DNA from: Hyphomicrobium sulfonivorans
GTDB taxonomy: Bacteria > Pseudomonadota > Alphaproteobacteria > Rhizobiales > Hyphomicrobiaceae
Length of the DNA: 64,000 bases
Direction: 5' to 3'
Assembly: GCF_013306565.1 (NCBI RefSeq)
Contig: NZ_PZPO01000005.1
Location: 372,001-436,000 of the forward strand
A program made the position numbers and the translations under genes. The notes under the pieces are model-generated. The model searched no databases, was not told where the DNA came from, and saw only the letters and a program-made list of their open reading frames with translations. Of this stretch, positions 1 through 64,000 are shown piece by piece (within the stretch, counting starts at the first letter, position 1; every line of letters begins with the position of its first letter).

Positions 1-1
1 A

Positions 2-946
2 ACTTCCTTTGGCAAGGGTTGCATGCCAGGAACCGGGATGACGACCTATAACGATGTCGTAAGCTTTCCTGGCCATCAACTGGACATCGACCGCACCGAC
101 TCTGCGTGGCTTCCGTCGGCCACGATCGAGCTGAAGCCGGTTGACTGGTTCCGCCCGTTCGCAAGCTACAGCCAGAGCTATCGCCCGCCGACAACGCTTG
201 AAGCATTTTTCGCAGGTGGAACGCCCGGCGATGGCGTCGGAACGGCCTATGCGCCGAACGCGGACTTACAGGGTGAAAGGGGCGAAACCTATGAGGTTGG
301 CGCCAACATCATCAGGGACGGTCTGTTCCGCGACAACGATAGCCTGCGCATGAAGATGGCGGCGTTCCATCGCGACATTGAAGACTACATCGTCATGGGC
401 AGCTTGGTGACGGATGCAACGCCGACGCGTCTCGCGCCTTACTCGAGCTTCGTCAACATGGATGGCACCACGACCATGCGCGGCATTGAGGTGGAAGCCA
501 ACTACGATATGCGCGTCGCCTATATCGGTGCGGCGGCGACCTGGCTTGATACAAAGTGGCCCGGTAAAACCGATATCTTTTCGAATGGCATACTCACGAC
601 CAATGGCGATGTGGTCGCCGTCGCAGGCAACATTCCGCCGGACTTCAAGCTGACGGTTGACGGCGGTATCCGTCTGATGGACGAGCGGCTGACAATCGGA
701 GCACGTTACACGCACACGTCGCCCACAAAAACGCGGCAAGTGACAACGATCGGCGCCAACATGACTGTTGTTGAATCAACCGACCCGTATTCGGTGTTCG
801 ATCTCTACAGTGTCTATCAGGCCAACGAGAACATCACGCTGCGCCTGTCGGTCAATAACGTCACCGATCAACGCTACGTGCCGGCGGGCGGCTTGTTTCT
901 TGCGCCGGGGCGCACCGCAACGATGGGTCTGACGGCAAAGTTCTAA
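2..946 (+). CDS. TonB-dependent outer-membrane receptor, C-terminal part (5' truncated by window edge)
   Basis: The reading frame is open from the first bases of the window and ends at 946, giving 314 residues. They look like the C-terminal half of a TonB-dependent beta-barrel: alternating amphipathic strands, a FRPFASYSQSYRPPT segment typical of haem/hemophore receptor barrels, a RLSVNNVTDQRYV strand near the end, and a terminal Phe (GLTAKF) as used for barrel insertion. The plug domain and TonB box lie upstream of the window. Ligand is not deducible; a haem or siderophore receptor is the usual role of the family. No partner transport genes follow. Confidence 0.85.
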   Translation, partial: TSFGKGCMPGTGMTTYNDVVSFPGHQLDIDRTDSAWLPSATIELKPVDWFRPFASYSQSYRPPTTLEAFFAGGTPGDGVGTAYAPNADLQGERGETYEVGANIIRDGLFRDNDSLRMKMAAFHRDIEDYIVMGSLVTDATPTRLAPYSSFVNMDGTTTMRGIEVEANYDMRVAYIGAAATWLDTKWPGKTDIFSNGILTTNGDVVAVAGNIPPDFKLTVDGGIRLMDERLTIGARYTHTSPTKTRQVTTIGANMTVVESTDPYSVFDLYSVYQANENITLRLSVNNVTDQRYVPAGGLFLAPGRTATMGLTAKF

Positions 947-1177
947 TGCGCACATCTTGGCCGGGTTATAAGCACACCGTTCGTCGTTGACGATTGTGCG
1001 GATCGCCCGTCCGCACTCCAGAGAGTGGGCGCGCGCAAATAAGCGCCGATAGAAAATCCACGTTTGTCGGCCGCTAAGATAGCGCGCTACGCAGCGCTGT
1101 CCCGGGGGAACTGATTTGAAACATCCATGTGCAAAGTAACAAAGGAGAACGACAACATCGGTGAGTGAGTAAAGTTT

Positions 1178-2596
1178 ATGAAATTTGTAGGTATGTGGGC
1201 TCTGGCAAGCCGCACCTGTTGCGCGCCGTTAGCGACCACTGCCATTGCTGGCGCAACGCACTTCGAAGCCTTGGCCGATGCGCCATTTGTTGACGGCCGT
1301 CCCACCGCTGAAACGGCAGCCAAGCTGCAGCGTGAGCTCGCGTTCCAGCAGGCAACGCAGGCCTACCTCTGGGCTATGCCGCTCATAAACACTTTGGGCA
1401 TGAAGTTCGGTTCCGACGCTGCGTTCGGCACCGGCTATAATGTGTTGCCGATCTGGAAGGATCGTCTCGATCCCAAGACGCTGGTGACCACGCCAAACTC
1501 TGACGTCATTTACGCGATGAGCTATGTCGATCTGAGCGAGACCGGTCCGCTGGTGTTCGATGCTCCGCCTGACATGCAGGGCATTCTGCTCGATTTCTGG
1601 CAGCGGCCTATCCCGGTTGATGGCGGCAAATATTTTGGCGACGTCGGTTTTGCAGGTCCAGATCACGGCAAGGGCGGAAAGTTTCTCATTCTTCCGCCGG
1701 GCTATGACGGAGATGTGCCTGAGGGCTATTTCGTCTATCGCTCCGGGACAAACAACGTCTTCATCTTCCTGCGCTCCTTCTTTAAGGATCCGAAGAATCT
1801 CGCACCGGCCGTTGAGCTGATTGAGCGGGCGCAGATCTATCCGTTGAATACTCCTCAGGCTGAACGCAAGCCGATGCAATTTCCTAACGCATCCGGCGTG
1901 CCTGCCAATATGTTGCCGCGCGATGACTTCTCTGCATTCGAGCAGATCAAGTGGCTTGTCGATCGCGAGGGCAAGCACCTGGCTAGCGCTGACGGGCTCG
2001 GCTTACTGGCAAACGTGGGGCTGATCGCGGGTAAGCCGTTCAACCCGGACGCTGCAACCAAGTCGGTTCTGAATGCGGCTGCGAAGACAGCCTACAAGAC
2101 AAGTCGCGTTATTGGTTTGCAGGATGGCGTTGCGGGCGAAAGCTACAAGGTGTGGGCTGACCGCCAATGGATCAATCCGGTCAACAACGCCAAGTATCCC
2201 GGGCCGGAAAAGGCGTTGACGCTTCCATTCGAATACAAGGCTGGCGGACGCGTTTCGGTCGGGCGGTTCTCCAGAATGTTGGAGCGCGCGGTGCCGTTCA
2301 AAGAAACGCCGCCGGTCGATGGCTCCTGGTCGTTGTCGATCTATGACAAGAACCATCTGTTCAGCCCCAACAAGCTGCACCGCCATTCGCTCGGCACCAA
2401 GAATGCCGATCTGAAGCCGAACGACGACGGTTCGCTGACACTGCATGTCAGCGCGAAGCCGCCGAAGGATGCACTGGAGAGCAACTGGCTGCCGGCGCCC
2501 GATGGCGACTTCTCGCTCTACATCCGCGCGTACTGGGGCAAGGAACCGATCATCGACGGTTCATGGCAGCCGCCGGAAATCGCTACTGTCAAATAG
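1178..2596 (+). CDS. DUF1254/DUF1214 domain protein, probably exported
   Basis: 472 residues. After a short N-terminus that could be a signal peptide (SRTCCAPLATTAIAGATHFEALA), the protein has the DUF1254 region (about residues 60-190, with TPNSDVIYAMSYVDLSETGPLVFDAPP) followed by DUF1214 (about 350-465, with PPVDGSWSLSIYDKNHLFSPN and AYWGKEPIIDGSWQPP). Function of this family is unknown. The ATG at 1178 has only a weak ribosome site; an AAAGGAG at 1141 is about 30 nt upstream, and the in-frame sequence between is closed by TGA at 1166, so the start is not certain. Monocistronic, followed by a terminator-like hairpin. Confidence 0.85.
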   Translation: MKFVGMWALASRTCCAPLATTAIAGATHFEALADAPFVDGRPTAETAAKLQRELAFQQATQAYLWAMPLINTLGMKFGSDAAFGTGYNVLPIWKDRLDPKTLVTTPNSDVIYAMSYVDLSETGPLVFDAPPDMQGILLDFWQRPIPVDGGKYFGDVGFAGPDHGKGGKFLILPPGYDGDVPEGYFVYRSGTNNVFIFLRSFFKDPKNLAPAVELIERAQIYPLNTPQAERKPMQFPNASGVPANMLPRDDFSAFEQIKWLVDREGKHLASADGLGLLANVGLIAGKPFNPDAATKSVLNAAAKTAYKTSRVIGLQDGVAGESYKVWADRQWINPVNNAKYPGPEKALTLPFEYKAGGRVSVGRFSRMLERAVPFKETPPVDGSWSLSIYDKNHLFSPNKLHRHSLGTKNADLKPNDDGSLTLHVSAKPPKDALESNWLPAPDGDFSLYIRAYWGKEPIIDGSWQPPEIATVK

Positions 2597-2643
2597 TCCG
2601 CGTGGGACAAGGCGAGCTTTGCCTTCAATAGGACGTGATCCAA

Positions 2644-2672
2644 CCCCGGCGATAAGATCGCCGGGGGCGTTA
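2644..2672 (+). terminator. Rho-independent terminator-like hairpin after the DUF1254 gene
   Basis: Perfect 10-bp inverted repeat CCCCGGCGAT (2644-2653), 3-nt loop, ATCGCCGGGG (2657-2666), then a short T-containing run (gcgttatttcc). It lies 47 nt after the stop codon. Confidence 0.6.
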
Positions 2673-2819
2673 TTTCCAGTGCACAGAGCTATGCTCAAAC
2701 GTTTGTTTTCCTTTCGCGGGCTGCGCGTGCTTTTTCTTTAGTGCGCCCCGCTCGACAAGAGTGTGCCTTCCAGCGAATAGTGTTTTGCCGTTACAGAACG
2801 CTTGGCAGGAAACCCGTGT

Positions 2820-3700
2820 ATGCGCCCGCCGTGGTCTGACACTGCTGTCGCCTATGCGAGTGCCTTGGGCTTTGTGCTTGTCGCAGCTCTGTTCAGGTTC
2901 GGACTCGCGCAGATCGATCCGAAAATCCTGATCTTTTCGACCTTTTATCCCGCTTTGCTTGCAAGCGCGATCATGTACGGTCGCGGGCCGGGAATTGCAG
3001 CGCTTGTGCTCAGCACCGTGCTAGGCCTCATCACCATGGAGGAGCAATCGAGTTGGTTTGCTGCAGTTGATGCTGCGCGAACGATCAACCTCGTACTGTT
3101 CCTTTTGTCCGGCGGAATACTCGTCTGGATTGGCAGCGCTTATCGCAACTCGCAGCAAAAATTGACGGCAGAGCAGGAGCGCCGCGCGCTGCTGTTGCGC
3201 GAACTCAATCATCGCAACAAGAACGCGACGACGGTTGCGCAGTCCATCGTTTCGCAAACGCTTAGAGCGGATCCGGAGACCGCCGCAGCCATTAACGGGC
3301 GGCTGGGTTCATTGTTTGCCACCAACGATCTGCTCACGCGTTCGGAAACCTATAGCGCATCGCTCGCCGATATACTCGATGAGGAGCTACGGCCTTTCAT
3401 CGGGCACGCGATACTGCTGTCCGGGCCGCCGGTTCCGCTTGGTCAGAAAATCGCGCCATCGCTAGCGCTCATCCTGCATGAACTGATCACGAATGCGGCA
3501 CCGTGCAATGGGAAGCAGGCGATAGGCTTCTCACCGTTCACTGGAGTGAGCACGGTGGTCCAAACATTGTTACTGCTCCGGAGAGCACAGGCTTTGGCAC
3601 CAAGCTTATCCGTGGTGTGACCGCTGCACTTGGCGGCACGATTGACAAGAGTTGGCAGCCGTCAGGAATGAAGGCCACCCTGGTTGTGCCGTACTGCTGA
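2820..3700 (+). pseudogene. HWE/HisKA_2-type sensor histidine kinase, frameshifted with an internal deletion
   Basis: Start ATG 2820 has AGGAAA at proper spacing. The N-terminus has four hydrophobic segments resembling a DUF4118 sensor domain. Then come a HisKA_2 box (LLLRELNHRNKNATTVAQS, phospho-His near residue 131) and the ATPase N-box LALILHELITNAA. Directly after NAA (about 3500) the frame becomes nonsense, but another frame resumes the family sequence from 3503 (VQWEAGDRLLTVHWSEHGGP, then GFGTKLIRGVTAALGG and a TLVVPYC end). The segment normally between NAA and VQW in this family (KYGALS and about ten more residues) is absent, so a non-triplet deletion at about 3500 removed it. Intact signalling is unlikely unless this is a sequence error. 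Confidence 0.75.
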
Positions 3701-3762
3701 AGCGTGCTCGCGATCTGGCGCATATGTGTTGCGGCTGCGACCGCCTGCGTAACGAGCCGTGA

Positions 3763-3957
3763 TCATTTTATCAGGTTGCGAAGCCACAGTGCGATCGGCT
3801 CCCAGAACGCTGCCAGCCCAACAAGGGCAGCGATGACAAGCACGCTCACGGCCATCTGCACGACGCCGAAATTGGCAGCATCGGTAGATACAAACCATCC
3901 GGCGATCACCGCGGAGATGAAAAGTATCGGGCGGAGGAGCCAGGAGATGATGGGCAT
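3763..3957 (-). CDS. Small two-helix membrane protein
   Basis: 64 residues with two hydrophobic segments (LLRPILFISAVIAGWFV and VVQMAVSVLVIAALVGLAAF) and a basic C-terminus (LWLRNLIK). The ATG is preceded by GGAG with 6-nt spacing, supporting a real gene. Family not recognised; it could be a small inner-membrane accessory protein. It lies between the broken kinase and the TetR gene on the same strand as the latter, 65 nt downstream of it. Confidence 0.5.
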   Translation of the reverse strand: MPIISWLLRPILFISAVIAGWFVSTDAANFGVVQMAVSVLVIAALVGLAAFWEPIALWLRNLIK

Positions 3958-4022
3958 GGAATGCTCCAGATATATGGCAGCTGGTGCTGCGTGCTGGTGA
4001 GCCGGCTTCTGTGTCTACGTCG

Positions 4023-4655
4023 TTACCCGTTCGGTAAAATGAGCCTTAACGCGTTGTCGATGTGCTTCTGAAGCTTGTTACGCGAAAGGGGCCTTTCGCC
4101 CAACAGAGCCCGCAAGTGCAGATCGCCGACAATTGCGCCAAACAACATTGCGGCGGTATCCTCTACGTCTTTGCTAACGTTTTGATTGTGTGAGGTCTGA
4201 AACGCGCGCACCGCGTCGGTGAAGAAGCGCTTGCCTTGCCGGATTGTGCGCTCTCGGAACACGGCCGCCAGTTCAGGACAGTGCCTGGCTTCCGAGATGA
4301 CCAGTCGCGTCATCTCAACGTGCAGTTGCGCGCGCTCGGCAATGGTTTGCAGGTGGTGCGTCAGATCTGCCCGTGTGGCGGCATTTTTCGCCACCAAAGC
4401 GCCTTCCGGATACAGCTCAACAAAGCTGATCAGCGCGGAGAAAATGGCCCGTTTGTCAGGGAAGAAACTGTAGACGGTCTTCTTGGACATTGCCGCCGCG
4501 CGGGCAATTTCTTCCATCGTCGCGGCGCCGTAGCCGATGTTCGTAAAAACGCCTTCTGCCGCCGTCAGAATAGCCGCACGACGATCGCTTTCGCTGAGCG
4601 CGAGGGGGCGCCCGGGGTGGCGCGTTGTCACGGCGGAGGTGTTTATCTTCTTCAT
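4023..4655 (-). CDS. TetR/AcrR-family repressor, divergent from the RND efflux genes
   Basis: 210 residues from ATG 4655 (MKKINTSAVTTRHPGRP). The N-terminal HTH is typical of TetR (RRAAILTAAEGVFTNIGYGAATMEEIARAAAMSKKTVYSFFPDKRAIF, about residues 25-72) and the C-terminal ligand domain resembles TetR_C_7 types (ERTIRQGKRFFTDAVRAF). The frame stays open upstream to 4976 but that part overlaps the divergent operon and the promoter palindrome, so the shorter start is chosen. It is divergently placed to an RND operon with a 16-bp palindrome between, the usual arrangement of a local efflux repressor. Confidence 0.88.
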   Translation of the reverse strand: MKKINTSAVTTRHPGRPLALSESDRRAAILTAAEGVFTNIGYGAATMEEIARAAAMSKKTVYSFFPDKRAIFSALISFVELYPEGALVAKNAATRADLTHHLQTIAERAQLHVEMTRLVISEARHCPELAAVFRERTIRQGKRFFTDAVRAFQTSHNQNVSKDVEDTAAMLFGAIVGDLHLRALLGERPLSRNKLQKHIDNALRLILPNG

Positions 4656-4670
4656 GTGTCTTGACAATAG

Positions 4671-4686
4671 GAAACGATATCGTTTC
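4671..4686. promoter_or_regulatory. Perfect palindromic operator between tetR and RND operon
   Basis: GAAACGATATCGTTTC is a perfect 16-bp palindrome lying 16 nt upstream of the repressor start codon and about 90 nt before the efflux operon start. A TTGACA (4661-4666) just before it may be a -35 element for the rightward promoter. Position and symmetry fit a TetR-family operator. Confidence 0.6.
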
Positions 4687-4773
4687 TTAAATGGTATGTC
4701 CGGCGTGCGTTTTGCGCAAGTGGGAACACGTAGCGGCCAAAGCATCGCGCCGTTCGAGGGAAGGAAGTTGAAC

Positions 4774-5946
4774 GTGAGACAACTGAGCCGGGCAGTCTCG
4801 AACGTGGCCAGAGCGAAAAGGTACGGGCATCGTCCTGTCGCGATGATGCTGGCGTTTGCTTTCCTGAGCGGTGGGAGCGGTATGGTGCGCGCCCAAAGTC
4901 CCGCTGCCGCTCCCGCGCCAAGTGTCATTGTCGAAACGCTGCAGATGCGCGACGCCATCGACGAAGCGACATACATCGGGCGCGTTCAGGCGATCGACAA
5001 AGTGAACATCAGGGCGCGTGTTGATGGGTTTATCGCCGCCCGTGGCTTTGAGGAAGGCGCGGAGGTCAAAGAGGGGCAGCTTCTGTTCGCCCTCGAGAAT
5101 GCACCATATGAGGCGGCTCTAGCCCTCGCAAAAGCTAATCTCGCCAACGCGGTCGCAGTGCAGGAGCTCGCGCGAGCTACCTACAACCGAACCAAGCCGC
5201 TGGCTGATCGCGGCACCTCTTCGCAGGCGGCTCTGGACGATGCCCACTCGAAGCTGGCGCAGGCAAGTGCAACGGTTGAAGCGCAGCAGGCGGCGGTAAA
5301 GCAGGCGGAGCTCAACCTCAGTTATACCGAGATCCGTGCGCCTATGGATGGTCGCACCGGTCGCGCTACATATTCGATCGGCGAATATGTCGGAGCATCA
5401 AGCAATCCGCTTGTTACGCTGGTTCGACAGGATCCGATGTACGTAGCGTTTCCTGTTCCGATGCGTGTGCTGCTTGAAGTGCGCCGGGAAGGACGCTCTG
5501 CCGACAATGTTCTTGTGCGTCTGAAGCTGCCCGACGGCAGTGCCTATTCGCATGATGGGTCCATCAAGTTTTCCGAGGTTCAGGGCAACGCAGGCACCGA
5601 CACAATTACGGTGCGAGCGGCGTTCCCCAATCCGGACAGATTGCTCGTCGATCAGCAGATCGTCGGCGTCAGCGTTCTGGCAAAAGAGCCGGAGCTCAAG
5701 CTCATGATGTCGCAAGCGGCGTTGCTACTCGATCAGCAGGGCGCGTACGTTTTGCTTGTCACGCCAGATAACAAGGTCGAAACGCGGCGTGTTGAAGTGG
5801 GGGAGCAGCGCGGGCCCCACATCGTTGTCAAAAGCGGGCTGGCGGCCGGGGATCGGGTCATCACCAGCGGACATCAGAAAGTTCGCCCTGGGATCGACGT
5901 CGATCCCAGTGAATCGAAGGACGCTGCTGACGCGGCCAAGGGCTAA
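4774..5946 (+). CDS. RND efflux periplasmic adaptor (membrane fusion protein)
   Basis: 390 residues from GTG 4774, chosen because AAGGAAG stands 6 nt before it and it gives a signal-peptide-like N-terminus (VAMMLAFAFLSGGSGMVRAQS); ATG 4696 is an alternative without ribosome site. The order is a lipoyl/barrel-sandwich half (RVDGFIAARGFEEGAEVKEGQLLF), an alpha-hairpin with heptads (residues about 115-190), the second lipoyl half (LSYTEIRAPMDGRTGRATYSIGEYV), a beta-barrel and the membrane-proximal domain (LAAGDRVITSGHQKVRPG). Member of the AcrA/MexE family; it links the inner-membrane pump to an outer-membrane channel, which is not encoded here. Confidence 0.9.
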   Translation: MRQLSRAVSNVARAKRYGHRPVAMMLAFAFLSGGSGMVRAQSPAAAPAPSVIVETLQMRDAIDEATYIGRVQAIDKVNIRARVDGFIAARGFEEGAEVKEGQLLFALENAPYEAALALAKANLANAVAVQELARATYNRTKPLADRGTSSQAALDDAHSKLAQASATVEAQQAAVKQAELNLSYTEIRAPMDGRTGRATYSIGEYVGASSNPLVTLVRQDPMYVAFPVPMRVLLEVRREGRSADNVLVRLKLPDGSAYSHDGSIKFSEVQGNAGTDTITVRAAFPNPDRLLVDQQIVGVSVLAKEPELKLMMSQAALLLDQQGAYVLLVTPDNKVETRRVEVGEQRGPHIVVKSGLAAGDRVITSGHQKVRPGIDVDPSESKDAADAAKG

Positions 5947-5961
5947 GAACAGGACGGCATC

Positions 5962-8900
5962 ATGATTTTCGACGTCTTTATTCGCCGTCCGCGACTGGCG
6001 ATGGTGATATCCATCGTTCTGACATTGGCTGGACTGATCGCGACGCAGACAATTCCGGTCGCGCAGTATCCCGAGATCGCACCTCCTACTGTTCGTGTCA
6101 GCGCTTCCTATCCCGGAGCGGACGCGATAACGGTCGAAGAGAGCATCGCACAGCCGCTCGAAAACGCCATCAACGGCGTAACGGGTATGCAGTACATGAA
6201 GTCGACGTCGGCCAACGACGGATCGTATTCGATTACGGTTTCGTTTTTGCTCGGCACCGATCCCGACATCAATACGGTCAACGTGCAAAACCGCGCGAAC
6301 CTCGCCACAGCAAAGCTGCCGGAAGAGGTGCGCCGCACCGGTTTGACCATTGCGAAGGTCTCAACCGACCTTCTGCAGGTGTTTCTGTTCTACTCGCCCA
6401 ATGGCGATAAGGATCAGTTGTTCCTGTCTAACTTTGTTACCCTCAATATTCTGGATGAGCTGAAGCGCGTGCCCGGCGTTGGCGATGCGTCGATCTTTGG
6501 TGCGCGCGACTATGCGATGCGGGTTTGGATCGATCCGCAGAAGCTGGCGAACTTCGGCCTCACCGCACAGGATGTGATCCAGGCTATTCAGTCGCAGAAC
6601 CTGCAGGCGGCGGCGGGCCGTGTCGGCGCTGCACCGCTGTCGGACGATCAGCGTTTGCAGCTGACCGTGACCACCAAGGGGCGTCTGTCCACGACCGAGG
6701 AGTTCGGCAACATTGTCGTGCGCTCGGGTGGCGATGGCTCGTTCGTGCGCGTCAATGACGTGGCGCGGATCGAGCTTGAGGCGGCGTCGTTCGACACCGA
6801 AGCGCGCTACGAAGGTAAGCCCGCCGCGCCGGTGGCCATTTACCTGTCGCCCGGTGCCAATGCCGTCAACGTCGCGACGGCTGTTTCCAAGCGGCTAGAG
6901 CAGCTTCAGGAGCGCTTTCCGGAAGGTGTTGAGTTTGCGTACGTATACAACACGGCAGAGTTCGTGTCGGCGATGATCGATAAGGTCATCCATACGCTGA
7001 TCGAAGCGTTTGCGCTCGTTGCGCTCGTCGTGTTCATTTTCCTTGGCCGATTGCGGCCGACGTTCATTCCGCTGCTCGCGGTCCCGGTGGCCATCATCGG
7101 TACGTTTGCGATTCTGCTGGCGGCAGGGTTCTCGGCCAACACAATTTCATTGCTGGCGCTTGTGCTGGCCATCGGCATCGTTGTCGACGACGCCATCATC
7201 GTCGTTGAGAACGTTGAGCGCGTGATGCACGAGGAGCCGCATCTCTCGCCTGCCGACGCCACGCGTAAGGCGATGGCGGAAATTGCCGGACCGGTGATCG
7301 CGATCACGCTGGTGCTGCTGTCGGTCTTCGTGCCGGTCGCGTTCCTTGCCGGATCATCCGGCGTTCTGTTCCGACAGTTTGCCATCACCATTTCAGCTGC
7401 GATGGTGATCTCGGCGATCAATGCGCTGACGCTCGCGCCGGCGCTGTGCTCCATCATGCTGAAGCCGGGTCATCCTGTCGGCGTGATGAAGCATATAACG
7501 CGCGCCATCGACGGCGTAGCGAATGGCTATGCCGTGGTCGTGCGCCGTCTCGTTGCCGTCTCGATGGCGAGCATCGTAGCCGTCGCAGCAATTGGCGGTG
7601 CAACCTACTGGCTGCTGCTGCACACGCCATCGGGCTTTCTGCCGGATGAGGACAAGGGCTTCGTGATCGGCGTGATAACGCTACCGGCCGGTGCGTCGCT
7701 CAATCGGACGTCGGAAGCCGCGCAGAAGGCCGAGGCAATCGTTCGCGCCGATCCGGCGGTTGACGGCGTGACGAGTATTCTTGGCATCGACTTCCTCGGC
7801 GGCGGCGCAGCTTCCAACGCCGGCGTGATGTTCATTCGCCTGAAACCCTACGAGGAGCGGACTGCAAGCACGATGCATTCGACGGCGGTTGCTGCACGTC
7901 TGATGGGTGCATTCTCGGTCATACCGGATGGCACAGTCATGGCGGTCAACCCGCCGGCAATATCCGGTCTCGGACAGGTCGGCGGCTTCGAGTATGTACT
8001 TGAAGCGCTGCAGGGCCAGACGCCGCCAGAGATGGCTGCTGCGATGCGCGGGTTGGTTGTTGCTGCCAACCAGAAGCCGGAACTTCGTGCGGTGTTCTCG
8101 ACGTTTGAAGCCGAAACGCCGCTCGTTCGCCTTGATATTGACCGCGACAAGACCCGCACTCTCAACATATCGTTGTCCGATGTGTTTGCCGCGCTGCAGG
8201 CGACGCTGGGCGGCTATTACGTCAACGACTTCAACCTTTATGGACGCACGTGGACGGTGCGGATGCAGGCCGAGCAGCAGTTCCGCAGCAGCGTCGAAGA
8301 TATTTCCGCCATCTATGTCCGCAACAGTGCGGGCGAGATGACGCCGCTGTCAGCTATTGCCGATGTGCGGCTGGATGTCGGACCGCGCACGTTGACGCGC
8401 TACAACAATTATCGCGCGATTTCGATCAACGGCGGGCCTGGTCCCGGGCGAGGACCGGGCGAAGCGATTGATGCCATGCAGGCGGTGTCGGCCGAAACGC
8501 TGCCCGCGGGCTACGCGTACGAATGGACGGGGCAGGCGCGAGAGCAGATCGATTCCGCCGGGCAGACGGTTATCGTGCTCGGGCTTGCGGTGCTGTTCGC
8601 CTATCTCTTTCTCGTGGCGCTCTACGAAAGCTGGATGATCCCCATACCGGTGCTGCTGTCGGTGATCGTTTCGCTGCTCGGCGCGGTTGCTGCACTGTGG
8701 GCGCTGGGGATGAGCTTCACGCTCTACGCACAGATCGGGCTCGTGGTGCTCGTTGCGTTGGCGGCCAAGAACGCCATTCTGATTGTCGCGTTTTCAATCG
8801 AACGTCGGGCTGCGGGTGAATCGGTGATCGAGTCCGCGATTGAAGGCGCGCGACTACGGTTCAGGCCAGTCATGATGACCAGCTTTGCATTCATCATGGG

Positions 8901-9129
8901 GCTTGTACCGCTGGTGATAGCCAATGGCCCTGGTGCCGACAGCATGATTGCCGTCGGCGTGCCTGTGCTGGCGGGTATGCTTGCGGCGTCGGCGTTTGGC
9001 ATCTTCCTGATCCCGATGCTGTATGTCGTGTTCCAACGGTTGCAGGAAGGGCGCGCGGTGCGTAACGGCACCAATGCCGATGGCAGCGGCACTGCTATCG
9101 ACGTGCAATCGACATCCAGTTCGGGGTGA
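5962..9129 (+). CDS. RND multidrug efflux permease, HAE-1 (AcrB/MexF) type
   Basis: 1055 residues, the normal length for AcrB-like permeases. It begins MIFDVFIRRPRLAMVISIVL and shows two large periplasmic loops and twelve predicted helices. The proton-relay motif AIGIVVDDAIIVVENVE carries the paired Asp of TM4, and TM10 contains the conserved Lys (LAAKNAILIVAF). It starts 15 nt after the adaptor gene, so the two form one operon under the divergent TetR regulator. Substrate is not predictable. Confidence 0.95.
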   Translation: MIFDVFIRRPRLAMVISIVLTLAGLIATQTIPVAQYPEIAPPTVRVSASYPGADAITVEESIAQPLENAINGVTGMQYMKSTSANDGSYSITVSFLLGTDPDINTVNVQNRANLATAKLPEEVRRTGLTIAKVSTDLLQVFLFYSPNGDKDQLFLSNFVTLNILDELKRVPGVGDASIFGARDYAMRVWIDPQKLANFGLTAQDVIQAIQSQNLQAAAGRVGAAPLSDDQRLQLTVTTKGRLSTTEEFGNIVVRSGGDGSFVRVNDVARIELEAASFDTEARYEGKPAAPVAIYLSPGANAVNVATAVSKRLEQLQERFPEGVEFAYVYNTAEFVSAMIDKVIHTLIEAFALVALVVFIFLGRLRPTFIPLLAVPVAIIGTFAILLAAGFSANTISLLALVLAIGIVVDDAIIVVENVERVMHEEPHLSPADATRKAMAEIAGPVIAITLVLLSVFVPVAFLAGSSGVLFRQFAITISAAMVISAINALTLAPALCSIMLKPGHPVGVMKHITRAIDGVANGYAVVVRRLVAVSMASIVAVAAIGGATYWLLLHTPSGFLPDEDKGFVIGVITLPAGASLNRTSEAAQKAEAIVRADPAVDGVTSILGIDFLGGGAASNAGVMFIRLKPYEERTASTMHSTAVAARLMGAFSVIPDGTVMAVNPPAISGLGQVGGFEYVLEALQGQTPPEMAAAMRGLVVAANQKPELRAVFSTFEAETPLVRLDIDRDKTRTLNISLSDVFAALQATLGGYYVNDFNLYGRTWTVRMQAEQQFRSSVEDISAIYVRNSAGEMTPLSAIADVRLDVGPRTLTRYNNYRAISINGGPGPGRGPGEAIDAMQAVSAETLPAGYAYEWTGQAREQIDSAGQTVIVLGLAVLFAYLFLVALYESWMIPIPVLLSVIVSLLGAVAALWALGMSFTLYAQIGLVVLVALAAKNAILIVAFSIERRAAGESVIESAIEGARLRFRPVMMTSFAFIMGLVPLVIANGPGADSMIAVGVPVLAGMLAASAFGIFLIPMLYVVFQRLQEGRAVRNGTNADGSGTAIDVQSTSSSG

Positions 9130-10134
9130 TGGCCAGCAAATTGGCCTGAACAGGCGGTGAGGTCGGTCATAGGGGGCGCTTCTAGCCGAGGAAGCGCTGA
9201 TGTCTGTGGCTATCGCCATGCGCAAAGCGTGTGCATGCCTTCGCGGGCCAGGCGAACCGCTAACGGATGACGTGCATTGGTGTGATGCTTGATTGCTCTG
9301 GTCGATAACAAAGCGCGCAAGGTGCTGCATAAATCGCAGTAGACAGGCGCGAATCAGCCCCAAGATATATTGAGCACGGAAGATGCTGCGATGGATGCAT
9401 CGTCTGGGCGTCCGGCGCTGATGGCGTTTTTATGCAGGCATGAATTTTCAAGCTTATGTCCGGCAACGTGACTAAGTCGGCTTGTGCTGCCGGTATCCGA
9501 TTATTTTACGGGGTGCCATGTCAAACTGGAAGCCTGTGCGCCAGTGGGGGCTGACTGCGGGCCGCGCCACAGGGCTGACCGTTAAGGCGCTCGACGCATC
9601 CGTGCATTGTGCTTGAGCATGATCGGACCATCTGTGCTGACGCAACACTACGGACGCTATTGAAGGCTGAACGTTTCCGGCTGTCGCGCGGTTCTGTGCT
9701 TGTTTAAGGCTGCGGAGGCTTAGCGGGTTCGGGTCGTGTTTTGACGGCCGTGGGGGCCCGCACGCAGCCTGTCGCTGCACTTTGGCTAAGCTGCTGGATG
9801 CGGTCGAGGTCGGTAGAAGTAGGCGTCAGGTGCGCAAATTAGTGCCGTCAGCAGGACCCACCTGCCGGGTGGTCCGATTCTTCAAAATTCTTCAATTTTT
9901 CACCGACGCGTCGATCCCGGTTCGAGTATTGCACGGCATTTCTTGCGTCGTATTGCAGTTGCTCAGCATGTGGCATAGCTGGGCTTGTTGGCGCCCGCTT
10001 ACTGGCTTTTGCCTCACCCAACCCGCCTCGATGGCGCTATTCGCCGGTGCAATAAAACCGTGGTTTTGGGCTTGAAAAGCCCCGCAGTTTTTATTGGTGC
10101 GCCGCAACCATTTCAATGGTGTCGAATAAAGCAT

Positions 10135-10168
10135 TTCATTGCGCTGTATCGCAATGAATACAGCGCAA
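10135..10168. repeat. Overlapping, mutually exclusive inverted repeats
   Basis: TTCATTGCG (10135-10143) pairs with CGCAATGAA (10150-10158), 9 bp with a 6-nt loop. TTGCGCTGTA (10139-10148) pairs with TACAGCGCAA (10159-10168), 10 bp with a 10-nt loop. The arms overlap, so only one structure can form at a time. Function unknown. Confidence 0.5.
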
Positions 10169-10245
10169 AAAACGCCCTGACCCTTCACGGAAGATCTCGA
10201 AAACACGTCGTCTTCGAGATCCTCTTGCATTGGACTTTTGCATGA

Positions 10246-10281
10246 TGTACCGGTCGATACAGGAGGAGACCGATCGGTACA
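10246..10281. promoter_or_regulatory. Two copies of the island's TetR-type operator upstream of the polytopic membrane protein
   Basis: TGTACCGGTCGATACA (10246-10261) and GAGACCGATCGGTACA (10266-10281) match the consensus NNKAYYGRTCGRTACA found also before the FMN reductase gene, dmoA and the TetR gene. The first copy lies in the same context as at 13148 (GACTTTTG, then CATGATG immediately before the operator), suggesting a shared promoter design. Confidence 0.65.
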
Positions 10282-10401
10282 AATACAATCCGTCGACGGC
10301 GAGCCTTGTTTCCCTGTCGCCGTCAGGCGGACGTGCCGTTCAATAAAAACAAGTTCCGTAACTCGAGAACGAATAACAGCAAAAGCCCTAAAGGGGGGGG
10401 A

Positions 10402-11469
10402 ATGACAAAACCAGTGCCGGTGCCAGTGGCACCGTTTCGGGCCAATGAAGCGATACGCGGATTTGCCTGGATCTATGGACTTTCAATAGTTTCCTGTTTT
10501 CTCGTGAATTGGTGGGTGATCAAAAACCCGATCGGACCATGGCAGGGCGAGGAAATCCTGAAATCCTTCTGGCTCGACAACGTGAGCTGGCAGATTTTCT
10601 CGGCTTGGTGGGCGTGCTTCTTCGCTTGCGTTGGTTTCTGGCCGTTTGGCGGCATCTCGAACAAGCTCACGCGGGGCATAGTCGTCGTCGCTGCGTCGTG
10701 GATCCTGGGTTGGTGGAGCGCGAAGCTGATCTTCCTGATTGGCCCTGGCGCTGACGGAATTTTCCCGCTTGTGGGCACGACGTGGTTCCTGCTGGCATTC
10801 TTCTGCTTCGCTGGCGGTGGGTTCCTGTTGTCCAAACTGCCACCGCATCGACAGTTCTTCCTTTATCTGATCCTGTTCACCGGCCTGACGTATCTGATCA
10901 CGCATTCGGCGGTGAAGTGGGTACCAGCCTGGTGGTTCCCGTTCCTGCTTGTCGGTCTTGGAACCGGTACGCTCACATATCTTACGCGCGGTGTGTCTCA
11001 GCCAGGTCGTGCGGTTGTGATCATGGCGACACTGTTTGCGATGGCTGCGCTTTGCTTCCAGATTTCGGGCGCTGCGGGCCTGTGGGAGTTCGATAAGTCG
11101 CCAATCTCGTCGTTCTGGTCGATGGGCCATTTCACCGACGACAGCTTCTGGCTGCTCTGCTTCTTCACGGCGACATCGATCAACTATGCGATGCCGATCA
11201 TCACCCACAACTGGCCGTTTTCGAAGATTGCCATGCCGTGGGGAGGGTTGCTGTCGTGCGCCTTCTATCTGGTGCTGGACGTTGTCGTTGCGAGCTTGCT
11301 GTTCAAGATGATCGGGCCGGTTTTCTCCAGCATGGAGGAGCTGCTGACCTACGCTTACATGGGCGTGAATTGGTCTCTGGTGATCCCGCTCGTGTTCGGC
11401 ATCGGTTTGACTGAACCATACCTCTGGACCGGCCAGAAAACGCCGGGCGATTGGGACGACGTTGCTTGA
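10402..11469 (+). CDS. Unknown polytopic membrane protein of the organosulfur island
   Basis: 355 residues, start ATG 10402 chosen because a run AAAGGGGGGGG lies immediately upstream; an upstream in-frame start at 10306 would add a charged, non-family-like leader. About ten hydrophobic helices, unusually rich in Trp and Phe. The two halves look alike: FWLDNVSWQIFSAWWACFF and a later FWSMGHFTDDSFWLLCFF each precede a WPF motif and a stretch ending IGP, hinting at an internal duplication. I do not recognise the family. Two operator copies in front tie it to the same regulon as sfnG and dmoA, so a role in uptake or export of a methylated sulfur compound is a reasonable guess, not more. Confidence 0.7.
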   Translation: MTKPVPVPVAPFRANEAIRGFAWIYGLSIVSCFLVNWWVIKNPIGPWQGEEILKSFWLDNVSWQIFSAWWACFFACVGFWPFGGISNKLTRGIVVVAASWILGWWSAKLIFLIGPGADGIFPLVGTTWFLLAFFCFAGGGFLLSKLPPHRQFFLYLILFTGLTYLITHSAVKWVPAWWFPFLLVGLGTGTLTYLTRGVSQPGRAVVIMATLFAMAALCFQISGAAGLWEFDKSPISSFWSMGHFTDDSFWLLCFFTATSINYAMPIITHNWPFSKIAMPWGGLLSCAFYLVLDVVVASLLFKMIGPVFSSMEELLTYAYMGVNWSLVIPLVFGIGLTEPYLWTGQKTPGDWDDVA

Positions 11470-11500
11470 GCCTTTCCTCCCTCAAGTCGCGCCCAGGAGC

Positions 11501-11523
11501 ACCCGATGCAAATTGCATCGGGT
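11501..11523. terminator. Strong hairpin after the polytopic membrane protein
   Basis: ACCCGATGC (11501-11509) and GCATCGGGT (11515-11523) form a perfect 9-bp stem with a 5-nt loop, 32 nt after the stop codon. There is no clear T-run, so it may act as a processing or stability element rather than a classical terminator. Confidence 0.5.
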
Positions 11524-11590
11524 GTTCTACGGGGCTGACAGCCGCGATTGCGCGGCACAAGGGAATAGATGGGTTAACGATCTTTAAGAT

Positions 11591-11640
11591 TGCGACCGAT
11601 CGAGGCTTTTTTGCACTAGGTGTGTACTGAGTGGTCAGTA
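11591..11640. promoter_or_regulatory. Possible regulatory sites before the porin gene
   Basis: GACCGATCGA (11594-11603) matches the core of the island operator but lacks the TACA end. TACTGAGTGGTCAGTA (11625-11640) is a 6+4+6 inverted repeat 26 nt before the start codon. Either could bind a regulator; the evidence is only sequence symmetry and resemblance. Confidence 0.3.
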
Positions 11641-11665
11641 TAGCGTCGCAAGAATCGAAGATTCG

Positions 11666-12979
11666 ATGGGGAAAAAAATGACACTAATGGGGAAAACCCG
11701 AGCGGCGTTGATCGCAGGTGCCTTGTCTTGTGCGTGTTTCGTTGCCCCGGCTGGGGCTGCGGATTTAGGAGGTAACTGCTGCGCCGATCTCGAAGAGCGT
11801 ATTGCCGAGCTGGAAGCAACGACGGCGAAAAAGGGAAATCGCCGCGTATCGCTGAAGTTGTCCGGCTGGGTTGCTGAGCAGATCGTCTATTGGGATGATG
11901 GCGTCGAATCCAACGTCTACATGACCGGACTGGGCACCGCGTTCGCTAGTAACTTCAACTTCACCGGCGAAGCGAAAATTACTGAAGATGTTTCGGCCGG
12001 CTATGTGCTGCATGTTGAGGTAATCACCAACGACGTTTACACGACCAATCAAAACCGACCGCGCGGCCCTGGGCTCACCGGATCGGCAAACTCGCTGCAG
12101 CTTCTGTACTCTTACTGGTATTTGAAGAGCGAGCGTCTCGGCAAGCTGAGCGTTGGTCTACAGTCACCTGCTGACGATAACGCGATCGTATCGCTCGACC
12201 AATCTGGATCGCTCGTTGCGGCATATTGGGTTGCGTACGACGTGTTCGGCTTCAACGTGCGCGGAAACTTCGCGCCTGGTAACTCCATGATCTGGGGTAA
12301 CGCGGTTTCGTGCCGTGGCTGGGGCGGTGGTCCAGGCGACTGCGACGGTCTCCCGCGGGATGTCGTGCGCTACGATTCACCAGCTTACGGTGGCTTCTCG
12401 TTCTCAGCCTCGTGGGGCGAGGACGATGCGTGGGCCATTGCGGCACGCCATTTCAACACGCTCGGAGACTGGAAAGTCAACGCCATCGCAACCTACGGCG
12501 AGACCATGGACTCTGCGCACGGCGCGCCGTGGAACGGCAAGCTGAAGTACACGCAGGCCGGTCTTTACCTGCAGAACATGCCTACGGGTCTGTTTGCAAT
12601 CGGCGGCTTCGGTCACCTCGACCAGTCGCAGACGCCGAACGCAATGAACAACCCCAGCACCAACACCTATTACGTGAAGGCCGGTCTGCGTCGGACCTGG
12701 ACGGAGCTTGGTGCAACCATTCCTTATGGTGAGTATCTGCTCGGTACTGACGGCGCCATGATGGTCAACGACAACGGCACGCCGCTGAACGTTGCTGACG
12801 ACGTCTCATGGGTCGTTGACGGCTCGAAGGCTCAGTTCTGGGGCGTTGGCGTCGTGCAGGAAATCGATGCTGCTGCCATGTCCATGTGGCTGCGCTATCG
12901 CAACCACTCCGTAGACGTGCCCGGCGTTAACACGAAGGACATGTCAACGTTCGCATTCGGTGCGTTCATCAACTTCTAA
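11666..12979 (+). CDS. Outer-membrane porin, alphaproteobacterial Porin_2 type
   Basis: 437 residues. A signal peptide (RAALIAGALSCACFVAPAGAA) is followed by the family's short Cys-containing coiled segment DLGGNCCADLEERIAELEA and then by amphipathic beta-strands (RRVSLKLSGWVAEQIVYWDD and so on), ending with Phe (FAFGAFINF) as needed for barrel assembly. ATG 11678 is an alternative start. It probably forms a trimeric general diffusion pore in the outer membrane. It lies between the unknown membrane protein and the FMN reductase operon and has its own strong terminator, so it is likely expressed alone; it could admit dimethylsulfone or similar small polar solutes. Confidence 0.85.
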   Translation: MGKKMTLMGKTRAALIAGALSCACFVAPAGAADLGGNCCADLEERIAELEATTAKKGNRRVSLKLSGWVAEQIVYWDDGVESNVYMTGLGTAFASNFNFTGEAKITEDVSAGYVLHVEVITNDVYTTNQNRPRGPGLTGSANSLQLLYSYWYLKSERLGKLSVGLQSPADDNAIVSLDQSGSLVAAYWVAYDVFGFNVRGNFAPGNSMIWGNAVSCRGWGGGPGDCDGLPRDVVRYDSPAYGGFSFSASWGEDDAWAIAARHFNTLGDWKVNAIATYGETMDSAHGAPWNGKLKYTQAGLYLQNMPTGLFAIGGFGHLDQSQTPNAMNNPSTNTYYVKAGLRRTWTELGATIPYGEYLLGTDGAMMVNDNGTPLNVADDVSWVVDGSKAQFWGVGVVQEIDAAAMSMWLRYRNHSVDVPGVNTKDMSTFAFGAFINF

Positions 12980-13002
12980 CTGGCAAAGCTGTGCTCCCTG
13001 AC

Positions 13003-13038
13003 TTGGCCCGAGACCTGCGTGCTCGGGCCAATTTTTTT
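13003..13038 (+). terminator. Rho-independent terminator after the porin
   Basis: TTGGCCCGAG (13003-13012) pairs perfectly with CTCGGGCCAA (13022-13031), loop of 9 nt, followed by seven T residues. Confidence 0.9.
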
Positions 13039-13135
13039 AGAGCTGTAAAAAAACGCGAAGATAAATGCGCAAAATGCACGTTTGAGTAATCGCGCAGCCG
13101 CGAAGCACGCGATCATTGCTTGCGTAAGCAGACTT

Positions 13136-13165
13136 TTGGTCGCATGATGGACCGATCGATACAAT
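13136..13165 (+). promoter_or_regulatory. Promoter with TetR-type operator for the FMN reductase-sfnG operon
   Basis: TGGACCGATCGATACA (13148-13163) is a copy of the island operator. It sits between a candidate -35 (TTGGTC, 13136-13141) and a candidate -10 (TACAAT, 13160-13165), overlapping the latter, the classic position for repression. Confidence 0.65.
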
Positions 13166-13210
13166 CGATAGGCTTAAAAAAAATAACAAGCCGAACACGA
13201 GGAAACGCCG

Positions 13211-13756
13211 ATGCTTACTGTGGTGACCATCAACGGTAGCCCTACCAAACCATCCCGCACGGGCATATTGATTGACGCCGTCGCTACTGCGGTGTCCGGC
13301 AGAATGTCCTGCACGCGGGAATCTATCTCTATTTCGGATGATGCGCACGAATTCATGTGTGGTCTTACGCGTCCGGAAGTAACTGCGCGGGGCGAGAAGC
13401 TGCTCCAGATGACCGAACGGGCCGATCTGCTCATTCTCGGCACGCCGGTCTATCGCGCCACTTATACGGGCGTCTTCAAGCACTTCTTCGACCTGGTCGA
13501 TCGCGATGCGATGCGTGATCGGAAGGCTGTGCTTTGCGCAACCGGCGGCTCGCCCCTTCATGGCCTGATGCTTGAGCATCAGATGCGGCCGCTGATGGGC
13601 TTTTTCTCGATGCAAACCATAACCACGGGTTTGTTTGGACTGACCGACGATTTCGCCGATGGTCGCGTCGTAAGCCCTGATCTCAATAAGCGGATTGAGC
13701 GCGTCGCTAACGAAGTCGTCGCCGCATTCGCACCGGTCCGAGCGCTGGCGAGCTAA
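13211..13756 (+). CDS. NAD(P)H-dependent FMN reductase, MsuE/SsuE-like
   Basis: 181 residues of the flavodoxin-like NADPH-dependent FMN reductase family. The N-terminal VVTINGSPTKPSRTG is the phosphate-binding loop; ADLLILGTPVYRATYTGVFKHFFDLV is the central conserved block; ATGGSPLHGLMLEHQMRPLMGFF completes the flavin site. Such enzymes make FMNH2 for two-component monooxygenases. GAGGAAACGCCG before ATG 13211 is a good ribosome site. The next gene encodes an SfnG-like monooxygenase that needs FMNH2, so this is its likely partner. First gene of an operon running to ribF. Confidence 0.88.
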   Translation: MLTVVTINGSPTKPSRTGILIDAVATAVSGRMSCTRESISISDDAHEFMCGLTRPEVTARGEKLLQMTERADLLILGTPVYRATYTGVFKHFFDLVDRDAMRDRKAVLCATGGSPLHGLMLEHQMRPLMGFFSMQTITTGLFGLTDDFADGRVVSPDLNKRIERVANEVVAAFAPVRALAS

Positions 13757-13843
13757 AACCAAGGTGCGCGGCGCAGGTGCGTGACGCACCACGCGCCCAC
13801 CTATTTGAGACAGATGCAAATGCCTTATGCGGAATTGCCTAGC

Positions 13844-14962
13844 ATGGCCAAGCCGTTCAGAAAACAACCGACGAAATTCGCTCTTTGGGTGCCCAATGTG
13901 AGCGGTGGACTGGTGGTTAGTAAAGTTCCGCAGCGTACGGACTGGGGGCTTGACTACAACACCAAGCTCGTGCGGATCGCCGAGGATGGCGGGTTTGAAT
14001 ACGCCCTGACCCAGATCCGGTTTAGCGGCAACTACGGCGCCGAATATCAGCACGACTCACTGATACTTTCTGCGGCGCTGCTTGCCAACACCTCGCGCAT
14101 CAACATCATCAGCGCGATCATTCCAGGCATTTTCCACCCGGTTGTTGTTGCCAAGCATGGCGCGACTGCGGATCAGATCTTTAATGGTCGCTGGGCCATT
14201 CACGTCGCGACGGGTTGGTTCCGGCGCGAGTTCGATGCGCTGGGTGTTGAATGGCTTGAGCACGATGAGCGTTATGTGCGCTCCCGCGAGTTCGTCGAGA
14301 TCTTGCGCGGTGTCTGGTCGGAAGATAACTTCGACTACGACGGCAAATACTGGAAAATCAGCGATTATTCGCTGAAGCCAAAGCCTCTCACAATCCCTGA
14401 TCGACTGATGCCGGAAATTTTCCAGGGCGGTAATTCGATTGCAGCCCAGAAGATGGCCGCTGACGTTTCTGACTGGTACTTCATGAACGGCAATACGCTG
14501 GATGAGCATGAAGGCCAGATTGACTTTGTCAGCAAGCGCGCGGCGGCAATCGGCAGGCGCGTGCGCTTCGGCGTCAACGCGTTTGTGATTGCACGCGAGA
14601 CTGAAGCTGAGGCCAATGCCGAGCTGGAGCGGATCATCGCTGGCGCAGATATCGCGGCGGTCGACAAGTTCCGCGATGCTGTGCGCGAAGCCGGACAGGC
14701 GACCAAAGAAAAGATCGGGATGTGGGTGGATTCCACCGATCGCGATCTCGTTCAGTACAACGACGGCTTCCGCACCAACCTGATTGGAACGCCGGAACAG
14801 ATCGCCGAGCGTATCGTCAATCTTCGCAAGATCGGCGTTGATCTCGTCCTTTGCTGCTTCCTGCACTGTCACGAAGAGGCGCGCTTCTTCGGTGAGCGGG
14901 TAATCCCTCTCGTGCGCGAGATGGAGCAGGCGGATCCGATGTGCAGATTTACGGTCATCTAA
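13844..14962 (+). CDS. sfnG: FMNH2-dependent dimethylsulfone monooxygenase (SfnG-like, LLM family)
   Basis: 372 residues from ATG 13844, chosen because MAKPFRKQPTKFALWVPN matches the usual N-terminus of SfnG; ATG 13814 and GTG 13781 are possible upstream starts. Hallmarks are KFALWVPNVSGGLVV, GFEYALTQIRFSGNYGAEYQH, DQIFNGRWAIHVATGWFRREF and VQYNDGFRTNLIGTPEQIAERI, all in the SfnG subgroup of the luciferase-like monooxygenases. In pseudomonads SfnG converts dimethylsulfone and O2 with FMNH2 to methanesulfinate and formaldehyde. It sits between an FMN reductase and RibBA. Pseudomonad sfnG is sigma-54/SfnR controlled; here a TetR-type operator precedes the operon instead. Confidence 0.88.
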   Translation: MAKPFRKQPTKFALWVPNVSGGLVVSKVPQRTDWGLDYNTKLVRIAEDGGFEYALTQIRFSGNYGAEYQHDSLILSAALLANTSRINIISAIIPGIFHPVVVAKHGATADQIFNGRWAIHVATGWFRREFDALGVEWLEHDERYVRSREFVEILRGVWSEDNFDYDGKYWKISDYSLKPKPLTIPDRLMPEIFQGGNSIAAQKMAADVSDWYFMNGNTLDEHEGQIDFVSKRAAAIGRRVRFGVNAFVIARETEAEANAELERIIAGADIAAVDKFRDAVREAGQATKEKIGMWVDSTDRDLVQYNDGFRTNLIGTPEQIAERIVNLRKIGVDLVLCCFLHCHEEARFFGERVIPLVREMEQADPMCRFTVI

Positions 14963-15061
14963 CCGCAAGCAAACGGGAATGTCGGGGTTGATAAGCAGCG
15001 ACCATTAATCAAAGCGATATGATCAGGGCAGCGATAACAAACAAGCCAAATGCCCGGTTCG

Positions 15062-15073
15062 ACGAGGAAACGC
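15062..15073 (+). repeat. Shared 12-nt ribosome-site block ACGAGGAAACGC
   Basis: The identical 12-mer precedes the FMN reductase gene (13197-13208), ribBA (15062-15073) and dmoA (18160-18171). The FMN reductase and ribBA leaders also share AACAAGCC a little upstream. It supplies GAGG as ribosome binding site. Confidence 0.5.
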
Positions 15074-15077
15074 AGTC

Positions 15078-16208
15078 ATGAATTTCATGGCCAGTCATCA
15101 GCACGGGGAACAAATCAGTTCCGCGGAAGAAATAATTGAGGAGGCCAGGGCGGGGCGTTGCTTTATTCTCGTTGACGACGAAAGTCGTGAGAATGAAGGC
15201 GACATTGTCATTCCGGCACAGTTCGCCACGCGGGACGTGGTGAACTTCATGGCGCGCTATGCGCGTGGTTTGATTTGCCTGGCGCTGACGCCACAGCGCG
15301 TCTCTCATCTGAAGCTGAGCGCGATGGCGCAAAGCAACGATGCGGGATTGCAGACGGCGTTTACGCTTTCGATCGAGGCACGCACGGGCGTGACGACCGG
15401 AATATCGGCGGCTGACCGCGCGCGAACTATCGCAGTGGCCATCAACCCGGAAAGTCGCCCCGACGACATCGTTACGCCAGGACACATCTTTCCGTTGATC
15501 GCCCGGGAGGGTGGCACGCTGGTTCGCGCCGGTCACACGGAAGCGGCGGTGGATGTTTCGCGCATCGCTGGGCTCAATCCGTCGGGTGTGATCTGCGAGG
15601 TGATGAACGAAGACGGATCGATGGCGCGATTGCCTGATTTGCTGAAGTTCGCGCGTCAGCACAACATGAAGCTGGGCACGATCGCGGACCTGATCGCGTA
15701 TCGCCTGCGCAACGAGCGACTGGTGAAGCCGGTTGCCTGGTCATGGATCCATCACCCCAGCTTTGGCGAATGGCGTCTGGTGGTCTATCGCGACACCGTC
15801 GAAGGTGGCGAACACGTGGTGCTGATCAAAGGTGAAGTCGACGCACGCGTTGAGGATGCCGATCCCGAGCCGGTCGCGGTTTGCCTGCATCGATCCGATT
15901 TCATCAGCGACGTCATTCTTGCCCGAGAGGGTGATGGGCTGCACAGCGCGATGTTCAAGATCATGCGTCGCGGGCGGGGCGTGATCGTGATGGTCAACGA
16001 CAGCCGCACGAATGCACTCTCAAATCGTATTCGCAACCTGAGCCCGCATTCCCGTCCCGACCCGCAGTTTCGCGAGTATGGCATCGGCGCTCAGATCCTG
16101 GTCGATATCGGCGTGCGGGAGATGGTTTTGCTGTCCGGGCGTGAGCAAACGCTGGTCGGCATCGAAGGATACGGTCTCACCGTCGTTGAACAAGAGCCGC
16201 TCAGCTAA
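15078..16208 (+). CDS. ribBA: RibBA-like 3,4-dihydroxy-2-butanone-4-phosphate synthase with degenerate GTP cyclohydrolase II domain
   Basis: 376 residues. The N-terminal half is a full RibB domain ([20 protein letters not shown] with the acidic metal loop; [25 protein letters not shown]). The C-terminal half has the RibA fold, but the zinc site is lost: where active enzymes have Cys-x10-Cys-x-Cys, this protein reads [20 protein letters not shown] without the three cysteines. It should therefore make the four-carbon precursor of riboflavin but not open GTP. A separate intact ribA lies at 22164. Operon position is third, after the FMN reductase and sfnG. Confidence 0.88.
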
Positions 16209-16234
16209 TCGGCTCAAAGGGGGAAACAAACAAC

Positions 16235-16765
16235 ATGTCCTGGACATCATCAGTGAGTTCGAAAGTGATGAAAATGTTCTCTTCAAACAGCTCTGTCGAT
16301 TCGGATGCATTCCGCTCGGTGATGCGGCAGCTCGCCGGTTGCGTGACGGTTATTACAACTGAAGGCGATGGCAAGCTGCATGGTTTCACCGCCACGGCTG
16401 TGTGCAGTGTATGCGCGGAGCCGCCGTCAGTTTTGATCGCGGTAAACCAGACTGCGCGTACGCATCCGCATATCGACAAGAAAGATGCGTTTGCGATCAA
16501 CATTCTGTCTGAAGATCAAAAGCCACTAGCCGACCACTTCGCGACCAAGGGTGACGATCAGTTCGACACGGTTGAATATGCGCTCGGCCACACCGGCGTG
16601 CCGCTGCTGAAGGGTGCGGCGGCGCATCTCGAATGCGAAGTCTATCAGAAGATTCCGATCGGCACGCACACGCTGTTCGTTGGCCGCGTGATCAACACCG
16701 GGCAGGAGCGTCGCGCACCGCTGGTTTATTACAACGCCCGCTACGGCCTGATCGAACAAATCTGA
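16235..16765 (+). CDS. Flavin reductase (FMN-binding split-barrel), candidate DmoB-type partner
   Basis: 176 residues of the flavin reductase-like domain family (HpaC type): FRSVMRQLAGCVTVITTEGDGKLHGFTATAVCSVCAEPPSVLIAVN is the FMN-binding first half and HTLFVGRVINTG the conserved end. Such NADH:FMN oxidoreductases feed FMNH2 to large-component monooxygenases. AAAGGGGG lies 13 nt before ATG 16235, and the frame allows a start at 16268. It is the second reductase in the island and could serve DmoA or SfnG; which reductase pairs with which oxygenase cannot be told from sequence. Confidence 0.85.
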   Translation: MSWTSSVSSKVMKMFSSNSSVDSDAFRSVMRQLAGCVTVITTEGDGKLHGFTATAVCSVCAEPPSVLIAVNQTARTHPHIDKKDAFAINILSEDQKPLADHFATKGDDQFDTVEYALGHTGVPLLKGAAAHLECEVYQKIPIGTHTLFVGRVINTGQERRAPLVYYNARYGLIEQI

Positions 16766-16820
16766 TCTGTTCGCCATTCCCACACCCCCCGATTGCAACG
16801 AACGACGGCGCAGAAAAGAC

Positions 16821-17762
16821 ATGCTGCAGACCTTGACGATGGACGGCCGAGAGGCCGGCACCTGGCGCTTCAGTGAGCTTTCAACCAAAGGACGCCACCT
16901 TTTGGGCGGTCATGTGGTTGTCAGTTCGTTTGATGGTTTTCATCGTGGCCATCAGGCACTGATGCACCATGCAAAGCAGGTGTCTGCAGCGGACGGCAGC
17001 CCTGTCGTTGCGCTGTTGTTCGATGCAGCGAGCGATGATGCGCGCACACCGTTGGCGCAGGGCGAGGAAGTTGCCCGGCGTCTGAGGCTGCAGGGTGGCG
17101 CGAACGTCGTTGCTCTCGGGTTCGCATCGAATGCAAGCTGGTTGGAATGCCAGGCCTTATGTGAACTGCTGCGTGAGTTTGCACCGAAGTCTATCACTGT
17201 CGGTGCAAACTTCCGCTTCGGTCCGAAGTCGTCCATCGGTTCGCAGGTGCTGGCGTCGATGGCGCGGTCGTTTGCGATATCGACCACGGTCATGGAGACG
17301 GTGGCCTGCGAGGAGTGCGGTCCGATCACCGCCGCGAATATCCGGCAGCATCTGGCGGCGGGCGACATTCAGGCGGCGAACAGGCTGTTGGGGCGCAACT
17401 GGACGATCGAAGGCCCGGTTGTGCATGGCTATAAGCGCGGCCGTGAGCTTGGTTTCCCGACCGCAAACGTGCAGCCCCTGCACCGGCTCGATCTTGCGCA
17501 TGCGATTTATGCGGTGCGTGTTTATGCCGGTGAGCGCGTGCTTGATGGCGTCGCTTGCTACGGTACGCGTCCGCAGTTTGACGATGGCGCGCCTGCACTT
17601 GAGGTGCACATTCTCGACTTCGCGGGCGATCTCTATGGCCAGCGGTTGCGAGTCGAATTTGTCGCCCATCAGCGGCCGGAGCTTAAATTCTCATGCGTGG
17701 ATGATCTGGTGCGGCAGATGGAAATTGACCGGGCAGAAGCCCGCGAGCTTTTGGCTGCATAA
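16821..17762 (+). CDS. ribF: Bifunctional riboflavin kinase/FAD synthetase
   Basis: 313 residues. The FAD synthetase half carries the nucleotidyl-transferase signature SSFDGFHRGHQALM (residues 35-48). The riboflavin kinase half carries the conserved GRELGFPTANV and VACYGTRPQFDDGAPALEVHILDF. It phosphorylates riboflavin to FMN, the cofactor of the neighbouring oxygenases. The adenylyl-transferase half looks more divergent than usual (no recognisable ISSTxxR motif; the aligned stretch is ITAANIRQHLAAGD), so FAD synthesis may be weak. Last gene of the operon begun at 13211. A housekeeping ribF is expected elsewhere. Confidence 0.85.
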   Translation: MLQTLTMDGREAGTWRFSELSTKGRHLLGGHVVVSSFDGFHRGHQALMHHAKQVSAADGSPVVALLFDAASDDARTPLAQGEEVARRLRLQGGANVVALGFASNASWLECQALCELLREFAPKSITVGANFRFGPKSSIGSQVLASMARSFAISTTVMETVACEECGPITAANIRQHLAAGDIQAANRLLGRNWTIEGPVVHGYKRGRELGFPTANVQPLHRLDLAHAIYAVRVYAGERVLDGVACYGTRPQFDDGAPALEVHILDFAGDLYGQRLRVEFVAHQRPELKFSCVDDLVRQMEIDRAEARELLAA

Positions 17763-18171
17763 GTAACGGCCAGTCAGATCCGCCGCTTTGGTTTGGCGAC
17801 GCCCTTTTTTTGGGCGTTAGAGTAAATAATCCGCACGCAGCGCAATAAATGTACCGCTGGGTCCAAAACGACCCGGCGCGTCTGCATGTGCGTAATCGGC
17901 ATTGCACATTAATAGGTGTTTTTCGGCGTTTTTTGAAGTTTACATGCTTGCAAAAACTCCGCCCCTGGATAAATGTATCGGTCGGTACAGGTTGACGTGC
18001 GTTTGCTGGCACTCAACGGCAGGAGGGTACCGCCTGCGGATAATTGCGGAACGCTGTTTCGGTCAGAACCCGCGCAAGCGCGTCTTTGGGGCTGGAAGGG
18101 GAGCCGCTTCGAAAGGAAAGCGCCTTTTGGGAAATCGGCGCCCACCTCAATAAACGTAAACGAGGAAACGC
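17763..18171. other. Intergenic leader region before dmoA
   Basis: 409 nt without a gene. A small hairpin ACGCCC/GGGCGT around a T-run (17800-17818) may end the ribF transcript. The operator at 17974 follows, then about 180 nt of possible 5' leader to the dmoA start. I looked for an FMN riboswitch consensus and did not find one. Confidence 0.5.
17974..17989. promoter_or_regulatory. TetR-type operator upstream of dmoA
   Basis: TGTATCGGTCGGTACA, an almost perfect palindrome and the most symmetric copy of the island operator (consensus NNKAYYGRTCGRTACA). Confidence 0.65.
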
Positions 18172-19614
18172 ATGAAAAAGAGAATTGTTCTGAACGCCTT
18201 CGACATGACCTGCGTCAGCCATCAGTCGGCCGGCACGTGGCGTCATCCGTCCAGCCAGGCGGCGCGCTATAACGATCTTGAATACTGGACCAACATGGCG
18301 ATGGAGCTGGAGCGCGGTTGCTTCGACTGTCTCTTCATCGCTGACGTGGTTGGTGTTTACGACGTGTACCGCGGTTCGGCCGAGATGGCGCTGCGCGACG
18401 CCGATCAGGTTCCCGTCAACGATCCGTTCGGTGCGATTTCCGCGATGGCTGCCGTTACCGAGCATGTCGGCTTCGGTGTGACCGCTGCTATCACGTTCGA
18501 GCAGCCCTATCTGCTGGCGCGCCGTCTGTCGACGCTTGACCATCTCACCAAGGGCCGCGTGGCCTGGAATGTTGTTTCGTCCTACCTGAACAGCGCCGCG
18601 CTCAACATCGGCATGGATCAGCAGCTCGCACACGACGAGCGCTACGAGATGGCCGATGAGTACATGGAAGTCATGTACAAGCTGTGGGAAGGATCCTGGG
18701 AAGACGACGCCGTCAAGCGCGACAAGAAGAGCGGCGTGTTCACGGACGGCAGCAAGGTCCACCCGATCAATCACCAGGGCAAGTACTACAAGGTGCCGGG
18801 CTTCCACATCTGCGAGCCGTCACCGCAGCGTACGCCTGTTATCTTCCAGGCCGGTGCTTCCGGTCATGGCCGTAAGTTCGCCGCCAGCAACGCTGAAGGC
18901 ATGTTCATTCTGACGACCAGCGTCGAGCAGGCCCGTCAGATCACCACGGACATCCGCAATCAGGCTGAAGCTGCCGGTCGTTCGCGCGACTCGATCAAGA
19001 TCTTCATGCTGCTGACGGTCATCACCGGTGACAGCGACGAAGCTGCTGAGGCGAAGTATCAGGAATACCTGTCCTACGCCAATCCGGAAGGCATGCTTGC
19101 ACTTTACGGCGGCTGGACCGGCATCGACTTCGCGAAGCTTGATCCCGATGAGCCGCTGCAGGCGATGGAGAACGACAGCCTTCGCACCACGCTTGAGTCG
19201 CTCACGCACGGTGAGAACGCCAAGAAGTGGACCGTTCGCGACGTTATCCGTGAGCGTTGCATCGGCGGTCTGGGTCCGGTGCTGGTCGGCGGTCCGCAGA
19301 AGGTTGCTGACGAACTGGAGCGTTGGGTCGACGAAGGCGGCGTGGACGGTTTCAACCTGGCTTACGCAGTGACGCCGGGTTCGGTCACCGACTTCATCGA
19401 CTACATCGTTCCTGAACTGCGCAAGCGTGGTCGCGCTCAGGATTCCTACAAGCCGGGCTCGCTGCGTCGCAAGCTCATCGGCACCAACGACGGTCGCGTC
19501 GAGAGCACCCATCCGGCTGCTCAGTATCGCGATGCGTATGTTGGCAAGGAAAGCGTCGCCGACCGCACGCAGCCGTCGCCGTTCGCCAACGCCAAGGCGC
19601 CGGTGGCTGAGTAA
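18172..19614 (+). CDS. dmoA: Dimethylsulfide monooxygenase, FMNH2-dependent large subunit
   Basis: 480 residues of the NtaA/SnaA/DszA branch of luciferase-like monooxygenases. Visible landmarks are MKKRIVLNAFDMTCVSHQS, the GCFDCLFIADVVGVYD block, TKGRVAWNVVSSYLNSAALN (flavin phosphate region) and TPVIFQAGASGHGRKFAASNAE. As far as I can recall, this sequence is near identical to DmoA of Hyphomicrobium sulfonivorans, which oxidises DMS with O2 and FMNH2 to methanethiol and formaldehyde. The start is supported by ACGAGGAAACGC directly before ATG. Own promoter region with operator; a large stem-loop follows the stop codon, separating it from the downstream small gene. Confidence 0.93.
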   Translation: MKKRIVLNAFDMTCVSHQSAGTWRHPSSQAARYNDLEYWTNMAMELERGCFDCLFIADVVGVYDVYRGSAEMALRDADQVPVNDPFGAISAMAAVTEHVGFGVTAAITFEQPYLLARRLSTLDHLTKGRVAWNVVSSYLNSAALNIGMDQQLAHDERYEMADEYMEVMYKLWEGSWEDDAVKRDKKSGVFTDGSKVHPINHQGKYYKVPGFHICEPSPQRTPVIFQAGASGHGRKFAASNAEGMFILTTSVEQARQITTDIRNQAEAAGRSRDSIKIFMLLTVITGDSDEAAEAKYQEYLSYANPEGMLALYGGWTGIDFAKLDPDEPLQAMENDSLRTTLESLTHGENAKKWTVRDVIRERCIGGLGPVLVGGPQKVADELERWVDEGGVDGFNLAYAVTPGSVTDFIDYIVPELRKRGRAQDSYKPGSLRRKLIGTNDGRVESTHPAAQYRDAYVGKESVADRTQPSPFANAKAPVAE

Positions 19615-19700
19615 CGCCAGCGGGATGCTCTGGAGCGAGATGGATGGGAGGGGAACGCGGCTGCCAAGTCGCCTTTTCCCTCTCGCTTCAAATCCCGTAG

Positions 19701-19737
19701 GGGCGCGGCTGTCGTTCTGACGCCGATGGCCGCGCCC
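19701..19737 (+). terminator. Hairpin after dmoA
   Basis: GGGCGCGGC (19701-19709) pairs with GCCGCGCCC (19729-19737), 9 bp with a 19-nt loop, no T-run. It directly precedes a second, larger stem-loop. Confidence 0.45.
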
Positions 19738-19742
19738 GCATT

Positions 19743-19810
19743 ATCCCGCACGCGCATGCTGAAGCGCGTTAGCACACAACGCGCTTCTGGGAGGCGTGTG
19801 CGTGCGGGAT
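19743..19810. repeat. Large 68-nt stem-loop between dmoA and the ABM gene
   Basis: Outer arms ATCCCGCACG (19743-19752) and CGTGCGGGAT (19801-19810) are perfect and extend inward with G-U pairs to about 18 bp. An inner stem AAGCGCGTT (19762-19770)/AACGCGCTT (19778-19786) is also perfect. It could stop transcription, or protect the dmoA mRNA 3' end and set lower expression of the downstream genes. Confidence 0.6.
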
Positions 19811-19856
19811 GCCCGAATTCTTGATGACTTTTGCAACACACAGAATGGGTGCCGAA

Positions 19857-20159
19857 ATGACAACGTGCGGACTTTACGTGCGACTGAAGGCGAAGGCCGG
19901 CAAGGAAGTTGAGCTCGAGAGCTTTCTGAAAGCTGCGCTCCCTGCTGCTGAAGCCGAAAAGGATACGCCGGTTTGGTACGCGGTGCGTTTTGCGCCGGGC
20001 GATTTCGCGATTTTCGATGCATTCGATGCAGAAGCCGGACGGCAAGCGCACATCAACGGTGCAATTGCTGCGGCGCTGATGGCGAAGGCTGACGAGCTGT
20101 TGGCTGAGGCACCGAAGATCGAAGCTTGGGATACGCTTGCAGTGAAGCTGCCCAGCTGA
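19857..20159 (+). CDS. Small ABM-fold (antibiotic biosynthesis monooxygenase-like) protein
   Basis: 100 residues resembling the dimeric alpha+beta barrel ABM family (CGLYVRLKAKAGKEVELESFLKAALPAAEAE; WYAVRFAPGDFAIFDAFDAEAGRQAHINGAIAAALM). Members include cofactor-free quinol monooxygenases and proteins of unknown role. ATG 19857 is chosen since family sequence begins there; the frame stays open to 19809. It lies between dmoA and soxC and may act on a reactive product of the pathway, but nothing in the sequence shows a substrate. Confidence 0.7.
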   Translation: MTTCGLYVRLKAKAGKEVELESFLKAALPAAEAEKDTPVWYAVRFAPGDFAIFDAFDAEAGRQAHINGAIAAALMAKADELLAEAPKIEAWDTLAVKLPS

Positions 20160-20246
20160 CGAAGGTTTTCTGGCGGCTTGCCTGGCTGATCTTACCTGGA
20201 AGGCTTGGGCAAGCTTGCCATATGCACACGAATGCAGGAGCGAGCA

Positions 20247-21596
20247 GTGGCGCAACGGCATGACAACGGGAAGCAAAAATCTGCTTCCGTGGAAGACAGC
20301 GAAATCTGTCCGTGTCAGGACGGTATGCATCTCGATGTAGATCTATCGCGTCGGCGCATGCTGATGTCGACAGCTGCAATCGCCGCAGTTCCTGCGCAAC
20401 TATTTGCCTCTTCGGCAATCGCAGAGACGAAAACAGCTCCCCCCGGAGCTGTGCTCTATGATGTGCCGGATGACCCCACCAAAGTGATGGGGCGTGCTCT
20501 GTTGGAAGATGGCGGTTATGGAACTCGCTCTCAGTTCGAGACCGCTGTAAGGGCACGGGCCGATAATCCAAACGATATGACGTCGTGGTCGTATACGCCG
20601 CTGGCCGACATGAAGGGCAACCTGACGCCATCGGGCCTGCATTACGAACGGCACCATGGTGGCATCCCTGCCATCGATCCCGCCAAGCATTTTCTTTACG
20701 TGCACGGCATGGTCGATGAGGCGAAGAAGTTTTCGATTGCGGACATTCTGCGTTTGCCGTCGATCACGCGCCGCTACTTTATTGAGTGCTCCGGTAACAC
20801 GTACGATGAATGGGCGAAGCCAAAGGGCAAGAACGTTCAGGTTACGCACGGTTTGCTGAGCACCTCTGAATGGACCGGTGTTCCGTTCGCGACTTTCGCG
20901 CGCCATGTCGGGCTCAAGGATGATGCATCCTGGGTGCTCGGCGAGGGTGCGGATGCAGCGGTGATGACGCGTTCCATTCCGCTCGACAAGATGCTGACCG
21001 ATGGTCTGATCGCCTACGGTCAGAACGGTGAGATGATCCGTCCGGAGCAGGGCTATCCGCTGCGTCTCGTGGTTCCCGGTTATGAGGGGAACATGATGAT
21101 CAAGTGGCTGCGCCGGCTGCAGGTCAGCGACAGGCCGTTCATGACGCGTGAGGAAACGGGCCGCTATACCGGCCTGATGCCGAATGGCCGGGCTCGGCAG
21201 TTCTATTATTCGATGGATGCAAAATCCGTCATCACCTTCCCGTCGGGTGAGATGTTACTGCCGAAGCCCGGTCACTACGAGATTCGCGGCATTGCGTGGT
21301 CGGGACGCGGCCGTGTGCAGGCTGTCGATATTTCGATGGACGGTGGCAAAAACTGGATCCCGGCGCGCATAGACGATACGCCCGAGGCGATGAGCTCGGT
21401 GCGCTTCAGTTGTCCGTGGTTCTGGGACGGGAAACCCGCGATCCTGCAGAGCCGCTGCATCGAAGATTCCGGTTATGTGCAGCCGACGCGCACGGAGCTG
21501 ATCCGTCTGCGCGGCGACCACTTCTTCTATCACTACAACGCAATTCAGAGCTGGGCTGTGGCAGCGGACGGGAGCGTGAGCAATGTCCATGTTTAG
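20247..21596 (+). CDS. soxC: SoxC-family sulfite/sulfur dehydrogenase, molybdenum subunit
   Basis: 449 residues from GTG 20247, chosen because AGGAG stands 6 nt before it; TTG 20205 and ATG 20232 are alternatives. A Tat signal (DLSRRRMLMSTAAIAAVPAQLF) is followed by the sulfite-oxidase Mo-pterin fold with the Mo-ligand Cys in YFIECSGN (about residue 181), then GEGADAAVMTRSIPLDK, PEQGYPLRLVVPGYEGNMMIKWLRR and the dimerisation domain (GIAWSGRGRVQAVDISMDGGKNW). This is the SoxC pattern rather than SorA. It acts in the periplasm with the cytochrome encoded by the next gene, which overlaps it by 14 nt. It could oxidise sulfite or sulfane sulfur from DMS breakdown. Confidence 0.88.
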   Translation: MAQRHDNGKQKSASVEDSEICPCQDGMHLDVDLSRRRMLMSTAAIAAVPAQLFASSAIAETKTAPPGAVLYDVPDDPTKVMGRALLEDGGYGTRSQFETAVRARADNPNDMTSWSYTPLADMKGNLTPSGLHYERHHGGIPAIDPAKHFLYVHGMVDEAKKFSIADILRLPSITRRYFIECSGNTYDEWAKPKGKNVQVTHGLLSTSEWTGVPFATFARHVGLKDDASWVLGEGADAAVMTRSIPLDKMLTDGLIAYGQNGEMIRPEQGYPLRLVVPGYEGNMMIKWLRRLQVSDRPFMTREETGRYTGLMPNGRARQFYYSMDAKSVITFPSGEMLLPKPGHYEIRGIAWSGRGRVQAVDISMDGGKNWIPARIDDTPEAMSSVRFSCPWFWDGKPAILQSRCIEDSGYVQPTRTELIRLRGDHFFYHYNAIQSWAVAADGSVSNVHV

Positions 21597-22167
21597 AGCC
21601 GTTGCTGCAGCGGTGGCCATGCTTGTGGCCGTTCCGCTGATCGCAAGCGCTAGCGGCGATCCTGCAATAGACACCATCGGCACTGCGGTCAGTCCCGAGG
21701 AGCTCGCGAAGTTCTTTGTCATCATGCCAGATGGTGAGGGGCTGCCGCCTGGGTCAGGAACGGCCGCTGCCGGTTTGCCGCTGTACGCTGAAAAATGCGC
21801 AATGTGCCATGGTGAAAATCTCGAAGGTCTCGAAGGCACAGGTGCGCCGCCACTCGCGGGTGGCCGCGGAACGCTCGCGACCAAAAAGCCCTTCAAGAGC
21901 GTAGAGAGCTACTGGCCCTACGCTTCCACATTGTACGATTACATCTGGCGAGCTATGCCATTCCATGAGCCAGGATCGCTGACACCCGATGAGGTGTATT
22001 CGATCACGGCGTACATCCTGTCGTTCGCCAAGATCATCGACGAGGCCACCGTTCTGGATGCGAAATCGCTTTCGGAGGTGAAAATGCCAAATGTCGATGG
22101 TTTCTATGTCGACAACGGCCCCGACCGCCTGATCTATCGCGCGCAAGGTGGCGCAACATCGAAATGA
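21583..22167 (+). CDS. soxD: SoxD-like mono-haem cytochrome c subunit (short form)
   Basis: 194 residues with a signal peptide (AVAAAVAMLVAVPLIASASG) and one haem site CAMCH. The segment MPDGEGLPPGSGTAAAGLPLY, the GYW-like VESYWPYASTLYDYIWRAMPF and LTPDEVYSITAYIL match the first domain of SoxD. Known SoxD proteins are about twice as long and have a second haem domain, which is missing here. It should pass electrons from SoxC to the respiratory chain. Its stop overlaps the ribA start (ATGA), so soxC, soxD and ribA are translationally coupled. Confidence 0.85.
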   Translation: MSMFRAVAAAVAMLVAVPLIASASGDPAIDTIGTAVSPEELAKFFVIMPDGEGLPPGSGTAAAGLPLYAEKCAMCHGENLEGLEGTGAPPLAGGRGTLATKKPFKSVESYWPYASTLYDYIWRAMPFHEPGSLTPDEVYSITAYILSFAKIIDEATVLDAKSLSEVKMPNVDGFYVDNGPDRLIYRAQGGATSK

Positions 22168-22805
22168 CCGTGCAAGTGAATGTAATGGCGTCAATCGCGG
22201 ATGCTCCCGCGCTGGAGGTGGTGGAGACGGCGTTGCCCATCACCGTGGACGGGCGGGAGCAAATGTTTCGCGCCTTTGCATTTCAGGGCGCCAAAGAGGA
22301 AGAGCAACTGCTGGTGCTGGTGCATGGCGACGCATCAGCAGGGCAGGCGTTGCCGCTGGTGCGGTTGCATTCGGGCTGTGTGACCGGAGACATCTTCCAC
22401 TCGATGCGGTGCGACTGCTATGAGCAGCTTCAGGCCAGCCTGAAGGCGGTTCTGGAGTCGTCGCACGGTGCCATTGTTTATATGCCGTACCATGAAGGTC
22501 GCGGCATCGGCCTGTTCAAGAAGATGCGCGCCTATGCGCTGCAGGAGCGCGGCGTCGACACTGTCGATGCCAATACGGCGATCGGTGCTCCTGTCGACGC
22601 ACGTGACTTTGGACTGGCCGCGAAGGCGCTCGCCTATCTGGGGCTGAATGAAATCCGGCTGCTTTGCAACAATCCGGCCAAGGTTGAAGCGCTGGCAGGC
22701 TTCGGCATCACGATAGCGGAGCGGATCTCGGTGGCCAGCAAGCCGAACCGCCACAATGAGCGCTATCTGAATACCAAGCGTGATCGCATGGGCCACCAGA
22801 TCTGA
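22164..22805 (+). CDS. ribA: GTP cyclohydrolase II
   Basis: 213 residues, a stand-alone RibA. The zinc site is intact: GCVTGDIFHSMRCDC gives Cys72, Cys83 and Cys85 in Cys-x10-Cys-x-Cys spacing. YHEGRGIGLFKKMRAYALQERGVDTVDAN and LLCNNPAKVEAL are the GTP-binding and catalytic blocks. It opens GTP, the first step of the pyrimidine branch of riboflavin synthesis, and complements the zinc-less RibBA at 15078. ATG 22164 overlaps the soxD stop; ATG 22185 is an alternative. Confidence 0.93.
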   Translation: MTVQVNVMASIADAPALEVVETALPITVDGREQMFRAFAFQGAKEEEQLLVLVHGDASAGQALPLVRLHSGCVTGDIFHSMRCDCYEQLQASLKAVLESSHGAIVYMPYHEGRGIGLFKKMRAYALQERGVDTVDANTAIGAPVDARDFGLAAKALAYLGLNEIRLLCNNPAKVEALAGFGITIAERISVASKPNRHNERYLNTKRDRMGHQI

Positions 22806-23040
22806 GCGGCCCGTTTGGGCTGTCTGGATCAATCCCACCGTTAAACGAATTGTTGGGCCGTGTTGTGCTCGTCACTGTATCGCGCGCTCCACGATTCTGC
22901 CGACCATGCTGCTGCGATGCACAACGCGGTCAGCGGGCGCCCGAGGTGTCGGGGCATCAAATTTGCGTGTGAAAGCCCGTCTGAACGGCCGATCTCAGGT
23001 TTGCCGTCGCTGTGACGTGCAAAAACGGGTGCGATTTCGG

Positions 23041-23664
23041 TTACACAGCGGTCTTATCTTCCGCGATCGACAGGGTCATTTTGGCAAACACGTCGGCAAT
23101 GTCGTTGGATGCCTGCTTGCCGCCGGGCTTGAGCCACAGGAAGCTGTAGAAGTACATGCCCAAAATGCCTTTGATCGCTACATTTGGTAGCGGACGGAAT
23201 AGGCCTTTTTTCTCGCCCTCTTTCAGCGTTTCCGACCAAAGATCCTGATAGGCCTTATGCAGATCGGAAACGATTCGATGGCGCTGGCCTGTCAGGCAGT
23301 CGGCCTCGCGGAAGCAAACCGTCATTTCGGGCAGGTTTGTAAAAATGCATTGCATCAATAAACGGCTTAGCAAAAATATCCGTTTGCGAGGGTCAGGTTC
23401 GGTCTCCATTGCGGACTTACCACTTAAGACCAATTCCTCTATGTAACGCACGACAATGCTGAAAAGCAGCTCTTCCTTGCTGCTGATATGGTAATAGAGC
23501 GCGCCACGCCCCAAGCCGACGGCGTCGCCAATTTCTGCAACACCTACAGCACGATAGCCCCTGGTCGCGAACAGATCCGCAGCAATTTTCTGGATGCGTT
23601 CCTGCTGCTGTCCGGCTGCTTGAGTTCCCTTGGCGGCACGGCTGATTTGCGTCGCCGAATCCAC
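23041..23664 (-). CDS. TetR-family repressor, likely regulator of the organosulfur regulon
   Basis: 207 residues if started at GTG 23664. The HTH is QQQERIQKIAADLFATRGYRAVGVAEIGDAVGLGRGALYYHISSKEELLFSIV, and the C-terminus is helical (KEGEKKGLFRPLPNVAIKGILGMYFYSFLWLKPGG) as in regulators of the TetR_C_17/AcrR kind. The frame is open up to 23982, but that extension contains the operator TGGACTGGTCGATACA (23677-23692) and has low-complexity sequence, so I place the start after the operator. The ribosome site there is weak and a longer N-terminus remains possible. Because the same operator precedes the oxygenase operons, this is the best candidate for their shared repressor, with autoregulation. 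Confidence 0.85.
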   Translation of the reverse strand: MDSATQISRAAKGTQAAGQQQERIQKIAADLFATRGYRAVGVAEIGDAVGLGRGALYYHISSKEELLFSIVVRYIEELVLSGKSAMETEPDPRKRIFLLSRLLMQCIFTNLPEMTVCFREADCLTGQRHRIVSDLHKAYQDLWSETLKEGEKKGLFRPLPNVAIKGILGMYFYSFLWLKPGGKQASNDIADVFAKMTLSIAEDKTAV

Positions 23665-23676
23665 GTCTTCATCGTG

Positions 23677-23692
23677 TGGACTGGTCGATACA
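23677..23692. promoter_or_regulatory. TetR-type operator at the TetR gene itself
   Basis: TGGACTGGTCGATACA, a copy of the island operator, 13 nt upstream of the proposed GTG start, as expected for autoregulation. Confidence 0.6.
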
Positions 23693-24127
23693 TTTGCGTT
23701 ATACCACTCCGAGGATGATCCTTGAGAGGCTTTCGTCGCCGAAGGTGTTTTAGCGCGCGACAAGGACTTTTCTCCGAATTCCATTGCTGCATCAGATGAT
23801 GCGACAAACCAATAACAGCACAGGGCCGCTGAAATGCAAGTCATCTTGGCTGCGAAAAGCCAAGTCAAAAAAATCCAGACGCTGGAACGAAGGAATTGGC
23901 GCATTGCATTCTTGTTTTTCAGGCAATGCGGTAATTCCAAGCGCGAAGCGCCGGCGCGCCGACCACGCCCGGCGCAGATCACTCATAGCCCATCACTGAC
24001 CGTTCGCGGAAGACCTTGTCGCGCGGGTGAGCATTGCAGTGCAGGGTTGGAGCACAGCGGCCACATCCGTCGCCTGAAGCTCTCGTATGGGTGCAGGCGC
24101 AAAAACAATTAAGTGGAGTTGCAATCC
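23693..24127. other. Divergent intergenic region between tetR and the maoC-like gene
   Basis: About 435 nt. The TetR frame remains open through part of it (to 23982) but I regard this as non-coding or an unused N-terminal extension. No further operator copy was found toward the maoC-like gene. Confidence 0.35.
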
Positions 24128-24577
24128 ATGGCCAACAATGTCGGCTCAGGCTGGTCTGGCGTCGTGAACGGGAAGCCGCAGGTTGGGGCTGTCGCGCGTC
24201 GGACGCGCCGGACCTCGCTGGAAGATATCCAGCGGTTCTCGGACATCACCGGTGATTGCAACCCGCTCCACTATGACCGCGCGCTGGCTGAGGCCTCGAT
24301 CTTTGGAAAACTGATTGTGCAGGGCGGGGTGACCTCCGGGCTGCTGAACGCGGTCGTGGCAGAAGACCTGCCTGGCCCGGGTACGGTTTTTCTAAGCGTG
24401 AACTGGCGCTTTGTGCGGGCTGTCGGTGTGGATGAGGAAATAACGGGCGAGGTCGAGATTGTCTCGGTGCGTGACGACAAACCGATCTGCGAACTGAAGA
24501 CCCGGGTTTTGAACGCCGATGGCGAAGAGTGCCTTGTCGGGTCAGCCGTTGTTTATGTCGCCGCGCTGCAGCGGTAA
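24128..24577 (+). CDS. MaoC-like (R)-hydratase/thioesterase-fold protein
   Basis: 149 residues with a hot-dog MaoC dehydratase domain: ISL-like SLEDIQRFSDITGDCNPLHYD carries the catalytic Asp and His of (R)-specific enoyl-CoA hydratases, followed by IVQGGVTSGLLNAVVAEDLPGPGTVFLSVNWRFVRAV. ATG 24128 has GGAG 9 nt upstream. Such enzymes hydrate trans-2-enoyl-CoA; what it does in a C1-sulfur island is unclear. It starts a run maoC-MFS-ribE-ribH, so it is probably co-transcribed with flavin genes. Confidence 0.82.
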   Translation: MANNVGSGWSGVVNGKPQVGAVARRTRRTSLEDIQRFSDITGDCNPLHYDRALAEASIFGKLIVQGGVTSGLLNAVVAEDLPGPGTVFLSVNWRFVRAVGVDEEITGEVEIVSVRDDKPICELKTRVLNADGEECLVGSAVVYVAALQR

Positions 24578-24620
24578 ATCTTGGGCCGGAAGGCTCGCCT
24601 CGCATGCAAAGAAAACTTAG

Positions 24621-25856
24621 ATGCTGATGAAATCCGATGCCGATCGGCAGGCAGTCCATGGGCAGTGGCAGGTTCTGGCTATCCTTAGCCTCGCCATCGT
24701 TCTTTCCATGACGACGTGGTTTTCCGCGACGGCGATCATCAATGAACTGAAAGAGACGTGGGCCATTGATGGCGCCGCGGCGGCATGGCTGACGAACGCG
24801 GTGCAGATCGGGTTTGTGGTCGGTGCGCTGGGTGCCAGTCTTCTCAACATCCCTGACATTGTGCCGGCCCGTTGGCTGATGGCGATTTCAGCCTGTCTGG
24901 CAGCGGCTGCCAACCTGGCGCTGCTGATTGCGCCATCGGGCGAGGTGGCCATCGCGTTGCGGTTTGTAACCGGCATCGCGTTGGCGGGCATTTATCCGCC
25001 GGCGCTGAAGGTTATCTCGACGTGGTTCCTGCATGGGCGCGGCCTGGCACTGGGTATTGTCATCGGCGCTCTGACGCTCGGCTCTGCATTCCCGCATTTG
25101 TTGCGCGCAGTGACTTCGGATCTGAACTGGAAGCTCGTCGTTGCCGCGACCTCGGGCATGACACTGCTTGGCGCTTTGCTGATGGCGCGCTTTGCCGTCG
25201 AGGGCCCGCATCGGTATGCGCGCGCTACGTTTGACCCGCGCCAGATCGGCCGCGTGCTGCGCAACAAACCCGTGATGCTGGCGAACATCGGATACTTCGG
25301 CCACATGTGGGAGCTGTATGCGATGTGGGGCTGGTTCCTGGCCTTCGCGCAGGCGGCGCTTGTGCAGCACAATGTCGACACATCGTATGCGTCGATGATC
25401 ACATTCGTCGTCGTGGCCTCTGGCGTTGTCGGGTGTGTGCTGGGCGGTGTGATGGCGGACCGGATCGGCAGAACCGCAACCACCGCGTTGATGATGGTCG
25501 TCTCCGGTCTGTGCGCGCTGCTTATCGGCTTTGCCTTCGATGCTCCGCTGTGGGTGTTCCTGACAGTCGCCATTATCTGGGGCATCTCCGTGATTGGAGA
25601 TTCGGCGCAGTTTTCGGCGATTGTCACGGAGATCGGCGAATCCTCCAGTGTCGGCACCGCGCTGGCGCTGCAACTTGGTCTTGGCTTCGCGCTCACCGTG
25701 ATTGCAATTCGAGTGGTGCCGGAAATCGCGGCCGCGATGGGAAGCTGGCAGTGGACCTTCCTTGTGCTGGTGCCCGGTCCGTTCATCGGTGTCATCGCGA
25801 TGCTGATGCTGCGACGTATGCCTGACGCCATCAAGATCGCGCACGGCAGGAAGTGA
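24621..25856 (+). CDS. MFS transporter
   Basis: 411 residues with twelve predicted helices in two six-helix halves. Motif A-like GGVMADRIGRTATTALMMV lies between TM8 and TM9, and the first half shows FVTGIALAGIYPPALKVISTWF and HGRGLALGIVIGALTLGSAFPHLLRA. Substrate unknown; by context a sulfonate, sulfite or organosulfur exporter or importer is possible. Its stop codon is only 5 nt before the ribE start, and it follows the maoC-like gene by 43 nt. Confidence 0.88.
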   Translation: MLMKSDADRQAVHGQWQVLAILSLAIVLSMTTWFSATAIINELKETWAIDGAAAAWLTNAVQIGFVVGALGASLLNIPDIVPARWLMAISACLAAAANLALLIAPSGEVAIALRFVTGIALAGIYPPALKVISTWFLHGRGLALGIVIGALTLGSAFPHLLRAVTSDLNWKLVVAATSGMTLLGALLMARFAVEGPHRYARATFDPRQIGRVLRNKPVMLANIGYFGHMWELYAMWGWFLAFAQAALVQHNVDTSYASMITFVVVASGVVGCVLGGVMADRIGRTATTALMMVVSGLCALLIGFAFDAPLWVFLTVAIIWGISVIGDSAQFSAIVTEIGESSSVGTALALQLGLGFALTVIAIRVVPEIAAAMGSWQWTFLVLVPGPFIGVIAMLMLRRMPDAIKIAHGRK

Positions 25857-25861
25857 CAGGC

Positions 25862-26470
25862 ATGTTCACGGGTATCGTCACCGGCATCGGCGAGGTGATC
25901 GGACGGGACGGCGGCAGCTTCACCATCCGCTGTCCCTATGCGGCGGAGACGCTGGAAATCGGCGGCTCGATGGCGTGCAACGGCTGCTGCCTGACCATGA
26001 CGTCGATCCGCGTCGACGATGCTGGCGCTGTTGCCGGCAGCAGCATCTTCACCGCCGACGTTTCCAACGAAACCAGCGCCAAGACAACGATCGATAGCTG
26101 GCAGCCGGGCACGCGCATCAACCTTGAGCGGCCTTTAGCGATGGGGCAGGAACTGGGCGGGCATCTCGTCACCGGCCATGTCGATGGCGTCGCGCGCATT
26201 GCCGACATCATCGCTGACGGCGACAGCCGCCGCTTTGTCATCGAGGCGCCGGACCATCTGGCGCCGTACATCGCGCCCAAGGGTTCCGTTGCATTGGACG
26301 GAGTGTCGCTGACAGTGAACGAGGTCAGCGACAATTGTTTCGGGGTCAACATCATCCCGCACACCTTGACGGTGACGACGTGGGGCGCGAAAACCGCCGG
26401 CCAATCGATCAATCTCGAAGTTGATCTGTTCTCGCGATATATCGCGCGCCTGCTGGAGTTCAGAACGTGA
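25862..26470 (+). CDS. ribE: Riboflavin synthase, alpha chain
   Basis: 202 residues with the two tandem lumazine-binding barrels. It begins MFTGIVTGIGEV, the family hallmark, with ACNGCCLTM in the first barrel and KGSVALDGVSLTVNEV plus NIIPHTLTVTTW in the second. It makes riboflavin from two dimethyl-ribityl-lumazine molecules. ATG 25862 is chosen for the canonical N-terminus and the AGGAAG upstream. Part of the maoC-MFS-ribE-ribH run. Confidence 0.95.
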   Translation: MFTGIVTGIGEVIGRDGGSFTIRCPYAAETLEIGGSMACNGCCLTMTSIRVDDAGAVAGSSIFTADVSNETSAKTTIDSWQPGTRINLERPLAMGQELGGHLVTGHVDGVARIADIIADGDSRRFVIEAPDHLAPYIAPKGSVALDGVSLTVNEVSDNCFGVNIIPHTLTVTTWGAKTAGQSINLEVDLFSRYIARLLEFRT

Positions 26471-26526
26471 CGAACAGTGCTGGCGAACACCACAGCTTTA
26501 ACAACGCGCGCGGGATTGAGTGAAAT

Positions 26527-27039
26527 ATGATTGTTAAAACCGATAGCCAGTCAAAGCAGCGTGCGCCGCGCGGCAAGCTTGATGCGCGCGTGCTGATCAT
26601 TGAGGGCCGGTACTACGAAGACATCGGCGATCTGCTGCTGGAGCACGCGGTTGCGGCCCTGACCGAGCGCGGCGTCGCCTATGAGCACATCGTGGTGCCG
26701 GGCGCATTGGAAATTCCGCAGGTGCTGATCCAGGCGGCGAACTGGGGCCTGCTGACGCGCGATGCGGCGAACGGTTTTGACGGCGTCGTGGCGCTGGGCT
26801 GTGTCATTCGCGGTGAGACATCGCACTACGATATTGTATGCAACAACGCCAACCACTGGATGATGGAAACGGCGGCACGGCATGCGACGCCGGTCGGCAA
26901 CGCCATCCTGACGGTGGACACCATGGAGCAGGCGTTGGCGCGCGCCAACGGCGGCAAGGGCGCCGACGCTGCGAATGCGTGCATGCAACTGATTGAGATT
27001 GGCCGCGCGTTTGAAACGAGACGCGCCGGGGCGGTGTGA
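26527..27039 (+). CDS. ribH: 6,7-dimethyl-8-ribityllumazine synthase
   Basis: 170 residues. VVPGALEIPQVLI, ALGCVIRGETSHYDIVCNN and TPVGNAILTVDTMEQALARA are the lumazine synthase blocks, including the conserved His in the GETSHYD loop. It condenses the RibB product with the pyrimidine from the RibA branch. The gene is not followed by nusB and no ribD is nearby, unlike the standard alphaproteobacterial rib operon, so this looks like a second, pathway-dedicated set. Confidence 0.95.
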   Translation: MIVKTDSQSKQRAPRGKLDARVLIIEGRYYEDIGDLLLEHAVAALTERGVAYEHIVVPGALEIPQVLIQAANWGLLTRDAANGFDGVVALGCVIRGETSHYDIVCNNANHWMMETAARHATPVGNAILTVDTMEQALARANGGKGADAANACMQLIEIGRAFETRRAGAV

Positions 27040-27144
27040 AATCGGAACCCTATGACGTCGGGGCTTTGGTTTAGTCGGGCACACGACTGACATTGGAGGC
27101 ACCCGTCCTGTGACAGCTCCCTCTGCGCCGAGAGCCCCTGCGGG

Positions 27145-27712
27145 ATGCATCGGCGCAGAGGACCGTGCGTGATATGTTTCTATCAATATGCGCTGCTGGT
27201 GTTCTCGCTCGCAGCGTTTCTCGTCATCGCCTTCGGCTTCGAAGATCGCACCCATCGCCGCTGGGGATTGCGCTCAGCATCGTCACCTGCACCGGGGTTC
27301 CGATCTGGCTGTCGCGTCGCCGCGACAAGGGCCGGCCTGCTCCAGGCTGGGAGAAGATTTGGGCCGGTGTCGGCTGGGGCCAGCCGCTGGCGCTAGGGCT
27401 GTCAGCGCTCGCAGCGCTTTATCTCGGCGCGCCGATTATTATCCCGGCGTATCTGGCAGCGAGCGCTTTGGCGATACTGTTCGCCTTGGGATGCCGATCG
27501 GGTACCTCAGCGCAGTTATCCTGCGTACAGCGAGCGCGTTCGTGCTGCTGGCGGTTGTGTTCGCCCATCTGACGATCTGGAACGGACGCGTCGTCGACAC
27601 CATTGGCGTTGCGGCCGATACAACGCTGATGCTTGTCGCGCTGGGGCTTTTGATGCCGCTGGCGAAGCGTCGCAGTGGAGTTAACCAGATGGCGCCATCT
27701 TTAACGAAGTAG
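27145..27712 (+). pseudogene. Membrane protein gene broken by two frameshifts
   Basis: Hydrophobic protein sequence passes through all three frames: YALLVFSLAAFLVIAFGFED (from about 27180), then IALSIVTCTGVPIWLSRRRD to ALAILFALG (about 27265-27480), then MPIGYLSAVILRTASAFVLL to LMLVALGLLMPLAKRR (about 27480-27712). Each change equals loss of one base or gain of two. Joined, they would give a protein of about 185 residues with five or six helices and a central GWEKIWAGVGWGQPLALGLS. Family unknown. Either a decaying gene or assembly errors. Confidence 0.6.
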
Positions 27713-27855
27713 GGCGCAATGCTTGGCTTTTCGCGGTGGCAATGAGCGAAGGCAGGCACCTAAATTGTCGAGGCTGAGCGGTTCCGGTGCAATGGGCGCT
27801 TTCTGTCCATTTACTTCCGCGCGAATGGCCTGTAGAAGGCCCATGTTTCTTGGAT

Positions 27856-27932
27856 CGGGGCGTAGCTCAGCCTGGTAGAGCACCTGCTTTGGGAGCAGGG
27901 GGTCGCGAGTTCGAATCCCGCCGCCCCGACCA
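27856..27932 (+). tRNA. tRNA-Pro (UGG)
   Basis: Cloverleaf visible: acceptor CGGGGCG pairs with CGCCCCG; D-arm GCTCAGCCTGGTAGAGC; anticodon stem-loop CTGCTTTGGGAGCAG with anticodon TGG; T-arm GCGAGTTCGAATCCCGC; 3' CCA encoded (27930-27932). Confidence 0.95.
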
Positions 27933-28006
27933 AAACTTTCCACCACGACCTCGCAGATGACGCCATGCCCCTGCGAGTTCGGTGGCTGCCATCGGGAAAG
28001 CCATCC

Positions 28007-28312
28007 ATGCTCGCGCGCATCTTCAAGCCAGCCAAAACCGCCATGCAGTCCGGCGAAGGCCGCACGAAGGAATGGTTGTTGGAGTTTGCTCCGGCAACGC
28101 CGCGCGAAATCGATCCGCTGATGGGGTGGACAGGCACGCGCGACATGCGCGCCGAGGTGCAGCTTTCCTTCGACAGCAAGGAAGAGGCGATTGCTTACGC
28201 CGAGCGCGAAGGCATTCCGTTTCAGGTGATCGAGCCATCACCGCGCAAGATGATCCGCAAATCTTACGCTGACAATTTCCGGTATGGCCGCATCGGCCGC
28301 TGGACCCACTGA
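28007..28312 (+). CDS. ETC complex I subunit, NDUFS4-like
   Basis: 101 residues of the NADH dehydrogenase 18-kDa accessory subunit family found in alphaproteobacteria and mitochondria: ARIFKPAKTAMQSGEGRTKEWLLEF, LMGWTGTRDMRAEVQLSFDSKEEAIAYAE and the basic end KMIRKSYADNFRYGRIGRWTH. ATG 28007 is preceded by GGGAAAG; the upstream frame to 27965 runs close to the tRNA and is not family-like. It stabilises complex I at the inner membrane. It is separate from the main nuo operon, as is usual. Confidence 0.92.
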   Translation: MLARIFKPAKTAMQSGEGRTKEWLLEFAPATPREIDPLMGWTGTRDMRAEVQLSFDSKEEAIAYAEREGIPFQVIEPSPRKMIRKSYADNFRYGRIGRWTH

Positions 28313-28331
28313 TCCGACACTGACTGCGTTT

Positions 28332-28396
28332 GGCCCGTTTAAACGGCGTCGTCCCGACGGTTGTCGCCGGGACTGCCTTGACGCCGTCATAGGGCC
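28332..28396. terminator. Nested stem-loop between convergent genes
   Basis: Three nested perfect stems: GGCCC/GGGCC (28332/28392), ACGGCGTC/GACGCCGT (28343/28380) and GTCCCG/CGGGAC (28351/28368). It lies just after the complex I subunit gene and before the end of the convergent membrane protein gene, and could end transcription from both sides. Confidence 0.5.
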
Positions 28397-28438
28397 AGGG
28401 TTGCCCGCTGTCATGCTCTGCGAGCGCTGTTGCAGGCT

Positions 28439-29146
28439 CTAAGCCTGTTGCGCCATCTCGTCGACGCGGCGCTGGATCAGGATCAGATAGTACAGCATGA
28501 ACAGCACGTAGAACGTCTCCGCCGCCTCCGCCGGGCGGGTGACGAGACCGTCTGTGCCGTCAAAGCCAAGCTCCTTCTGAAACATGCTGTCGAGCTTGTA
28601 GATCAGCGCGCCGATGGAAACCGGCACCAGGATGACCGACGGTTCGAAAAGCTCCAGTGCCTTGATGCGGAGGGGACGGCCAAGCCACGCCAGCAGCGGA
28701 AGCAACAGGCCGCAGACAAAGATGGCCAGTTCAAGCACGGCGCGCGGCAGCATGTTGAAGGCCGGGTGCACGTTATGCAGGTTGGTCTCGTGCTGGCGGT
28801 TGATCTGGCTCCACTCTTCCGGTGTCTCCCAGTTGAAGAAATGCTGCCCCCAACTGTGTTCTTCGCCAGCGGTGTAAAAACAGGCGAGCGTGCCCAGCAG
28901 GATCAGATACCACCACAGGCGCTTGGCGCGGACGATGGGGTTGAACAGCAGCCGCACACCTAGGAAAAATCCGACGAGCGGAATGAAGAAATGAGACAGC
29001 TCCAGAACGCCGTAGCCTTCCGGCAGCATGCGGCGTTGATAGAACTCCGGCGCGGCATGATTGATGATCGGCAGCGCGACGATAATGGCGAGCGGCAAGT
29101 ACAGCCACCACCAGGGCGCGAATTTAGGATTCGTCAGACGGTCCAT
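28439..29146 (-). CDS. Unknown membrane protein with GEEHSWGQ motif
   Basis: 235 residues with six or so hydrophobic segments (LYLPLAIIVALPIIN, HFFIPLVGFFLGVRLLF, LWWYLILLGTLACFYT, AVLELAIFVCGLLLPLL and others). Between helices is a conserved-looking polar stretch, AGEEHSWGQHFFNWETPEEW followed by INRQHETNLHN, with several acidic and His residues that could bind metal. Similar GEE-SWGQ proteins exist in many bacteria without known function. ATG 29146 chosen; GTG 29149 is one codon longer. Confidence 0.7.
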   Translation of the reverse strand: MDRLTNPKFAPWWWLYLPLAIIVALPIINHAAPEFYQRRMLPEGYGVLELSHFFIPLVGFFLGVRLLFNPIVRAKRLWWYLILLGTLACFYTAGEEHSWGQHFFNWETPEEWSQINRQHETNLHNVHPAFNMLPRAVLELAIFVCGLLLPLLAWLGRPLRIKALELFEPSVILVPVSIGALIYKLDSMFQKELGFDGTDGLVTRPAEAAETFYVLFMLYYLILIQRRVDEMAQQA

Positions 29147-29302
29147 CACAAAGCTTCATTGCAATACAGTTAGATCCCGTTCAACAGCAACCATGACGAA
29201 AATTTGACAGGCTGCAATCTTTTTGGGCTGCCTTGGTTGCGTGCGTGAGCTCTTTCCCATGCGCAGTGGCAAAACATCCATTGAATTGCTCGCGCAAAAT
29301 AA

Positions 29303-29330
29303 AACGGCGGCAGCCCGCAGGCCGCCGCCG
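29303..29330 (-). terminator. Rho-independent terminator of the OFA transporter gene
   Basis: On the minus strand CGGCGGC and GCCGCCG arms form a GC-rich stem followed by TTTTATTTT, about 40 nt after the stop codon. Confidence 0.75.
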
Positions 29331-29370
29331 TCGTTTGATCCTCAGGATCGATCCGTCGTCGTGGCTCAGG

Positions 29371-31062
29371 TTACTGGAACAGCTCCACGGCCTTGGCCGC
29401 GGTGTTCCAGATGCCCCAGACCAGCGGAATGCCGACCAGGAGCCAGAACAGCGCCGCCTTAGTATCCAGTCCGCCCATGCCGATGCCGTAGGAACCGGAC
29501 GCAGGCGAGGTGGAGATACCGGTATGCAGCTTGGCCTGCTCCGCCGAAACTTCCGCCTCGCTCATGTGCCACTTGGGATTGACGGGACGGATGAGCAGGT
29601 TGGCGATGAAGCCGACCACCAGCAGACCCGCGAGCGTATAGAAAATAGGCCCGTAAATCTGATCCGGCGGGATGCCGGCTGCCTGGCGGGTGTCGTGCAT
29701 GTAGTTGACGATCACCGGGCCGACGATGCCGGCAGTTGACCACGCCGTGAGCAGGCGGCCGTGGATTGCACCCACGAACTGCGTGCCGAACAGGTCGGCG
29801 AGGTAGGCCGGAACCGTTGAGAAGCCGCCTCCATACATCGAAGCGATGATGCAGAAGGAGGCAACGAACAGCGCCAGCATTTTCCACTCAGCGGCGGCGG
29901 ATGCCAGAATGTAGAGCGACGCGCCGAGCACGAAGAAGATGAAGTAGGTGTTCTTGCGTCCCAGCTTGTCGGACGACGATGCCCAGGCAAAGCGGCCGAA
30001 GATGTTGAACAGCGAGATGAGGCCAACGAAGCCAGCGCCAACACCAGCAGCCTTGGCGGCGAGCGCCACGTTTTCCTGGAGCTGATTGTAGCCGACGCCC
30101 GGATCGCCCGCGAGAGCACCACCGAAGGTTTCCTGCAACATCGGAGACGCTGCACCGATGATGCCGATACCGGCCGACACGTTCATGCATAGCGCCAGCC
30201 AGACCAGCCAGAATTGCGGGGTCTTGTGCGCATCCTTCAGATGCACGTTGGCGGACGAAATCATGCTGTTGCCATTTGCGGGCGGCTTCCAGCCTTCCGG
30301 CTTCCAACCGCCGGGCGGAATGCGATAGCCGAACGCGCCGATGAGCATGAACACAAGATAGATCAGCGCCAGCGCAACGAACGTCTCCCATACGCCAGGT
30401 GTCGCGTCGGTCCGGAAATAGTTCATGAGGTGAGTGGCAAGCGGCGAGCCGATCATCGCGCCGCCGCCAAAGCCCATGATGGCCATACCGGTGGCCATGC
30501 CGCGCCGGTCGGGGAACCATTTGATGAGCGTTGATACCGGCGAGATGTAGCCGAGGCCGAGACCGATACCACCGATGACACCGGCGCCGAGCCACATCAG
30601 CCACAACTGGTGCAGATAGATGCCAAGGGCCGCGATGAGCAGGCCGCCGCACCAGCAGGCCGTTGCAACGAGACCCGCCTTGCGCGGACCAGCGCGCTCA
30701 AGCCAGCCGCCCCACAGCGCCGCCGAAACACCGAGCAGCACGAAGAAGAACGTATACATCCAGCCGAGGTCGAATTGGCTCCAGTTGCAGTCCGTCGCGG
30801 TCAGTGCGTGCAGCGTGCCGAGCGATTTTTCAGCGAAGGTGACAGCGCCCTGCGAACACTCCGGCAGCGGCTGACCATCAGCGCCGTGGAGTACACCTTG
30901 CAACGGTTTCCAGAACACCGAAAACCCGTAGGCCATGCCAATGCAAAGGTGAATGCAAAGCGCGGCCGGTGGCACCAGCCACCGATTAAAGCCCGGTTTG
31001 GCGACGATCCGCTCCCTCGAAAGCAAGGGCGCGGAGCCGGCCGCAGAAGTCGTGCTGGTCAT
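29371..31062 (-). CDS. OFA-family MFS transporter (oxalate/formate antiporter-like)
   Basis: 563 residues, the length and helix number (twelve, plus a long loop after TM1) of OFA-type MFS proteins. KPGFNRWLVPPAALCIHLCIGMAYGFSVFWKPL is the family start; GYISPVSTLIKWFPDRRGMATGMAIMGFGGGAMIGSPL is the conserved TM4-TM5 block; GRFAWASSSDKLGRKNTYF is motif A of the second half. A large periplasmic Cys-containing loop follows TM1 (LPECSQGAVTFAEK; ATDCNWSQFDL). Members exchange small carboxylates; in a methylotroph formate or oxalate handling is plausible. Own terminator, so monocistronic. Confidence 0.9.
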   Translation of the reverse strand: MTSTTSAAGSAPLLSRERIVAKPGFNRWLVPPAALCIHLCIGMAYGFSVFWKPLQGVLHGADGQPLPECSQGAVTFAEKSLGTLHALTATDCNWSQFDLGWMYTFFFVLLGVSAALWGGWLERAGPRKAGLVATACWCGGLLIAALGIYLHQLWLMWLGAGVIGGIGLGLGYISPVSTLIKWFPDRRGMATGMAIMGFGGGAMIGSPLATHLMNYFRTDATPGVWETFVALALIYLVFMLIGAFGYRIPPGGWKPEGWKPPANGNSMISSANVHLKDAHKTPQFWLVWLALCMNVSAGIGIIGAASPMLQETFGGALAGDPGVGYNQLQENVALAAKAAGVGAGFVGLISLFNIFGRFAWASSSDKLGRKNTYFIFFVLGASLYILASAAAEWKMLALFVASFCIIASMYGGGFSTVPAYLADLFGTQFVGAIHGRLLTAWSTAGIVGPVIVNYMHDTRQAAGIPPDQIYGPIFYTLAGLLVVGFIANLLIRPVNPKWHMSEAEVSAEQAKLHTGISTSPASGSYGIGMGGLDTKAALFWLLVGIPLVWGIWNTAAKAVELFQ

Positions 31063-31303
31063 TAAGATCCATCCCCGAAAGTGCGATTTTAGGCGGATTG
31101 CGGCGGGCGCGTTCCGCTCTTACCCGTTACTTGGCACGGGTTTGCCGTCACGATCAACGACTTAGGGGGTAGAAGCAAGGCCAAACGCGCTTGGGCCGGG
31201 CTGATTGGGCAAGCCCAGCTAAAAAATACAGCGGTGAAACAGAGTTAAAGGGCAGCATTGTTAAGCAGACAGCGCCGCAACGTGCCCGGCGATGTTCGCT
31301 ATA

Positions 31304-31858
31304 TTATGCGACGCGCGCTGCTTCGGCTCCCGCATAATAGCTTTCAACGCGGAACGGAACGCATTCGGCAGCAATGCGATTGCGGCCCATGTTCTCAACT
31401 GCTGCGAGCATTCGTCCTTGACGGCGCATGATGTTGTCGGCCAGCGCAACGAAGCGGCGATTGGGGACCGCAGTGTCGGACGCTGCACGCAGCGCCAACG
31501 CGATCCGATCCTCGGGGGCTTTGGGATTGAGCGCACACAGCGTGATGAATGCTGCAGCGGTTGAGCGGCTGAGTCCCGCGAAGCAATGGATAAGCAGCGG
31601 AGCTTCACCGTCCCAGCTTTGCGCAAAGTCGATCAGACGGTGGACGTGGTCGACAGCGGGAGGTTCAGCGCCGGGAAGCGCGTCGACAATGTCGTGCATG
31701 TCGAGGCGCAGATGACGATCCGGTGACAGCGCTGACGGTGTTTGGGGCGCGAGTTCGGCGTTGATTGCGCTGACCAGATGGCGCGCGCCGGTCTCCGCGA
31801 TGACATCGGGAATATGCCTGAGGGCGCACACATGGATTGCTGCGGATTTGCTCTGCAT
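31304..31858 (-). CDS. Protein tyrosine/dual-specificity phosphatase-like protein
   Basis: 184 residues with the phosphatase P-loop HCFAGLSRST (His91, Cys92, Arg98), preceded by LRLDMHDIVDA that may hold the general-acid Asp. Length and layout match bacterial DSP-like tyrosine phosphatases. Cytosolic, substrate unknown. Stand-alone gene. Confidence 0.85.
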   Translation of the reverse strand: MQSKSAAIHVCALRHIPDVIAETGARHLVSAINAELAPQTPSALSPDRHLRLDMHDIVDALPGAEPPAVDHVHRLIDFAQSWDGEAPLLIHCFAGLSRSTAAAFITLCALNPKAPEDRIALALRAASDTAVPNRRFVALADNIMRRQGRMLAAVENMGRNRIAAECVPFRVESYYAGAEAARVA

Positions 31859-32175
31859 GGCCTGCTTCGATCCGGTTTCTTGTTGGCCCGGCTAGTGCCA
31901 CCCAACCATGACCGTTTCAAGAATGCGCCGTCACTTTGACGTGTGTTGCAGCGTGGATGGCAAATCAATGCTTGGCAAAGACGATCTTGGTCTAAGCGAA
32001 TGCAAACGGCGCACACTGCTGGCACATTCGATGTTGCTCAAATGGTGTCCGGGGGCGGGCATACAAGGCCTGCGAAACGTGTCGCGGGGGTGGAAGCAAC
32101 AAGGACGCCGGATTTGCGGCGGAAAGCTGTGGCGCATGCATTTAGCTAGCTCGCCCATCAGCCGATTAGAAATAT
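31859..32175. other. Intergenic region with no gene seen
   Basis: About 317 nt between the phosphatase start and tRNA-Arg; only short open frames of random appearance. Confidence 0.4.
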
Positions 32176-32252
32176 TGGCGATCCCGGCAGGATTCGAACC
32201 TGCGACCCTCTGCTTAGAAGGCAGATGCTCTATCCAACTGAGCTACGGGACC
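32176..32252 (-). tRNA. tRNA-Arg (UCU)
   Basis: On the minus strand: acceptor GGTCCCG pairs with CGGGATC (one G-U); D-arm GCTCAGTTGGATAGAGC; anticodon loop CTTCTAA with anticodon TCT; T-arm GCAGGTTCGAATCCTGC; encoded CCA (32176-32178). Confidence 0.95.
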
Positions 32253-32729
32253 ATGCCTGAGCGCCCTTATAGCGCCTGCGGCGGCGTCTGAAAGCCCGTT
32301 CTGATTGTCGCGGCGGGATTTGTGGCCCATAGCCGCGCGGGCAGACCGGAACGTGAAGCATTGATGGCTGCGGATTGATAAAGCGTTCACCTCGCAGGGT
32401 TCGAACCTGCGACCCTCTGCTTAGAAGGCATATGCTTTCTCTGTCCGAGACGCCGAAACCGAGCGCCTGCCGAATGTCAGGCTGTCAAGCGTGCCTGCCG
32501 CGAGGCAGTGATGGCGCGGCGCACAGCTTCGATATGCTGCATACGCCATAGCGACCGGTGATAGCTTCTCCATCCCAGAAAGCTGCTGGCGCGCTGCCCA
32601 ATACGATGCATTCCGGCAACAAGCGCCGTGCTGACGCATCTGCGTATCCTGTGCGCAATGAGTGGGAAATCGGTGTGTGGTTTGAGAACTCAAATACCAC
32701 ATCTAGTGGTTGGGGCGAGAATCGGGCCT
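32253..32729. other. Intergenic region between tRNA-Arg and the cobalamin riboswitch
   Basis: About 477 nt. Apart from the tRNA-derived repeat at 32400-32430 I see no gene; the short frames present show no family. Confidence 0.4.
32400..32430 (-). repeat. 31-bp direct repeat of the internal/3' part of tRNA-Arg (att-like fragment)
   Basis: Identical to 32193-32223 inside the tRNA-Arg gene (T-arm through anticodon loop), 207 bp away in the same orientation. Similarity ends soon after (ATGCT is kept, the D-arm and acceptor are not), so no functional tRNA forms. It may be a remnant att site or a decayed tandem tRNA copy. Confidence 0.7.
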
Positions 32730-32938
32730 TATGGGTGCGTCACGGGTCGCCGAGCCAAAACACTCGGCGCTAAGAGGGAATTCGGTGCGCTGTCCTCGCC
32801 AGAGGTAATGGCAATTCCGGAGCTGCCCCCGCAACTGTAAGCGGCGAGCTGTCTGTCGATCACGGTCACTGATGCAAATGCGCATCGGGAAGGCCAGACA
32901 GGCGGTGTTTGAACCGCGAGCCAGGAGACCTGCCTGCG
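32730..32938 (+). promoter_or_regulatory. Cobalamin (B12) riboswitch
   Basis: Contains the B12 box GCTGCCCCCGCAACTGTAAG (32822-32841), the preceding GAATTCGGTGC element, CACTG (about 32866), GGGAAGG (32887-32893) and the 3' conserved GCCAGGAGACCTGCC (32920-32934). A run of seven T follows at 32946-32952, which could belong to a terminator arm. It lies directly upstream of nrdA. Boundaries are approximate. Confidence 0.93.
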
Positions 32939-33069
32939 ACACGGCTTTTTTTACGTCCGCGGGCGGGGTGTCCCGGTGGGTGGTGTTCGTTGCTGCCCGC
33001 ATTTCTGCGGCGGCCTGAACCCGTGTCCCCATTCGGCCCAGCCCCCTTAATCGATGCAGGGGTTCGCCG

Positions 33070-35937
33070 ATGTCCATCACAATCGAAGCACGCCGTTCCG
33101 AAGCGGATTTCACACCCGCTGCCGAGCGCACGAAAAGCGTGGCTACGCAGACCTATCAGGTCATACGCCGCAACGGTTCCGTCACGCCATTTGACGGCAC
33201 CAAGATCGCCGTTGCGCTGACCAAGGCGTTTCTTGCGGTTGAGGGCAATCGTGCGGCGGCCTCGCGCCGTGTGCATGAGATCGTCGAGCAGCTTAGCGAG
33301 CAGATCACGTCGTCGCTGACGCGCCGTCAGGATCGCGGCCGCACGTTCCACATTGAAGAGATTCAGGATCAGGTTGAGCTGGCGCTGATGCGCGGCGAGC
33401 ACCACAAGGTTGCGCGCGCCTATGTGCTGTATCGCGAGAAGCGTGCCCGTGAACGCGCCGAGGCGGAGCAGGTGACAGCTGTTGAGGCGCCGAAGATCAA
33501 CGTGCGCGGGCCCGATGGCAGCATTGCGCCGCTGGACGACAAGCGGTTGCAGGGCGTTGTTGTCGAGGCGTGCGCAGGGCTGGCCGATGTTTCCGCCGAA
33601 CCGATCCTGACCGAGACGTTCCGCAACATTTATGACGGCATTACCGCATCGGAACTGATGCTGGCGCCGATCCTTGCCGCCCGCACCCTGATCGAGACAG
33701 AGCCGAACTACACCTATGTCAGCGCGCGGCTGTTGATGGACAAGTTGCGCCAGGAAGCGCTGTCGTACGTGCACGGCACCTACGAGCAGGCGACGCAGTC
33801 GGAAATGGAAACCCGTTATGCGGAGTATTTTCCGGCCTACATCGCCAAGGGCGTAGAAGTTGGCCTGCTCGATCCAGAGCTGCAGCGCTTCGACATCAAG
33901 CGCATCGCCAATGCACTGCGCGCCGATCGGGATATGAAGTTCCAGTTTCTCGGTTTGCAGACGCTTTACGATCGTTATTTCCTGCAGACGCGCGGTGTTC
34001 GCTTTGAGCTGCCGCAGGCATTCTTCATGCGCGTTGCCATGGGTCTTGCGGTGCGTGAGATCGACCGCGAAGCCAAGGCAATCGAGTTTTACGATCTGCT
34101 GTCGTCGTTCGATTTCATGTGCTCGACGCCGACGCTGTTCAATGCCGGCACGCCGCGTCCGCAGCTTTCATCGTGCTTCCTCACCACCGTCTCCGACGAT
34201 CTCGACGGCATCTTCAAGGCGGTGAAAGATAACGCGCTGCTGGCGAAATATTCCGGCGGTCTCGGCAACGATTGGAGTCGCGTGCGTGGCCTCGGCGCGC
34301 ACATCAAGGGCACCAACGGCGAGAGCCAGGGCATCGTGCCGTTCCTGAAGGTGGCGAACGATACCGCCATCGCGGTCAACCAGGGCGGCAAGCGCAAGGG
34401 CGCGGTGTGTGCGTATCTAGAAACGTGGCACATAGACATCGAGGAATACCTCGACCTGCGCAAGAACACTGGCGATGACCGGCGCCGCACGCACGACATG
34501 AACACGGCCAACTGGGTGCCGGATCTGTTCATGCAGCGCGTGGCCGAGGATGGGCAGTGGACGCTATTCTCGCCCGACGAAGTGCCGGATCTGCACGATC
34601 TTTACGGCCGCGCATTTGCTGAACGCTATCAGCACTACGAGCAGATGGCCGAGCGCATGGAGCTGAAGATTGCCCGCCGTGTGCGCGCGGTCGATCTGTG
34701 GCGCCGCATGCTGACGATGCTGTTCGAGACCGGCCACCCGTGGGTGACGTTCAAGGATCCATGCAACCTGCGCTCGCCGCAGCAGCATTGCGGCGTGGTG
34801 CATTCGTCAAACCTGTGCACCGAGATCACGCTGAACACATCGGATAACGAGGTTGCGGTTTGCAATCTTGGTTCGATCAACCTTGCCCAGCACATCACCG
34901 AAAAAGGCCTTGACCGTGCCCGTCTGGCGCGCACCGTCAAGACGGCGATGCGGATGCTGGATAACGTGATCGACATCAACTTCTATACGATCCCGGAAGC
35001 GCGGCGCTCGAACCTGCGTCACCGCCCGGTCGGCATGGGGCTGATGGGCTATCAGGACGCGCTGCAAATCCTGCGCATTCCAGTTTCTTCCGATGCAGCG
35101 ATAGCGTTTGCCGACGAGAGCATGGAGGCGATCAGCTACGAAGCCATCTCGGCGTCGGCTGATCTCGCCGAAGAGCGCGGGCGGTATGCTTCGTATGAGG
35201 GATCGCTGTGGAGCCGTGGCATCCTGCCGATCGATTCCATCGCACTGCTTGCGGAAGCCCGCGGCGAATATCTGCGGATGGATACGTCATCGACGCTCGA
35301 TTGGGATGCCCTGCGCGAACGGGTGCTTGCTGTCGGCATGCGCAACTCGAATGTGCTGGCGATTGCGCCGACGGCGACCATCTCCAACATCTGCGGTGTG
35401 GCGCAGTCGATCGAGCCGGCGTTCCGCAATCTCTACGTCAAGGCCAACATGTCGGGCGATTTCACGGTGGTGAACCCCTATCTTGTCGCTGACCTGAAGA
35501 CGCGCGGGCTGTGGGACGAGGTGATGATCTCCGACCTCAAATATTTCGATGGTTCTTTGGGCTCCATCGACCGTGTGCCAAACGATCTTAAGGCGCTTTA
35601 TGCCACCGCGTTCGAGATCGATGCGCACTGGCTGGTGGATGCAGCGTCGCGACGCCAGAAGTGGATCGATCAGGCGCAGTCGCTGAACCTTTACATCGCC
35701 GCGCCGAACGGCCGTGCGCTGGACGCGCTGTACAAGCTGGCGTGGGAGCGCGGCTTGAAGACGACCTATTACCTGCGCTCGCAGTCGGCGACGCACGTTG
35801 AGAAGTCGACGCTGAAAGGCACGGACGGCAAGCTCAACGCGGTGTCCAGCGGTGGCGGCATGCTTTCCGCACCGGAAGAAGCGATGAGCGGCAGATCGTG
35901 CTCGATTGACGATCCGACCTGCGAAGCCTGCCAGTAA
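33070..35937 (+). CDS. nrdA: Class I ribonucleotide reductase, large subunit (NrdA)
   Basis: 955 residues, longer than the 760 of typical NrdA. The extra length is N-terminal: an ATP-cone (TYQVIRRNGSVTPFDGTKIA, about residues 30-115) followed by a second cone-like region (INVRGPDGSIAPLDDKRL, about 140-230). The barrel carries the redox Cys in PRPQLSSCFL, the catalytic SSNLCTEI and the partner CNLGSINL, and the tail ends with the thioredoxin-accessible pair CEAC. It reduces ribonucleoside diphosphates, taking the radical from NrdB. Expression should fall when cobalamin binds the leader. Confidence 0.93.
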   Translation: MSITIEARRSEADFTPAAERTKSVATQTYQVIRRNGSVTPFDGTKIAVALTKAFLAVEGNRAAASRRVHEIVEQLSEQITSSLTRRQDRGRTFHIEEIQDQVELALMRGEHHKVARAYVLYREKRARERAEAEQVTAVEAPKINVRGPDGSIAPLDDKRLQGVVVEACAGLADVSAEPILTETFRNIYDGITASELMLAPILAARTLIETEPNYTYVSARLLMDKLRQEALSYVHGTYEQATQSEMETRYAEYFPAYIAKGVEVGLLDPELQRFDIKRIANALRADRDMKFQFLGLQTLYDRYFLQTRGVRFELPQAFFMRVAMGLAVREIDREAKAIEFYDLLSSFDFMCSTPTLFNAGTPRPQLSSCFLTTVSDDLDGIFKAVKDNALLAKYSGGLGNDWSRVRGLGAHIKGTNGESQGIVPFLKVANDTAIAVNQGGKRKGAVCAYLETWHIDIEEYLDLRKNTGDDRRRTHDMNTANWVPDLFMQRVAEDGQWTLFSPDEVPDLHDLYGRAFAERYQHYEQMAERMELKIARRVRAVDLWRRMLTMLFETGHPWVTFKDPCNLRSPQQHCGVVHSSNLCTEITLNTSDNEVAVCNLGSINLAQHITEKGLDRARLARTVKTAMRMLDNVIDINFYTIPEARRSNLRHRPVGMGLMGYQDALQILRIPVSSDAAIAFADESMEAISYEAISASADLAEERGRYASYEGSLWSRGILPIDSIALLAEARGEYLRMDTSSTLDWDALRERVLAVGMRNSNVLAIAPTATISNICGVAQSIEPAFRNLYVKANMSGDFTVVNPYLVADLKTRGLWDEVMISDLKYFDGSLGSIDRVPNDLKALYATAFEIDAHWLVDAASRRQKWIDQAQSLNLYIAAPNGRALDALYKLAWERGLKTTYYLRSQSATHVEKSTLKGTDGKLNAVSSGGGMLSAPEEAMSGRSCSIDDPTCEACQ

Positions 35938-36080
35938 TTTTCCGCGTAAGCGGACTGCTGAACTGAACTGCTGAAATGAAATACCGGGGCGCTTTGTGTG
36001 TTGCCCCGGTCCACCCCTTCTTGTGCCCTGTCTGTAGCGCGTCGGCACGAAGTAACATCGTCGTACACGGAGAATGCATC

Positions 36081-37214
36081 ATGCTCGACTGGTCGGAACC
36101 GACGCGCGGCCCCGCTGTGAACCCGCAGACTATCGCACCCGCAGCGCCGCCTGCGGCCGATGCCGGAACTGGCCTCGGATCGATTGATCGTACCGCGGGC
36201 CGCGTACGCGTCGACGACAAGGCGATGATCAACTCGCGCGCCGACGTCAATCAGTTGCTGCCGCTGAAGTATGTGTGGGCATGGGAGAAGTATCTCGCCG
36301 CATGCAACAACCACTGGATGCCGACCGAAGTTTCCATGCAGGCCGACATTGCGCTGTGGAAGTCGCGTGACGGTCTGACGGAAGATGAGCGGCGCATGGT
36401 GAAGCGCAATCTCGGCTTTTTCGCTGCATCGGAAAGCCTTGTCGCTAACAACATCGTGTTGGCGATCTATCGCCACCTCACCAATCCGGAGTGCCGCCAG
36501 TATCTGCTGCGGCAGTCGTTTGAGGAGGCCGTGCATTCGCATACGTTCCAGTACATCGTCGAAAGCCTCGGCCTCGATGAGGGCGAGCTGTTCAACATGT
36601 ATCGCGAGGTGCCGTCGATCACCGACAAGGCCGCGTGGGCGCTGGCTTACACGCAGCATCTCGACGATCCGAGCTTCCGCACCGGCACGCCAGAGGCTGA
36701 CCAGGCGTTCGTGCGCGATCTCATTGCGTTCTACGTCGTGTTTGAAGGCATGTGGTTCTACACCGGCTTTGCGCAGATCCTGTCGCTCGGCCGTCGCAAC
36801 AAGATGGTCGGCATCGCGGAGCAGTATCAGTACATTCTGCGCGATGAGAGCATTCACATGAACTTTGGCATCGACGTCATCAATCAGATCAAGGTGGAAA
36901 ATCCGCACCTGTGGACCAAGGCGTTCCAGGATGAAGTGCGCCAGATGATTGAGGACGCGGCGCGGCTTGAAGCTTCCTATGGCCGTGACACGATGCCGAC
37001 TGGCTTGCTTGGCCTGAACGCAAACCTGTGCGAGCAGTACATGCACTTTATCGCCAACCGTCGCTGCGCCCAGCTCGGCCTAAAGCCGGTATTTGCGGAG
37101 ACGGAAAATCCGTTCCCGTGGATGTCTGAAGCGATGGATCTCAAGAAGGAGAAAAACTTCTTCGAGACGCGCGTGATTGAATATCAGAATGGTGGCGCGC
37201 TGAGCTGGGATTGA
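36081..37214 (+). CDS. nrdB: Ribonucleotide reductase small subunit, class Ic (radical Tyr replaced by Phe)
   Basis: 377 residues from ATG 36081 (GGAG upstream). Metal ligands are Glu118, Glu149, His152, Glu222, Glu256 and His259. Their spacing (31, 3, 70, 34, 3) equals that of the Chlamydia trachomatis protein. At the radical position the protein has Phe156 (EEAVHSHTF) where class Ia has Tyr. This is the class Ic hallmark, where a Mn/Fe centre replaces the tyrosyl radical. The NPFPW-containing tail ends with a conserved Tyr ([11 protein letters not shown]). A hairpin ACCGGGGC/GCCCCGGT lies in the gap after nrdA. Confidence 0.93.
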
Positions 37215-37270
37215 CCTCGCCGTGGATGCAACGGCAGCGGGCTGTTGCATGGAAATATCGGGAGCTTTAC

Positions 37271-37301
37271 GGCATCGGCGTCAACGCGCCGGTGCCTTTT
37301 T
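37271..37301 (+). terminator. Rho-independent terminator of nrdAB
   Basis: GGCATCGGCG (37271-37280) and CGCCGGTGCC (37287-37296) form a 10-bp stem with one G-U pair, 6-nt loop, then five T. Confidence 0.88.
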
Positions 37302-37429
37302 GTTGCCATTAACGGAGGCCGCTAAGGCTGCGCAGCCATTAGGGCTGGAAATCGCGAAGCGACTTGCTATTTTGCATCCTCTGTTGCCTGACAGTTATAT
37401 TTGAGCACCAAAATTACATATTTGGCGAA

Positions 37430-38596
37430 GTGACCATTCCCGATAATTGCAAATTAGTGGAGCCGGTTGTGCGCGGACCGCAAATTGATTGCCTCAATGA
37501 ACTGATTGCCAAAGTATACGATGCCGCTTTCGATGCATCGCTTTGGTCTCCGACTTTGCATGAGATTGCCGGCGCGCTCGGTGCCAGCGGCGCGGTGGTT
37601 TTCGGCGCTCCGCTGGGGATCAATGGGACGCGTAGTTCACCGGGCCTGTTCGAAACCATGGATTGGTTTTTTCGCGAAGGCATCGCGATGAACAATCCGC
37701 GGCCCGAGCGCGCGATGCGCCTGCGGCACAAATCGCCGGTACTGTGCGAAAGCGACATGTTCTCACCATGGGAGCTGGAACACCTTCCCTATAACGCGGC
37801 GTTGAACCGGTTCTACCGTTGGGAAATGGGGGGCATTTTCAGCTGCGCCGACGACGCGCCGCTGTTTTTGACTGTAACGCGGGGACACAACACTGAGCGG
37901 TTTGGCTCTGCTGAAAAAGAAATCATGGCAGCTCTGTTTCCGCATTTTGAAAGGGCGGCCCAGGTTGCGCTGAGGCTGAACCTGGCCGAGGCCAACGGCA
38001 TGATCAACGCCTTCGAGCATACAGCGACGGCTGCGGTACTGCTGGGAAACAGCGGCCGCACGCTGAACCTCAATCCCTCGGCGGAACTGTTGATGGGTCC
38101 GGATCTGGGAGTATGCAACCAGCGTCTTGAGGCAAAGGATCCACGTTCCAACCGCGATTTGCAGGCGCTGGTCCACGATCTGACCCTGTGTCCGCCGCAG
38201 TTGACGAAGCGCGCCATTTCTTCCGCTGTCACTGTCCGCCGTAGCAATGGCAACCCGATTGTTGTCCATGGCTTGCCTCTCAGCGAGGCCGGCAGGGAAC
38301 GAAACATCTTTCAGGAGGCGTGCGCGGTACTGGTGCTGGTGTCTACGGACGACCGCCGGCTGCCATCTGCCAGTTTGTTGTCGCAGACCTACAGCCTGAC
38401 CGGAGCGGAGGCGCGGCTAGCCTGTTTGCTAAGCGAGGGGCTGGACCTGGGCGAGGCGGCGGACAGACTGCAGGTGACGCGGCACACGGTCCGCAGCCAA
38501 CTGAAATCCGTCATGCATAAGACCCGTACAAACAGGCAGGCCGAGCTGGTGTCGCTGCTGGCGCATTTGGCGATTTTGCCAGGTAACAAACGCTGA
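37430..38596 (+). CDS. LuxR-family transcriptional regulator
   Basis: 388 residues from GTG 37430; a TTG start at 37364 would add a hydrophobic leader. The C-terminus has a LuxR HTH (YSLTGAEARLACLLSEGLDLGEAADRLQVTRHTVRSQLKSVMHKTRTNRQAELVSLL, about residues 320-380). The N-terminal 200 residues resemble the PAS-like sensory part of stand-alone alphaproteobacterial LuxR proteins (LIAKVYDAAFDASLWSPTLHEIAGALGA). No partner kinase or synthase is nearby. Target genes unknown. Confidence 0.85.
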   Translation: MTIPDNCKLVEPVVRGPQIDCLNELIAKVYDAAFDASLWSPTLHEIAGALGASGAVVFGAPLGINGTRSSPGLFETMDWFFREGIAMNNPRPERAMRLRHKSPVLCESDMFSPWELEHLPYNAALNRFYRWEMGGIFSCADDAPLFLTVTRGHNTERFGSAEKEIMAALFPHFERAAQVALRLNLAEANGMINAFEHTATAAVLLGNSGRTLNLNPSAELLMGPDLGVCNQRLEAKDPRSNRDLQALVHDLTLCPPQLTKRAISSAVTVRRSNGNPIVVHGLPLSEAGRERNIFQEACAVLVLVSTDDRRLPSASLLSQTYSLTGAEARLACLLSEGLDLGEAADRLQVTRHTVRSQLKSVMHKTRTNRQAELVSLLAHLAILPGNKR

Positions 38597-38729
38597 GTGG
38601 GGGCCGGAATGAAAATAAGCGTTGGCGGAATATTTGCGTTCGGCGGTTAGGATGGTGGGTTGAGCGTGCCAATCGTGGCGCCGCCCGCAGCAGGCAGAGG
38701 GTAAAGACTGCCGCAATCGGAGCAGCCTG

Positions 38730-39263
38730 ATGGAAGACTCCAACGTCGAAGCATCTGCCACACCCGCCGCGCCGCATACCTGGCAAAGCTTCCTTGTACG
38801 CAAATTGCCATACATTGCGCTGTTGGCGCTAACGATCGGCGGCGTCGCGTTTACCAGCATCGCGAATACGCCGCTCGTTCGCTATTGGGAAATTCTGGCG
38901 GTGCTGACGGGGCTTCTGTGCATCTTCACCGCCTGGCCGCATTACGATGGTCAGGGAAGGCTGCAATTGATCCTGCGCCAGTCGGCGCATTGGCTGGCGA
39001 TCATCGTGGCAATGCGCATCGTGCTGATGCCTGGCATCCAGACGATGTTCACCGGCCCGGCAACGGGTTATGCGCTGCTGCTCATTCTGGCGTTGGGCAC
39101 ATTTCTGGCCGGGTTGAACATCTCGCTGGAGCTTTGCGTGCTGGGGCTGGTGATGGCGGCTGCGGTGCCAGCCATGCTGTGGCTGAAGCAGACTGCGCTG
39201 CTGGCGGTTCTGCTCGGCGCAGCCGGTGTTGCTCTGTTCGCGGTGTTGTGGCGGCGTAAGTGA
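38730..39263 (+). CDS. Hypothetical membrane protein, about six helices
   Basis: 177 residues: a short soluble N-terminus, then hydrophobic segments (YIALLALTIGGVAFTSI, WEILAVLTGLLCIFTAW, WLAIIVAMRIVLMPGI, GYALLLILALGTFLAGL, VLGLVMAAAVPAMLWL, LLAVLLGAAGVALFAVLW) and a basic tail. GGAG lies 8 nt before the ATG. Family not recognised. Confidence 0.65.
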   Translation: MEDSNVEASATPAAPHTWQSFLVRKLPYIALLALTIGGVAFTSIANTPLVRYWEILAVLTGLLCIFTAWPHYDGQGRLQLILRQSAHWLAIIVAMRIVLMPGIQTMFTGPATGYALLLILALGTFLAGLNISLELCVLGLVMAAAVPAMLWLKQTALLAVLLGAAGVALFAVLWRRK

Positions 39264-39317
39264 TCGACGCTTGCCTGCGCTTCGAGCACGATCGGACTTC
39301 TTCTTGCGGGCAGCGTT

Positions 39318-40361
39318 TTACGTGGCAGCCGGTGTTTCTTCGGGTGTTGGCGACGACACATAAAAGGTGTCGAGTGCGGCCATGATCACCACTGTCAGCG
39401 GCGCGGCGAGAATGATGCCGAGCGTTCCAAACAGCACGCCGAATGTGAAGATAGCGACGATCAGAACCACCGGCGCTAGCGACAGCGTTCGGCTCTGGAT
39501 ATAGGGCGTGATCAGATAGCCTTCGACTGCGCTTGCAATCGTGAACACGAACAGCACGTACAGCGACAGCGTTACTCCCTGGGGCATCACGGCGAGTGCA
39601 GCAATGCCCATCGCGATGATGGTGCCGACATAGGGAATGAAGGACAGCAGGCCCGCCAGCATTGCTAGCGCGCCGGCCTCTTCGACGCCGAACAGCCACA
39701 GGCCAATGCCTGTGAAAAGCGCGTTCAACACCACAACGACGAGCTGCGTCGACAGCCACAGTCGCAGCAGACGAGCGGCGCGGTCGAGAAACTGGCGGAT
39801 CCGGTTGCGATAGTCACCGGGAACGAACCGCAACGCACCCTCCACGTACTGGGTAGGGCTTAGAGCGAAATACAACGCAGCGAACATCAGCAGCGTGAGA
39901 TAGGCCAGCACGCTGCCGATGGATGAAAGTATGCTGGTTAGCCGGGCGCTCACCGGTCCGGCGATCGTCGTCATGTCGAATGGCAGCGAGAGCTTCTCCA
40001 GCAGCACGACTGATGGATGGCTTTCCAGGTTGAGCTTGATGGCTTCGATGGTGTTAGGGATGTCCACCGCCAGCTCATCGAACTGGGTCCACAGGCGCGA
40101 GCCAAACAGGAAGAATGGCCAGCCGACCACCAGCACAAATAGTGCCGCGGCGATCAGAATTGCGAGCGGGCGCGGCACGCCTGCGTATCTAGTGATCGGG
40201 CGTGCGATCGAGCACAGCGCCAGTGCCACCAGCATTGCCGCAAACGTGACCAGAAGCACATTCGACAGATACCACCCCGCTACCGCCGCAATGCCGATCG
40301 CGGCCGCGGTGCGCAGAGTCATCGGAGCGGGGGCGGCCGGTTGCGGCTGGAGTGATGTCAT
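39318..40361 (-). CDS. AI-2E family transporter (PerM-like)
   Basis: 347 residues with the eight-helix layout of the family and its central long periplasmic segment. Key block: LLSFIPYVGTIIAMGIAALAVMPQG followed by GYLITPYIQSRTLSLAPVVLIVAIFTFGVLFGTLGIILAAPLTVVIMAALD, the signature of PerM/TqsA proteins. Substrates of alphaproteobacterial members are unknown; some relatives act as Na+/H+ antiporters. Ends convergent with the upstream hypothetical membrane protein gene. Confidence 0.9.
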   Translation of the reverse strand: MTSLQPQPAAPAPMTLRTAAAIGIAAVAGWYLSNVLLVTFAAMLVALALCSIARPITRYAGVPRPLAILIAAALFVLVVGWPFFLFGSRLWTQFDELAVDIPNTIEAIKLNLESHPSVVLLEKLSLPFDMTTIAGPVSARLTSILSSIGSVLAYLTLLMFAALYFALSPTQYVEGALRFVPGDYRNRIRQFLDRAARLLRLWLSTQLVVVVLNALFTGIGLWLFGVEEAGALAMLAGLLSFIPYVGTIIAMGIAALAVMPQGVTLSLYVLFVFTIASAVEGYLITPYIQSRTLSLAPVVLIVAIFTFGVLFGTLGIILAAPLTVVIMAALDTFYVSSPTPEETPAAT

Positions 40362-40617
40362 GGCAGCCGCATCTTAGATGCAGTCCCTTGATAATCTGCT
40401 GCGTACGGATGGTAACGGATTTCATAACTCCGCCGAAAATCTGCTGGCCGGGCTGCATCGGCATATGGGCGCGCCCGGGAATGGCGAACTCCGCAGTAAG
40501 GCGGACACTCCAACAAAAATGTGCGATGGCAGGGCCTTCCCGGACGCTGGAATACTGTCAGTGTTCCAGCCGCGGCGTTCATCCCCCAAATGGGCTATGC
40601 CGCAGGCTCGGGCCGGG

Positions 40618-41340
40618 TTAATCGCGTTTGCGCTGCCGGATAAAATGCATTGTCAGTAATGCCAGCGCCGGCAGCGTCGTGGCTGCCGCGAAAACGAGTG
40701 CGATGCCGAGCCAACCCTCCGCCGTTGCGCCAACAAATGCGTAGAGCGCGGCGATGCCAAGGTTGGCGAGGGTGGTGGTGATCAAAACCGGCGCTGCCGA
40801 CATGCCCAGTGCGGCTGCCGCTATGACGGATATTTCAGCCAGGATGGGCACCGGCCGTGCGACGACCAGTGCGAGGGGGCCGTATTGCTTCAGCAAGCCG
40901 GTGGCGGTGCTGAACTCTTTCTGCTCGCGGTCATCGGCGGATGAGAAGTCGCGTCCAAAGCTTCTGCCCAGCATGAAGCCCCACACGCAGGCCAGCGACA
41001 GGCCGATTGTGCCGGCAACGGTTGCCGCCGCGCCGCCGATCAGTCCACCCATGAGAGCGATGACAAGCGCTGACGGGATCGCGAGCAGCAGATCGGCCAC
41101 GAGCAGGGCAATGCCGATTGCGGCCACCGCGAGGGAGGATTCCGGGGTGGCCATCCAGTCGCGGATGATGAGATCGAACCTCTCGCCCAGAACGACGAGC
41201 GGAATAGATATCCCGAGGACGAGCGCGATGGTCCAGGCAGTATACTTGGCGATCAGGCCCCAGGCTCTGAAGGTGGGGGAGGCCTTGGAGGTGCCGGCTG
41301 GCGTCCGTGCGCCGGGAAGGGGTTTTTGCTGCACGTGCAT
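40618..41340 (-). CDS. VTT-domain (DedA/SNARE-associated-like) membrane protein
   Basis: 240 residues with a VTT fold: VADLLLAIPSALVIALMGGLIGGAAATVAGTIGLSLACVWGFMLGRSFGR and LLKQYGPLALVVARPVPILAEISVIAAAALGMS show the pattern of re-entrant hairpins and Gly-rich helices, with Arg-Pro in the second one. DedA-like proteins are linked to lipid scrambling and proton-motive homeostasis. Role here unknown. Confidence 0.85.
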   Translation of the reverse strand: MHVQQKPLPGARTPAGTSKASPTFRAWGLIAKYTAWTIALVLGISIPLVVLGERFDLIIRDWMATPESSLAVAAIGIALLVADLLLAIPSALVIALMGGLIGGAAATVAGTIGLSLACVWGFMLGRSFGRDFSSADDREQKEFSTATGLLKQYGPLALVVARPVPILAEISVIAAAALGMSAAPVLITTTLANLGIAALYAFVGATAEGWLGIALVFAAATTLPALALLTMHFIRQRKRD

Positions 41341-41502
41341 CCGTCCGTCGTCAGCTTGGCGCAGGAATGCGGACGCACCTTAAAAGGCTATATGTCAGGG
41401 CGAGAAGCACTTTCTGCAAAAGTGCGGTGCCGTTGCCGGCGCGTGCTGAACCGGTCGGGAAGCACTAGCCTCCCGCAACATTCGGCGTGCGCCGGCGCCT
41501 GA

Positions 41503-41715
41503 TCAATCCGTCGCCAGACGTCTGGCCTGCACATAGGGGCGCAGTTCGCGCCACAGGCGATGGTAGTCGTTGGCGTTGCGCCGCTGTTCGTCCAGTTCAT
41601 CGGCCAGACGCGAGGCATCACGCAGACGCTCCATCTCGCGAATGGCCTGCTCGACTTGTTCTCTGGTCATGGCGGAAATGTCCTGTTGGGCACCCGCAGA
41701 AATCACGTTGGTCAT
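41503..41715 (-). CDS. Small acidic/basic helical protein, unknown
   Basis: 70 residues, mostly a predicted amphipathic helix (MTREQVEQAIREMERLRDASRLADELDEQRRNANDYHRLWRELRPYVQARR), soluble. GGAG precedes the ATG by two bases. The frame continues upstream but without resemblance to coding sequence. Function unknown. Confidence 0.55.
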   Translation of the reverse strand: MTNVISAGAQQDISAMTREQVEQAIREMERLRDASRLADELDEQRRNANDYHRLWRELRPYVQARRLATD

Positions 41716-41964
41716 GGCTCCATAATAACGGTATTTGGGTCGATGAAACAATATGAAACAGTTTGTGCATCGCACACATCGGAGCGCCGCCCATCCGGGT
41801 AGGAAATTTTGCGCCGCGCAATCAGAGCTACAACTCAGGCAGCGCACCTGCTTAGACCATGGTGGCAGGCAGGCATTGCGCACGGCGTGTTGTTTGCGGG
41901 CGCACACATGACTACACAGTTCCGACGTTGCACCTCTCCGCAAACGCAAACCCGGTGAATTGCT

Positions 41965-42354
41965 ATGCCGCTGCTTCGCTTCGATCTGATTGAAGGCCGC
42001 ACTGACGACGAACTGAAGACGCTGCTGGATGCGGCGCACCGCGCGATGCTGGCAGCCTTCAAGGTTCCGGAGCGTGACCGCTATCAGATCGTCATCGAAC
42101 ACAAGCCCTCGCGTATGATCATGGAGGACACGGGGCTGGGTTTTACGCGCACGGAAAAGGCTGTGCTGCTGCAAGTATTCTCACGGCCACGCGGTAAGGA
42201 AGCCAAGCAGACGTTTTATCGGTTGCTGGTGGAAGAGTTGGAAAAGAGCTGCGGAATTGCGCCTACGGACGTCATGATCTCGATGGTCGAGAATACAGAC
42301 GAAGACTGGTCGTTCGGTTTGGGGCGCGCGCAGTTCCTTGAAGGCGACCTGTAA
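41965..42354 (+). CDS. Tautomerase-family protein
   Basis: 129 residues. Begins MPLLRFDLIEGRTDDELKTLL, with the Pro2 that becomes the catalytic N-terminal proline after Met removal; DRYQIVIEHKPSRMIMEDTGLGF and VMISMVENTDEDWSFGLGRAQFLEG match the longer tautomerase (MSAD-like) subgroup. Substrate not known. It is followed by a hairpin shared with the convergent TetR gene. Confidence 0.88.
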   Translation: MPLLRFDLIEGRTDDELKTLLDAAHRAMLAAFKVPERDRYQIVIEHKPSRMIMEDTGLGFTRTEKAVLLQVFSRPRGKEAKQTFYRLLVEELEKSCGIAPTDVMISMVENTDEDWSFGLGRAQFLEGDL

Positions 42355-42370
42355 AACATTCAAATACTGG

Positions 42371-42396
42371 GCGCGCGGATCAATCAGTCCGCGCGC
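42371..42396. terminator. Hairpin between tautomerase and convergent TetR gene
   Basis: GCGCGCGGA (42371-42379) and TCCGCGCGC (42388-42396) form a perfect 9-bp stem, loop of 8. T-rich flanks are weak. Confidence 0.55.
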
Positions 42397-42483
42397 AGGT
42401 GTTTAGACTTGTTGAGATGGCAGTTGTGCTGGGTGGGCGTTGCGCGAAGCCGCGTAAGCCACGTCTCCAGCACGCTTATCGAG

Positions 42484-43158
42484 TCAGGTCTCTTTGGATT
42501 TGGTGCCGGACTTAGCGCCCGCTTTACGCTCTGATGCTGCGTCCCTGGCGGCAAGAGCTTCAACTTCAACCTTCGGCGCGTGATCGGCCAACAGGGACCG
42601 CAACATGCGCACGACGCGCAGCGCCGGTCCCTGCGAGCAGCACTGAATTGAAATGCGTGCGCCCTCGAACAGCAGGAAAACTTCGTCGGCGACCTGCTCG
42701 GGCTCGCCGTAACCGGCTTCGCTGAACAGGCGAACGAGCTGATCGCGTTTGCGGGTTTTGTAATCATCGATGATCTGGCGCGCGGGGTGATCGATCTCGC
42801 GCATTTCGACGGCGGCATTCGCCATGGCGCAGCCCCGTTCGGAGCAGTCGGTCAGAACCTGCTCGACGTGCTGGACCCACCCTTCGATCTGGGCGTGGGG
42901 ATCATCAGGGTAGGTTTCTCTCAAGCGTTGCCAGAGATCGTCGCCCTCCTTGGCGAGCTCCTGCAGGTAAGCCGAGATCAACTCGTCCTTGGAGCCAAAA
43001 TGACGGTAGAGCGTCATCTTGTTGGTGGCTGCAGCCTCAGCAATGGCGTCAACCCCGACAGCTCTAATGCCATGGCGGTAAAACAGATCGCGTGCCGCAG
43101 CGAGAATGCGCTCGCGAGGCGGGGGCTGCACAGCCGCGTTTTTGATGGTCTGTCCCAT
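42484..43158 (-). CDS. TetR/AcrR-family repressor of the azoreductase-RND unit
   Basis: 224 residues. HTH: RERILAAARDLFYRHGIRAVGVDAIAEAAATNKMTLYRHFGSKDELISAYLQ. The C-terminal domain (CSERGCAMANAAVEM; HPARQIIDDYKTRKRDQLVRLFSEAGY) belongs to the common TetR_C group of efflux and reductase repressors. The Lys/Ala-rich tail is disordered. It is divergent to the azoreductase and RND genes with two operators in between. Confidence 0.9.
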   Translation of the reverse strand: MGQTIKNAAVQPPPRERILAAARDLFYRHGIRAVGVDAIAEAAATNKMTLYRHFGSKDELISAYLQELAKEGDDLWQRLRETYPDDPHAQIEGWVQHVEQVLTDCSERGCAMANAAVEMREIDHPARQIIDDYKTRKRDQLVRLFSEAGYGEPEQVADEVFLLFEGARISIQCCSQGPALRVVRMLRSLLADHAPKVEVEALAARDAASERKAGAKSGTKSKET

Positions 43159-43228
43159 TGCCTCTCTAAGTCCGGGCCTCGGTATATGACTGCCCTGAAT
43201 GTCCGGGGGCCTTGATGGCTCAGCCTCT

Positions 43229-43277
43229 TGACAGGGGGTGTTACCGGTCAGTATACCACGGCGTTACTGGTCAGTAA
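43229..43277. promoter_or_regulatory. Promoter with twin TetR operators
   Basis: TTACCGGTCAGTAT (43241-43254) and TTACTGGTCAGTAA (43264-43277, a perfect palindrome apart from the GT centre) are two copies 23 bp apart. A rightward promoter TTGACA (43229-43234), 17 nt, TATACC (43252-43257) overlaps the first copy. Confidence 0.7.
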
Positions 43278-43386
43278 CATAGTGTGCGGTGGCTGTCATC
43301 CAAGACTTCGGCCTCCTGATCCTGATCAGTGTTCTGCCTTTCCTGGGCAAGACGATACTGCACCGCACGAACCACGCGAGCGTCCA

Positions 43387-44076
43387 ATGCAGTCAGCACG
43401 TGCACCGCAATCGAACGAGCGCCCGCCTTCCCGGAAGGTTGAGGGTCAAGGCCAGTCGAACATTCTCTGCCTGACCAGCAGTCCGCGGCGCGATACCTCT
43501 TATTCCAGTCTTGTAGCAATGCGCGTGCTCCGTGAGCTGCGTCAAGTCTATCCAGATGCAAGTGTCACGATTCGCGATCTGGCGCGGCATCCGCTGGCAC
43601 ATATCGACGAAGACTTCGTCATCGCTACCCGATCGATTGCCGGCGCGCGCAACGATCGTCAGCGCGAAATGATCGACCGCTCCGATGTCCTGATCGATGA
43701 GCTTTTGAGCGCTGACACGCTTGTTATTGCTGCATCGATGATCAATTTCGGCATCCCCTCGACGCTGAAGGCGTGGGTGGATCACGTCATCCGCCCCGAT
43801 CGCACGTTCCGCTATACCGACAACGGTTCGCAGGGGCTGTTGCGCGGACGGCGGGCAATTCTGGTGCTGTCGCGTGGTGGCTTCTATAGCGCTGGCCCGC
43901 TTTCTGCATACGAGCATGACGAAAGCTACCTGCGTTCGGTGCTGAACTTCATCGGCATCTCGGACGTGCAGACCATCCTGCTGGAAGGCATGGCCCTAGG
44001 GCCGGATTGCGCCGAGCGCGCGGTGGACGCGGCCCTGCGACGGGCTGGAGCGGTGGCTGGCGTTCTGGCGGGATGA
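43387..44076 (+). CDS. azoR: FMN-dependent NADH azoreductase-like flavoprotein
   Basis: 229 residues from ATG 43387; upstream in-frame starts would overlap the operators. After a disordered 28-residue leader the flavodoxin-like fold starts: ILCLTSSPRRDTSYSSLVAMRVLREL (FMN phosphate loop), DTLVIAASMINFGIPSTLKAWVDHVIR and FRYTDNGSQGLLRGRRAILVLSRGG are AzoR hallmarks. It reduces quinones and azo compounds with NADH and is often induced by them. First gene of a unit with an RND pump, under a TetR repressor. Confidence 0.9.
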   Translation: MQSARAPQSNERPPSRKVEGQGQSNILCLTSSPRRDTSYSSLVAMRVLRELRQVYPDASVTIRDLARHPLAHIDEDFVIATRSIAGARNDRQREMIDRSDVLIDELLSADTLVIAASMINFGIPSTLKAWVDHVIRPDRTFRYTDNGSQGLLRGRRAILVLSRGGFYSAGPLSAYEHDESYLRSVLNFIGISDVQTILLEGMALGPDCAERAVDAALRRAGAVAGVLAG

Positions 44077-44186
44077 CACAACGTTTCGGTGGCGGTCCAA
44101 ATTTGGGACGGCGCCGAAGACGATTTTACCGGAGCGGCGCAGGGGGCGCCTGTTCCGCAGCAATACAACCTACGGACGGATGGCAG

Positions 44187-45401
44187 ATGTCCTTAACTTC
44201 TCTTGCAAACTTCCGCAGCACTTCAGCGCGCGTGGCTACGTTTGCCCTGATCGGAACTTTCCTGGCCGGCTGCAATCAGGAGCAGGGCCCGGCAGCAGCG
44301 GCTTCCGCGCCGCCGCCACCGGCCGTTTCTGTCGCCAAGCCGGTGCAGAAGCAGGTGACTGAGCGCGATGAATATGTCGGCCGGTTCGTCGCCTATGACT
44401 ACGTCGAGGTGCGCGCGCGCGTTTCCGGGTATCTGGAAAAAATCCACTTCAAGGATGGCCAGCTCGTGAAGGAGGGCGATCCGCTCTTCACCATCGATCC
44501 GCGTCCGTTCCGCGCCGCTGTCGAACAGGCGAAGGCGTCGATCGAGCAGGCCAAGGCGAACCTTGCGTTTGCCGAAAGCGACCGCAAGCGCGGCGAGAGC
44601 CTGCGTGCGGGCACCACGATCACGCAGCAGGCACTGGATCAGCGCTTGCAGGCTTCGCGTGTTGCTACGGCGGGCGTTACTGCCCAGCAGGCCGCACTGG
44701 AGCAGGCCGAGCTGGATCTCAGCTTCACCGAACTTTCCGCCCCGATCTCCGGTCGCATCGGTGATCGCCGTGTGTCGGTGGGCAACCTCGTGTCGGGTGG
44801 CGCTTCGGGCAGCACCACGATGCTGGCGACGATTGCATCCATCGATCCGATCCGGTTCGAGTTCACTATGGATGAGGCATCCTATCTGCGTTACCTGCGC
44901 ATTGCGGGCGGTGAGGCCAGCGCCGCTGCCGACCGTGGTATGACGCTGCCAGTGCATCTGAAGCTGATCGATGAAGACACGTTCGGCCACGAGGGCCGGA
45001 TCGACTTCGTTGATAACGCGATCGATCGCTCAACCGGCACCATTCGTGGTCGCGCGCAGTTCGCAAATGCCGATGGCAAGCTGACGCCGGGCATGTTCGG
45101 CCGTGTGCAGATTGCAACGTCAGCACCGACAACCGCGCTGCTGGTGCCCGATTCCGCCATCAGCACAGAGCAGGTGCGCAAGTTTGTTTACGTGGTCGGT
45201 GCCGACAACGTCGCGACGCAGAAGTTCATCACGCTGGGTCAGCTTGTCGATGGCTTGCGCGTGGTTGAAGGGCTTACGGCTGACGACAATGTCGTCGTCA
45301 ACGGCCTGATGCGCGTGCGCCCCGGCGCTCCGGTGACGCCTGAAGTCGTTGCCATCGAACCGGACGGCACGCCGGCCACCTCTTCCATCCGCACCAACTA
45401 A
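44187..45401 (+). CDS. RND efflux periplasmic adaptor lipoprotein
   Basis: 404 residues from ATG 44187 (GGACGGA upstream). A lipoprotein signal with lipobox (TFALIGTFLAGC) anchors it. Lipoyl halves (RARVSGYLEKIHFKDGQLVKEGDPLF; LDLSFTELSAPISGRIGDRRVSVGNLV) flank an alpha-hairpin. The end is the membrane-proximal domain (GLTADDNVVVNGLMRVRPGAPV). AcrA/MexA/BepD type. It precedes the permease by 11 nt; no outer-membrane factor follows. Confidence 0.93.
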   Translation: MSLTSLANFRSTSARVATFALIGTFLAGCNQEQGPAAAASAPPPPAVSVAKPVQKQVTERDEYVGRFVAYDYVEVRARVSGYLEKIHFKDGQLVKEGDPLFTIDPRPFRAAVEQAKASIEQAKANLAFAESDRKRGESLRAGTTITQQALDQRLQASRVATAGVTAQQAALEQAELDLSFTELSAPISGRIGDRRVSVGNLVSGGASGSTTMLATIASIDPIRFEFTMDEASYLRYLRIAGGEASAAADRGMTLPVHLKLIDEDTFGHEGRIDFVDNAIDRSTGTIRGRAQFANADGKLTPGMFGRVQIATSAPTTALLVPDSAISTEQVRKFVYVVGADNVATQKFITLGQLVDGLRVVEGLTADDNVVVNGLMRVRPGAPVTPEVVAIEPDGTPATSSIRTN

Positions 45402-45412
45402 GGTAGGACGCG

Positions 45413-48400
45413 ATGCGTCTGTCGCATTTCTTTATCGACCGGCCGATCTTTGCCAGCGTCATCTCGGTGGTGCTGATCATCCTCGGCGCGGTTGCGCTGG
45501 GGCGGTTGCCGATCGCGCAGTATCCTGAGATCGCGCCGCCGGTGGTGAACATCACCGGCCAGTATCCCGGCGCGAGTGCCGAGGTTGTAGCGTCGACGGT
45601 TGTTGCGCCACTGGAGCAGCAGATCAACGGCGTGGAGCACATGCTCTACATCTCGTCTAACTCCACCGTTGACGGCCGCTTCACCATCTCAGTCACGTTC
45701 GATCTGGGCACCGATCTCGATACCGCGCAGGTGCAGGTGCAGAACCGCGTTGCGATTGCGCAGCCGCGTCTGCCCGCGGACGTGCGCAACATCGGCGTCA
45801 CGGTGGCGAAAGCATCGCCCGACCTGATGATGGTGGTGCATCTTTATTCGCCCGACCAGTCGCGCGACACGCTGTTCATCTCCAACTATGCCAGCGTCAA
45901 CGTCGTCGACGTGCTGACCCGCATCGAGGGCATCGGCTCGATCACGGTGTTCGGCAGCCGCGACTATTCCATGCGCGTGTGGCTCGATCCGGATCGATTG
46001 CAGTCGCTGGGCCTGACCGCAAATGACGTGACGGCCGCTTTGCAGCGCCAGAACGTTCAGGTGGCGGCGGGTATTCTCAATCAGCCGCCGGTCGAACAGC
46101 CGGGCGCGTTCCAGATCTCGGTGCAGACGCTGGGCCGTCTGGCCGATCCCGATCAGTTCGGCGAGATCATCGTCAAGCAGGATGGCGACGCGGTTGTGCG
46201 CCTGAAGGATGTTGCGCGCACCGAACTTGCCGCGCTCGACTATGGCATCATCTCGTATCTAGATCGCAGCCCTGCTGTGGCGCTGGGTGTGTTCCAGTTG
46301 CCTGGCTCCAACGCGATCGATACGGCCGAGCGCATCAAGACGACCATGGCGGAGCTGTCGAAAAGCTTCCCCGACGGCATCAAGTACGACATCGTCTACA
46401 ACCCGACAGAGTTCATTCAGCAGTCGGTTGACGCCGTTGTCATGACCATCATCGAGGCTGTGATCCTCGTGGTGCTCGTGGTGATGCTGTTCCTGCAGAC
46501 CTGGCGTGCGGCGATCATCCCGATCGTGGCCATTCCGGTGTCGCTCGTCGGCACGTTCTTCCTGATGGCGATGTTTGGCTTCTCGCTGAACAACCTGTCG
46601 CTGTTCGGTCTTGTGCTGGCCATCGGCATCGTCGTCGACGACGCCATCGTGGTGGTGGAGAACGTTGAACGCAACATGGCGTCGGGGCTTAGTCCCCGCG
46701 ATGCCGCGTTCAAGACCATGGATGAAGTGGGCGGGGCGCTGATCGCCATTGTGCTGGTGCTGACGGCCGTGTTCGTGCCGTCGGCATTCATCACCGGCAT
46801 TACCGGCCAGTTCTATCAGCAGTTCGCGCTGACCATCGCTGGCGCAACGATCATCTCGCTGGTCGTCTCGCTCACGCTGTCACCTGCGCTGTGCGCGCTG
46901 CTGCTGAAGCCGCACGCGGAGCATCATCGCACGCCGTGGTACATGAAGCCGGTACACGGCTTCTTCCGCGTCTTCAACTGGAGCTTCGACAAGCTTTCGA
47001 ACGGCTATGCGTGGTCGATCGGCAAGATGATCCGGATTCCATTGATCATGCTGGTGATCTACGGCGGCTTCATCGTGTTCGGCATGAACGAGTTCCGCAA
47101 GACGCCGGTGGGCTTCATTCCGGCGGTTGACGGCGGCTATCTCATTGCTGTTTCGCAGTTGCCGCCGGCAGCGTCGCTGGCGCGTACCGATGCCGTCAAC
47201 AAGCGCATGGTGGAGCTGGCGCTGGAAACGCCCGGCGTCGCCCACGCGGTGAACTTCGTCGGCTTCTCGGGCGCAACGCGCACCAACGCGCCAAACGCTG
47301 GCGCCGTGTTCGTGACGCTGAAGCCGTTTGAGGAACGGGCGAAGGATCCGAACCTGTCCGCGCGCGCCATCCAGGGCGCGTTGATGCAGAAGTATGCGTC
47401 CATCCAGGATGGCATGGTGTTCGTTGTTGCGCCGCCTCCGGTGCGTGGCATCGGCAGCGCGGGCGGTTTCCGCATGATGGTGCAGGATCGCGGCGGTGCC
47501 GGCTCGGCGGCGCTGCAGCAGGCGACGATGGCCATGATGATGAAGGCCAACCAGACGCCGGGTCTGCAGCAGGTGTTCACGATGTTCGAGAACACGACGC
47601 CGCAGCTCTATCTCGATATCGATCGCGTCAAGGCGCAGATGCTGGGCATCAACATCACCGAGGTGTTCACGGCGCTGCAGACGTATCTCGGCTCGGCCTA
47701 CGTGAACGACTTCAACCTGCTCGGGCGCACGTTCCGCGTGACCGCGCAGGCGGATAGTCAGTATCGCCTAGACGAGCGCGATATTCTCAACATCCGCGTG
47801 CGCAATAACGCAGGCGATACGGTTCCGCTCGGCAGCTTCACGACGGTGCACAACATCTCCGCGCCAGCCCGAGTTCCGCGCTACAACCTTTATCCCGCCG
47901 CTGAGCTCGATGGTTCCGCAGCGCCCGGGTTTTCGCAGGGGCAGGCGATTGACCTGATGGAGAAGATCGCCGCCGAAACGCTTCCGCAGGGCTTCGGCTT
48001 CGAATGGACCGAACTTGCGTTCCAGCAGATCAAGGCCGGCAACACGGCGGTGTTCGCATTCGCGCTGGGCGTTGTGTTCGTGTTCCTTGTGCTGGCGGCG
48101 CAGTTCGAAAGTCTGACGCTGCCACTTGCTGTCATCCTCATCGTGCCGATGAGTTTGATTGCGTCGATCACCGGCGTCGTCATGCGTGGCATGGACAACA
48201 ACATCCTCACGCAGGTGGGCTTCATCGTGCTGATAGGTCTGGCAGCCAAGAACGCCATTCTGATCGTGGAGTTTGCGGCCCAGCTTGAGGCGGAAGGCAA
48301 GGATAAGTGGTCGGCCGCGAAGGAAGCGGCGCGCCTGCGTATGCGTCCGATCATCATGACGTCGCTGGCGTTCATTCTGGGCGTGGTACCGCTGGTGTGG

Positions 48401-48595
48401 GCCGTTGGCGCCGGTTCGGAATTGCGTCAGGCGCTGGGCACGGCGGTGTTCGCGGGCATGATCGGTGTGACGATCTTCGGCCTTATCTTCACGCCGGTGT
48501 TTTACGTCACCTGCCGCTGGCTGGGCGATCGATTCTCGCGCGGCAAGAAAACGGCCGATGCCGCGCATCCGGCGACAACGCAGCCAGCGGAATAA
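45413..48595 (+). CDS. RND multidrug efflux permease, AcrB/MexB (HAE-1) type
   Basis: 1060 residues. It begins MRLSHFFIDRPIFASVISVVL. The TM4 motif AIGIVVDDAIVVVENVERNM carries the paired Asp of the proton relay, and LAAKNAILIVEFAAQLEAEGK is the TM10 block. Two large porter/docking loops are present. It is clearly distinct from the pump at 5962, belonging to the MexB/BepE branch. Proton-driven export of hydrophobic compounds. Confidence 0.96.
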   Translation: MRLSHFFIDRPIFASVISVVLIILGAVALGRLPIAQYPEIAPPVVNITGQYPGASAEVVASTVVAPLEQQINGVEHMLYISSNSTVDGRFTISVTFDLGTDLDTAQVQVQNRVAIAQPRLPADVRNIGVTVAKASPDLMMVVHLYSPDQSRDTLFISNYASVNVVDVLTRIEGIGSITVFGSRDYSMRVWLDPDRLQSLGLTANDVTAALQRQNVQVAAGILNQPPVEQPGAFQISVQTLGRLADPDQFGEIIVKQDGDAVVRLKDVARTELAALDYGIISYLDRSPAVALGVFQLPGSNAIDTAERIKTTMAELSKSFPDGIKYDIVYNPTEFIQQSVDAVVMTIIEAVILVVLVVMLFLQTWRAAIIPIVAIPVSLVGTFFLMAMFGFSLNNLSLFGLVLAIGIVVDDAIVVVENVERNMASGLSPRDAAFKTMDEVGGALIAIVLVLTAVFVPSAFITGITGQFYQQFALTIAGATIISLVVSLTLSPALCALLLKPHAEHHRTPWYMKPVHGFFRVFNWSFDKLSNGYAWSIGKMIRIPLIMLVIYGGFIVFGMNEFRKTPVGFIPAVDGGYLIAVSQLPPAASLARTDAVNKRMVELALETPGVAHAVNFVGFSGATRTNAPNAGAVFVTLKPFEERAKDPNLSARAIQGALMQKYASIQDGMVFVVAPPPVRGIGSAGGFRMMVQDRGGAGSAALQQATMAMMMKANQTPGLQQVFTMFENTTPQLYLDIDRVKAQMLGINITEVFTALQTYLGSAYVNDFNLLGRTFRVTAQADSQYRLDERDILNIRVRNNAGDTVPLGSFTTVHNISAPARVPRYNLYPAAELDGSAAPGFSQGQAIDLMEKIAAETLPQGFGFEWTELAFQQIKAGNTAVFAFALGVVFVFLVLAAQFESLTLPLAVILIVPMSLIASITGVVMRGMDNNILTQVGFIVLIGLAAKNAILIVEFAAQLEAEGKDKWSAAKEAARLRMRPIIMTSLAFILGVVPLVWAVGAGSELRQALGTAVFAGMIGVTIFGLIFTPVFYVTCRWLGDRFSRGKKTADAAHPATTQPAE

Positions 48596-48623
48596 CATCA
48601 GGCTGTTGCAGTTCTAAACAACA

Positions 48624-48655
48624 ACGCGGGTCGCAGCATTGCGGCCCGCGTTTTT
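48624..48655 (+). terminator. Rho-independent terminator of the second RND operon
   Basis: ACGCGGGTCGC (48624-48634) and GCGGCCCGCGT (48641-48651) form an 11-bp stem with one G-U pair, 6-nt loop, then TTTT. Confidence 0.9.
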
Positions 48656-48780
48656 GTTGCGCACAGAGCTGTGCACACTGCAAAAGTCGGTATCAGCGAG
48701 CATGTTCGCCGTCGCCTGACACAGCAATGTGTTAGCGTCGCGCCGTGTGCATTGATCCGGACGCATTTGCGGGGAACCTG

Positions 48781-49815
48781 ATGAGCCGTGCTGCCAGCAA
48801 CGACAATCACAACGATAACGACGCCACTCGTAGTGGCGCGCTAACTGTTTGGCAACTGGCGCGTGAATGGATCGAACTCCACGGCGCGGCGGCGGTTGTT
48901 ACGGTTGTCGACACGTGGGGGACTGCGCCAGCTCCGGTTGGTACGCGGCTTGTGATCGCCGGTAATCTGCATGAAGGTGATATTTCCGGCGGCTGTGTCG
49001 AGGACGAACTGGTTGCAGTTGCGGAGGGCGTCATTGCAGAGGGGGCGCCGCGCGTTGTCGACTATGATGTTTCGGATGAAGCCGCATGGCATTCAGGGCT
49101 TGCATGCGGCGGCCGCCTCAAGGTTGTCGTGGAGCCATTAGGCCCGGCAGATACAGCCTTTCTCGATACTGTTATCGCGGCGGAGCAGGAGCGCCGTCCG
49201 GTGGTTGTGACAACCCGCATCGCAGATGGAACGCGCACACTTTATGCGGAAGGCGATGCATTGCCTGTCGATGTTATCGCTGCGCGGGATGCCGCAACAG
49301 TGACGCTGACCGGCGAAGACGCAAACGAGCTGTTTGTACAGCCACTGCTGCCGCCGGTGCATGTGGTGATTGTCGGTGCGGCGCTTATCGCGCAAGCGCT
49401 GGTGCCGTTGGCCCGTCAGGTTGGCTACCGTGTCAGCGTTGTCGATCCACGCCGCGAATTCATGGACGCCTTCCGTTCCGTCGATGCAACGACGATGGTC
49501 GCACAACCGCCGGAGGCATTCGCAGCATTGGGGCTCGATGCGCGAACGGCGGTGGTCGCGCTGGCCCATACATCGGCGATCGACGACGCAACGCTCATCG
49601 CGGCCCTGCGTGCTCCGTGCGTTTACATTGGCGCATTGGGTTCGCGCACCAACCAGGGTCGCAGGCTGGAGCGGCTGCGCGCGGAAGGCTTCAGCGATGC
49701 AGATCTCGCCCGCATCCATGGTCCGGTGGGGCTACCGATTGGTGCGAAAGGCCCGGCCGAAATCGCCGTTTCGATACTCGCTGAGATCATCAAGGTTGTG
49801 CGCGGCGCGTCGTAG
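48781..49815 (+). CDS. XdhC/CoxI-family protein
   Basis: 344 residues from ATG 48781 (GGGGAA upstream). The N-terminal XdhC_CoxI domain (VTVVDTWGTAPAPVGTRLVI; GDISGGCVEDELVAVAEGVI) and the C-terminal Rossmann domain (VHVVIVGAALIAQALVPLARQVGYRVSVVDPR; YIGALGSRTNQGRRLERL; HGPVGLPIGAKGPAEIAVSILAEII) are both complete. Such proteins bind molybdenum cofactor and help its sulfuration or insertion into xanthine dehydrogenase/CO dehydrogenase-type enzymes. No such enzyme is encoded here. It could also serve other Mo enzymes. Confidence 0.9.
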   Translation: MSRAASNDNHNDNDATRSGALTVWQLAREWIELHGAAAVVTVVDTWGTAPAPVGTRLVIAGNLHEGDISGGCVEDELVAVAEGVIAEGAPRVVDYDVSDEAAWHSGLACGGRLKVVVEPLGPADTAFLDTVIAAEQERRPVVVTTRIADGTRTLYAEGDALPVDVIAARDAATVTLTGEDANELFVQPLLPPVHVVIVGAALIAQALVPLARQVGYRVSVVDPRREFMDAFRSVDATTMVAQPPEAFAALGLDARTAVVALAHTSAIDDATLIAALRAPCVYIGALGSRTNQGRRLERLRAEGFSDADLARIHGPVGLPIGAKGPAEIAVSILAEIIKVVRGAS

Positions 49816-49858
49816 TCGCCGCAGCACCAATGTCGCCGTGCGAACGACGGCGATGTGA

Positions 49859-51055
49859 TCAGTCGGCCGCTGCGTTCAACCGCTCAAAGCCGGCTTCCAG
49901 ATCGGCGCGCAGGTCGTTCACATCCTCAAGGCCGATGTGCAGCCGCAGCGTCGGCCCTTCGGGTTGCCAGTTGGTGGCGGTGCGGTAGCTGCGGGCATCG
50001 AACGGGATCACCAGGCTTTCATAGCCGCCCCACGAGAAGCCCATGCCGAACAGCTCCAGCCCGTCGAGCATCGCTGCCACGGCCTTGTCGCTTACGGGTT
50101 TCAGCACCACGCCGAACAGGCCGCTGGCGCCGAGGAAATCGCGCTTCCACAGTTCGTGCTGCGGATGGCTCTCCAGCGCCGGATGCAGCACGCGGGCAAC
50201 CTCGGGGCGGCCTTCCAGCCAGCGCGCGATCTCAAGCCCCGCGCGATGATGCTGCGCCAGCCGTGTCGGCAGGGTGCGCAGGCCGCGCATGCCGAGATAG
50301 GTTTCTTCCGAACCCGGGCAGACGCCGAGCTGGTCCTTGGCCATGGCGATATACTTCGCCGCGCGCTCGTTGCAGGTGATCGCGCCCAGCATCGCATCGG
50401 CATGGCCGACGATGTATTTCGTTGCCGCCTGAATGGAAACATCAACGCCATGTTCGAACGGGCGGAAGTAGAGCGGGCTCGCCCACGTGTTGTCCATCAG
50501 CAGCCACAGATCGCGATCGCGGGCAATGCGCGCGATGGCCGGGATGTCCTGCACCTCGAACGTCTGCGAGCCGGGGCTTTCCGTAAAGATGAGGCGCGTG
50601 TTCGGCCGGATGAGATCAGCAATGCCGGCGCCGATGAGCGGATCGTAATAGGTGGTCTCGACGCCCAGTCGCGCAAGCAGGTAGTCGCAGAATTTGCGCG
50701 TCGGCTGATAGACATTATCAACCATCAGGATGTGATCGCCCGCCTTGACGAAGGCGAGGATGGCGGTGCTGACGGCCTGATAGCCCGATGCTGTCAGCTC
50801 GGTGGTCGCGCCGCCCTCGATGTCGGCAATCGCGTCCTGCAGAGATTTGACCGTCGGTGTGCAGGTGCGACCGTATGTATATGCCTGATCGCGGTTCCAG
50901 AGCTTTTCGACCGTGGGGAACAGCACCGTCGACCCACGATAGACCGGCGGATTGACGAAGCCGAAATTGTCGTGGGGCGCGCGGCCCGAGTGCACGGCTC
51001 GGGTGGCAGGTGCATGGGGGCGCGAAGAATTTTTGTCGGAGGACATGTGTCGCAT
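49859..51055 (-). CDS. metC: Cystathionine beta-lyase (PLP-dependent)
   Basis: 398 residues of the Cys/Met metabolism PLP family, MetC subgroup: YTYGRTCTPTVKSLQDAIADIEGG, ELTASGYQAVSTAILAF, LWLLMDNTWASPLYFRPFEHGVDVSIQAATKYIVGHADAMLG with the Schiff-base Lys in TKYIVGH, and GMRGLRTLPTRLAQH. MetC splits cystathionine to homocysteine, pyruvate and ammonia; close homologues also act on other C-S bonds. ATG 51055 and 51046 are both possible starts. A 20-bp palindrome lies 45 nt upstream. Confidence 0.92.
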   Translation of the reverse strand: MRHMSSDKNSSRPHAPATRAVHSGRAPHDNFGFVNPPVYRGSTVLFPTVEKLWNRDQAYTYGRTCTPTVKSLQDAIADIEGGATTELTASGYQAVSTAILAFVKAGDHILMVDNVYQPTRKFCDYLLARLGVETTYYDPLIGAGIADLIRPNTRLIFTESPGSQTFEVQDIPAIARIARDRDLWLLMDNTWASPLYFRPFEHGVDVSIQAATKYIVGHADAMLGAITCNERAAKYIAMAKDQLGVCPGSEETYLGMRGLRTLPTRLAQHHRAGLEIARWLEGRPEVARVLHPALESHPQHELWKRDFLGASGLFGVVLKPVSDKAVAAMLDGLELFGMGFSWGGYESLVIPFDARSYRTATNWQPEGPTLRLHIGLEDVNDLRADLEAGFERLNAAAD

Positions 51056-51099
51056 CCTGTTCCTGGCGGGAAACGCCCCGTGTGGAGTAAGTTTGACGT

Positions 51100-51119
51100 G
51101 GGGTCAAGGCCTTGACCCC
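51100..51119. promoter_or_regulatory. Perfect 20-bp palindrome upstream of metC
   Basis: GGGGTCAAGGCCTTGACCCC is fully symmetric, without loop, 45 nt before the metC start codon and about 115 nt before the divergent binding-protein gene. Candidate operator; with no loop it is a better DNA site than RNA hairpin. Confidence 0.5.
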
Positions 51120-51234
51120 GCCACCAATCTGCGGGATTGAGCAGTTTATCGATTGATCGGCAAATGTTTCATCAAACCGCAGCACAGTGACCCTTGCGCC
51201 GCTGGCGTGATCGGCCCACAGTAACCCTCAAGCC

Positions 51235-52275
51235 ATGCAGATTTTTCAAACACTTCGCTGTCCGGTCCGGGTGATCCTCACATTTGGGTTGCTGTTCGCG
51301 GCTTTGTCGGCAGCGCACGCACAGACCTCAACGCTGGATACCATCAGGGCGCGGGGCGTGCTGAACTGCGGGATTGGCGAAGCGCAGGCGGGTTTTTCGC
51401 AAACCAGTGCGGCTGACGTGCGCACCGGCATGGATGTCGATTTCTGCAAGGCGCTGGCTCTGGCGGTGTTTGGCACGGCTGACGCCGTCAAATTCTGGCC
51501 GCTCGGGCCAAACGATCGCTTCAAGGCGCTCTCAGCGGGTGACGTAGACGTGCTGGCCCGTGGCGGCGCCTGGACCCTGACCCGCGATACGGAATTTGGC
51601 GCCCGCTTTGCCGGCGTGCTGTTTTATGACGGTCAGGGCTTCCTGACCCGGCGCGGCAATGCCGTGGCGTCGGTGCTGGAGCTTTCCGGTGCATCGATCT
51701 GCGCGCTGCCCGGCGCGATGGGCGAGCAGGGCGTGGCCGAGTTTTTCGGCGCACAGCGGATGCGCTACCAGATCGTCGCGCAGGAGAGCTGGGACGATCT
51801 GGTTCAGGCCTATGCGGCCGGCAGCTGCACGGTGCTGACGGGTGATGTCTCGCTGCTGGCGGTTACGCGCAGCAAGCTGAAGACGCCCGCCGATCATATC
51901 ATTCTGCCGGAACTCATCACCAAGGAGCCGCTCGGGCCGGCTGTACGGCAGGGCGATCCGCAGTGGTTCGGCGTCGTACGCTGGACGCTGATGGCGCTGA
52001 TCGAGGCGGAGGAGCTCGGGCTAACGTCAGAGAATGTCGATGCGCAGCGCGCGGCAACGCAGCCGAGCGTCCGTCGCTTTCTCGGCCTTGAGGCCAATCT
52101 CGGGCAGGCATTGGGCCTGCCGCGCGACTGGGCCTATCTGATCGTCAAGAACGTAGGTAATTACGGCGAGATTTTCGATCGCAATCTCGGCGCCAAATCC
52201 GATCTCAAGCTTGCCCGTGGCCTCAACAATCTTTGGACCAAAGGCGGCTTGATGTACGCAGTGCCCTTCCGCTGA
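51235..52275 (+). CDS. Amino-acid ABC transporter substrate-binding protein (AapJ/BztA-like)
   Basis: 346 residues with signal peptide (VILTFGLLFAALSAAHAQ) and the family start TLDTIRARGVLNCGIGEAQAGFS. FCKALALAVFG, LSAGDVDVLARGGAWTLTRDTEFG, WFGVVRWTLMALIEAEELG and the end LARGLNNLWTKGGLMYAVPFR are characteristic of the general L-amino-acid binding protein. It binds ligands in the periplasm. No permease or ATPase genes adjoin, so it is an orphan that must use a transporter encoded elsewhere, or acts as a sensor. Confidence 0.9.
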   Translation: MQIFQTLRCPVRVILTFGLLFAALSAAHAQTSTLDTIRARGVLNCGIGEAQAGFSQTSAADVRTGMDVDFCKALALAVFGTADAVKFWPLGPNDRFKALSAGDVDVLARGGAWTLTRDTEFGARFAGVLFYDGQGFLTRRGNAVASVLELSGASICALPGAMGEQGVAEFFGAQRMRYQIVAQESWDDLVQAYAAGSCTVLTGDVSLLAVTRSKLKTPADHIILPELITKEPLGPAVRQGDPQWFGVVRWTLMALIEAEELGLTSENVDAQRAATQPSVRRFLGLEANLGQALGLPRDWAYLIVKNVGNYGEIFDRNLGAKSDLKLARGLNNLWTKGGLMYAVPFR

Positions 52276-52386
52276 AGCTGTCCAGCTTGCGGTCTTGCGT
52301 ACGGTGCGATGCCGCGCAAGTCCGATATCCAGGCTGATAGCGCCATCCGTGTTTTGGATACGTCGCGATGACAAAGGTCCGGTGAG

Positions 52387-53082
52387 ATGACATGGCCCGC
52401 CGATCTGAGCGTCGCTCCTGAACGGGCGCTGGTGTTGATCGCGGTTTTTATCGCGGCGTTGATGATCACCATCATCGCGCTGGGATTATCCAGACGTGCG
52501 GCGCGCTATGGCCGCGAGATGGAGCGAGCACGGTTAGCGGAAGAAAAGCGTAGTGCCGCTGACGCTGAGAGAATGGACGACCGGAATGCAGTGCCGAATG
52601 TTGAGACCGTTGCGGGCGATGTCGCCGCCGCCGATGTCCATGTCGACGCCACGCCGACATCATCAGCGAGCCGCAACGTGATGCTCGGCGTTGCCGCCAT
52701 CGCTCCGGAAGCTGATCGGCCGTCGCTTCTGAAAGCCATCGACATCGCAACGGCGATGGGAGCCAACGAGCGGTTGCCTGAACTCAACCTCTCGTTGGCG
52801 GAATGGCATCTTGCCAACGGCAGTCCGGAGAAAGCTGAAGAGCTGCTGCGTGCGTGTGTACGCGGCGCTACGGAGTTTGGCCTGAAGGAACCGCACGCCC
52901 GCGCGCGTGTCATATTGGGCGATTTTGCGCAGGCAAATGGCGATCCTTCCACGGCCTGCGAACACTGGCAGATTGCGCGTATTCTCTTTCATGAGATCGG
53001 CGACAAACCAGCTTACGACGACGTAGACGTCCGCATGCAGCGCAATGGCTGTCCCAGCGATTGGGTGTTGACCGACTTCTAG
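52387..53082 (+). CDS. Hypothetical membrane-anchored protein with TPR-like helices
   Basis: 231 residues: one N-terminal transmembrane helix (ALVLIAVFIAALMITIIALGL), a charged coiled segment (RYGREMERARLAEEKRSAADAERMDD), a low-complexity linker, and a helical C-terminus (PELNLSLAEWHLANGSPEKAEELLRACVRGATEFGLKEPHARARVILGDFAQANGDPSTACEHWQIARILFHEIGD) that looks like two or three TPR units. Probably faces one side of the inner membrane as a protein-binding scaffold. Its neighbours on the minus strand encode the VWA pair, but there is no evidence of a link. Confidence 0.65.
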   Translation: MTWPADLSVAPERALVLIAVFIAALMITIIALGLSRRAARYGREMERARLAEEKRSAADAERMDDRNAVPNVETVAGDVAAADVHVDATPTSSASRNVMLGVAAIAPEADRPSLLKAIDIATAMGANERLPELNLSLAEWHLANGSPEKAEELLRACVRGATEFGLKEPHARARVILGDFAQANGDPSTACEHWQIARILFHEIGDKPAYDDVDVRMQRNGCPSDWVLTDF

Positions 53083-53140
53083 AGCACGATCGCCGTTGAA
53101 CGGAACGACGGCACAGCACCGTGCTTCACGATCGTAAGCA

Positions 53141-54136
53141 TCACTGCATGACGACTTCGACGTGGGCGATGTCACCATCGGCCAGCGTGAAATCGCGCTT
53201 GTAAACGCCAGACTGCCCCTTGGCCGTAACCGCATAGGTTCCGGGTGCAAGTATGTGGGTCGGCAGCGCGCCAACGCTGCGCATCACCAGCTGGCCGTCG
53301 GGCGTCTGCACGGTCCACTGTGTGTCGGGCAACGCCACACCGCCTTCACGGGCGACGAGCTTGAACGTTACGCGTGCGGCCGCATGGGTCACCGTTGCTT
53401 CGGTCAGTTTGCCAGCCTCGACGGTAACGTCGGCTTCCACCTTGGCGTTGGCATCGCCATATCGTGACACGATACGATAGATGCCCGCATTCAGGCGGTT
53501 GACGATATTGGGCTTGGCACCGGCAAGCACGCGCATGCGGTTATCCAGCTGGTCGCGTTCGCTGGAGAGAATGTCATAGGCAACGGTGTTGGTCGGCGGT
53601 TCGGCGCCATCCACCAGCACCTTCACCTTCAGGCCGCCGGCATTGAGCACAAACTTTTCAGATGTGATGGTGCCTGCAGTCACGACGATCTTGCGGGTGA
53701 TATCGGCGCGCCCGAACGCTGCGTTGACAATGTATTCGCCCGGATCAAGTTCAATCGTCGGGCTGGGCTCGCGATTGGTGATGAGCGGCTTGGCGCGCGC
53801 GCGCGGATCGCGCGATGCTGCATACACGCGCCAGATCACACCGGAATCTATCCGCTGGCCATCAACAGTGAGCAGGGCGGTCAAGTTCACCTGACTGCCG
53901 GTCGGCGTCGTGCCATCGGCGGCGGGGGCGCGCGGAACTACCGTTGTGTTTGTCGGCAGCGAGGGGCCAGGTACGGAATCGGCCGGTGCGTCGCGGCCGG
54001 TGTCGGGCGGGAAAGCGCCGCGCAGCCGCTCAACGGAGGTGTCGAAGTCGGACATCTGTGCCGAAGCGGGCGCGCCAGGTGACCCGCTCAGCAGCAGCGC
54101 ACAACCGCAAGCCAGCGCGCGCACACAGCGTACCAT
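53141..54136 (-). CDS. Secreted protein with beta-sandwich (PEGA-like) repeats, paralogue of the VWA protein's C-terminus
   Basis: 331 residues from ATG 54136, chosen to place a signal peptide at the N-terminus (VRCVRALACGCALLLSGSPGAPASAQ); the frame is open to ATG 54214. After a Pro-rich linker come at least three repeats built as strand-rich units ending in PGEY/GIYRIV/PGTYAV motifs: ELDPGEYIVNAAFGRADITRK, LNAGIYRIVSRYGDANAKVE and LAPGTYAVTAKGQSGVYKRD, each followed by a short strand (VVTAGTITSEKFVLNAGG and the like). The same pattern fills the VWA protein encoded upstream. Periplasmic or outer-membrane role likely. Confidence 0.65.
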   Translation of the reverse strand: MVRCVRALACGCALLLSGSPGAPASAQMSDFDTSVERLRGAFPPDTGRDAPADSVPGPSLPTNTTVVPRAPAADGTTPTGSQVNLTALLTVDGQRIDSGVIWRVYAASRDPRARAKPLITNREPSPTIELDPGEYIVNAAFGRADITRKIVVTAGTITSEKFVLNAGGLKVKVLVDGAEPPTNTVAYDILSSERDQLDNRMRVLAGAKPNIVNRLNAGIYRIVSRYGDANAKVEADVTVEAGKLTEATVTHAAARVTFKLVAREGGVALPDTQWTVQTPDGQLVMRSVGALPTHILAPGTYAVTAKGQSGVYKRDFTLADGDIAHVEVVMQ

Positions 54137-54359
54137 CGTGGGGGCGGATTGCCCCTTGGCTTTGCCGGTGCGCGGCCCAGCAGGCAGCTTCATGTCGGTG
54201 CAGGCGGGGATCATAGCGGCATGCGTCCGGACATTACGCGGCTTTGCAGCAGAAGGGTCATGACCTCTTCAAACTCTCTGACGTGGTTGAATTATGACAT
54301 TTCCGTTCGTCTGATTATCGGCAGGCAGCCGAGACTGCCCGCCCGTTTGAAAGCAGCCC

Positions 54360-56408
54360 TCACTGATCGGTGAAATCGAACGTGCGGTGTTCGTTGGCTT
54401 TGATTTCAACCGTGCTCAGCAGCGGCCGATCGGCGGTGTCGGCGCGCACGACGTAATGGCCGGGCGCCAGCACTGCGGTGGGCTCGGGATCGCTGCTGCG
54501 CAGAACGGTGCGCTGCTTCTCATCCTGTATTTCCCAGAACATGCTGCCAGGCACGTTGCGGGCATCGGCGCGTTTCAGCGTCACACTTCCACTTTGCAGC
54601 GGTAGCAAAACGCGCTGCTCCTGCCCGGCGCCAAGTGTCAGTTCGGTGGCGGCAATCACGTTGCTGTCGGCCACCGTAGCCTCAAACCGATACCGGCCGG
54701 CGGAAAGATCAAATTGCGGTTCGGCGTCGATGGTGCGGGCTATTTCGGCAGCATCGGAGCCAAGCCGGATCACGCGATAGGTTATCTGGCCCAGGGCTGT
54801 TCCGGTCGCCTCACCACTGTGTGCGGCGGCCAGTGTTACGCGTGTCAACGCCAACGGCAGCGTGTGACGAACGACATCGCCCGCGCCCACCGCAACCTGT
54901 GTCCGCGCTTCGGCCATCGCGGTCTTGGCTGTCACATGATAGGTGCCTGCCGGCAGCATGAATGTGGGCTTGGCTGCAGCGGAGCGCAGAACCTCGCGGC
55001 GGCCCTGCGGCGCATCCGGATCGTCTCGGTGGAGAATGAACGTGACGCCTTCCGTCAAAGGCTCGCCCTGCGTTGCGCCGGTGCCGCCCGTAGCTGAGAG
55101 TTCCAGCCGCCCGGCGGTGAGAACCGGGGTGAAGCCGCTGCCTGCTGCCGCCGTAACCGTCACGGTGTTTTGCTGCTGCACGGCGCCGCTCTGTGCGGTG
55201 ACGTTGTATTCTCCCGCCGGCACAACGATTTCCGGCCCCGCTTCGCGGCCCAGCCAGACAGGTGGGGTGCCTGCAGGCGCATTCGCGGGCGTCACCGTGA
55301 AAATCGGATAGGCCAGCGGCGCGCCGGCAGCAGAGGGCCGCGCCTGCATCTTCAACACGCCAGCGTTCAGATCAAAGCGCGCATCGACAGCGGCATCACC
55401 GGTGAAGGTGACGGTCTGGCGTGCCGATGCGAGGCCAAGCTGTGCCTCGATCTCGTAGGTTCCGGGCGCAAGCTTTTCGATCAGCGAAGGCGCCGCAACC
55501 TCTTTCACAATCTCGCCGCCCGCATCGGCATGGCGGATGCGCCAGCGCACAGGCACATTCAACGGTGCTGCCGATGCCCCGAGGCTTGCGGTCAAATAAA
55601 CGCCAGCCGGCCGAGCAGGTGCAGCAGGAGTATCGGGCTGAGCGGCGTCATCCGCATGAGCAAGCGGCGCCGGTTCCTCAGCCTGCGGATCGGGGATGAG
55701 CTTTGCAAGCCGCATTGCCTGAGTGAGTGCGGATGAAACGGTGCCGGTGTCGGTCGCATTCCACATCTGACCGCCCGTCAGACGCGGCACGCAACTCATG
55801 TGCGCGATCTTAGCGGCGGAAAGGCCCAGCGTAACAGTGTGGATCACGAGCCCCGGATTGGCACGCAGCAGATTTTCGGTCGCGCTGCAAATGTCCTGAC
55901 CGCAGTTGTCGATGTCGTCGGCAACAAGAACGATGCTTGCAGGTTTGGCGCCCGCGATTGCATTGGCTGACTCGCGCAGAGCAAGTGCCACCGGCCCTTT
56001 GCCGACGGCATTCATGCGGTCGACCGCTGCCGACAGATTGCGGGCGGCATTGTTGCCGGGCGGCAGTACGATCTCGGCATCACCGCAGTTGCCACGCCGC
56101 CGATGGCCGAACGCGGCCAGGCCGACACTGGCCTGCGCGCGCAATTCCGGCACCAGCGTGCGCAGCGCATCGCGCACGATCTCCAGCTTCGAGCGCTTCT
56201 CATCGCCCAGATGGCCCCACATCGAGCCCGAGCCATCGACGATGATCATGGCTGTTGGTGCAGCGGCCGGGGTGCCAGTGGCGGCAACGGCGGCAGCTTC
56301 CTGTGCGCGTGCCGATGCACTGCCAAGGCCCGCGATGGCGGAGATCACACCGGTGGCGATCACAGCGGCGGCGCAAAGCGAGGTGAGCGGTCTGTTGAGC
56401 AGCAACAT
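54360..56408 (-). CDS. Secreted von Willebrand factor A protein with PEGA-like repeats
   Basis: 682 residues from ATG 56408 (AGGGA upstream), with signal peptide (LTSLCAAAVIATGVISAIAGLGSASARA). VWA domain about residues 45-240 with MIDAS DGSGS (in AMIIVDGSGSMWG), GLAAFGHRR and LVADDIDNCGQDICSATE. The remaining 430 residues are beta-rich repeats with PGTYEIEAQLGL, PAGEYNVTAQSG, PAGTYHVTAKTA, SAGRYRFEATVA and APGHYVVRADTA. VWA proteins of this build are seen in exported Mg-binding proteins and chaperone systems; function unknown here. It lies upstream of its repeat-sharing paralogue on the same strand. Confidence 0.8.
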   Translation of the reverse strand: MLLLNRPLTSLCAAAVIATGVISAIAGLGSASARAQEAAAVAATGTPAAAPTAMIIVDGSGSMWGHLGDEKRSKLEIVRDALRTLVPELRAQASVGLAAFGHRRRGNCGDAEIVLPPGNNAARNLSAAVDRMNAVGKGPVALALRESANAIAGAKPASIVLVADDIDNCGQDICSATENLLRANPGLVIHTVTLGLSAAKIAHMSCVPRLTGGQMWNATDTGTVSSALTQAMRLAKLIPDPQAEEPAPLAHADDAAQPDTPAAPARPAGVYLTASLGASAAPLNVPVRWRIRHADAGGEIVKEVAAPSLIEKLAPGTYEIEAQLGLASARQTVTFTGDAAVDARFDLNAGVLKMQARPSAAGAPLAYPIFTVTPANAPAGTPPVWLGREAGPEIVVPAGEYNVTAQSGAVQQQNTVTVTAAAGSGFTPVLTAGRLELSATGGTGATQGEPLTEGVTFILHRDDPDAPQGRREVLRSAAAKPTFMLPAGTYHVTAKTAMAEARTQVAVGAGDVVRHTLPLALTRVTLAAAHSGEATGTALGQITYRVIRLGSDAAEIARTIDAEPQFDLSAGRYRFEATVADSNVIAATELTLGAGQEQRVLLPLQSGSVTLKRADARNVPGSMFWEIQDEKQRTVLRSSDPEPTAVLAPGHYVVRADTADRPLLSTVEIKANEHRTFDFTDQ

Positions 56409-56742
56409 GCGTGTCCCTGATTGCCGCGCTGGTGTGCGCAGGGCGGATTCGACCCGGGCACAATAGCCTATCCGCTCCCCCACCGGTATCGCCCGGCGGT
56501 GAAACCCCAATATCCGGATTGCTGCGGCAATTTCGGCTTGGCGGGAAGCGGTCGCGACAGTTAGACCACCTGAGGCAGGTGCCGTTACGCCTATTGGGTC
56601 TGGCTATGGGACGATAGCCGGCTAATCTTCTTGTTGCAGGCTAACCCAGCGATTCAAAAGATGAATTCCGGCCGCCGGCCCATTTTCCCCGTTCATAGCA
56701 CTTTGCCCGTTCTGCCCAGCAATTTTGCCCAGGAGTGTCGCA

Positions 56743-57318
56743 ATGGAAAACCCCGTCATTGATTTTCTGTCTAAGCGCCGCTCGGTGAAGCCGGATCGCC
56801 TGCAGGCGCCAGCACCCACGGCGCAGGAGCTGGAAACCATTTTCACCATCGCTTCGCGTGTGCCCGACCACAAGAAGTTGGCGCCGTGGCGCTTCATCGT
56901 GATCGAGGGCGATGCGCGGGCAAAGCTGGGCGAGGCGATTGCCGAGGCCTGCGTCGCGGCGGAGCAGGAGCCTCCGTCCCACGTGAGGCTGGAAACTGAA
57001 CGCAACCGCCTGCAGCGGGCGCCGATGGTGATCGCCGCCATCTCGCGCGTCACGCCCCATCGCAGCGCGCCGGAGTGGGAGCAGGTGCTTTCGGCCGGTG
57101 CGGCGTGCCTCAATCTGTGCATTGCGGCCAACGCGTTGGGATACGGCACGGCCTGGCTGTCGGAATGGATCGCCTACAACGCTGACGTGGCCAAGGCGCT
57201 TGGCCTCGGTGAGCATGAGCGCGTTGCGGGCTTCATCTATATCGGCACGCCGATGGAGGCTCCGACCGAGCGCGAGCGTCCTGCGCTTACGGACATCGTC
57301 AGCCGCTGGGGCGAGTGA
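56743..57318 (+). CDS. Nitroreductase-family NAD(P)H oxidoreductase (YdjA-like)
   Basis: 191 residues from ATG 56743 (AGGAG upstream). FLSKRRSVKPDRLQAPAPTAQELETIFTIASRVPDHKKLAPWRFIVIEG is the FMN-binding start of the minimal nitroreductases; CLNLCIAANALGYGTAWLSEWIAYN and VAGFIYIGTPMEAPTERERP complete the fold. Short YdjA-type enzyme; acts on nitro compounds or quinones as an FMN dimer. Confidence 0.92.
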   Translation: MENPVIDFLSKRRSVKPDRLQAPAPTAQELETIFTIASRVPDHKKLAPWRFIVIEGDARAKLGEAIAEACVAAEQEPPSHVRLETERNRLQRAPMVIAAISRVTPHRSAPEWEQVLSAGAACLNLCIAANALGYGTAWLSEWIAYNADVAKALGLGEHERVAGFIYIGTPMEAPTERERPALTDIVSRWGE

Positions 57319-57524
57319 GTTGCGCTCCGGTGGTTTGATCGGCCAGTAGTTCACACATCACAGGCGTCACCCACCGATCGAGCGGCGCATGCATAGCGCT
57401 CGGTTCATGCTGCGCCGAAACTTAACGCCATCTTCACTATGGTCGGGCAGCCTTGTCATGTCGGCCCGTAGAGGTGGCGGGCAGGCTTGATCGATCGTCG
57501 CGCACCGCCGCGGAGGTGAAAGCC

Positions 57525-58259
57525 TTGAGCCCGCTGTTGGATGTTCCGGCCCAGCTTGCATTGGCGCTCTCGCTCGCTGCGGCCTCGGTTGAAGGCGCCC
57601 AGCCACACCTGCCACTGCCCATCGCGCAGCCGTCATTTACAGGACATGTCGATGGCGCGCTTGAAGGCCCGCTGCTGTTCTCCGAGCGCTCATGGATGCG
57701 TGCGCTACATGGCGTCCCCGATGAAGCGCAGAAGCTGGGCGGGCGTGTCTTCGTAACCAGTGGCGGGCGGTTCTATGTGCCTGCTCCGGGCGCGCATCAG
57801 CGTATGCTCGTCGCCCGCAACAACGCCAAAATCGCTGCGAAGATTGCGCAAGCCGCTGCGCGTGAGAATGCCCGGCGCATGCAGCCGCTGATTGGCAAAC
57901 CGGCGGTTGCTGCCGATCTCCTCATCGCTCACGTTGTCGATGTTTCAACCGCCGTCGCGCTGGTGTCCGCAGTCGAAAACACGCCCGATCTGGCGCTCGC
58001 CACTGCTGCTCCTCGGCTGGCGGCAGCATTCGGCACCGGGGCCGACGAAACGCGCCAAGCCATGACGGTTGAGCAGTTCTATCGGCTGTTGATTGCCAAG
58101 ACGGCGGCACCGCCGCGGCTCGTCGCTTTGGGTCTGAAGCCGAGGCCCCGATCCGAAAATGAAACAGCGGAGCAGGCGGCGCAGGCTGATCGCGAGCGTG
58201 TTATCGCCGCCTGGCGCGCACGCATCAACGCTGTTCCCGCCGCCGCTGCAACTCAATAG
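57525..58259 (+). CDS. Conserved-looking hypothetical protein
   Basis: 244 residues if started at TTG 57525, which has a perfect GGAGGTGA five bases upstream. The N-terminus ([20 protein letters not shown]) is mildly hydrophobic, the centre has [24 protein letters not shown], and the rest is Ala/Arg-rich and helical. No family recognised. Its last 7 bases overlap the end of nadK on the other strand. Confidence 0.55.
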
Positions 58260-59035
58260 CGGAACTGTTCCGCCAGCACCCGCTCATCAAGGCTGTGGTT
58301 GGCGTCAAACATCATATAGAGCTCGACGTTGCGCGCTTTTTCCACCTCGACGCGCGTCACGGCACGGGTTTCGAAGTGATCGGCAACGGCACTCACCGGC
58401 CGCTTGTCGGCCTCCAGCACATCGATGACGATGCGCACCTTGTTGGGCAGCAGCGCGCCGCGCCAACGCCGCGGACGGAACGGGCTGATGGGCGTCAACG
58501 CCAGCAACGGCGCGTTGATCGGCAAAATCGGCCCGTGCGCGGAAAGATTGTACGCGGTCGATCCGGCCGGCGTCGCCACCAGCACGCCATCGCAGATCAG
58601 TTCTTCCATGCGCAGCGTATCGTCGACCATGATGCGCAGCTTGGCGGCCTGATAGCGCTCACGAAAAAGAGAAACCTCGTTAATGGCCAGAGCCTTGTGG
58701 GCCTTGCCGGATTTCTCGTAGGCGATCATCGACAGCGGATGGATGCGGCTTATATCGGCGGCGGCCAGCCGTTCGCGCAGGTTGATCTCGCTGTAGTCGT
58801 TCATCAGGAAGCCGACCGAACCTCGGTTCATGCCATAGATCGGCACGCCGTTGTTCATGAACCGATGCAGCGTTTGCAGCATGTGGCCGTCACCGCCGAG
58901 GGCGACGATGGCATCCGCTTCCGGAACCTCGCAATCGCCATAGACTTCCACAAGCCGTTCGCGCGCGGCCATGGCTTCGGGCATCTCGCTTGCCACGAAC
59001 GCGATCTTGTCGAATGTGTTTTTCAATTTTGACAT
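58253..59035 (-). CDS. nadK: NAD kinase
   Basis: 260 residues from ATG 59035. [13 protein letters not shown] is the GGDG catalytic loop; [52 protein letters not shown] and [18 protein letters not shown] are the conserved blocks. It makes NADP+ from NAD+ and ATP or polyphosphate. Divergent from cutA, starts 41 nt apart. Confidence 0.95.
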
Positions 59036-59076
59036 CGTGCTCTGGAACGCAACCAAGGCGTGGGAGGCTGGCGCAA

Positions 59077-59412
59077 GTGCAGCAAAACGACAAGCCCGTT
59101 CTCGTCTATTCCACTTTCCCTTCGGCGGAGGTGGCGGAGCAGGTGGCGCGGGAACTCATCGAGCGGAGGTTGGTGGCCTGTGTCAACATCCTGCCCGGCA
59201 TGACGTCAATTTACCGTTGGGATGGCGCGATCAACCGGGATAGCGAAGTCGTGGCGATCATCAAGACACGTTCGCAGCTCGCCGCCAAGGTCATGCAGGA
59301 GGTTGCAGCCCGTCATCCCTATGACAATCCCGCGCTGCTGGTGATAGAGGTGGCCGACGGCGGCGCGGATTATCTCAAATGGCTGATGACCGAGACAGAC
59401 CAGGCCGACTGA
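59077..59412 (+). CDS. cutA: Divalent-cation tolerance protein CutA
   Basis: 111 residues from GTG 59077 with GGGAGG nine bases upstream; the longer open frame overlaps the nadK start region. [56 protein letters not shown] and [26 protein letters not shown] are the CutA1 signature, trimeric ferredoxin-like fold. Links to copper tolerance are historical; actual role is unclear. Confidence 0.93.
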
Positions 59413-59638
59413 TGTCCGATGAGCCAGCAGTGGCATTGCCCGGCACCGCGATACGGTCGCCAATGCGGCAGAAGTCGATGCGAAAGTGACGATGCAACCT
59501 ATGCCGGTGTGCTGCTGGCATGCAGATCGCTCAGGGCGCAACGCTGGGGCGTTGCACCCAAATGCACGCGGAACGGTGCGAAGCCGCAGCTTGCCATAAG
59601 CCGGGGCTCAGCGTTTGGAGCAGCGCTATGCCGATCAA

Positions 59639-60652
59639 TCAGTAAACGCCGCCGAGGCTAAGCATCAGATTGTAGCGCGGTGTGCCCCGCGCTGGGCGGC
59701 GCGAATTGTTCGACTTCTTGACCTTGCGGTTGGCCTTAGGTGCCGCGGCCTGCCCGGTTGGTGCAGCCGCCGGCGGGTTGTATGCCTGCTCCTGATCCAG
59801 CGACGCCGAAGCAATATTGTTGCCCGGAATAAGCGGCTGTTGCGGTGCTGGCTGGAAGTCGCGCGGACCGCCGATCGCCATGCGACCCGGCAGCGGAGCG
59901 GTAGCGGTGTTGGCGGCGGTGCTGGGCAGAGGCGTATAGAGCCGGGTGGCCGCCTGTGCCGAATTTGCCTTCCAGGGCAGCACTTCCTGCTTCGCCGCAG
60001 CTGTTGCGACGGTGCCGGCTGGCAGCGCAGCGGATTCTAGTTGCTCGGCGCCACCGCAGGTGCGGCCGTTGTAGGACTTCAGCAGCGTCAGCAGCAGATA
60101 GTCAGGCTCTTCCACGGGCAGGGTCGCGTTGGCCCGCGACGTAAATTCCTGCATGGCTTCGCGGGTGTTATCGGTCCAGGAGCCATTGACACGGCCCGAA
60201 TAGCAGCCGACGCGCTTCAGGTTTTGCTGAATATCGACGATGAGGCGATAGCGAGCATCCGCATCGGTGGGTGCAAGCGCACCGTCACTGGATACTGCGG
60301 AGGAAACCTGCGCCGACCAGCCGTCGAGACTGGAAAGAGCGGCTTTCTCAACGCGAGGAGCTGCGCCTGACAGAGCCGGCGGCGCAGTGGCGGTGAGTGA
60401 ATTTGACGACGCCAGATTCAGAGCGGGGGCGAAGGCGCCAAGACGTGAGCCGCCATTGGCTACAGCGTTCTGGATTTTGTGGGTGCGGGCAGGGGCGCGA
60501 TGGATCGCGATTTCGGCATCGGCAGCGTGCCGGTCGGCTAGCGCCTGCTTCGCTTGCTGGAGCGTAGTGCCGGAGTCAACCGGAGCCGGAAAGTAGACAA
60601 ACAGGCCTACACCGACACCTGCCAACAACACGAAGCCACCGAGGCCGCGCAT
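59639..60652 (-). CDS. Membrane-anchored peptidoglycan-binding-domain protein
   Basis: 337 residues. An N-terminal membrane anchor (LGGFVLLAGVGVGLFVYF), a long low-complexity Ala/Ser/Thr linker, and around residues 135-200 a peptidoglycan-binding-like helical domain (VDIQQNLKRVGCYSGRVNGSWTDNTREAMQEFTSRANATLPVEEPDYLLLTLLKSYNGRTCG) with two Cys that may pair. The C-terminus is disordered and basic (NRKVKKSNNSRRPARG). GGGAG precedes the ATG. Such proteins sit in the periplasm of Hyphomicrobiales; function unknown. Confidence 0.8.
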   Translation of the reverse strand: MRGLGGFVLLAGVGVGLFVYFPAPVDSGTTLQQAKQALADRHAADAEIAIHRAPARTHKIQNAVANGGSRLGAFAPALNLASSNSLTATAPPALSGAAPRVEKAALSSLDGWSAQVSSAVSSDGALAPTDADARYRLIVDIQQNLKRVGCYSGRVNGSWTDNTREAMQEFTSRANATLPVEEPDYLLLTLLKSYNGRTCGGAEQLESAALPAGTVATAAAKQEVLPWKANSAQAATRLYTPLPSTAANTATAPLPGRMAIGGPRDFQPAPQQPLIPGNNIASASLDQEQAYNPPAAAPTGQAAAPKANRKVKKSNNSRRPARGTPRYNLMLSLGGVY

Positions 60653-61454
60653 AATGGTGAACTCCCTTACGCTTCGATCCCGGATCTGCGGCGGGTCAAC
60701 CGCCGGGTCGCCAGGATGACCGGACGCACATCCCAGTACAGACGGCGCCGCCAGACACTACGGCGGCAGCAGTGACAAACCACTTAAAGGGCGCGAAAAA
60801 CTTCAGCTTCCCTTGATGTAACCGAATGTTAACTAAAATAAGTCCGCACACGGGCGGATGCAACTTTATTTCCTGCGTTATCGACAGCGGAGAAGCAGCA
60901 GTTGCGCGGGCTGGCAGGCGCCATGTTGCATGCGCGAGGTGTTAACAACTCGGCCCCAACCTGGGGACAAAATGCAGCGCCAAAGTGGGCAACCTGTGGA
61001 CGGTTGCGTGGCTGAAGACAGTCAAGAAATGGGCCAAAAATCAGGCGTTTTTCGCTATCGCGCTGATTCTCTTAACAAAAGATTTCGAATCGCGTAGCAA
61101 GGAAAGCCGAGGGGCAGTACCGCGTCTGTTAACTTGTCGCCCCGTCCCGTGGGGAAAGTTACGCACAGGGGAGATCGAGCGGCGATGCTCTCCAGCGCAT
61201 GGCACCAGACGGGAAGGGGATCCAGCTCTCGATATTCGTTGCGGCGCGTTATCGCCGGTCCGGCCAGGAACATTGGGGAATGATCCTGGAGCTCAACGGA
61301 TCGATAGAGACCGTCACCGTGGCAGGTATCCCGTAAATCGCGTCAGAGATGGAGCCGTTCTGTCCAACACGCCCTTCCGTATGGACAGAGACAAGTCAAG
61401 CGTTGGCGTTGGCCTCGGGCCAGCAGCTGGCGATCATAATTCATGAGGGCAAAC
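60653..61454. other. Long intergenic region
   Basis: About 800 nt without a recognisable gene; the open frames have no family resemblance. It contains a few 9-mers one or two bases off the DnaA box (TTATCGACA near 60880, TGTGGACGG near 60993, TTACGCACA near 61160) and AT-rich patches, too weak to call an origin. It probably holds the promoter of the next gene. Confidence 0.4.
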
Positions 61455-62774
61455 ATGAGACATGCTCTAGGCGTGTTGGGGGTTCTAGCTGCCGGCGTCT
61501 TGCTCGCCGTATCGGCAGCGATGAACTGGCGATTTGGTGTCAGTCTCGGACGAACCGAGTTTGACGGCCAGATCTACGGCGCAGCCAGCGCGGCTGCGGA
61601 CTGCATGAAGGCCTTGGTGCCTTTCTTTTTCTTCGCCGCAATACGCACGAAAATGTGGTCGCAGGCAGCAGCCTCCGCCCTCGTTTGGGTCGTGGTCACA
61701 GCATACTCGCTGACCTCTGCCCTGGGGCACGCCGCATTGAACCGGCTCGATACCGCCGGTCAGCGCGCAGTGTCCTCTGAAAGCTATCAGTCTTATCGCG
61801 CCGATCTGGCGCGGGCTCAGGAACAGCTTTCCTGGATCCCGCAGCACCGCCCTGCTCAGGCTGTGCAAGCCGAGATGGAGGTGCTCAAGAACGATAAGGC
61901 CTGGAGCTCAACCAAGGGATGCGCGGAAGCGACGATCAAGCGTTCGCGCGACTTCTGTCAGGGGTACCATGCACTTGCAGCTGAGCTAGGCTCGGCACAG
62001 CAGGCATCATCCCTTGAGGCCCGCATCTCGGACATCCAGTCCAAGATCGCGGTGGTAACCAGTGGCGGCAAGAACGTTCTGGCTGAAGCGGATCCGCAGG
62101 CTGCGGTCCTGGCCAAGCTTGCTGCGATTGTTGCTCCGAACATCAGCGTAGAAGATGTGCAGACCGCGCTCACGGTCTTCATCGCACTGCTTCTCGAAGT
62201 TGGTTCGGGCTTTGGCATGTACATTGCCTTTAGTCAGTGGCGCCTCTACGAGCGTCAGACGCCTGCCGTTGCACCTGAGTTGGTCACGGTCAGCACTACT
62301 GCGGCAGTGGTGGCAGCTCCCAAGGCTGTTGCGATAGAAAAGCCGCGTTCCGGCGCAAACGACAACAAGTCGGTAACCGAGGAAATTGAGACCGAGGTTA
62401 TTGAGACTGTTGCCGAGATTGCAGCGCCGGCTGCTACCGAAGAAACTGCTGCTGTCATCGTTGCGACGAATGCGCAGCAACCAAGACTGATCGCTCCCGA
62501 AACCGATGTGGAGCGCTTCTACAAGGAGAGAATCGAGACGCAAGACGGATCGAGTATGACTGCAACTTCCCTGTATGAGGATTACTGCGCATGGTGCGAA
62601 GAACAACAGAAAGAGCCACTTGCTCTACCCACGTTCGGTCGTGAGTTCGGTGAACTCGGTGTGCAGAAGGCACGTATAGCAGGAAGGGTGCGATACATCG
62701 GCATTGCGCTGAAATCCGCCAGCGACCTCTCGGAGGATAAGAAGCTGACGGCCTTCAATGATCGGGCCGCCTAG
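61455..62774 (+). CDS. Unknown protein: N-terminal membrane domain joined to a C-terminal winged-helix-like domain
   Basis: 439 residues from ATG 61455 (GAGGG seven bases upstream). Residues 1-90 hold three hydrophobic segments (ALGVLGVLAAGVLLAVSAAM, MKALVPFFFFAAI, ASALVWVVVTAYSLTSALG). Then come a coiled-coil-like region (RADLARAQEQLSWIPQHRPAQAVQAEMEVL and on), another helix (VFIALLLEVGSGFGMYIAF), an acidic linker, and a C-terminal stretch VERFYKERIETQDGSSMTATSLYEDYCAWCEEQQKEPLALPTFGREFGELG. The last resembles the winged-helix end of phage/plasmid D5-type primases. Function unknown; ends at a clear terminator. Confidence 0.7.
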   Translation: MRHALGVLGVLAAGVLLAVSAAMNWRFGVSLGRTEFDGQIYGAASAAADCMKALVPFFFFAAIRTKMWSQAAASALVWVVVTAYSLTSALGHAALNRLDTAGQRAVSSESYQSYRADLARAQEQLSWIPQHRPAQAVQAEMEVLKNDKAWSSTKGCAEATIKRSRDFCQGYHALAAELGSAQQASSLEARISDIQSKIAVVTSGGKNVLAEADPQAAVLAKLAAIVAPNISVEDVQTALTVFIALLLEVGSGFGMYIAFSQWRLYERQTPAVAPELVTVSTTAAVVAAPKAVAIEKPRSGANDNKSVTEEIETEVIETVAEIAAPAATEETAAVIVATNAQQPRLIAPETDVERFYKERIETQDGSSMTATSLYEDYCAWCEEQQKEPLALPTFGREFGELGVQKARIAGRVRYIGIALKSASDLSEDKKLTAFNDRAA

Positions 62775-62786
62775 TAATAGGCTTCT

Positions 62787-62817
62787 GAAAGGTCGCGAAA
62801 GCGGCCTTTCTTGTTTT
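62787..62817 (+). terminator. Rho-independent terminator after the membrane/winged-helix gene
   Basis: GAAAGGTCGC, loop GAAA, GCGGCCTTTC form a 10-bp stem (62787-62810) with one G-U pair, followed by TTGTTTTT. Confidence 0.88.
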
Positions 62818-62841
62818 TAAGCTCCAGTGAGGAGCACATAA

Positions 62842-62872
62842 AAAAAGGGCGGTCCTTAGGGCCGCCCTTTTT
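62842..62872. terminator. Bidirectional terminator between convergent genes
   Basis: AAAAAGGGCGGTCC (62842-62855), 3-nt loop, GGGCCGCCCTTTTT (62859-62872): a 14-bp near-perfect inverted repeat with A-run and T-run on either side, serving the left gene and the oligopeptidase gene. Confidence 0.9.
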
Positions 62873-63074
62873 GCGTTTCAGATTTTGATGCGACGCTCAA
62901 AAGGTGCCGCGTAACGTCAAGTCCAATTTGCCGGGTTTGGCCGAAGCTGGCCTGCCGCGCGTTCTGTCCGGATTGATGGAGGCGCCGGCTCTCGAAAACC
63001 ACAGAAGTGCGGCGGTACGATCACCAGATGCATATCGGTGAACGCACCGCCGCCAATGGTCAGGCCGTCAGACT

Positions 63075-64000
63075 TCAGGCCGCCTTCTCCTGCTGTTTGC
63101 CGGGCGCATCCAGCAAGCCGGCAATCTTGAGCGCGAATGCGTAGTCAGCGGCGATTTCCTTGAGCTGCTCGTAGCGGCCGGAGGCGCCGCCGTGCCCCGC
63201 ATCCATGTTGATCTTCAACAGGATGAGATTGTCGGACGTGTTTCGTTCACGCAGGCGCGCGATCCATTTTGCCGGCTCCCAGTAGGTGACGCGCGGATCG
63301 GTCAGGCCGCCATAGGCGAAGATGTGCGGATAGGGCTTCGCCTCAACATTCTCATACGGGCTGTAGGAATGGATGATGCCGAATTCCTTTTCGCTCTCGA
63401 TCGGATTGCCCCACTCGGGCCACTCCGGCGGCGTCAGCGGTAGAGAAGCATCGAGCATGGTGTTGAGCACGTCGACGAATGGCACGTCGGCGATGATGCC
63501 GAGGAACAGGTCCGGCGCCATGTTGGTGACAACGCCCATCAGCATGCCGCCGGCAGAGCCGCCATTGGCGACGATGCGGCCTTTCTGGGTCAGGCCCTGA
63601 TCCACCAGATGCTCACCGGCGGCAATGAAGTCGGTGAAGGTGTGGATCTTCTTTTCGAGCTTCCCGTCCGTGTACCAGCGATAGCCCTTGTCTTTGCCGC
63701 CGCGGATGTGCGCGATGGCATAGATGAAGCCGCGATCTACAAGCGAAAGCCGGGTCGTCGAGAACGATGCAGGTATGGAGATACCGTAGGCGCCATAGCC
63801 ATAGAGCAGCACCGGCGCCGAGCCATCCAGCGGCGTATTCTTGTGGTACAGGATCGAGACCGGAACGGTTTCACCATCCGGTGCGGGCGCATAAAGGCGG
63901 CGCGTGACGTAGTCGGCAGCGTTGTGGCCGCTTGGCACTTCCTGCCGCTTGCGCAGTGTGCGGGCGCGCGTGTTCATGTCGTAGTCGTAGACTTCGGAAG
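63075..64000 (-). CDS. ptrB: Oligopeptidase B / prolyl oligopeptidase family (5' part beyond window edge)
   Basis: The frame runs open through the right edge of the window; about 308 C-terminal residues are visible. They form the alpha/beta-hydrolase domain of S9A peptidases. Landmarks: LLYGYGAYGISIPASFSTTRLSLVDRGFIYAIAHIRGG, nucleophile Ser in ANGGSAGGMLMGVV, Asp in YGGLTDPRVTYWEP, and His in INMDAGHGGASGRYEQL. Oligopeptidase B cleaves short peptides after basic residues. The beta-propeller lies outside the window. Confidence 0.95.
   Translation of the reverse strand, partial: SEVYDYDMNTRARTLRKRQEVPSGHNAADYVTRRLYAPAPDGETVPVSILYHKNTPLDGSAPVLLYGYGAYGISIPASFSTTRLSLVDRGFIYAIAHIRGGKDKGYRWYTDGKLEKKIHTFTDFIAAGEHLVDQGLTQKGRIVANGGSAGGMLMGVVTNMAPDLFLGIIADVPFVDVLNTMLDASLPLTPPEWPEWGNPIESEKEFGIIHSYSPYENVEAKPYPHIFAYGGLTDPRVTYWEPAKWIARLRERNTSDNLILLKINMDAGHGGASGRYEQLKEIAADYAFALKIAGLLDAPGKQQEKAA

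Follow-up and report, generated by a model that had tools for sequence, protein, structure and literature searches.

Within a 64,000-nucleotide stretch of the genome of Hyphomicrobium sulfonivorans, a soil methylotroph (the window), a cluster of organosulfur and riboflavin (rib) genes was confirmed at 13211-27039, accompanied by conserved flanking genes and palindromic sites (Table 1). The initial annotation of this DNA had placed two FMNH2 monooxygenases and flavin-making genes in one island, and every gene that it named was found. Two assignments were revised: the gene read as ribBA encodes RibBX, because its RibA half lacks the zinc cysteines, and ribF carries an altered FAD-synthetase half. 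The TetR, MaoC and MFS genes and two conserved flanking genes (10306-11469 and 11666-12979) had been missed. The first of these flanking genes encodes a membrane protein 58-82% identical to six island relatives; the AlphaFold model of 10402-11466 (input alignment A1, 7 sequences, leaving out the G158 copy, for which start-finding gave a 43-residue frame) reached a mean pLDDT of 43.7 and was of no use.

Table 1 Features of the island and its flank (window coordinates)
Feature	Position	Strand	Details
Double operator-like site	10246..10281	+	TGTACCGGTCGATACA at 10246-10261, second at 10266-10281; upstream of conserved membrane-protein gene
Conserved membrane protein	10306..11469	+	no Pfam/NCBIfam family at E 0.001; better start probably 10402
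Porin-like protein	11666..12979	+	conserved at island edge; named from its appearance, without family match at E 0.001
Operator-like palindrome	13148..13163	+	TGGACCGATCGATACA; upstream of msuE-sfnG-ribBX-fre-ribF run
MsuE-type FMN reductase	13211..13756	+	19.7 kDa; TIGR03566 181.5 bits, below cut-off 212.5
SfnG-type FMNH2-dependent dimethylsulfone monooxygenase	13781..14962	+	TIGR04021 541.6 bits, above equivalog cut-off 382.95; distinct clade
RibBX	15078..16208	+	DHBP synthase fused to GTP cyclohydrolase II-like half that lacks the zinc cysteines
HpaC/RutF-type flavin reductase	16235..16765	+	19.1 kDa; PF01613; below every NCBIfam cut-off
RibF paralogue	16821..17762	+	TIGR00083 186.1 bits, cut-off 184.35; kinase half kept, FMN adenylyltransferase half without FxPxP prolines
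Operator-like palindrome	17974..17989	+	TGTATCGGTCGGTACA; upstream of dmoA
DmoA, dimethylsulfide monooxygenase	18172..19614	+	478/480 identical to PDB 6ak1 chain A
SoxC-type molybdenum sulfite dehydrogenase	20205..21596	+	TIGR04555 524.8 bits, cut-off 420
Cytochrome c in SoxD position	21583..22167	+	domain match only
RibA, stand-alone GTP cyclohydrolase II	22164..22805	+	zinc-cysteine motif CVTGDIFHSMRCDC; 4-base overlap with soxD
TetR-family regulator	23041..23982	-	present in 9/9 islands; candidate palindrome reader
MaoC-like hydratase	24113..24577	+	
MFS transporter	24621..25856	+	
RibE riboflavin synthase	25853..26470	+	DNA identical to housekeeping copy over 632 bases
RibH lumazine synthase	26527..27039	+	97.7% DNA identity to housekeeping copy

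Conservation of the island and its sulfur enzymes

Nine genomes, this one included, were found to carry the island, RibF not being seen in one of them. Since ribBX adjoins sfnG in all nine and a wider gene set recurs alongside, the clustering exceeds chance; in eight of the nine islands, across three genera, ribBX, ribF and ribA have the same sulfur genes around them, and no rib gene was found within the 1.5-kb flanks of 30 distinct ordinary SfnG loci. All 11 island genes compared between this genome and genome G004 showed low dN/dS (0.008-0.107). The rib and FMNH2 monooxygenase genes are, as read from the DNA, closely spaced, overlapping in places (by 4 bases, the ribA start lying inside the soxD stop and the ribE start inside the mfs stop) and, for the msuE-sfnG-ribBX-fre-ribF run and dmoA, preceded by a common palindrome. 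Conservation and palindrome together back the tie between rib genes and the two monooxygenases that had been proposed at the outset. The island tree was made without dmoA, which in G333 and G347 falls beyond the stretch retrieved, so that a paralogue had probably been picked up in its place.

By its equivalog family score, the SfnG-type product (13781..14962) would be a dimethylsulfone monooxygenase, and it matches the SfnG of PDB 8t0u, which we take to be a Pseudomonas protein, with 471 bits over residues 26-385. Island SfnGs form a clade of their own, copies from other islands being 72-74% identical to the window copy (98% in G004), compared with 46-60% for ordinary SfnGs. The second monooxygenase corresponds to the H. 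sulfonivorans DmoA of PDB 6ak1 (Table 1); rib genes lie near dmoA in the window, whereas the available parts of PMC9259527 and PMC13352529 do not mention such a neighbourhood. These same parts describe dmoA and dmoB as neighbours (PMC13352529) and call the Hyphomicrobium dmoB gene uncharacterised (PMC9259527), and the island offers two DmoB candidates, among them the HpaC/RutF-type flavin reductase (16235..16765). The dimethylsulfone-to-methanesulfinate route put forward in the initial annotation would run through SfnG; neither MsuC nor MsuD was detected among the island ORFs scanned.

A palindrome common to the oxygenase and rib genes

The palindrome pattern was found by reading the aligned promoters of the islands, so that its island counts are partly circular: the core AYCGRTCGRTAYA lies 46-69 bp upstream of msuE-sfnG-ribBX-fre-ribF in 9/9 islands and upstream of dmoA in all 7 islands for which that region was fetched. 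Of the five exact copies in this genome, the island holds four, and the remaining one precedes a formate dehydrogenase operon. Allowing one mismatch, 0.64 chance sites were expected in 64 kb; by scaling this figure we estimate that roughly one exact site arises by chance in each genome, so that the formate dehydrogenase site, taken alone, could be such a site. We regard the palindrome as a candidate TetR operator and the island TetR as its candidate reader. Within the window, the exact site was absent from the soxC-soxD-ribA run, the maoC-mfs-ribE-ribH run and the tetR-maoC gap, so self-regulation by the TetR protein was not seen.

Other searches of the regulatory regions gave little. A first motif guess, TGGACCGGTCCA, was rejected: in none of the nine islands was it clearly more frequent than rearranged control palindromes, of which a fraction of 0.08-1.0 reached its count. 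Palindromes with 6-base arms common to the upstream regions were also sought, and nothing general emerged. The sigma-70 scan gave 5 promoter-like sites (5.7 expected) and the terminator scan 26 (16.4 expected), the latter not being used.

These sites also bear on whether the island serves sulfur scavenging instead of growth on methylated sulfur compounds as carbon source, as might be suggested by Pseudomonas and Acinetobacter, where SfnG and MsuE serve sulfur acquisition (PMC13352529, available parts). We consider this unlikely: an ordinary msuE-sfnG-sfnB and ssu locus, including SfnB and SsuD, lies separately on contig C6 with neither rib genes nor palindrome, and a role in energy metabolism is indicated by SoxC and, should it be real, by the formate dehydrogenase site.

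Island and housekeeping riboflavin genes

The initial annotation had taken the island for a dedicated second flavin set lacking only ribD, and had suggested a search for the housekeeping operon, without which the island would simply be the housekeeping set. A housekeeping run with both ribD and nusB was located on contig C11, ribD being absent from the island, and the island is therefore a dedicated second set. This holds in part only, as RibA is not a second copy and ribE and ribH are recent copies of the housekeeping genes, found in just two of the nine islands (this genome and G004).

RibBX of Proteobacteria is described as RibB joined to a GTP cyclohydrolase II-like half without zinc-binding residues (PMC10012899, available parts), the architecture seen here, although this genome holds two RibBX copies, one of them inside a catabolic island. 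The two are 51% identical, and the zinc-cysteine motif C..GD......C.C is absent from the RibA half of both the island and C11 copies. Among the three PF00925 matches of the genome, only the island RibA carries the motif, and no other GTP cyclohydrolase II of the zinc type is recognisable in this genome. The BrbF formamidase was considered as a housekeeping stand-in for RibA and rejected here, because its creatininase family, matched in 6 of 15 genomes, had no match in this genome, G004 or G001.

As the only zinc-type enzyme found, RibA may also serve housekeeping, and this, like the near-identity of ribE and ribH to housekeeping genes, would suit a drift of generic extra rib genes into the island, where they would meet ordinary flavin needs unrelated to sulfur. 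Such drift is nonetheless quite improbable, given the recurrence of ribBX, ribF and ribA among the same sulfur genes, the palindrome common to the rib run and dmoA, and the divergence of RibBX and RibF from their housekeeping counterparts, RibF being only 38% identical to its own and island RibFs forming a separate clade.

Island RibF is probably FMN-only, as its motifs suggest. The kinase motifs GFPTAN and LEVH are present in the window copy (GFPTAN in 7/8 island copies, G355 having GFATAN), but RPQF replaces RPTF/RPTY (consensus PT[FVI]) in the kinase half of all eight. The FxPxP prolines are kept in 9/9 housekeeping RibFs and lost in four of the eight island copies, three through loss of the conserved prolines and one through absence of the whole FAD-synthetase half. 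In the window copy, FDAAS stands for FxPxP and ITAANIR for SS[ST]xxR, so that it matches neither adenylyltransferase motif. The P56A/P58A change leaves the C. ammoniagenes enzyme with its kinase activity but no FAD synthesis; the S. pneumoniae enzyme, too, has other residues in place of P56 and H57, though P58 is conserved in all species compared there. Against an FMN-only activity, four island RibFs keep FDPHP, and the window copy keeps HxGH and the equivalents of H28, H31 and N125, residues that the C. ammoniagenes enzyme requires to make FAD.

The FAD-synthetase half of window RibF is evolving slowly (dN/dS 0.027, kinase half 0.047, this genome versus G004) and is thus not simply decaying. 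Its conservation between close species despite motif loss could indicate that RibF is mainly a regulator whose altered N-terminal half senses or binds something, FMN supply being secondary, as with B. subtilis RibR, which interferes with FMN riboswitches (PMC7693651, available parts). We doubt this strongly, since one island RibF lacks its N-terminal half altogether, and neither the window nor eight other loci scanned (housekeeping operons of this genome and G004 included) gave an FMN riboswitch at gathering score.

Phosphorylated FMN normally stays inside the cell, the kinase half is the better conserved half of island RibF, and the stretches fetched for the seven islands other than those of this genome and G004 showed no ribE, all of which speaks against flavins made for secretion with the MFS protein as exporter. 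Such a role, proposed for Sinorhizobium meliloti RibBA and favoured by the mfs-ribE overlap and by the tie of alpha-proteobacterial RibBA to flavin secretion (PMC9478397, available parts), ranks low, as does chance clustering, and is very unlikely.

Proposed mechanism and known systems

We consider it likely that the locus is a co-regulated organosulfur catabolic island carrying its own FMN supply. A TetR-kind repressor, most likely the island's own, would leave the DNA on methylated sulfur compounds, freeing msuE-sfnG-ribBX-flavin reductase-ribF, dmoA, the conserved membrane protein and perhaps also the NAD-formate dehydrogenase operon on another contig. SfnG and DmoA would then cleave C-S bonds with FMNH2 to give formaldehyde, which would be converted to formate, and formate dehydrogenase would give back NADH for the flavin reductases; SoxCD would dispose of the sulfur. 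The flux through riboflavin synthesis may be raised by RibBX and RibA at its two entry points and, in this genome and G004, by RibE and RibH at its end, with RibD supplied by the housekeeping operon, while the kinase half of island RibF would convert riboflavin to FMN with no onward step to FAD. High FMN demand is an assumption, because these enzymes recycle FMN.

More tentatively, and with slightly less than even confidence, one repressor and one 16-bp operator may set the oxygenases, their FMN and their NADH together; RibF may have lost FAD synthesis on two or three independent occasions, leaving FMN as the end point for new riboflavin; and all flavin synthesis of this genome may hang on island RibA, its only GTP cyclohydrolase II of known type, or on another GTP cyclohydrolase not yet identified. 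If expression agrees, methylotrophs degrading dimethylsulfide and dimethylsulfone would treat free FMN as a limiting substrate with a dedicated supply line, in parallel to luminous bacteria. The island further yields a putative operator open to test and a RibF, apparently FMN-only, that could be useful for flavin engineering, and it provides a concrete example on which to ask how Hyphomicrobiales begin riboflavin synthesis.

Precedents are known in Photobacterium lux-rib and B. subtilis ribR. In the former, too, a luciferase-family monooxygenase that depends on FMNH2 lies in one region with a flavin reductase and rib genes, an arrangement explained as cofactor supply; RibE, RibB, RibH and RibA are named, and no riboflavin kinase is, in the available parts of PMC10049116. 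It serves bioluminescence, whereas the island would serve C-S cleavage and has two monooxygenases, SoxC, a RibF probably committed to FMN, and the common palindrome. To our knowledge, B. subtilis ribR comes without riboflavin synthesis genes, whereas the island brings RibBX and RibA along. A single-function flavokinase is encoded there with sulfur-compound genes, as is probably the case in the island; methionine or taurine induces the 12-gene sulfur transcription unit concerned and MgSO4 represses it, and RibR acts on FMN riboswitches (PMC7693651, available parts), of which none was found in the island. What appears new here is the common palindrome, the probably FMN-only island RibF and an island RibA that is the only zinc-cysteine GTP cyclohydrolase II of its genome.

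Gene layout and a palindrome shared by island promoters

All genes named in the initial annotation of this organosulfur island (SfnG, DmoA, two flavin reductases, the rib genes and soxC/soxD) are present in the window (G000:C9:372001-436000) of the 3.55-Mb, 14-contig H. sulfonivorans genome. They run on the plus strand in the order msuE-type reductase, sfnG, ribBX, HpaC-type reductase, ribF, dmoA, soxC, soxD and ribA, followed by tetR (minus strand) and then maoC, mfs, ribE and ribH. Intergenic gaps in the msuE-to-ribF run are 24, 115, 26 and 55 bases, and ribA and ribE start inside the stops of soxD and mfs, respectively (4-base overlaps). Both reductases score below equivalog cut-offs, and SoxD was assigned as a cytochrome c from domain and position alone. 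DmoA is identical to PDB 6ak1 chain A at 478/480 residues, an entry that we take, with a reference title in PMC9259527 pointing the same way, to originate from H. sulfonivorans.

Features of the island, its surroundings and compared loci (window positions unless a locus is named; G004, near relative; G130, island-bearing genome)
Feature	Position	Strand	Observation
Membrane-protein gene	10402-11466		In 8/8 islands with that stretch fetched; 58-82% identity in six aligned relatives; double palindrome upstream; no Pfam/NCBIfam family at E 0.001
dmoA	18172-19614	plus	Internal to the island in H. sulfonivorans and G004, at the edge in 5/5 other islands with dmoA fetched; synonymous divergence between the two 0.16, below 10 other island genes compared (0.31-0.56)
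tetR	23041-23982	minus	
Island ribE	25859-26490 (stretch compared)		
Housekeeping ribE, contig C11	L008:5954-6585 (stretch compared)		
tRNA gene	27856-27929		Just past the ribH end of the island
Cobalamin riboswitch	32727-32951		Directly upstream of the ribonucleotide reductase genes
Ribonucleotide reductase genes	33070-37214		Large and small chain
Exact palindrome, G130	L046:11890-11905		Before soxC

Alignment of island promoters revealed TGGACCGRTCGRTACA-like sites, several just 3′ of an AT-rich, -10-like stretch. In 9/9 islands the core AYCGRTCGRTAYA precedes msuE by 46-69 bases, and in all seven islands with the stretch before dmoA fetched it precedes dmoA by 194-254 bases (distances are based on estimated gene starts). 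It also precedes the membrane-protein gene in 7/8 islands (the exception is G197; the G004 stretch lies outside the fetch), and additional sites stand before soxC (G130), a porin-like gene (G355) and mfs (G197); the exact palindrome before soxC suggests that the sox-ribA run belongs to the regulon in G130. Using this pattern, itself derived from island sites, and allowing at most one mismatch, we found 10 matches in the window (palindromes counted twice) against 0.64 expected, a count reached by 0/100 shuffles. The whole H. sulfonivorans genome holds five exact sites, four of them in the island, and no exact site of a reversed control pattern. No exact palindrome occurs in the window's tetR-maoC gap, nor in 468,179 bases of compared loci outside the islands and the formate dehydrogenase operon. 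The fifth exact site is outside the island: a LysR gene probably starts 44 bases beyond it, and after that gene come those for a formate dehydrogenase gamma subunit, a NuoF-like subunit, formate dehydrogenase alpha and fdhD. This site could be due to chance, since about one exact site per genome (scaled) is expected.

Conservation of the island and its second rib set

Nine islands were examined, eight of them within one family and three genera (H. sulfonivorans and G004; G158, G130, G333, G341 and G347; G355). The ninth, G197, belongs to another family, with altered gene order and no ribF in the fetched 20 kb. The G130 island has no maoC match, dmoA falls outside the fetched stretch in G333 and G347, and within the fetched stretches ribE/ribH were found inside the island in H. 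sulfonivorans and G004 only. Island-kind SfnG (72-100% identical to that of the window) was found in 8/103 genomes of the family, all eight with the island; ordinary copies in the family are 46-58% identical. In the order sample, SfnG exceeded the cut-off in 20/297 genomes, four of them island-kind (H. sulfonivorans, G130, G158 and G197), and ribBX adjoins sfnG in all four. At E 1e-130, ribBX matched in 1/385 genomes of the class sample, H. sulfonivorans itself; in the phylum sample SfnG matched at E 1e-110 in 20/398 genomes, exceeding 60% identity in H. sulfonivorans alone. We also scanned 37 ordinary SfnG loci with 1.5-kb flanks (seven duplicate fetches, hence 30 distinct), and at E 1e-5 none of the 30 matched any of the island proteins of the rib, HpaC-type reductase, sox, tetR, maoC or mfs genes; dmoA matches at 31/37 presumably represent the related SfnG protein itself. 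One of the 30 is the second SfnG of H. sulfonivorans, on contig C6 with msuE, sfnB, ssuD and ssuABC.

The initial annotation had found ribD missing from the island and advised looking elsewhere for it and for a housekeeping rib operon. Both points held: a run nrdR-ribD-ribE-ribBX-ribH-nusB-thiL lies on C11 and carries the sole RibD above cut-off in this genome (one per genome in 13/13 searched), with none in the island. A second ribF lies on contig C8. The island and C11 ribE copies are identical over 632/632 bases and those of G004 over 605/605 aligned gene bases, while ribE diverges by 6.6% between the two species; this pattern is most simply explained by gene conversion between the copies. 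Island and housekeeping ribH differ by 2.3% in H. sulfonivorans and 7.6% in G004, and the island ribE-ribH block looks like ribE-ribBX-ribH with ribBX excised.

Flavin enzymes: RibBX, RibA and RibF

The gene annotated initially as ribBA is present, yet its product is missing the zinc-cysteine motif of GTP cyclohydrolase II and is thus RibBX, the name used in the accessible text of PMC10012899 for RibB fusions without a zinc-binding GTP cyclohydrolase II half. The motif is absent from both RibBA proteins of H. sulfonivorans and from 13/13 housekeeping-type copies (one per genome examined). Island RibA has it, as the sole such protein among three PF00925 matches of this genome. A second zinc-type RibA lies outside the island in G158, G130, G333, G341, G347 and G355; G002 has one zinc-type RibA, and G197 a zinc-type RibBA-like protein in addition. 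The same source describes a riboflavin requirement in Aeromonas salmonicida upon loss of a separate ribA. No zinc-type RibA was found in three congeners of H. sulfonivorans (G001, G005 and G007), and G001 also lacks a match to the creatininase family, that of the formamidase BrbF (PMC9478397, accessible part). Because G001 lacks both, an entry enzyme invisible to these searches probably exists there, and may exist in H. sulfonivorans as well.

Both prolines of the RibF FxPxP motif are retained in 9/9 housekeeping RibFs and in four of eight island RibFs (G333, G158, G341 and G347), and are gone in three (FDAAS in H. sulfonivorans and G004, FEKSA in G130); in G355 the adenylyltransferase half is wholly absent and a 176-residue kinase remains. 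Kinase-half-only proteins are described as rare among prokaryotes in the part of PMC2573891 that also supplied the consensus motifs. GFPTAN occurs in 7/8 island RibFs (GFATAN in G355), and the kinase half reads RPQF in 8/8 against RPTF/RPTY in housekeeping copies. In a five-island-protein tree the four islands retaining FxPxP group together (bootstrap 100), whereas those that lost it fall on other branches with weak joints (51, 75), so that the loss occurred two or three times. According to the accessible text of PMC6829536, a C. ammoniagenes P56A/P58A variant has no FAD-synthetase activity and retains the kinase, P58 being conserved in all species compared and P56 and H57 not. The window RibF retains equivalents of H28, H31 and N125, listed as essential in the accessible part of PMC3509593, which counts against loss of FAD synthesis. 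Its dN/dS relative to G004 (0.027 in the adenylyltransferase half versus 0.047 in the kinase half) likewise points to constraint on the former. With G355 excluded, the H. sulfonivorans/G004 island RibFs are 27-35% identical to the five other full-length ones in the adenylyltransferase half and 59-67% in the kinase half, against 50-56% and 69-76% for housekeeping RibFs of the same genomes; a gap between halves thus exists in both sets and is wider in the island.

A possible cofactor-supply regulon and its known relatives

We infer that a TetR protein, probably the one encoded in the island, would repress the palindrome promoters until methylated sulfur compounds, or products of these, relieve the repression. 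The two oxygenases would then consume FMNH2, which the two reductases would regenerate from NAD(P)H, and RibBX, RibA and the RibF kinase would enlarge the FMN pool. Formate dehydrogenase, fed by released formaldehyde via formate, may regenerate NADH. Scans of the window and of eight other loci gave no FMN riboswitch at the gathering score. DmoA releases methanethiol as a product; SBP56-type methanethiol oxidase (PF05694) had no match in H. sulfonivorans or G004, and matched in 6/13 genomes, strongly and at full length in G333 and G347.

Our searches of open-licence literature yielded no paper that describes rib genes alongside dmoA or sfnG in Hyphomicrobium, and the main text of PMC9259527 and PMC13352529 does not contain the word 'riboflavin'. 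The same cofactor-supply logic has already been published, as far as the accessible parts of these sources go, for the Photobacterium lux-rib operon (PMC10049116; also covered in PMC10763503) and for B. subtilis ribR, a single-function flavokinase (PMC12542839) encoded in a sulfur transcription unit (PMC7693651).
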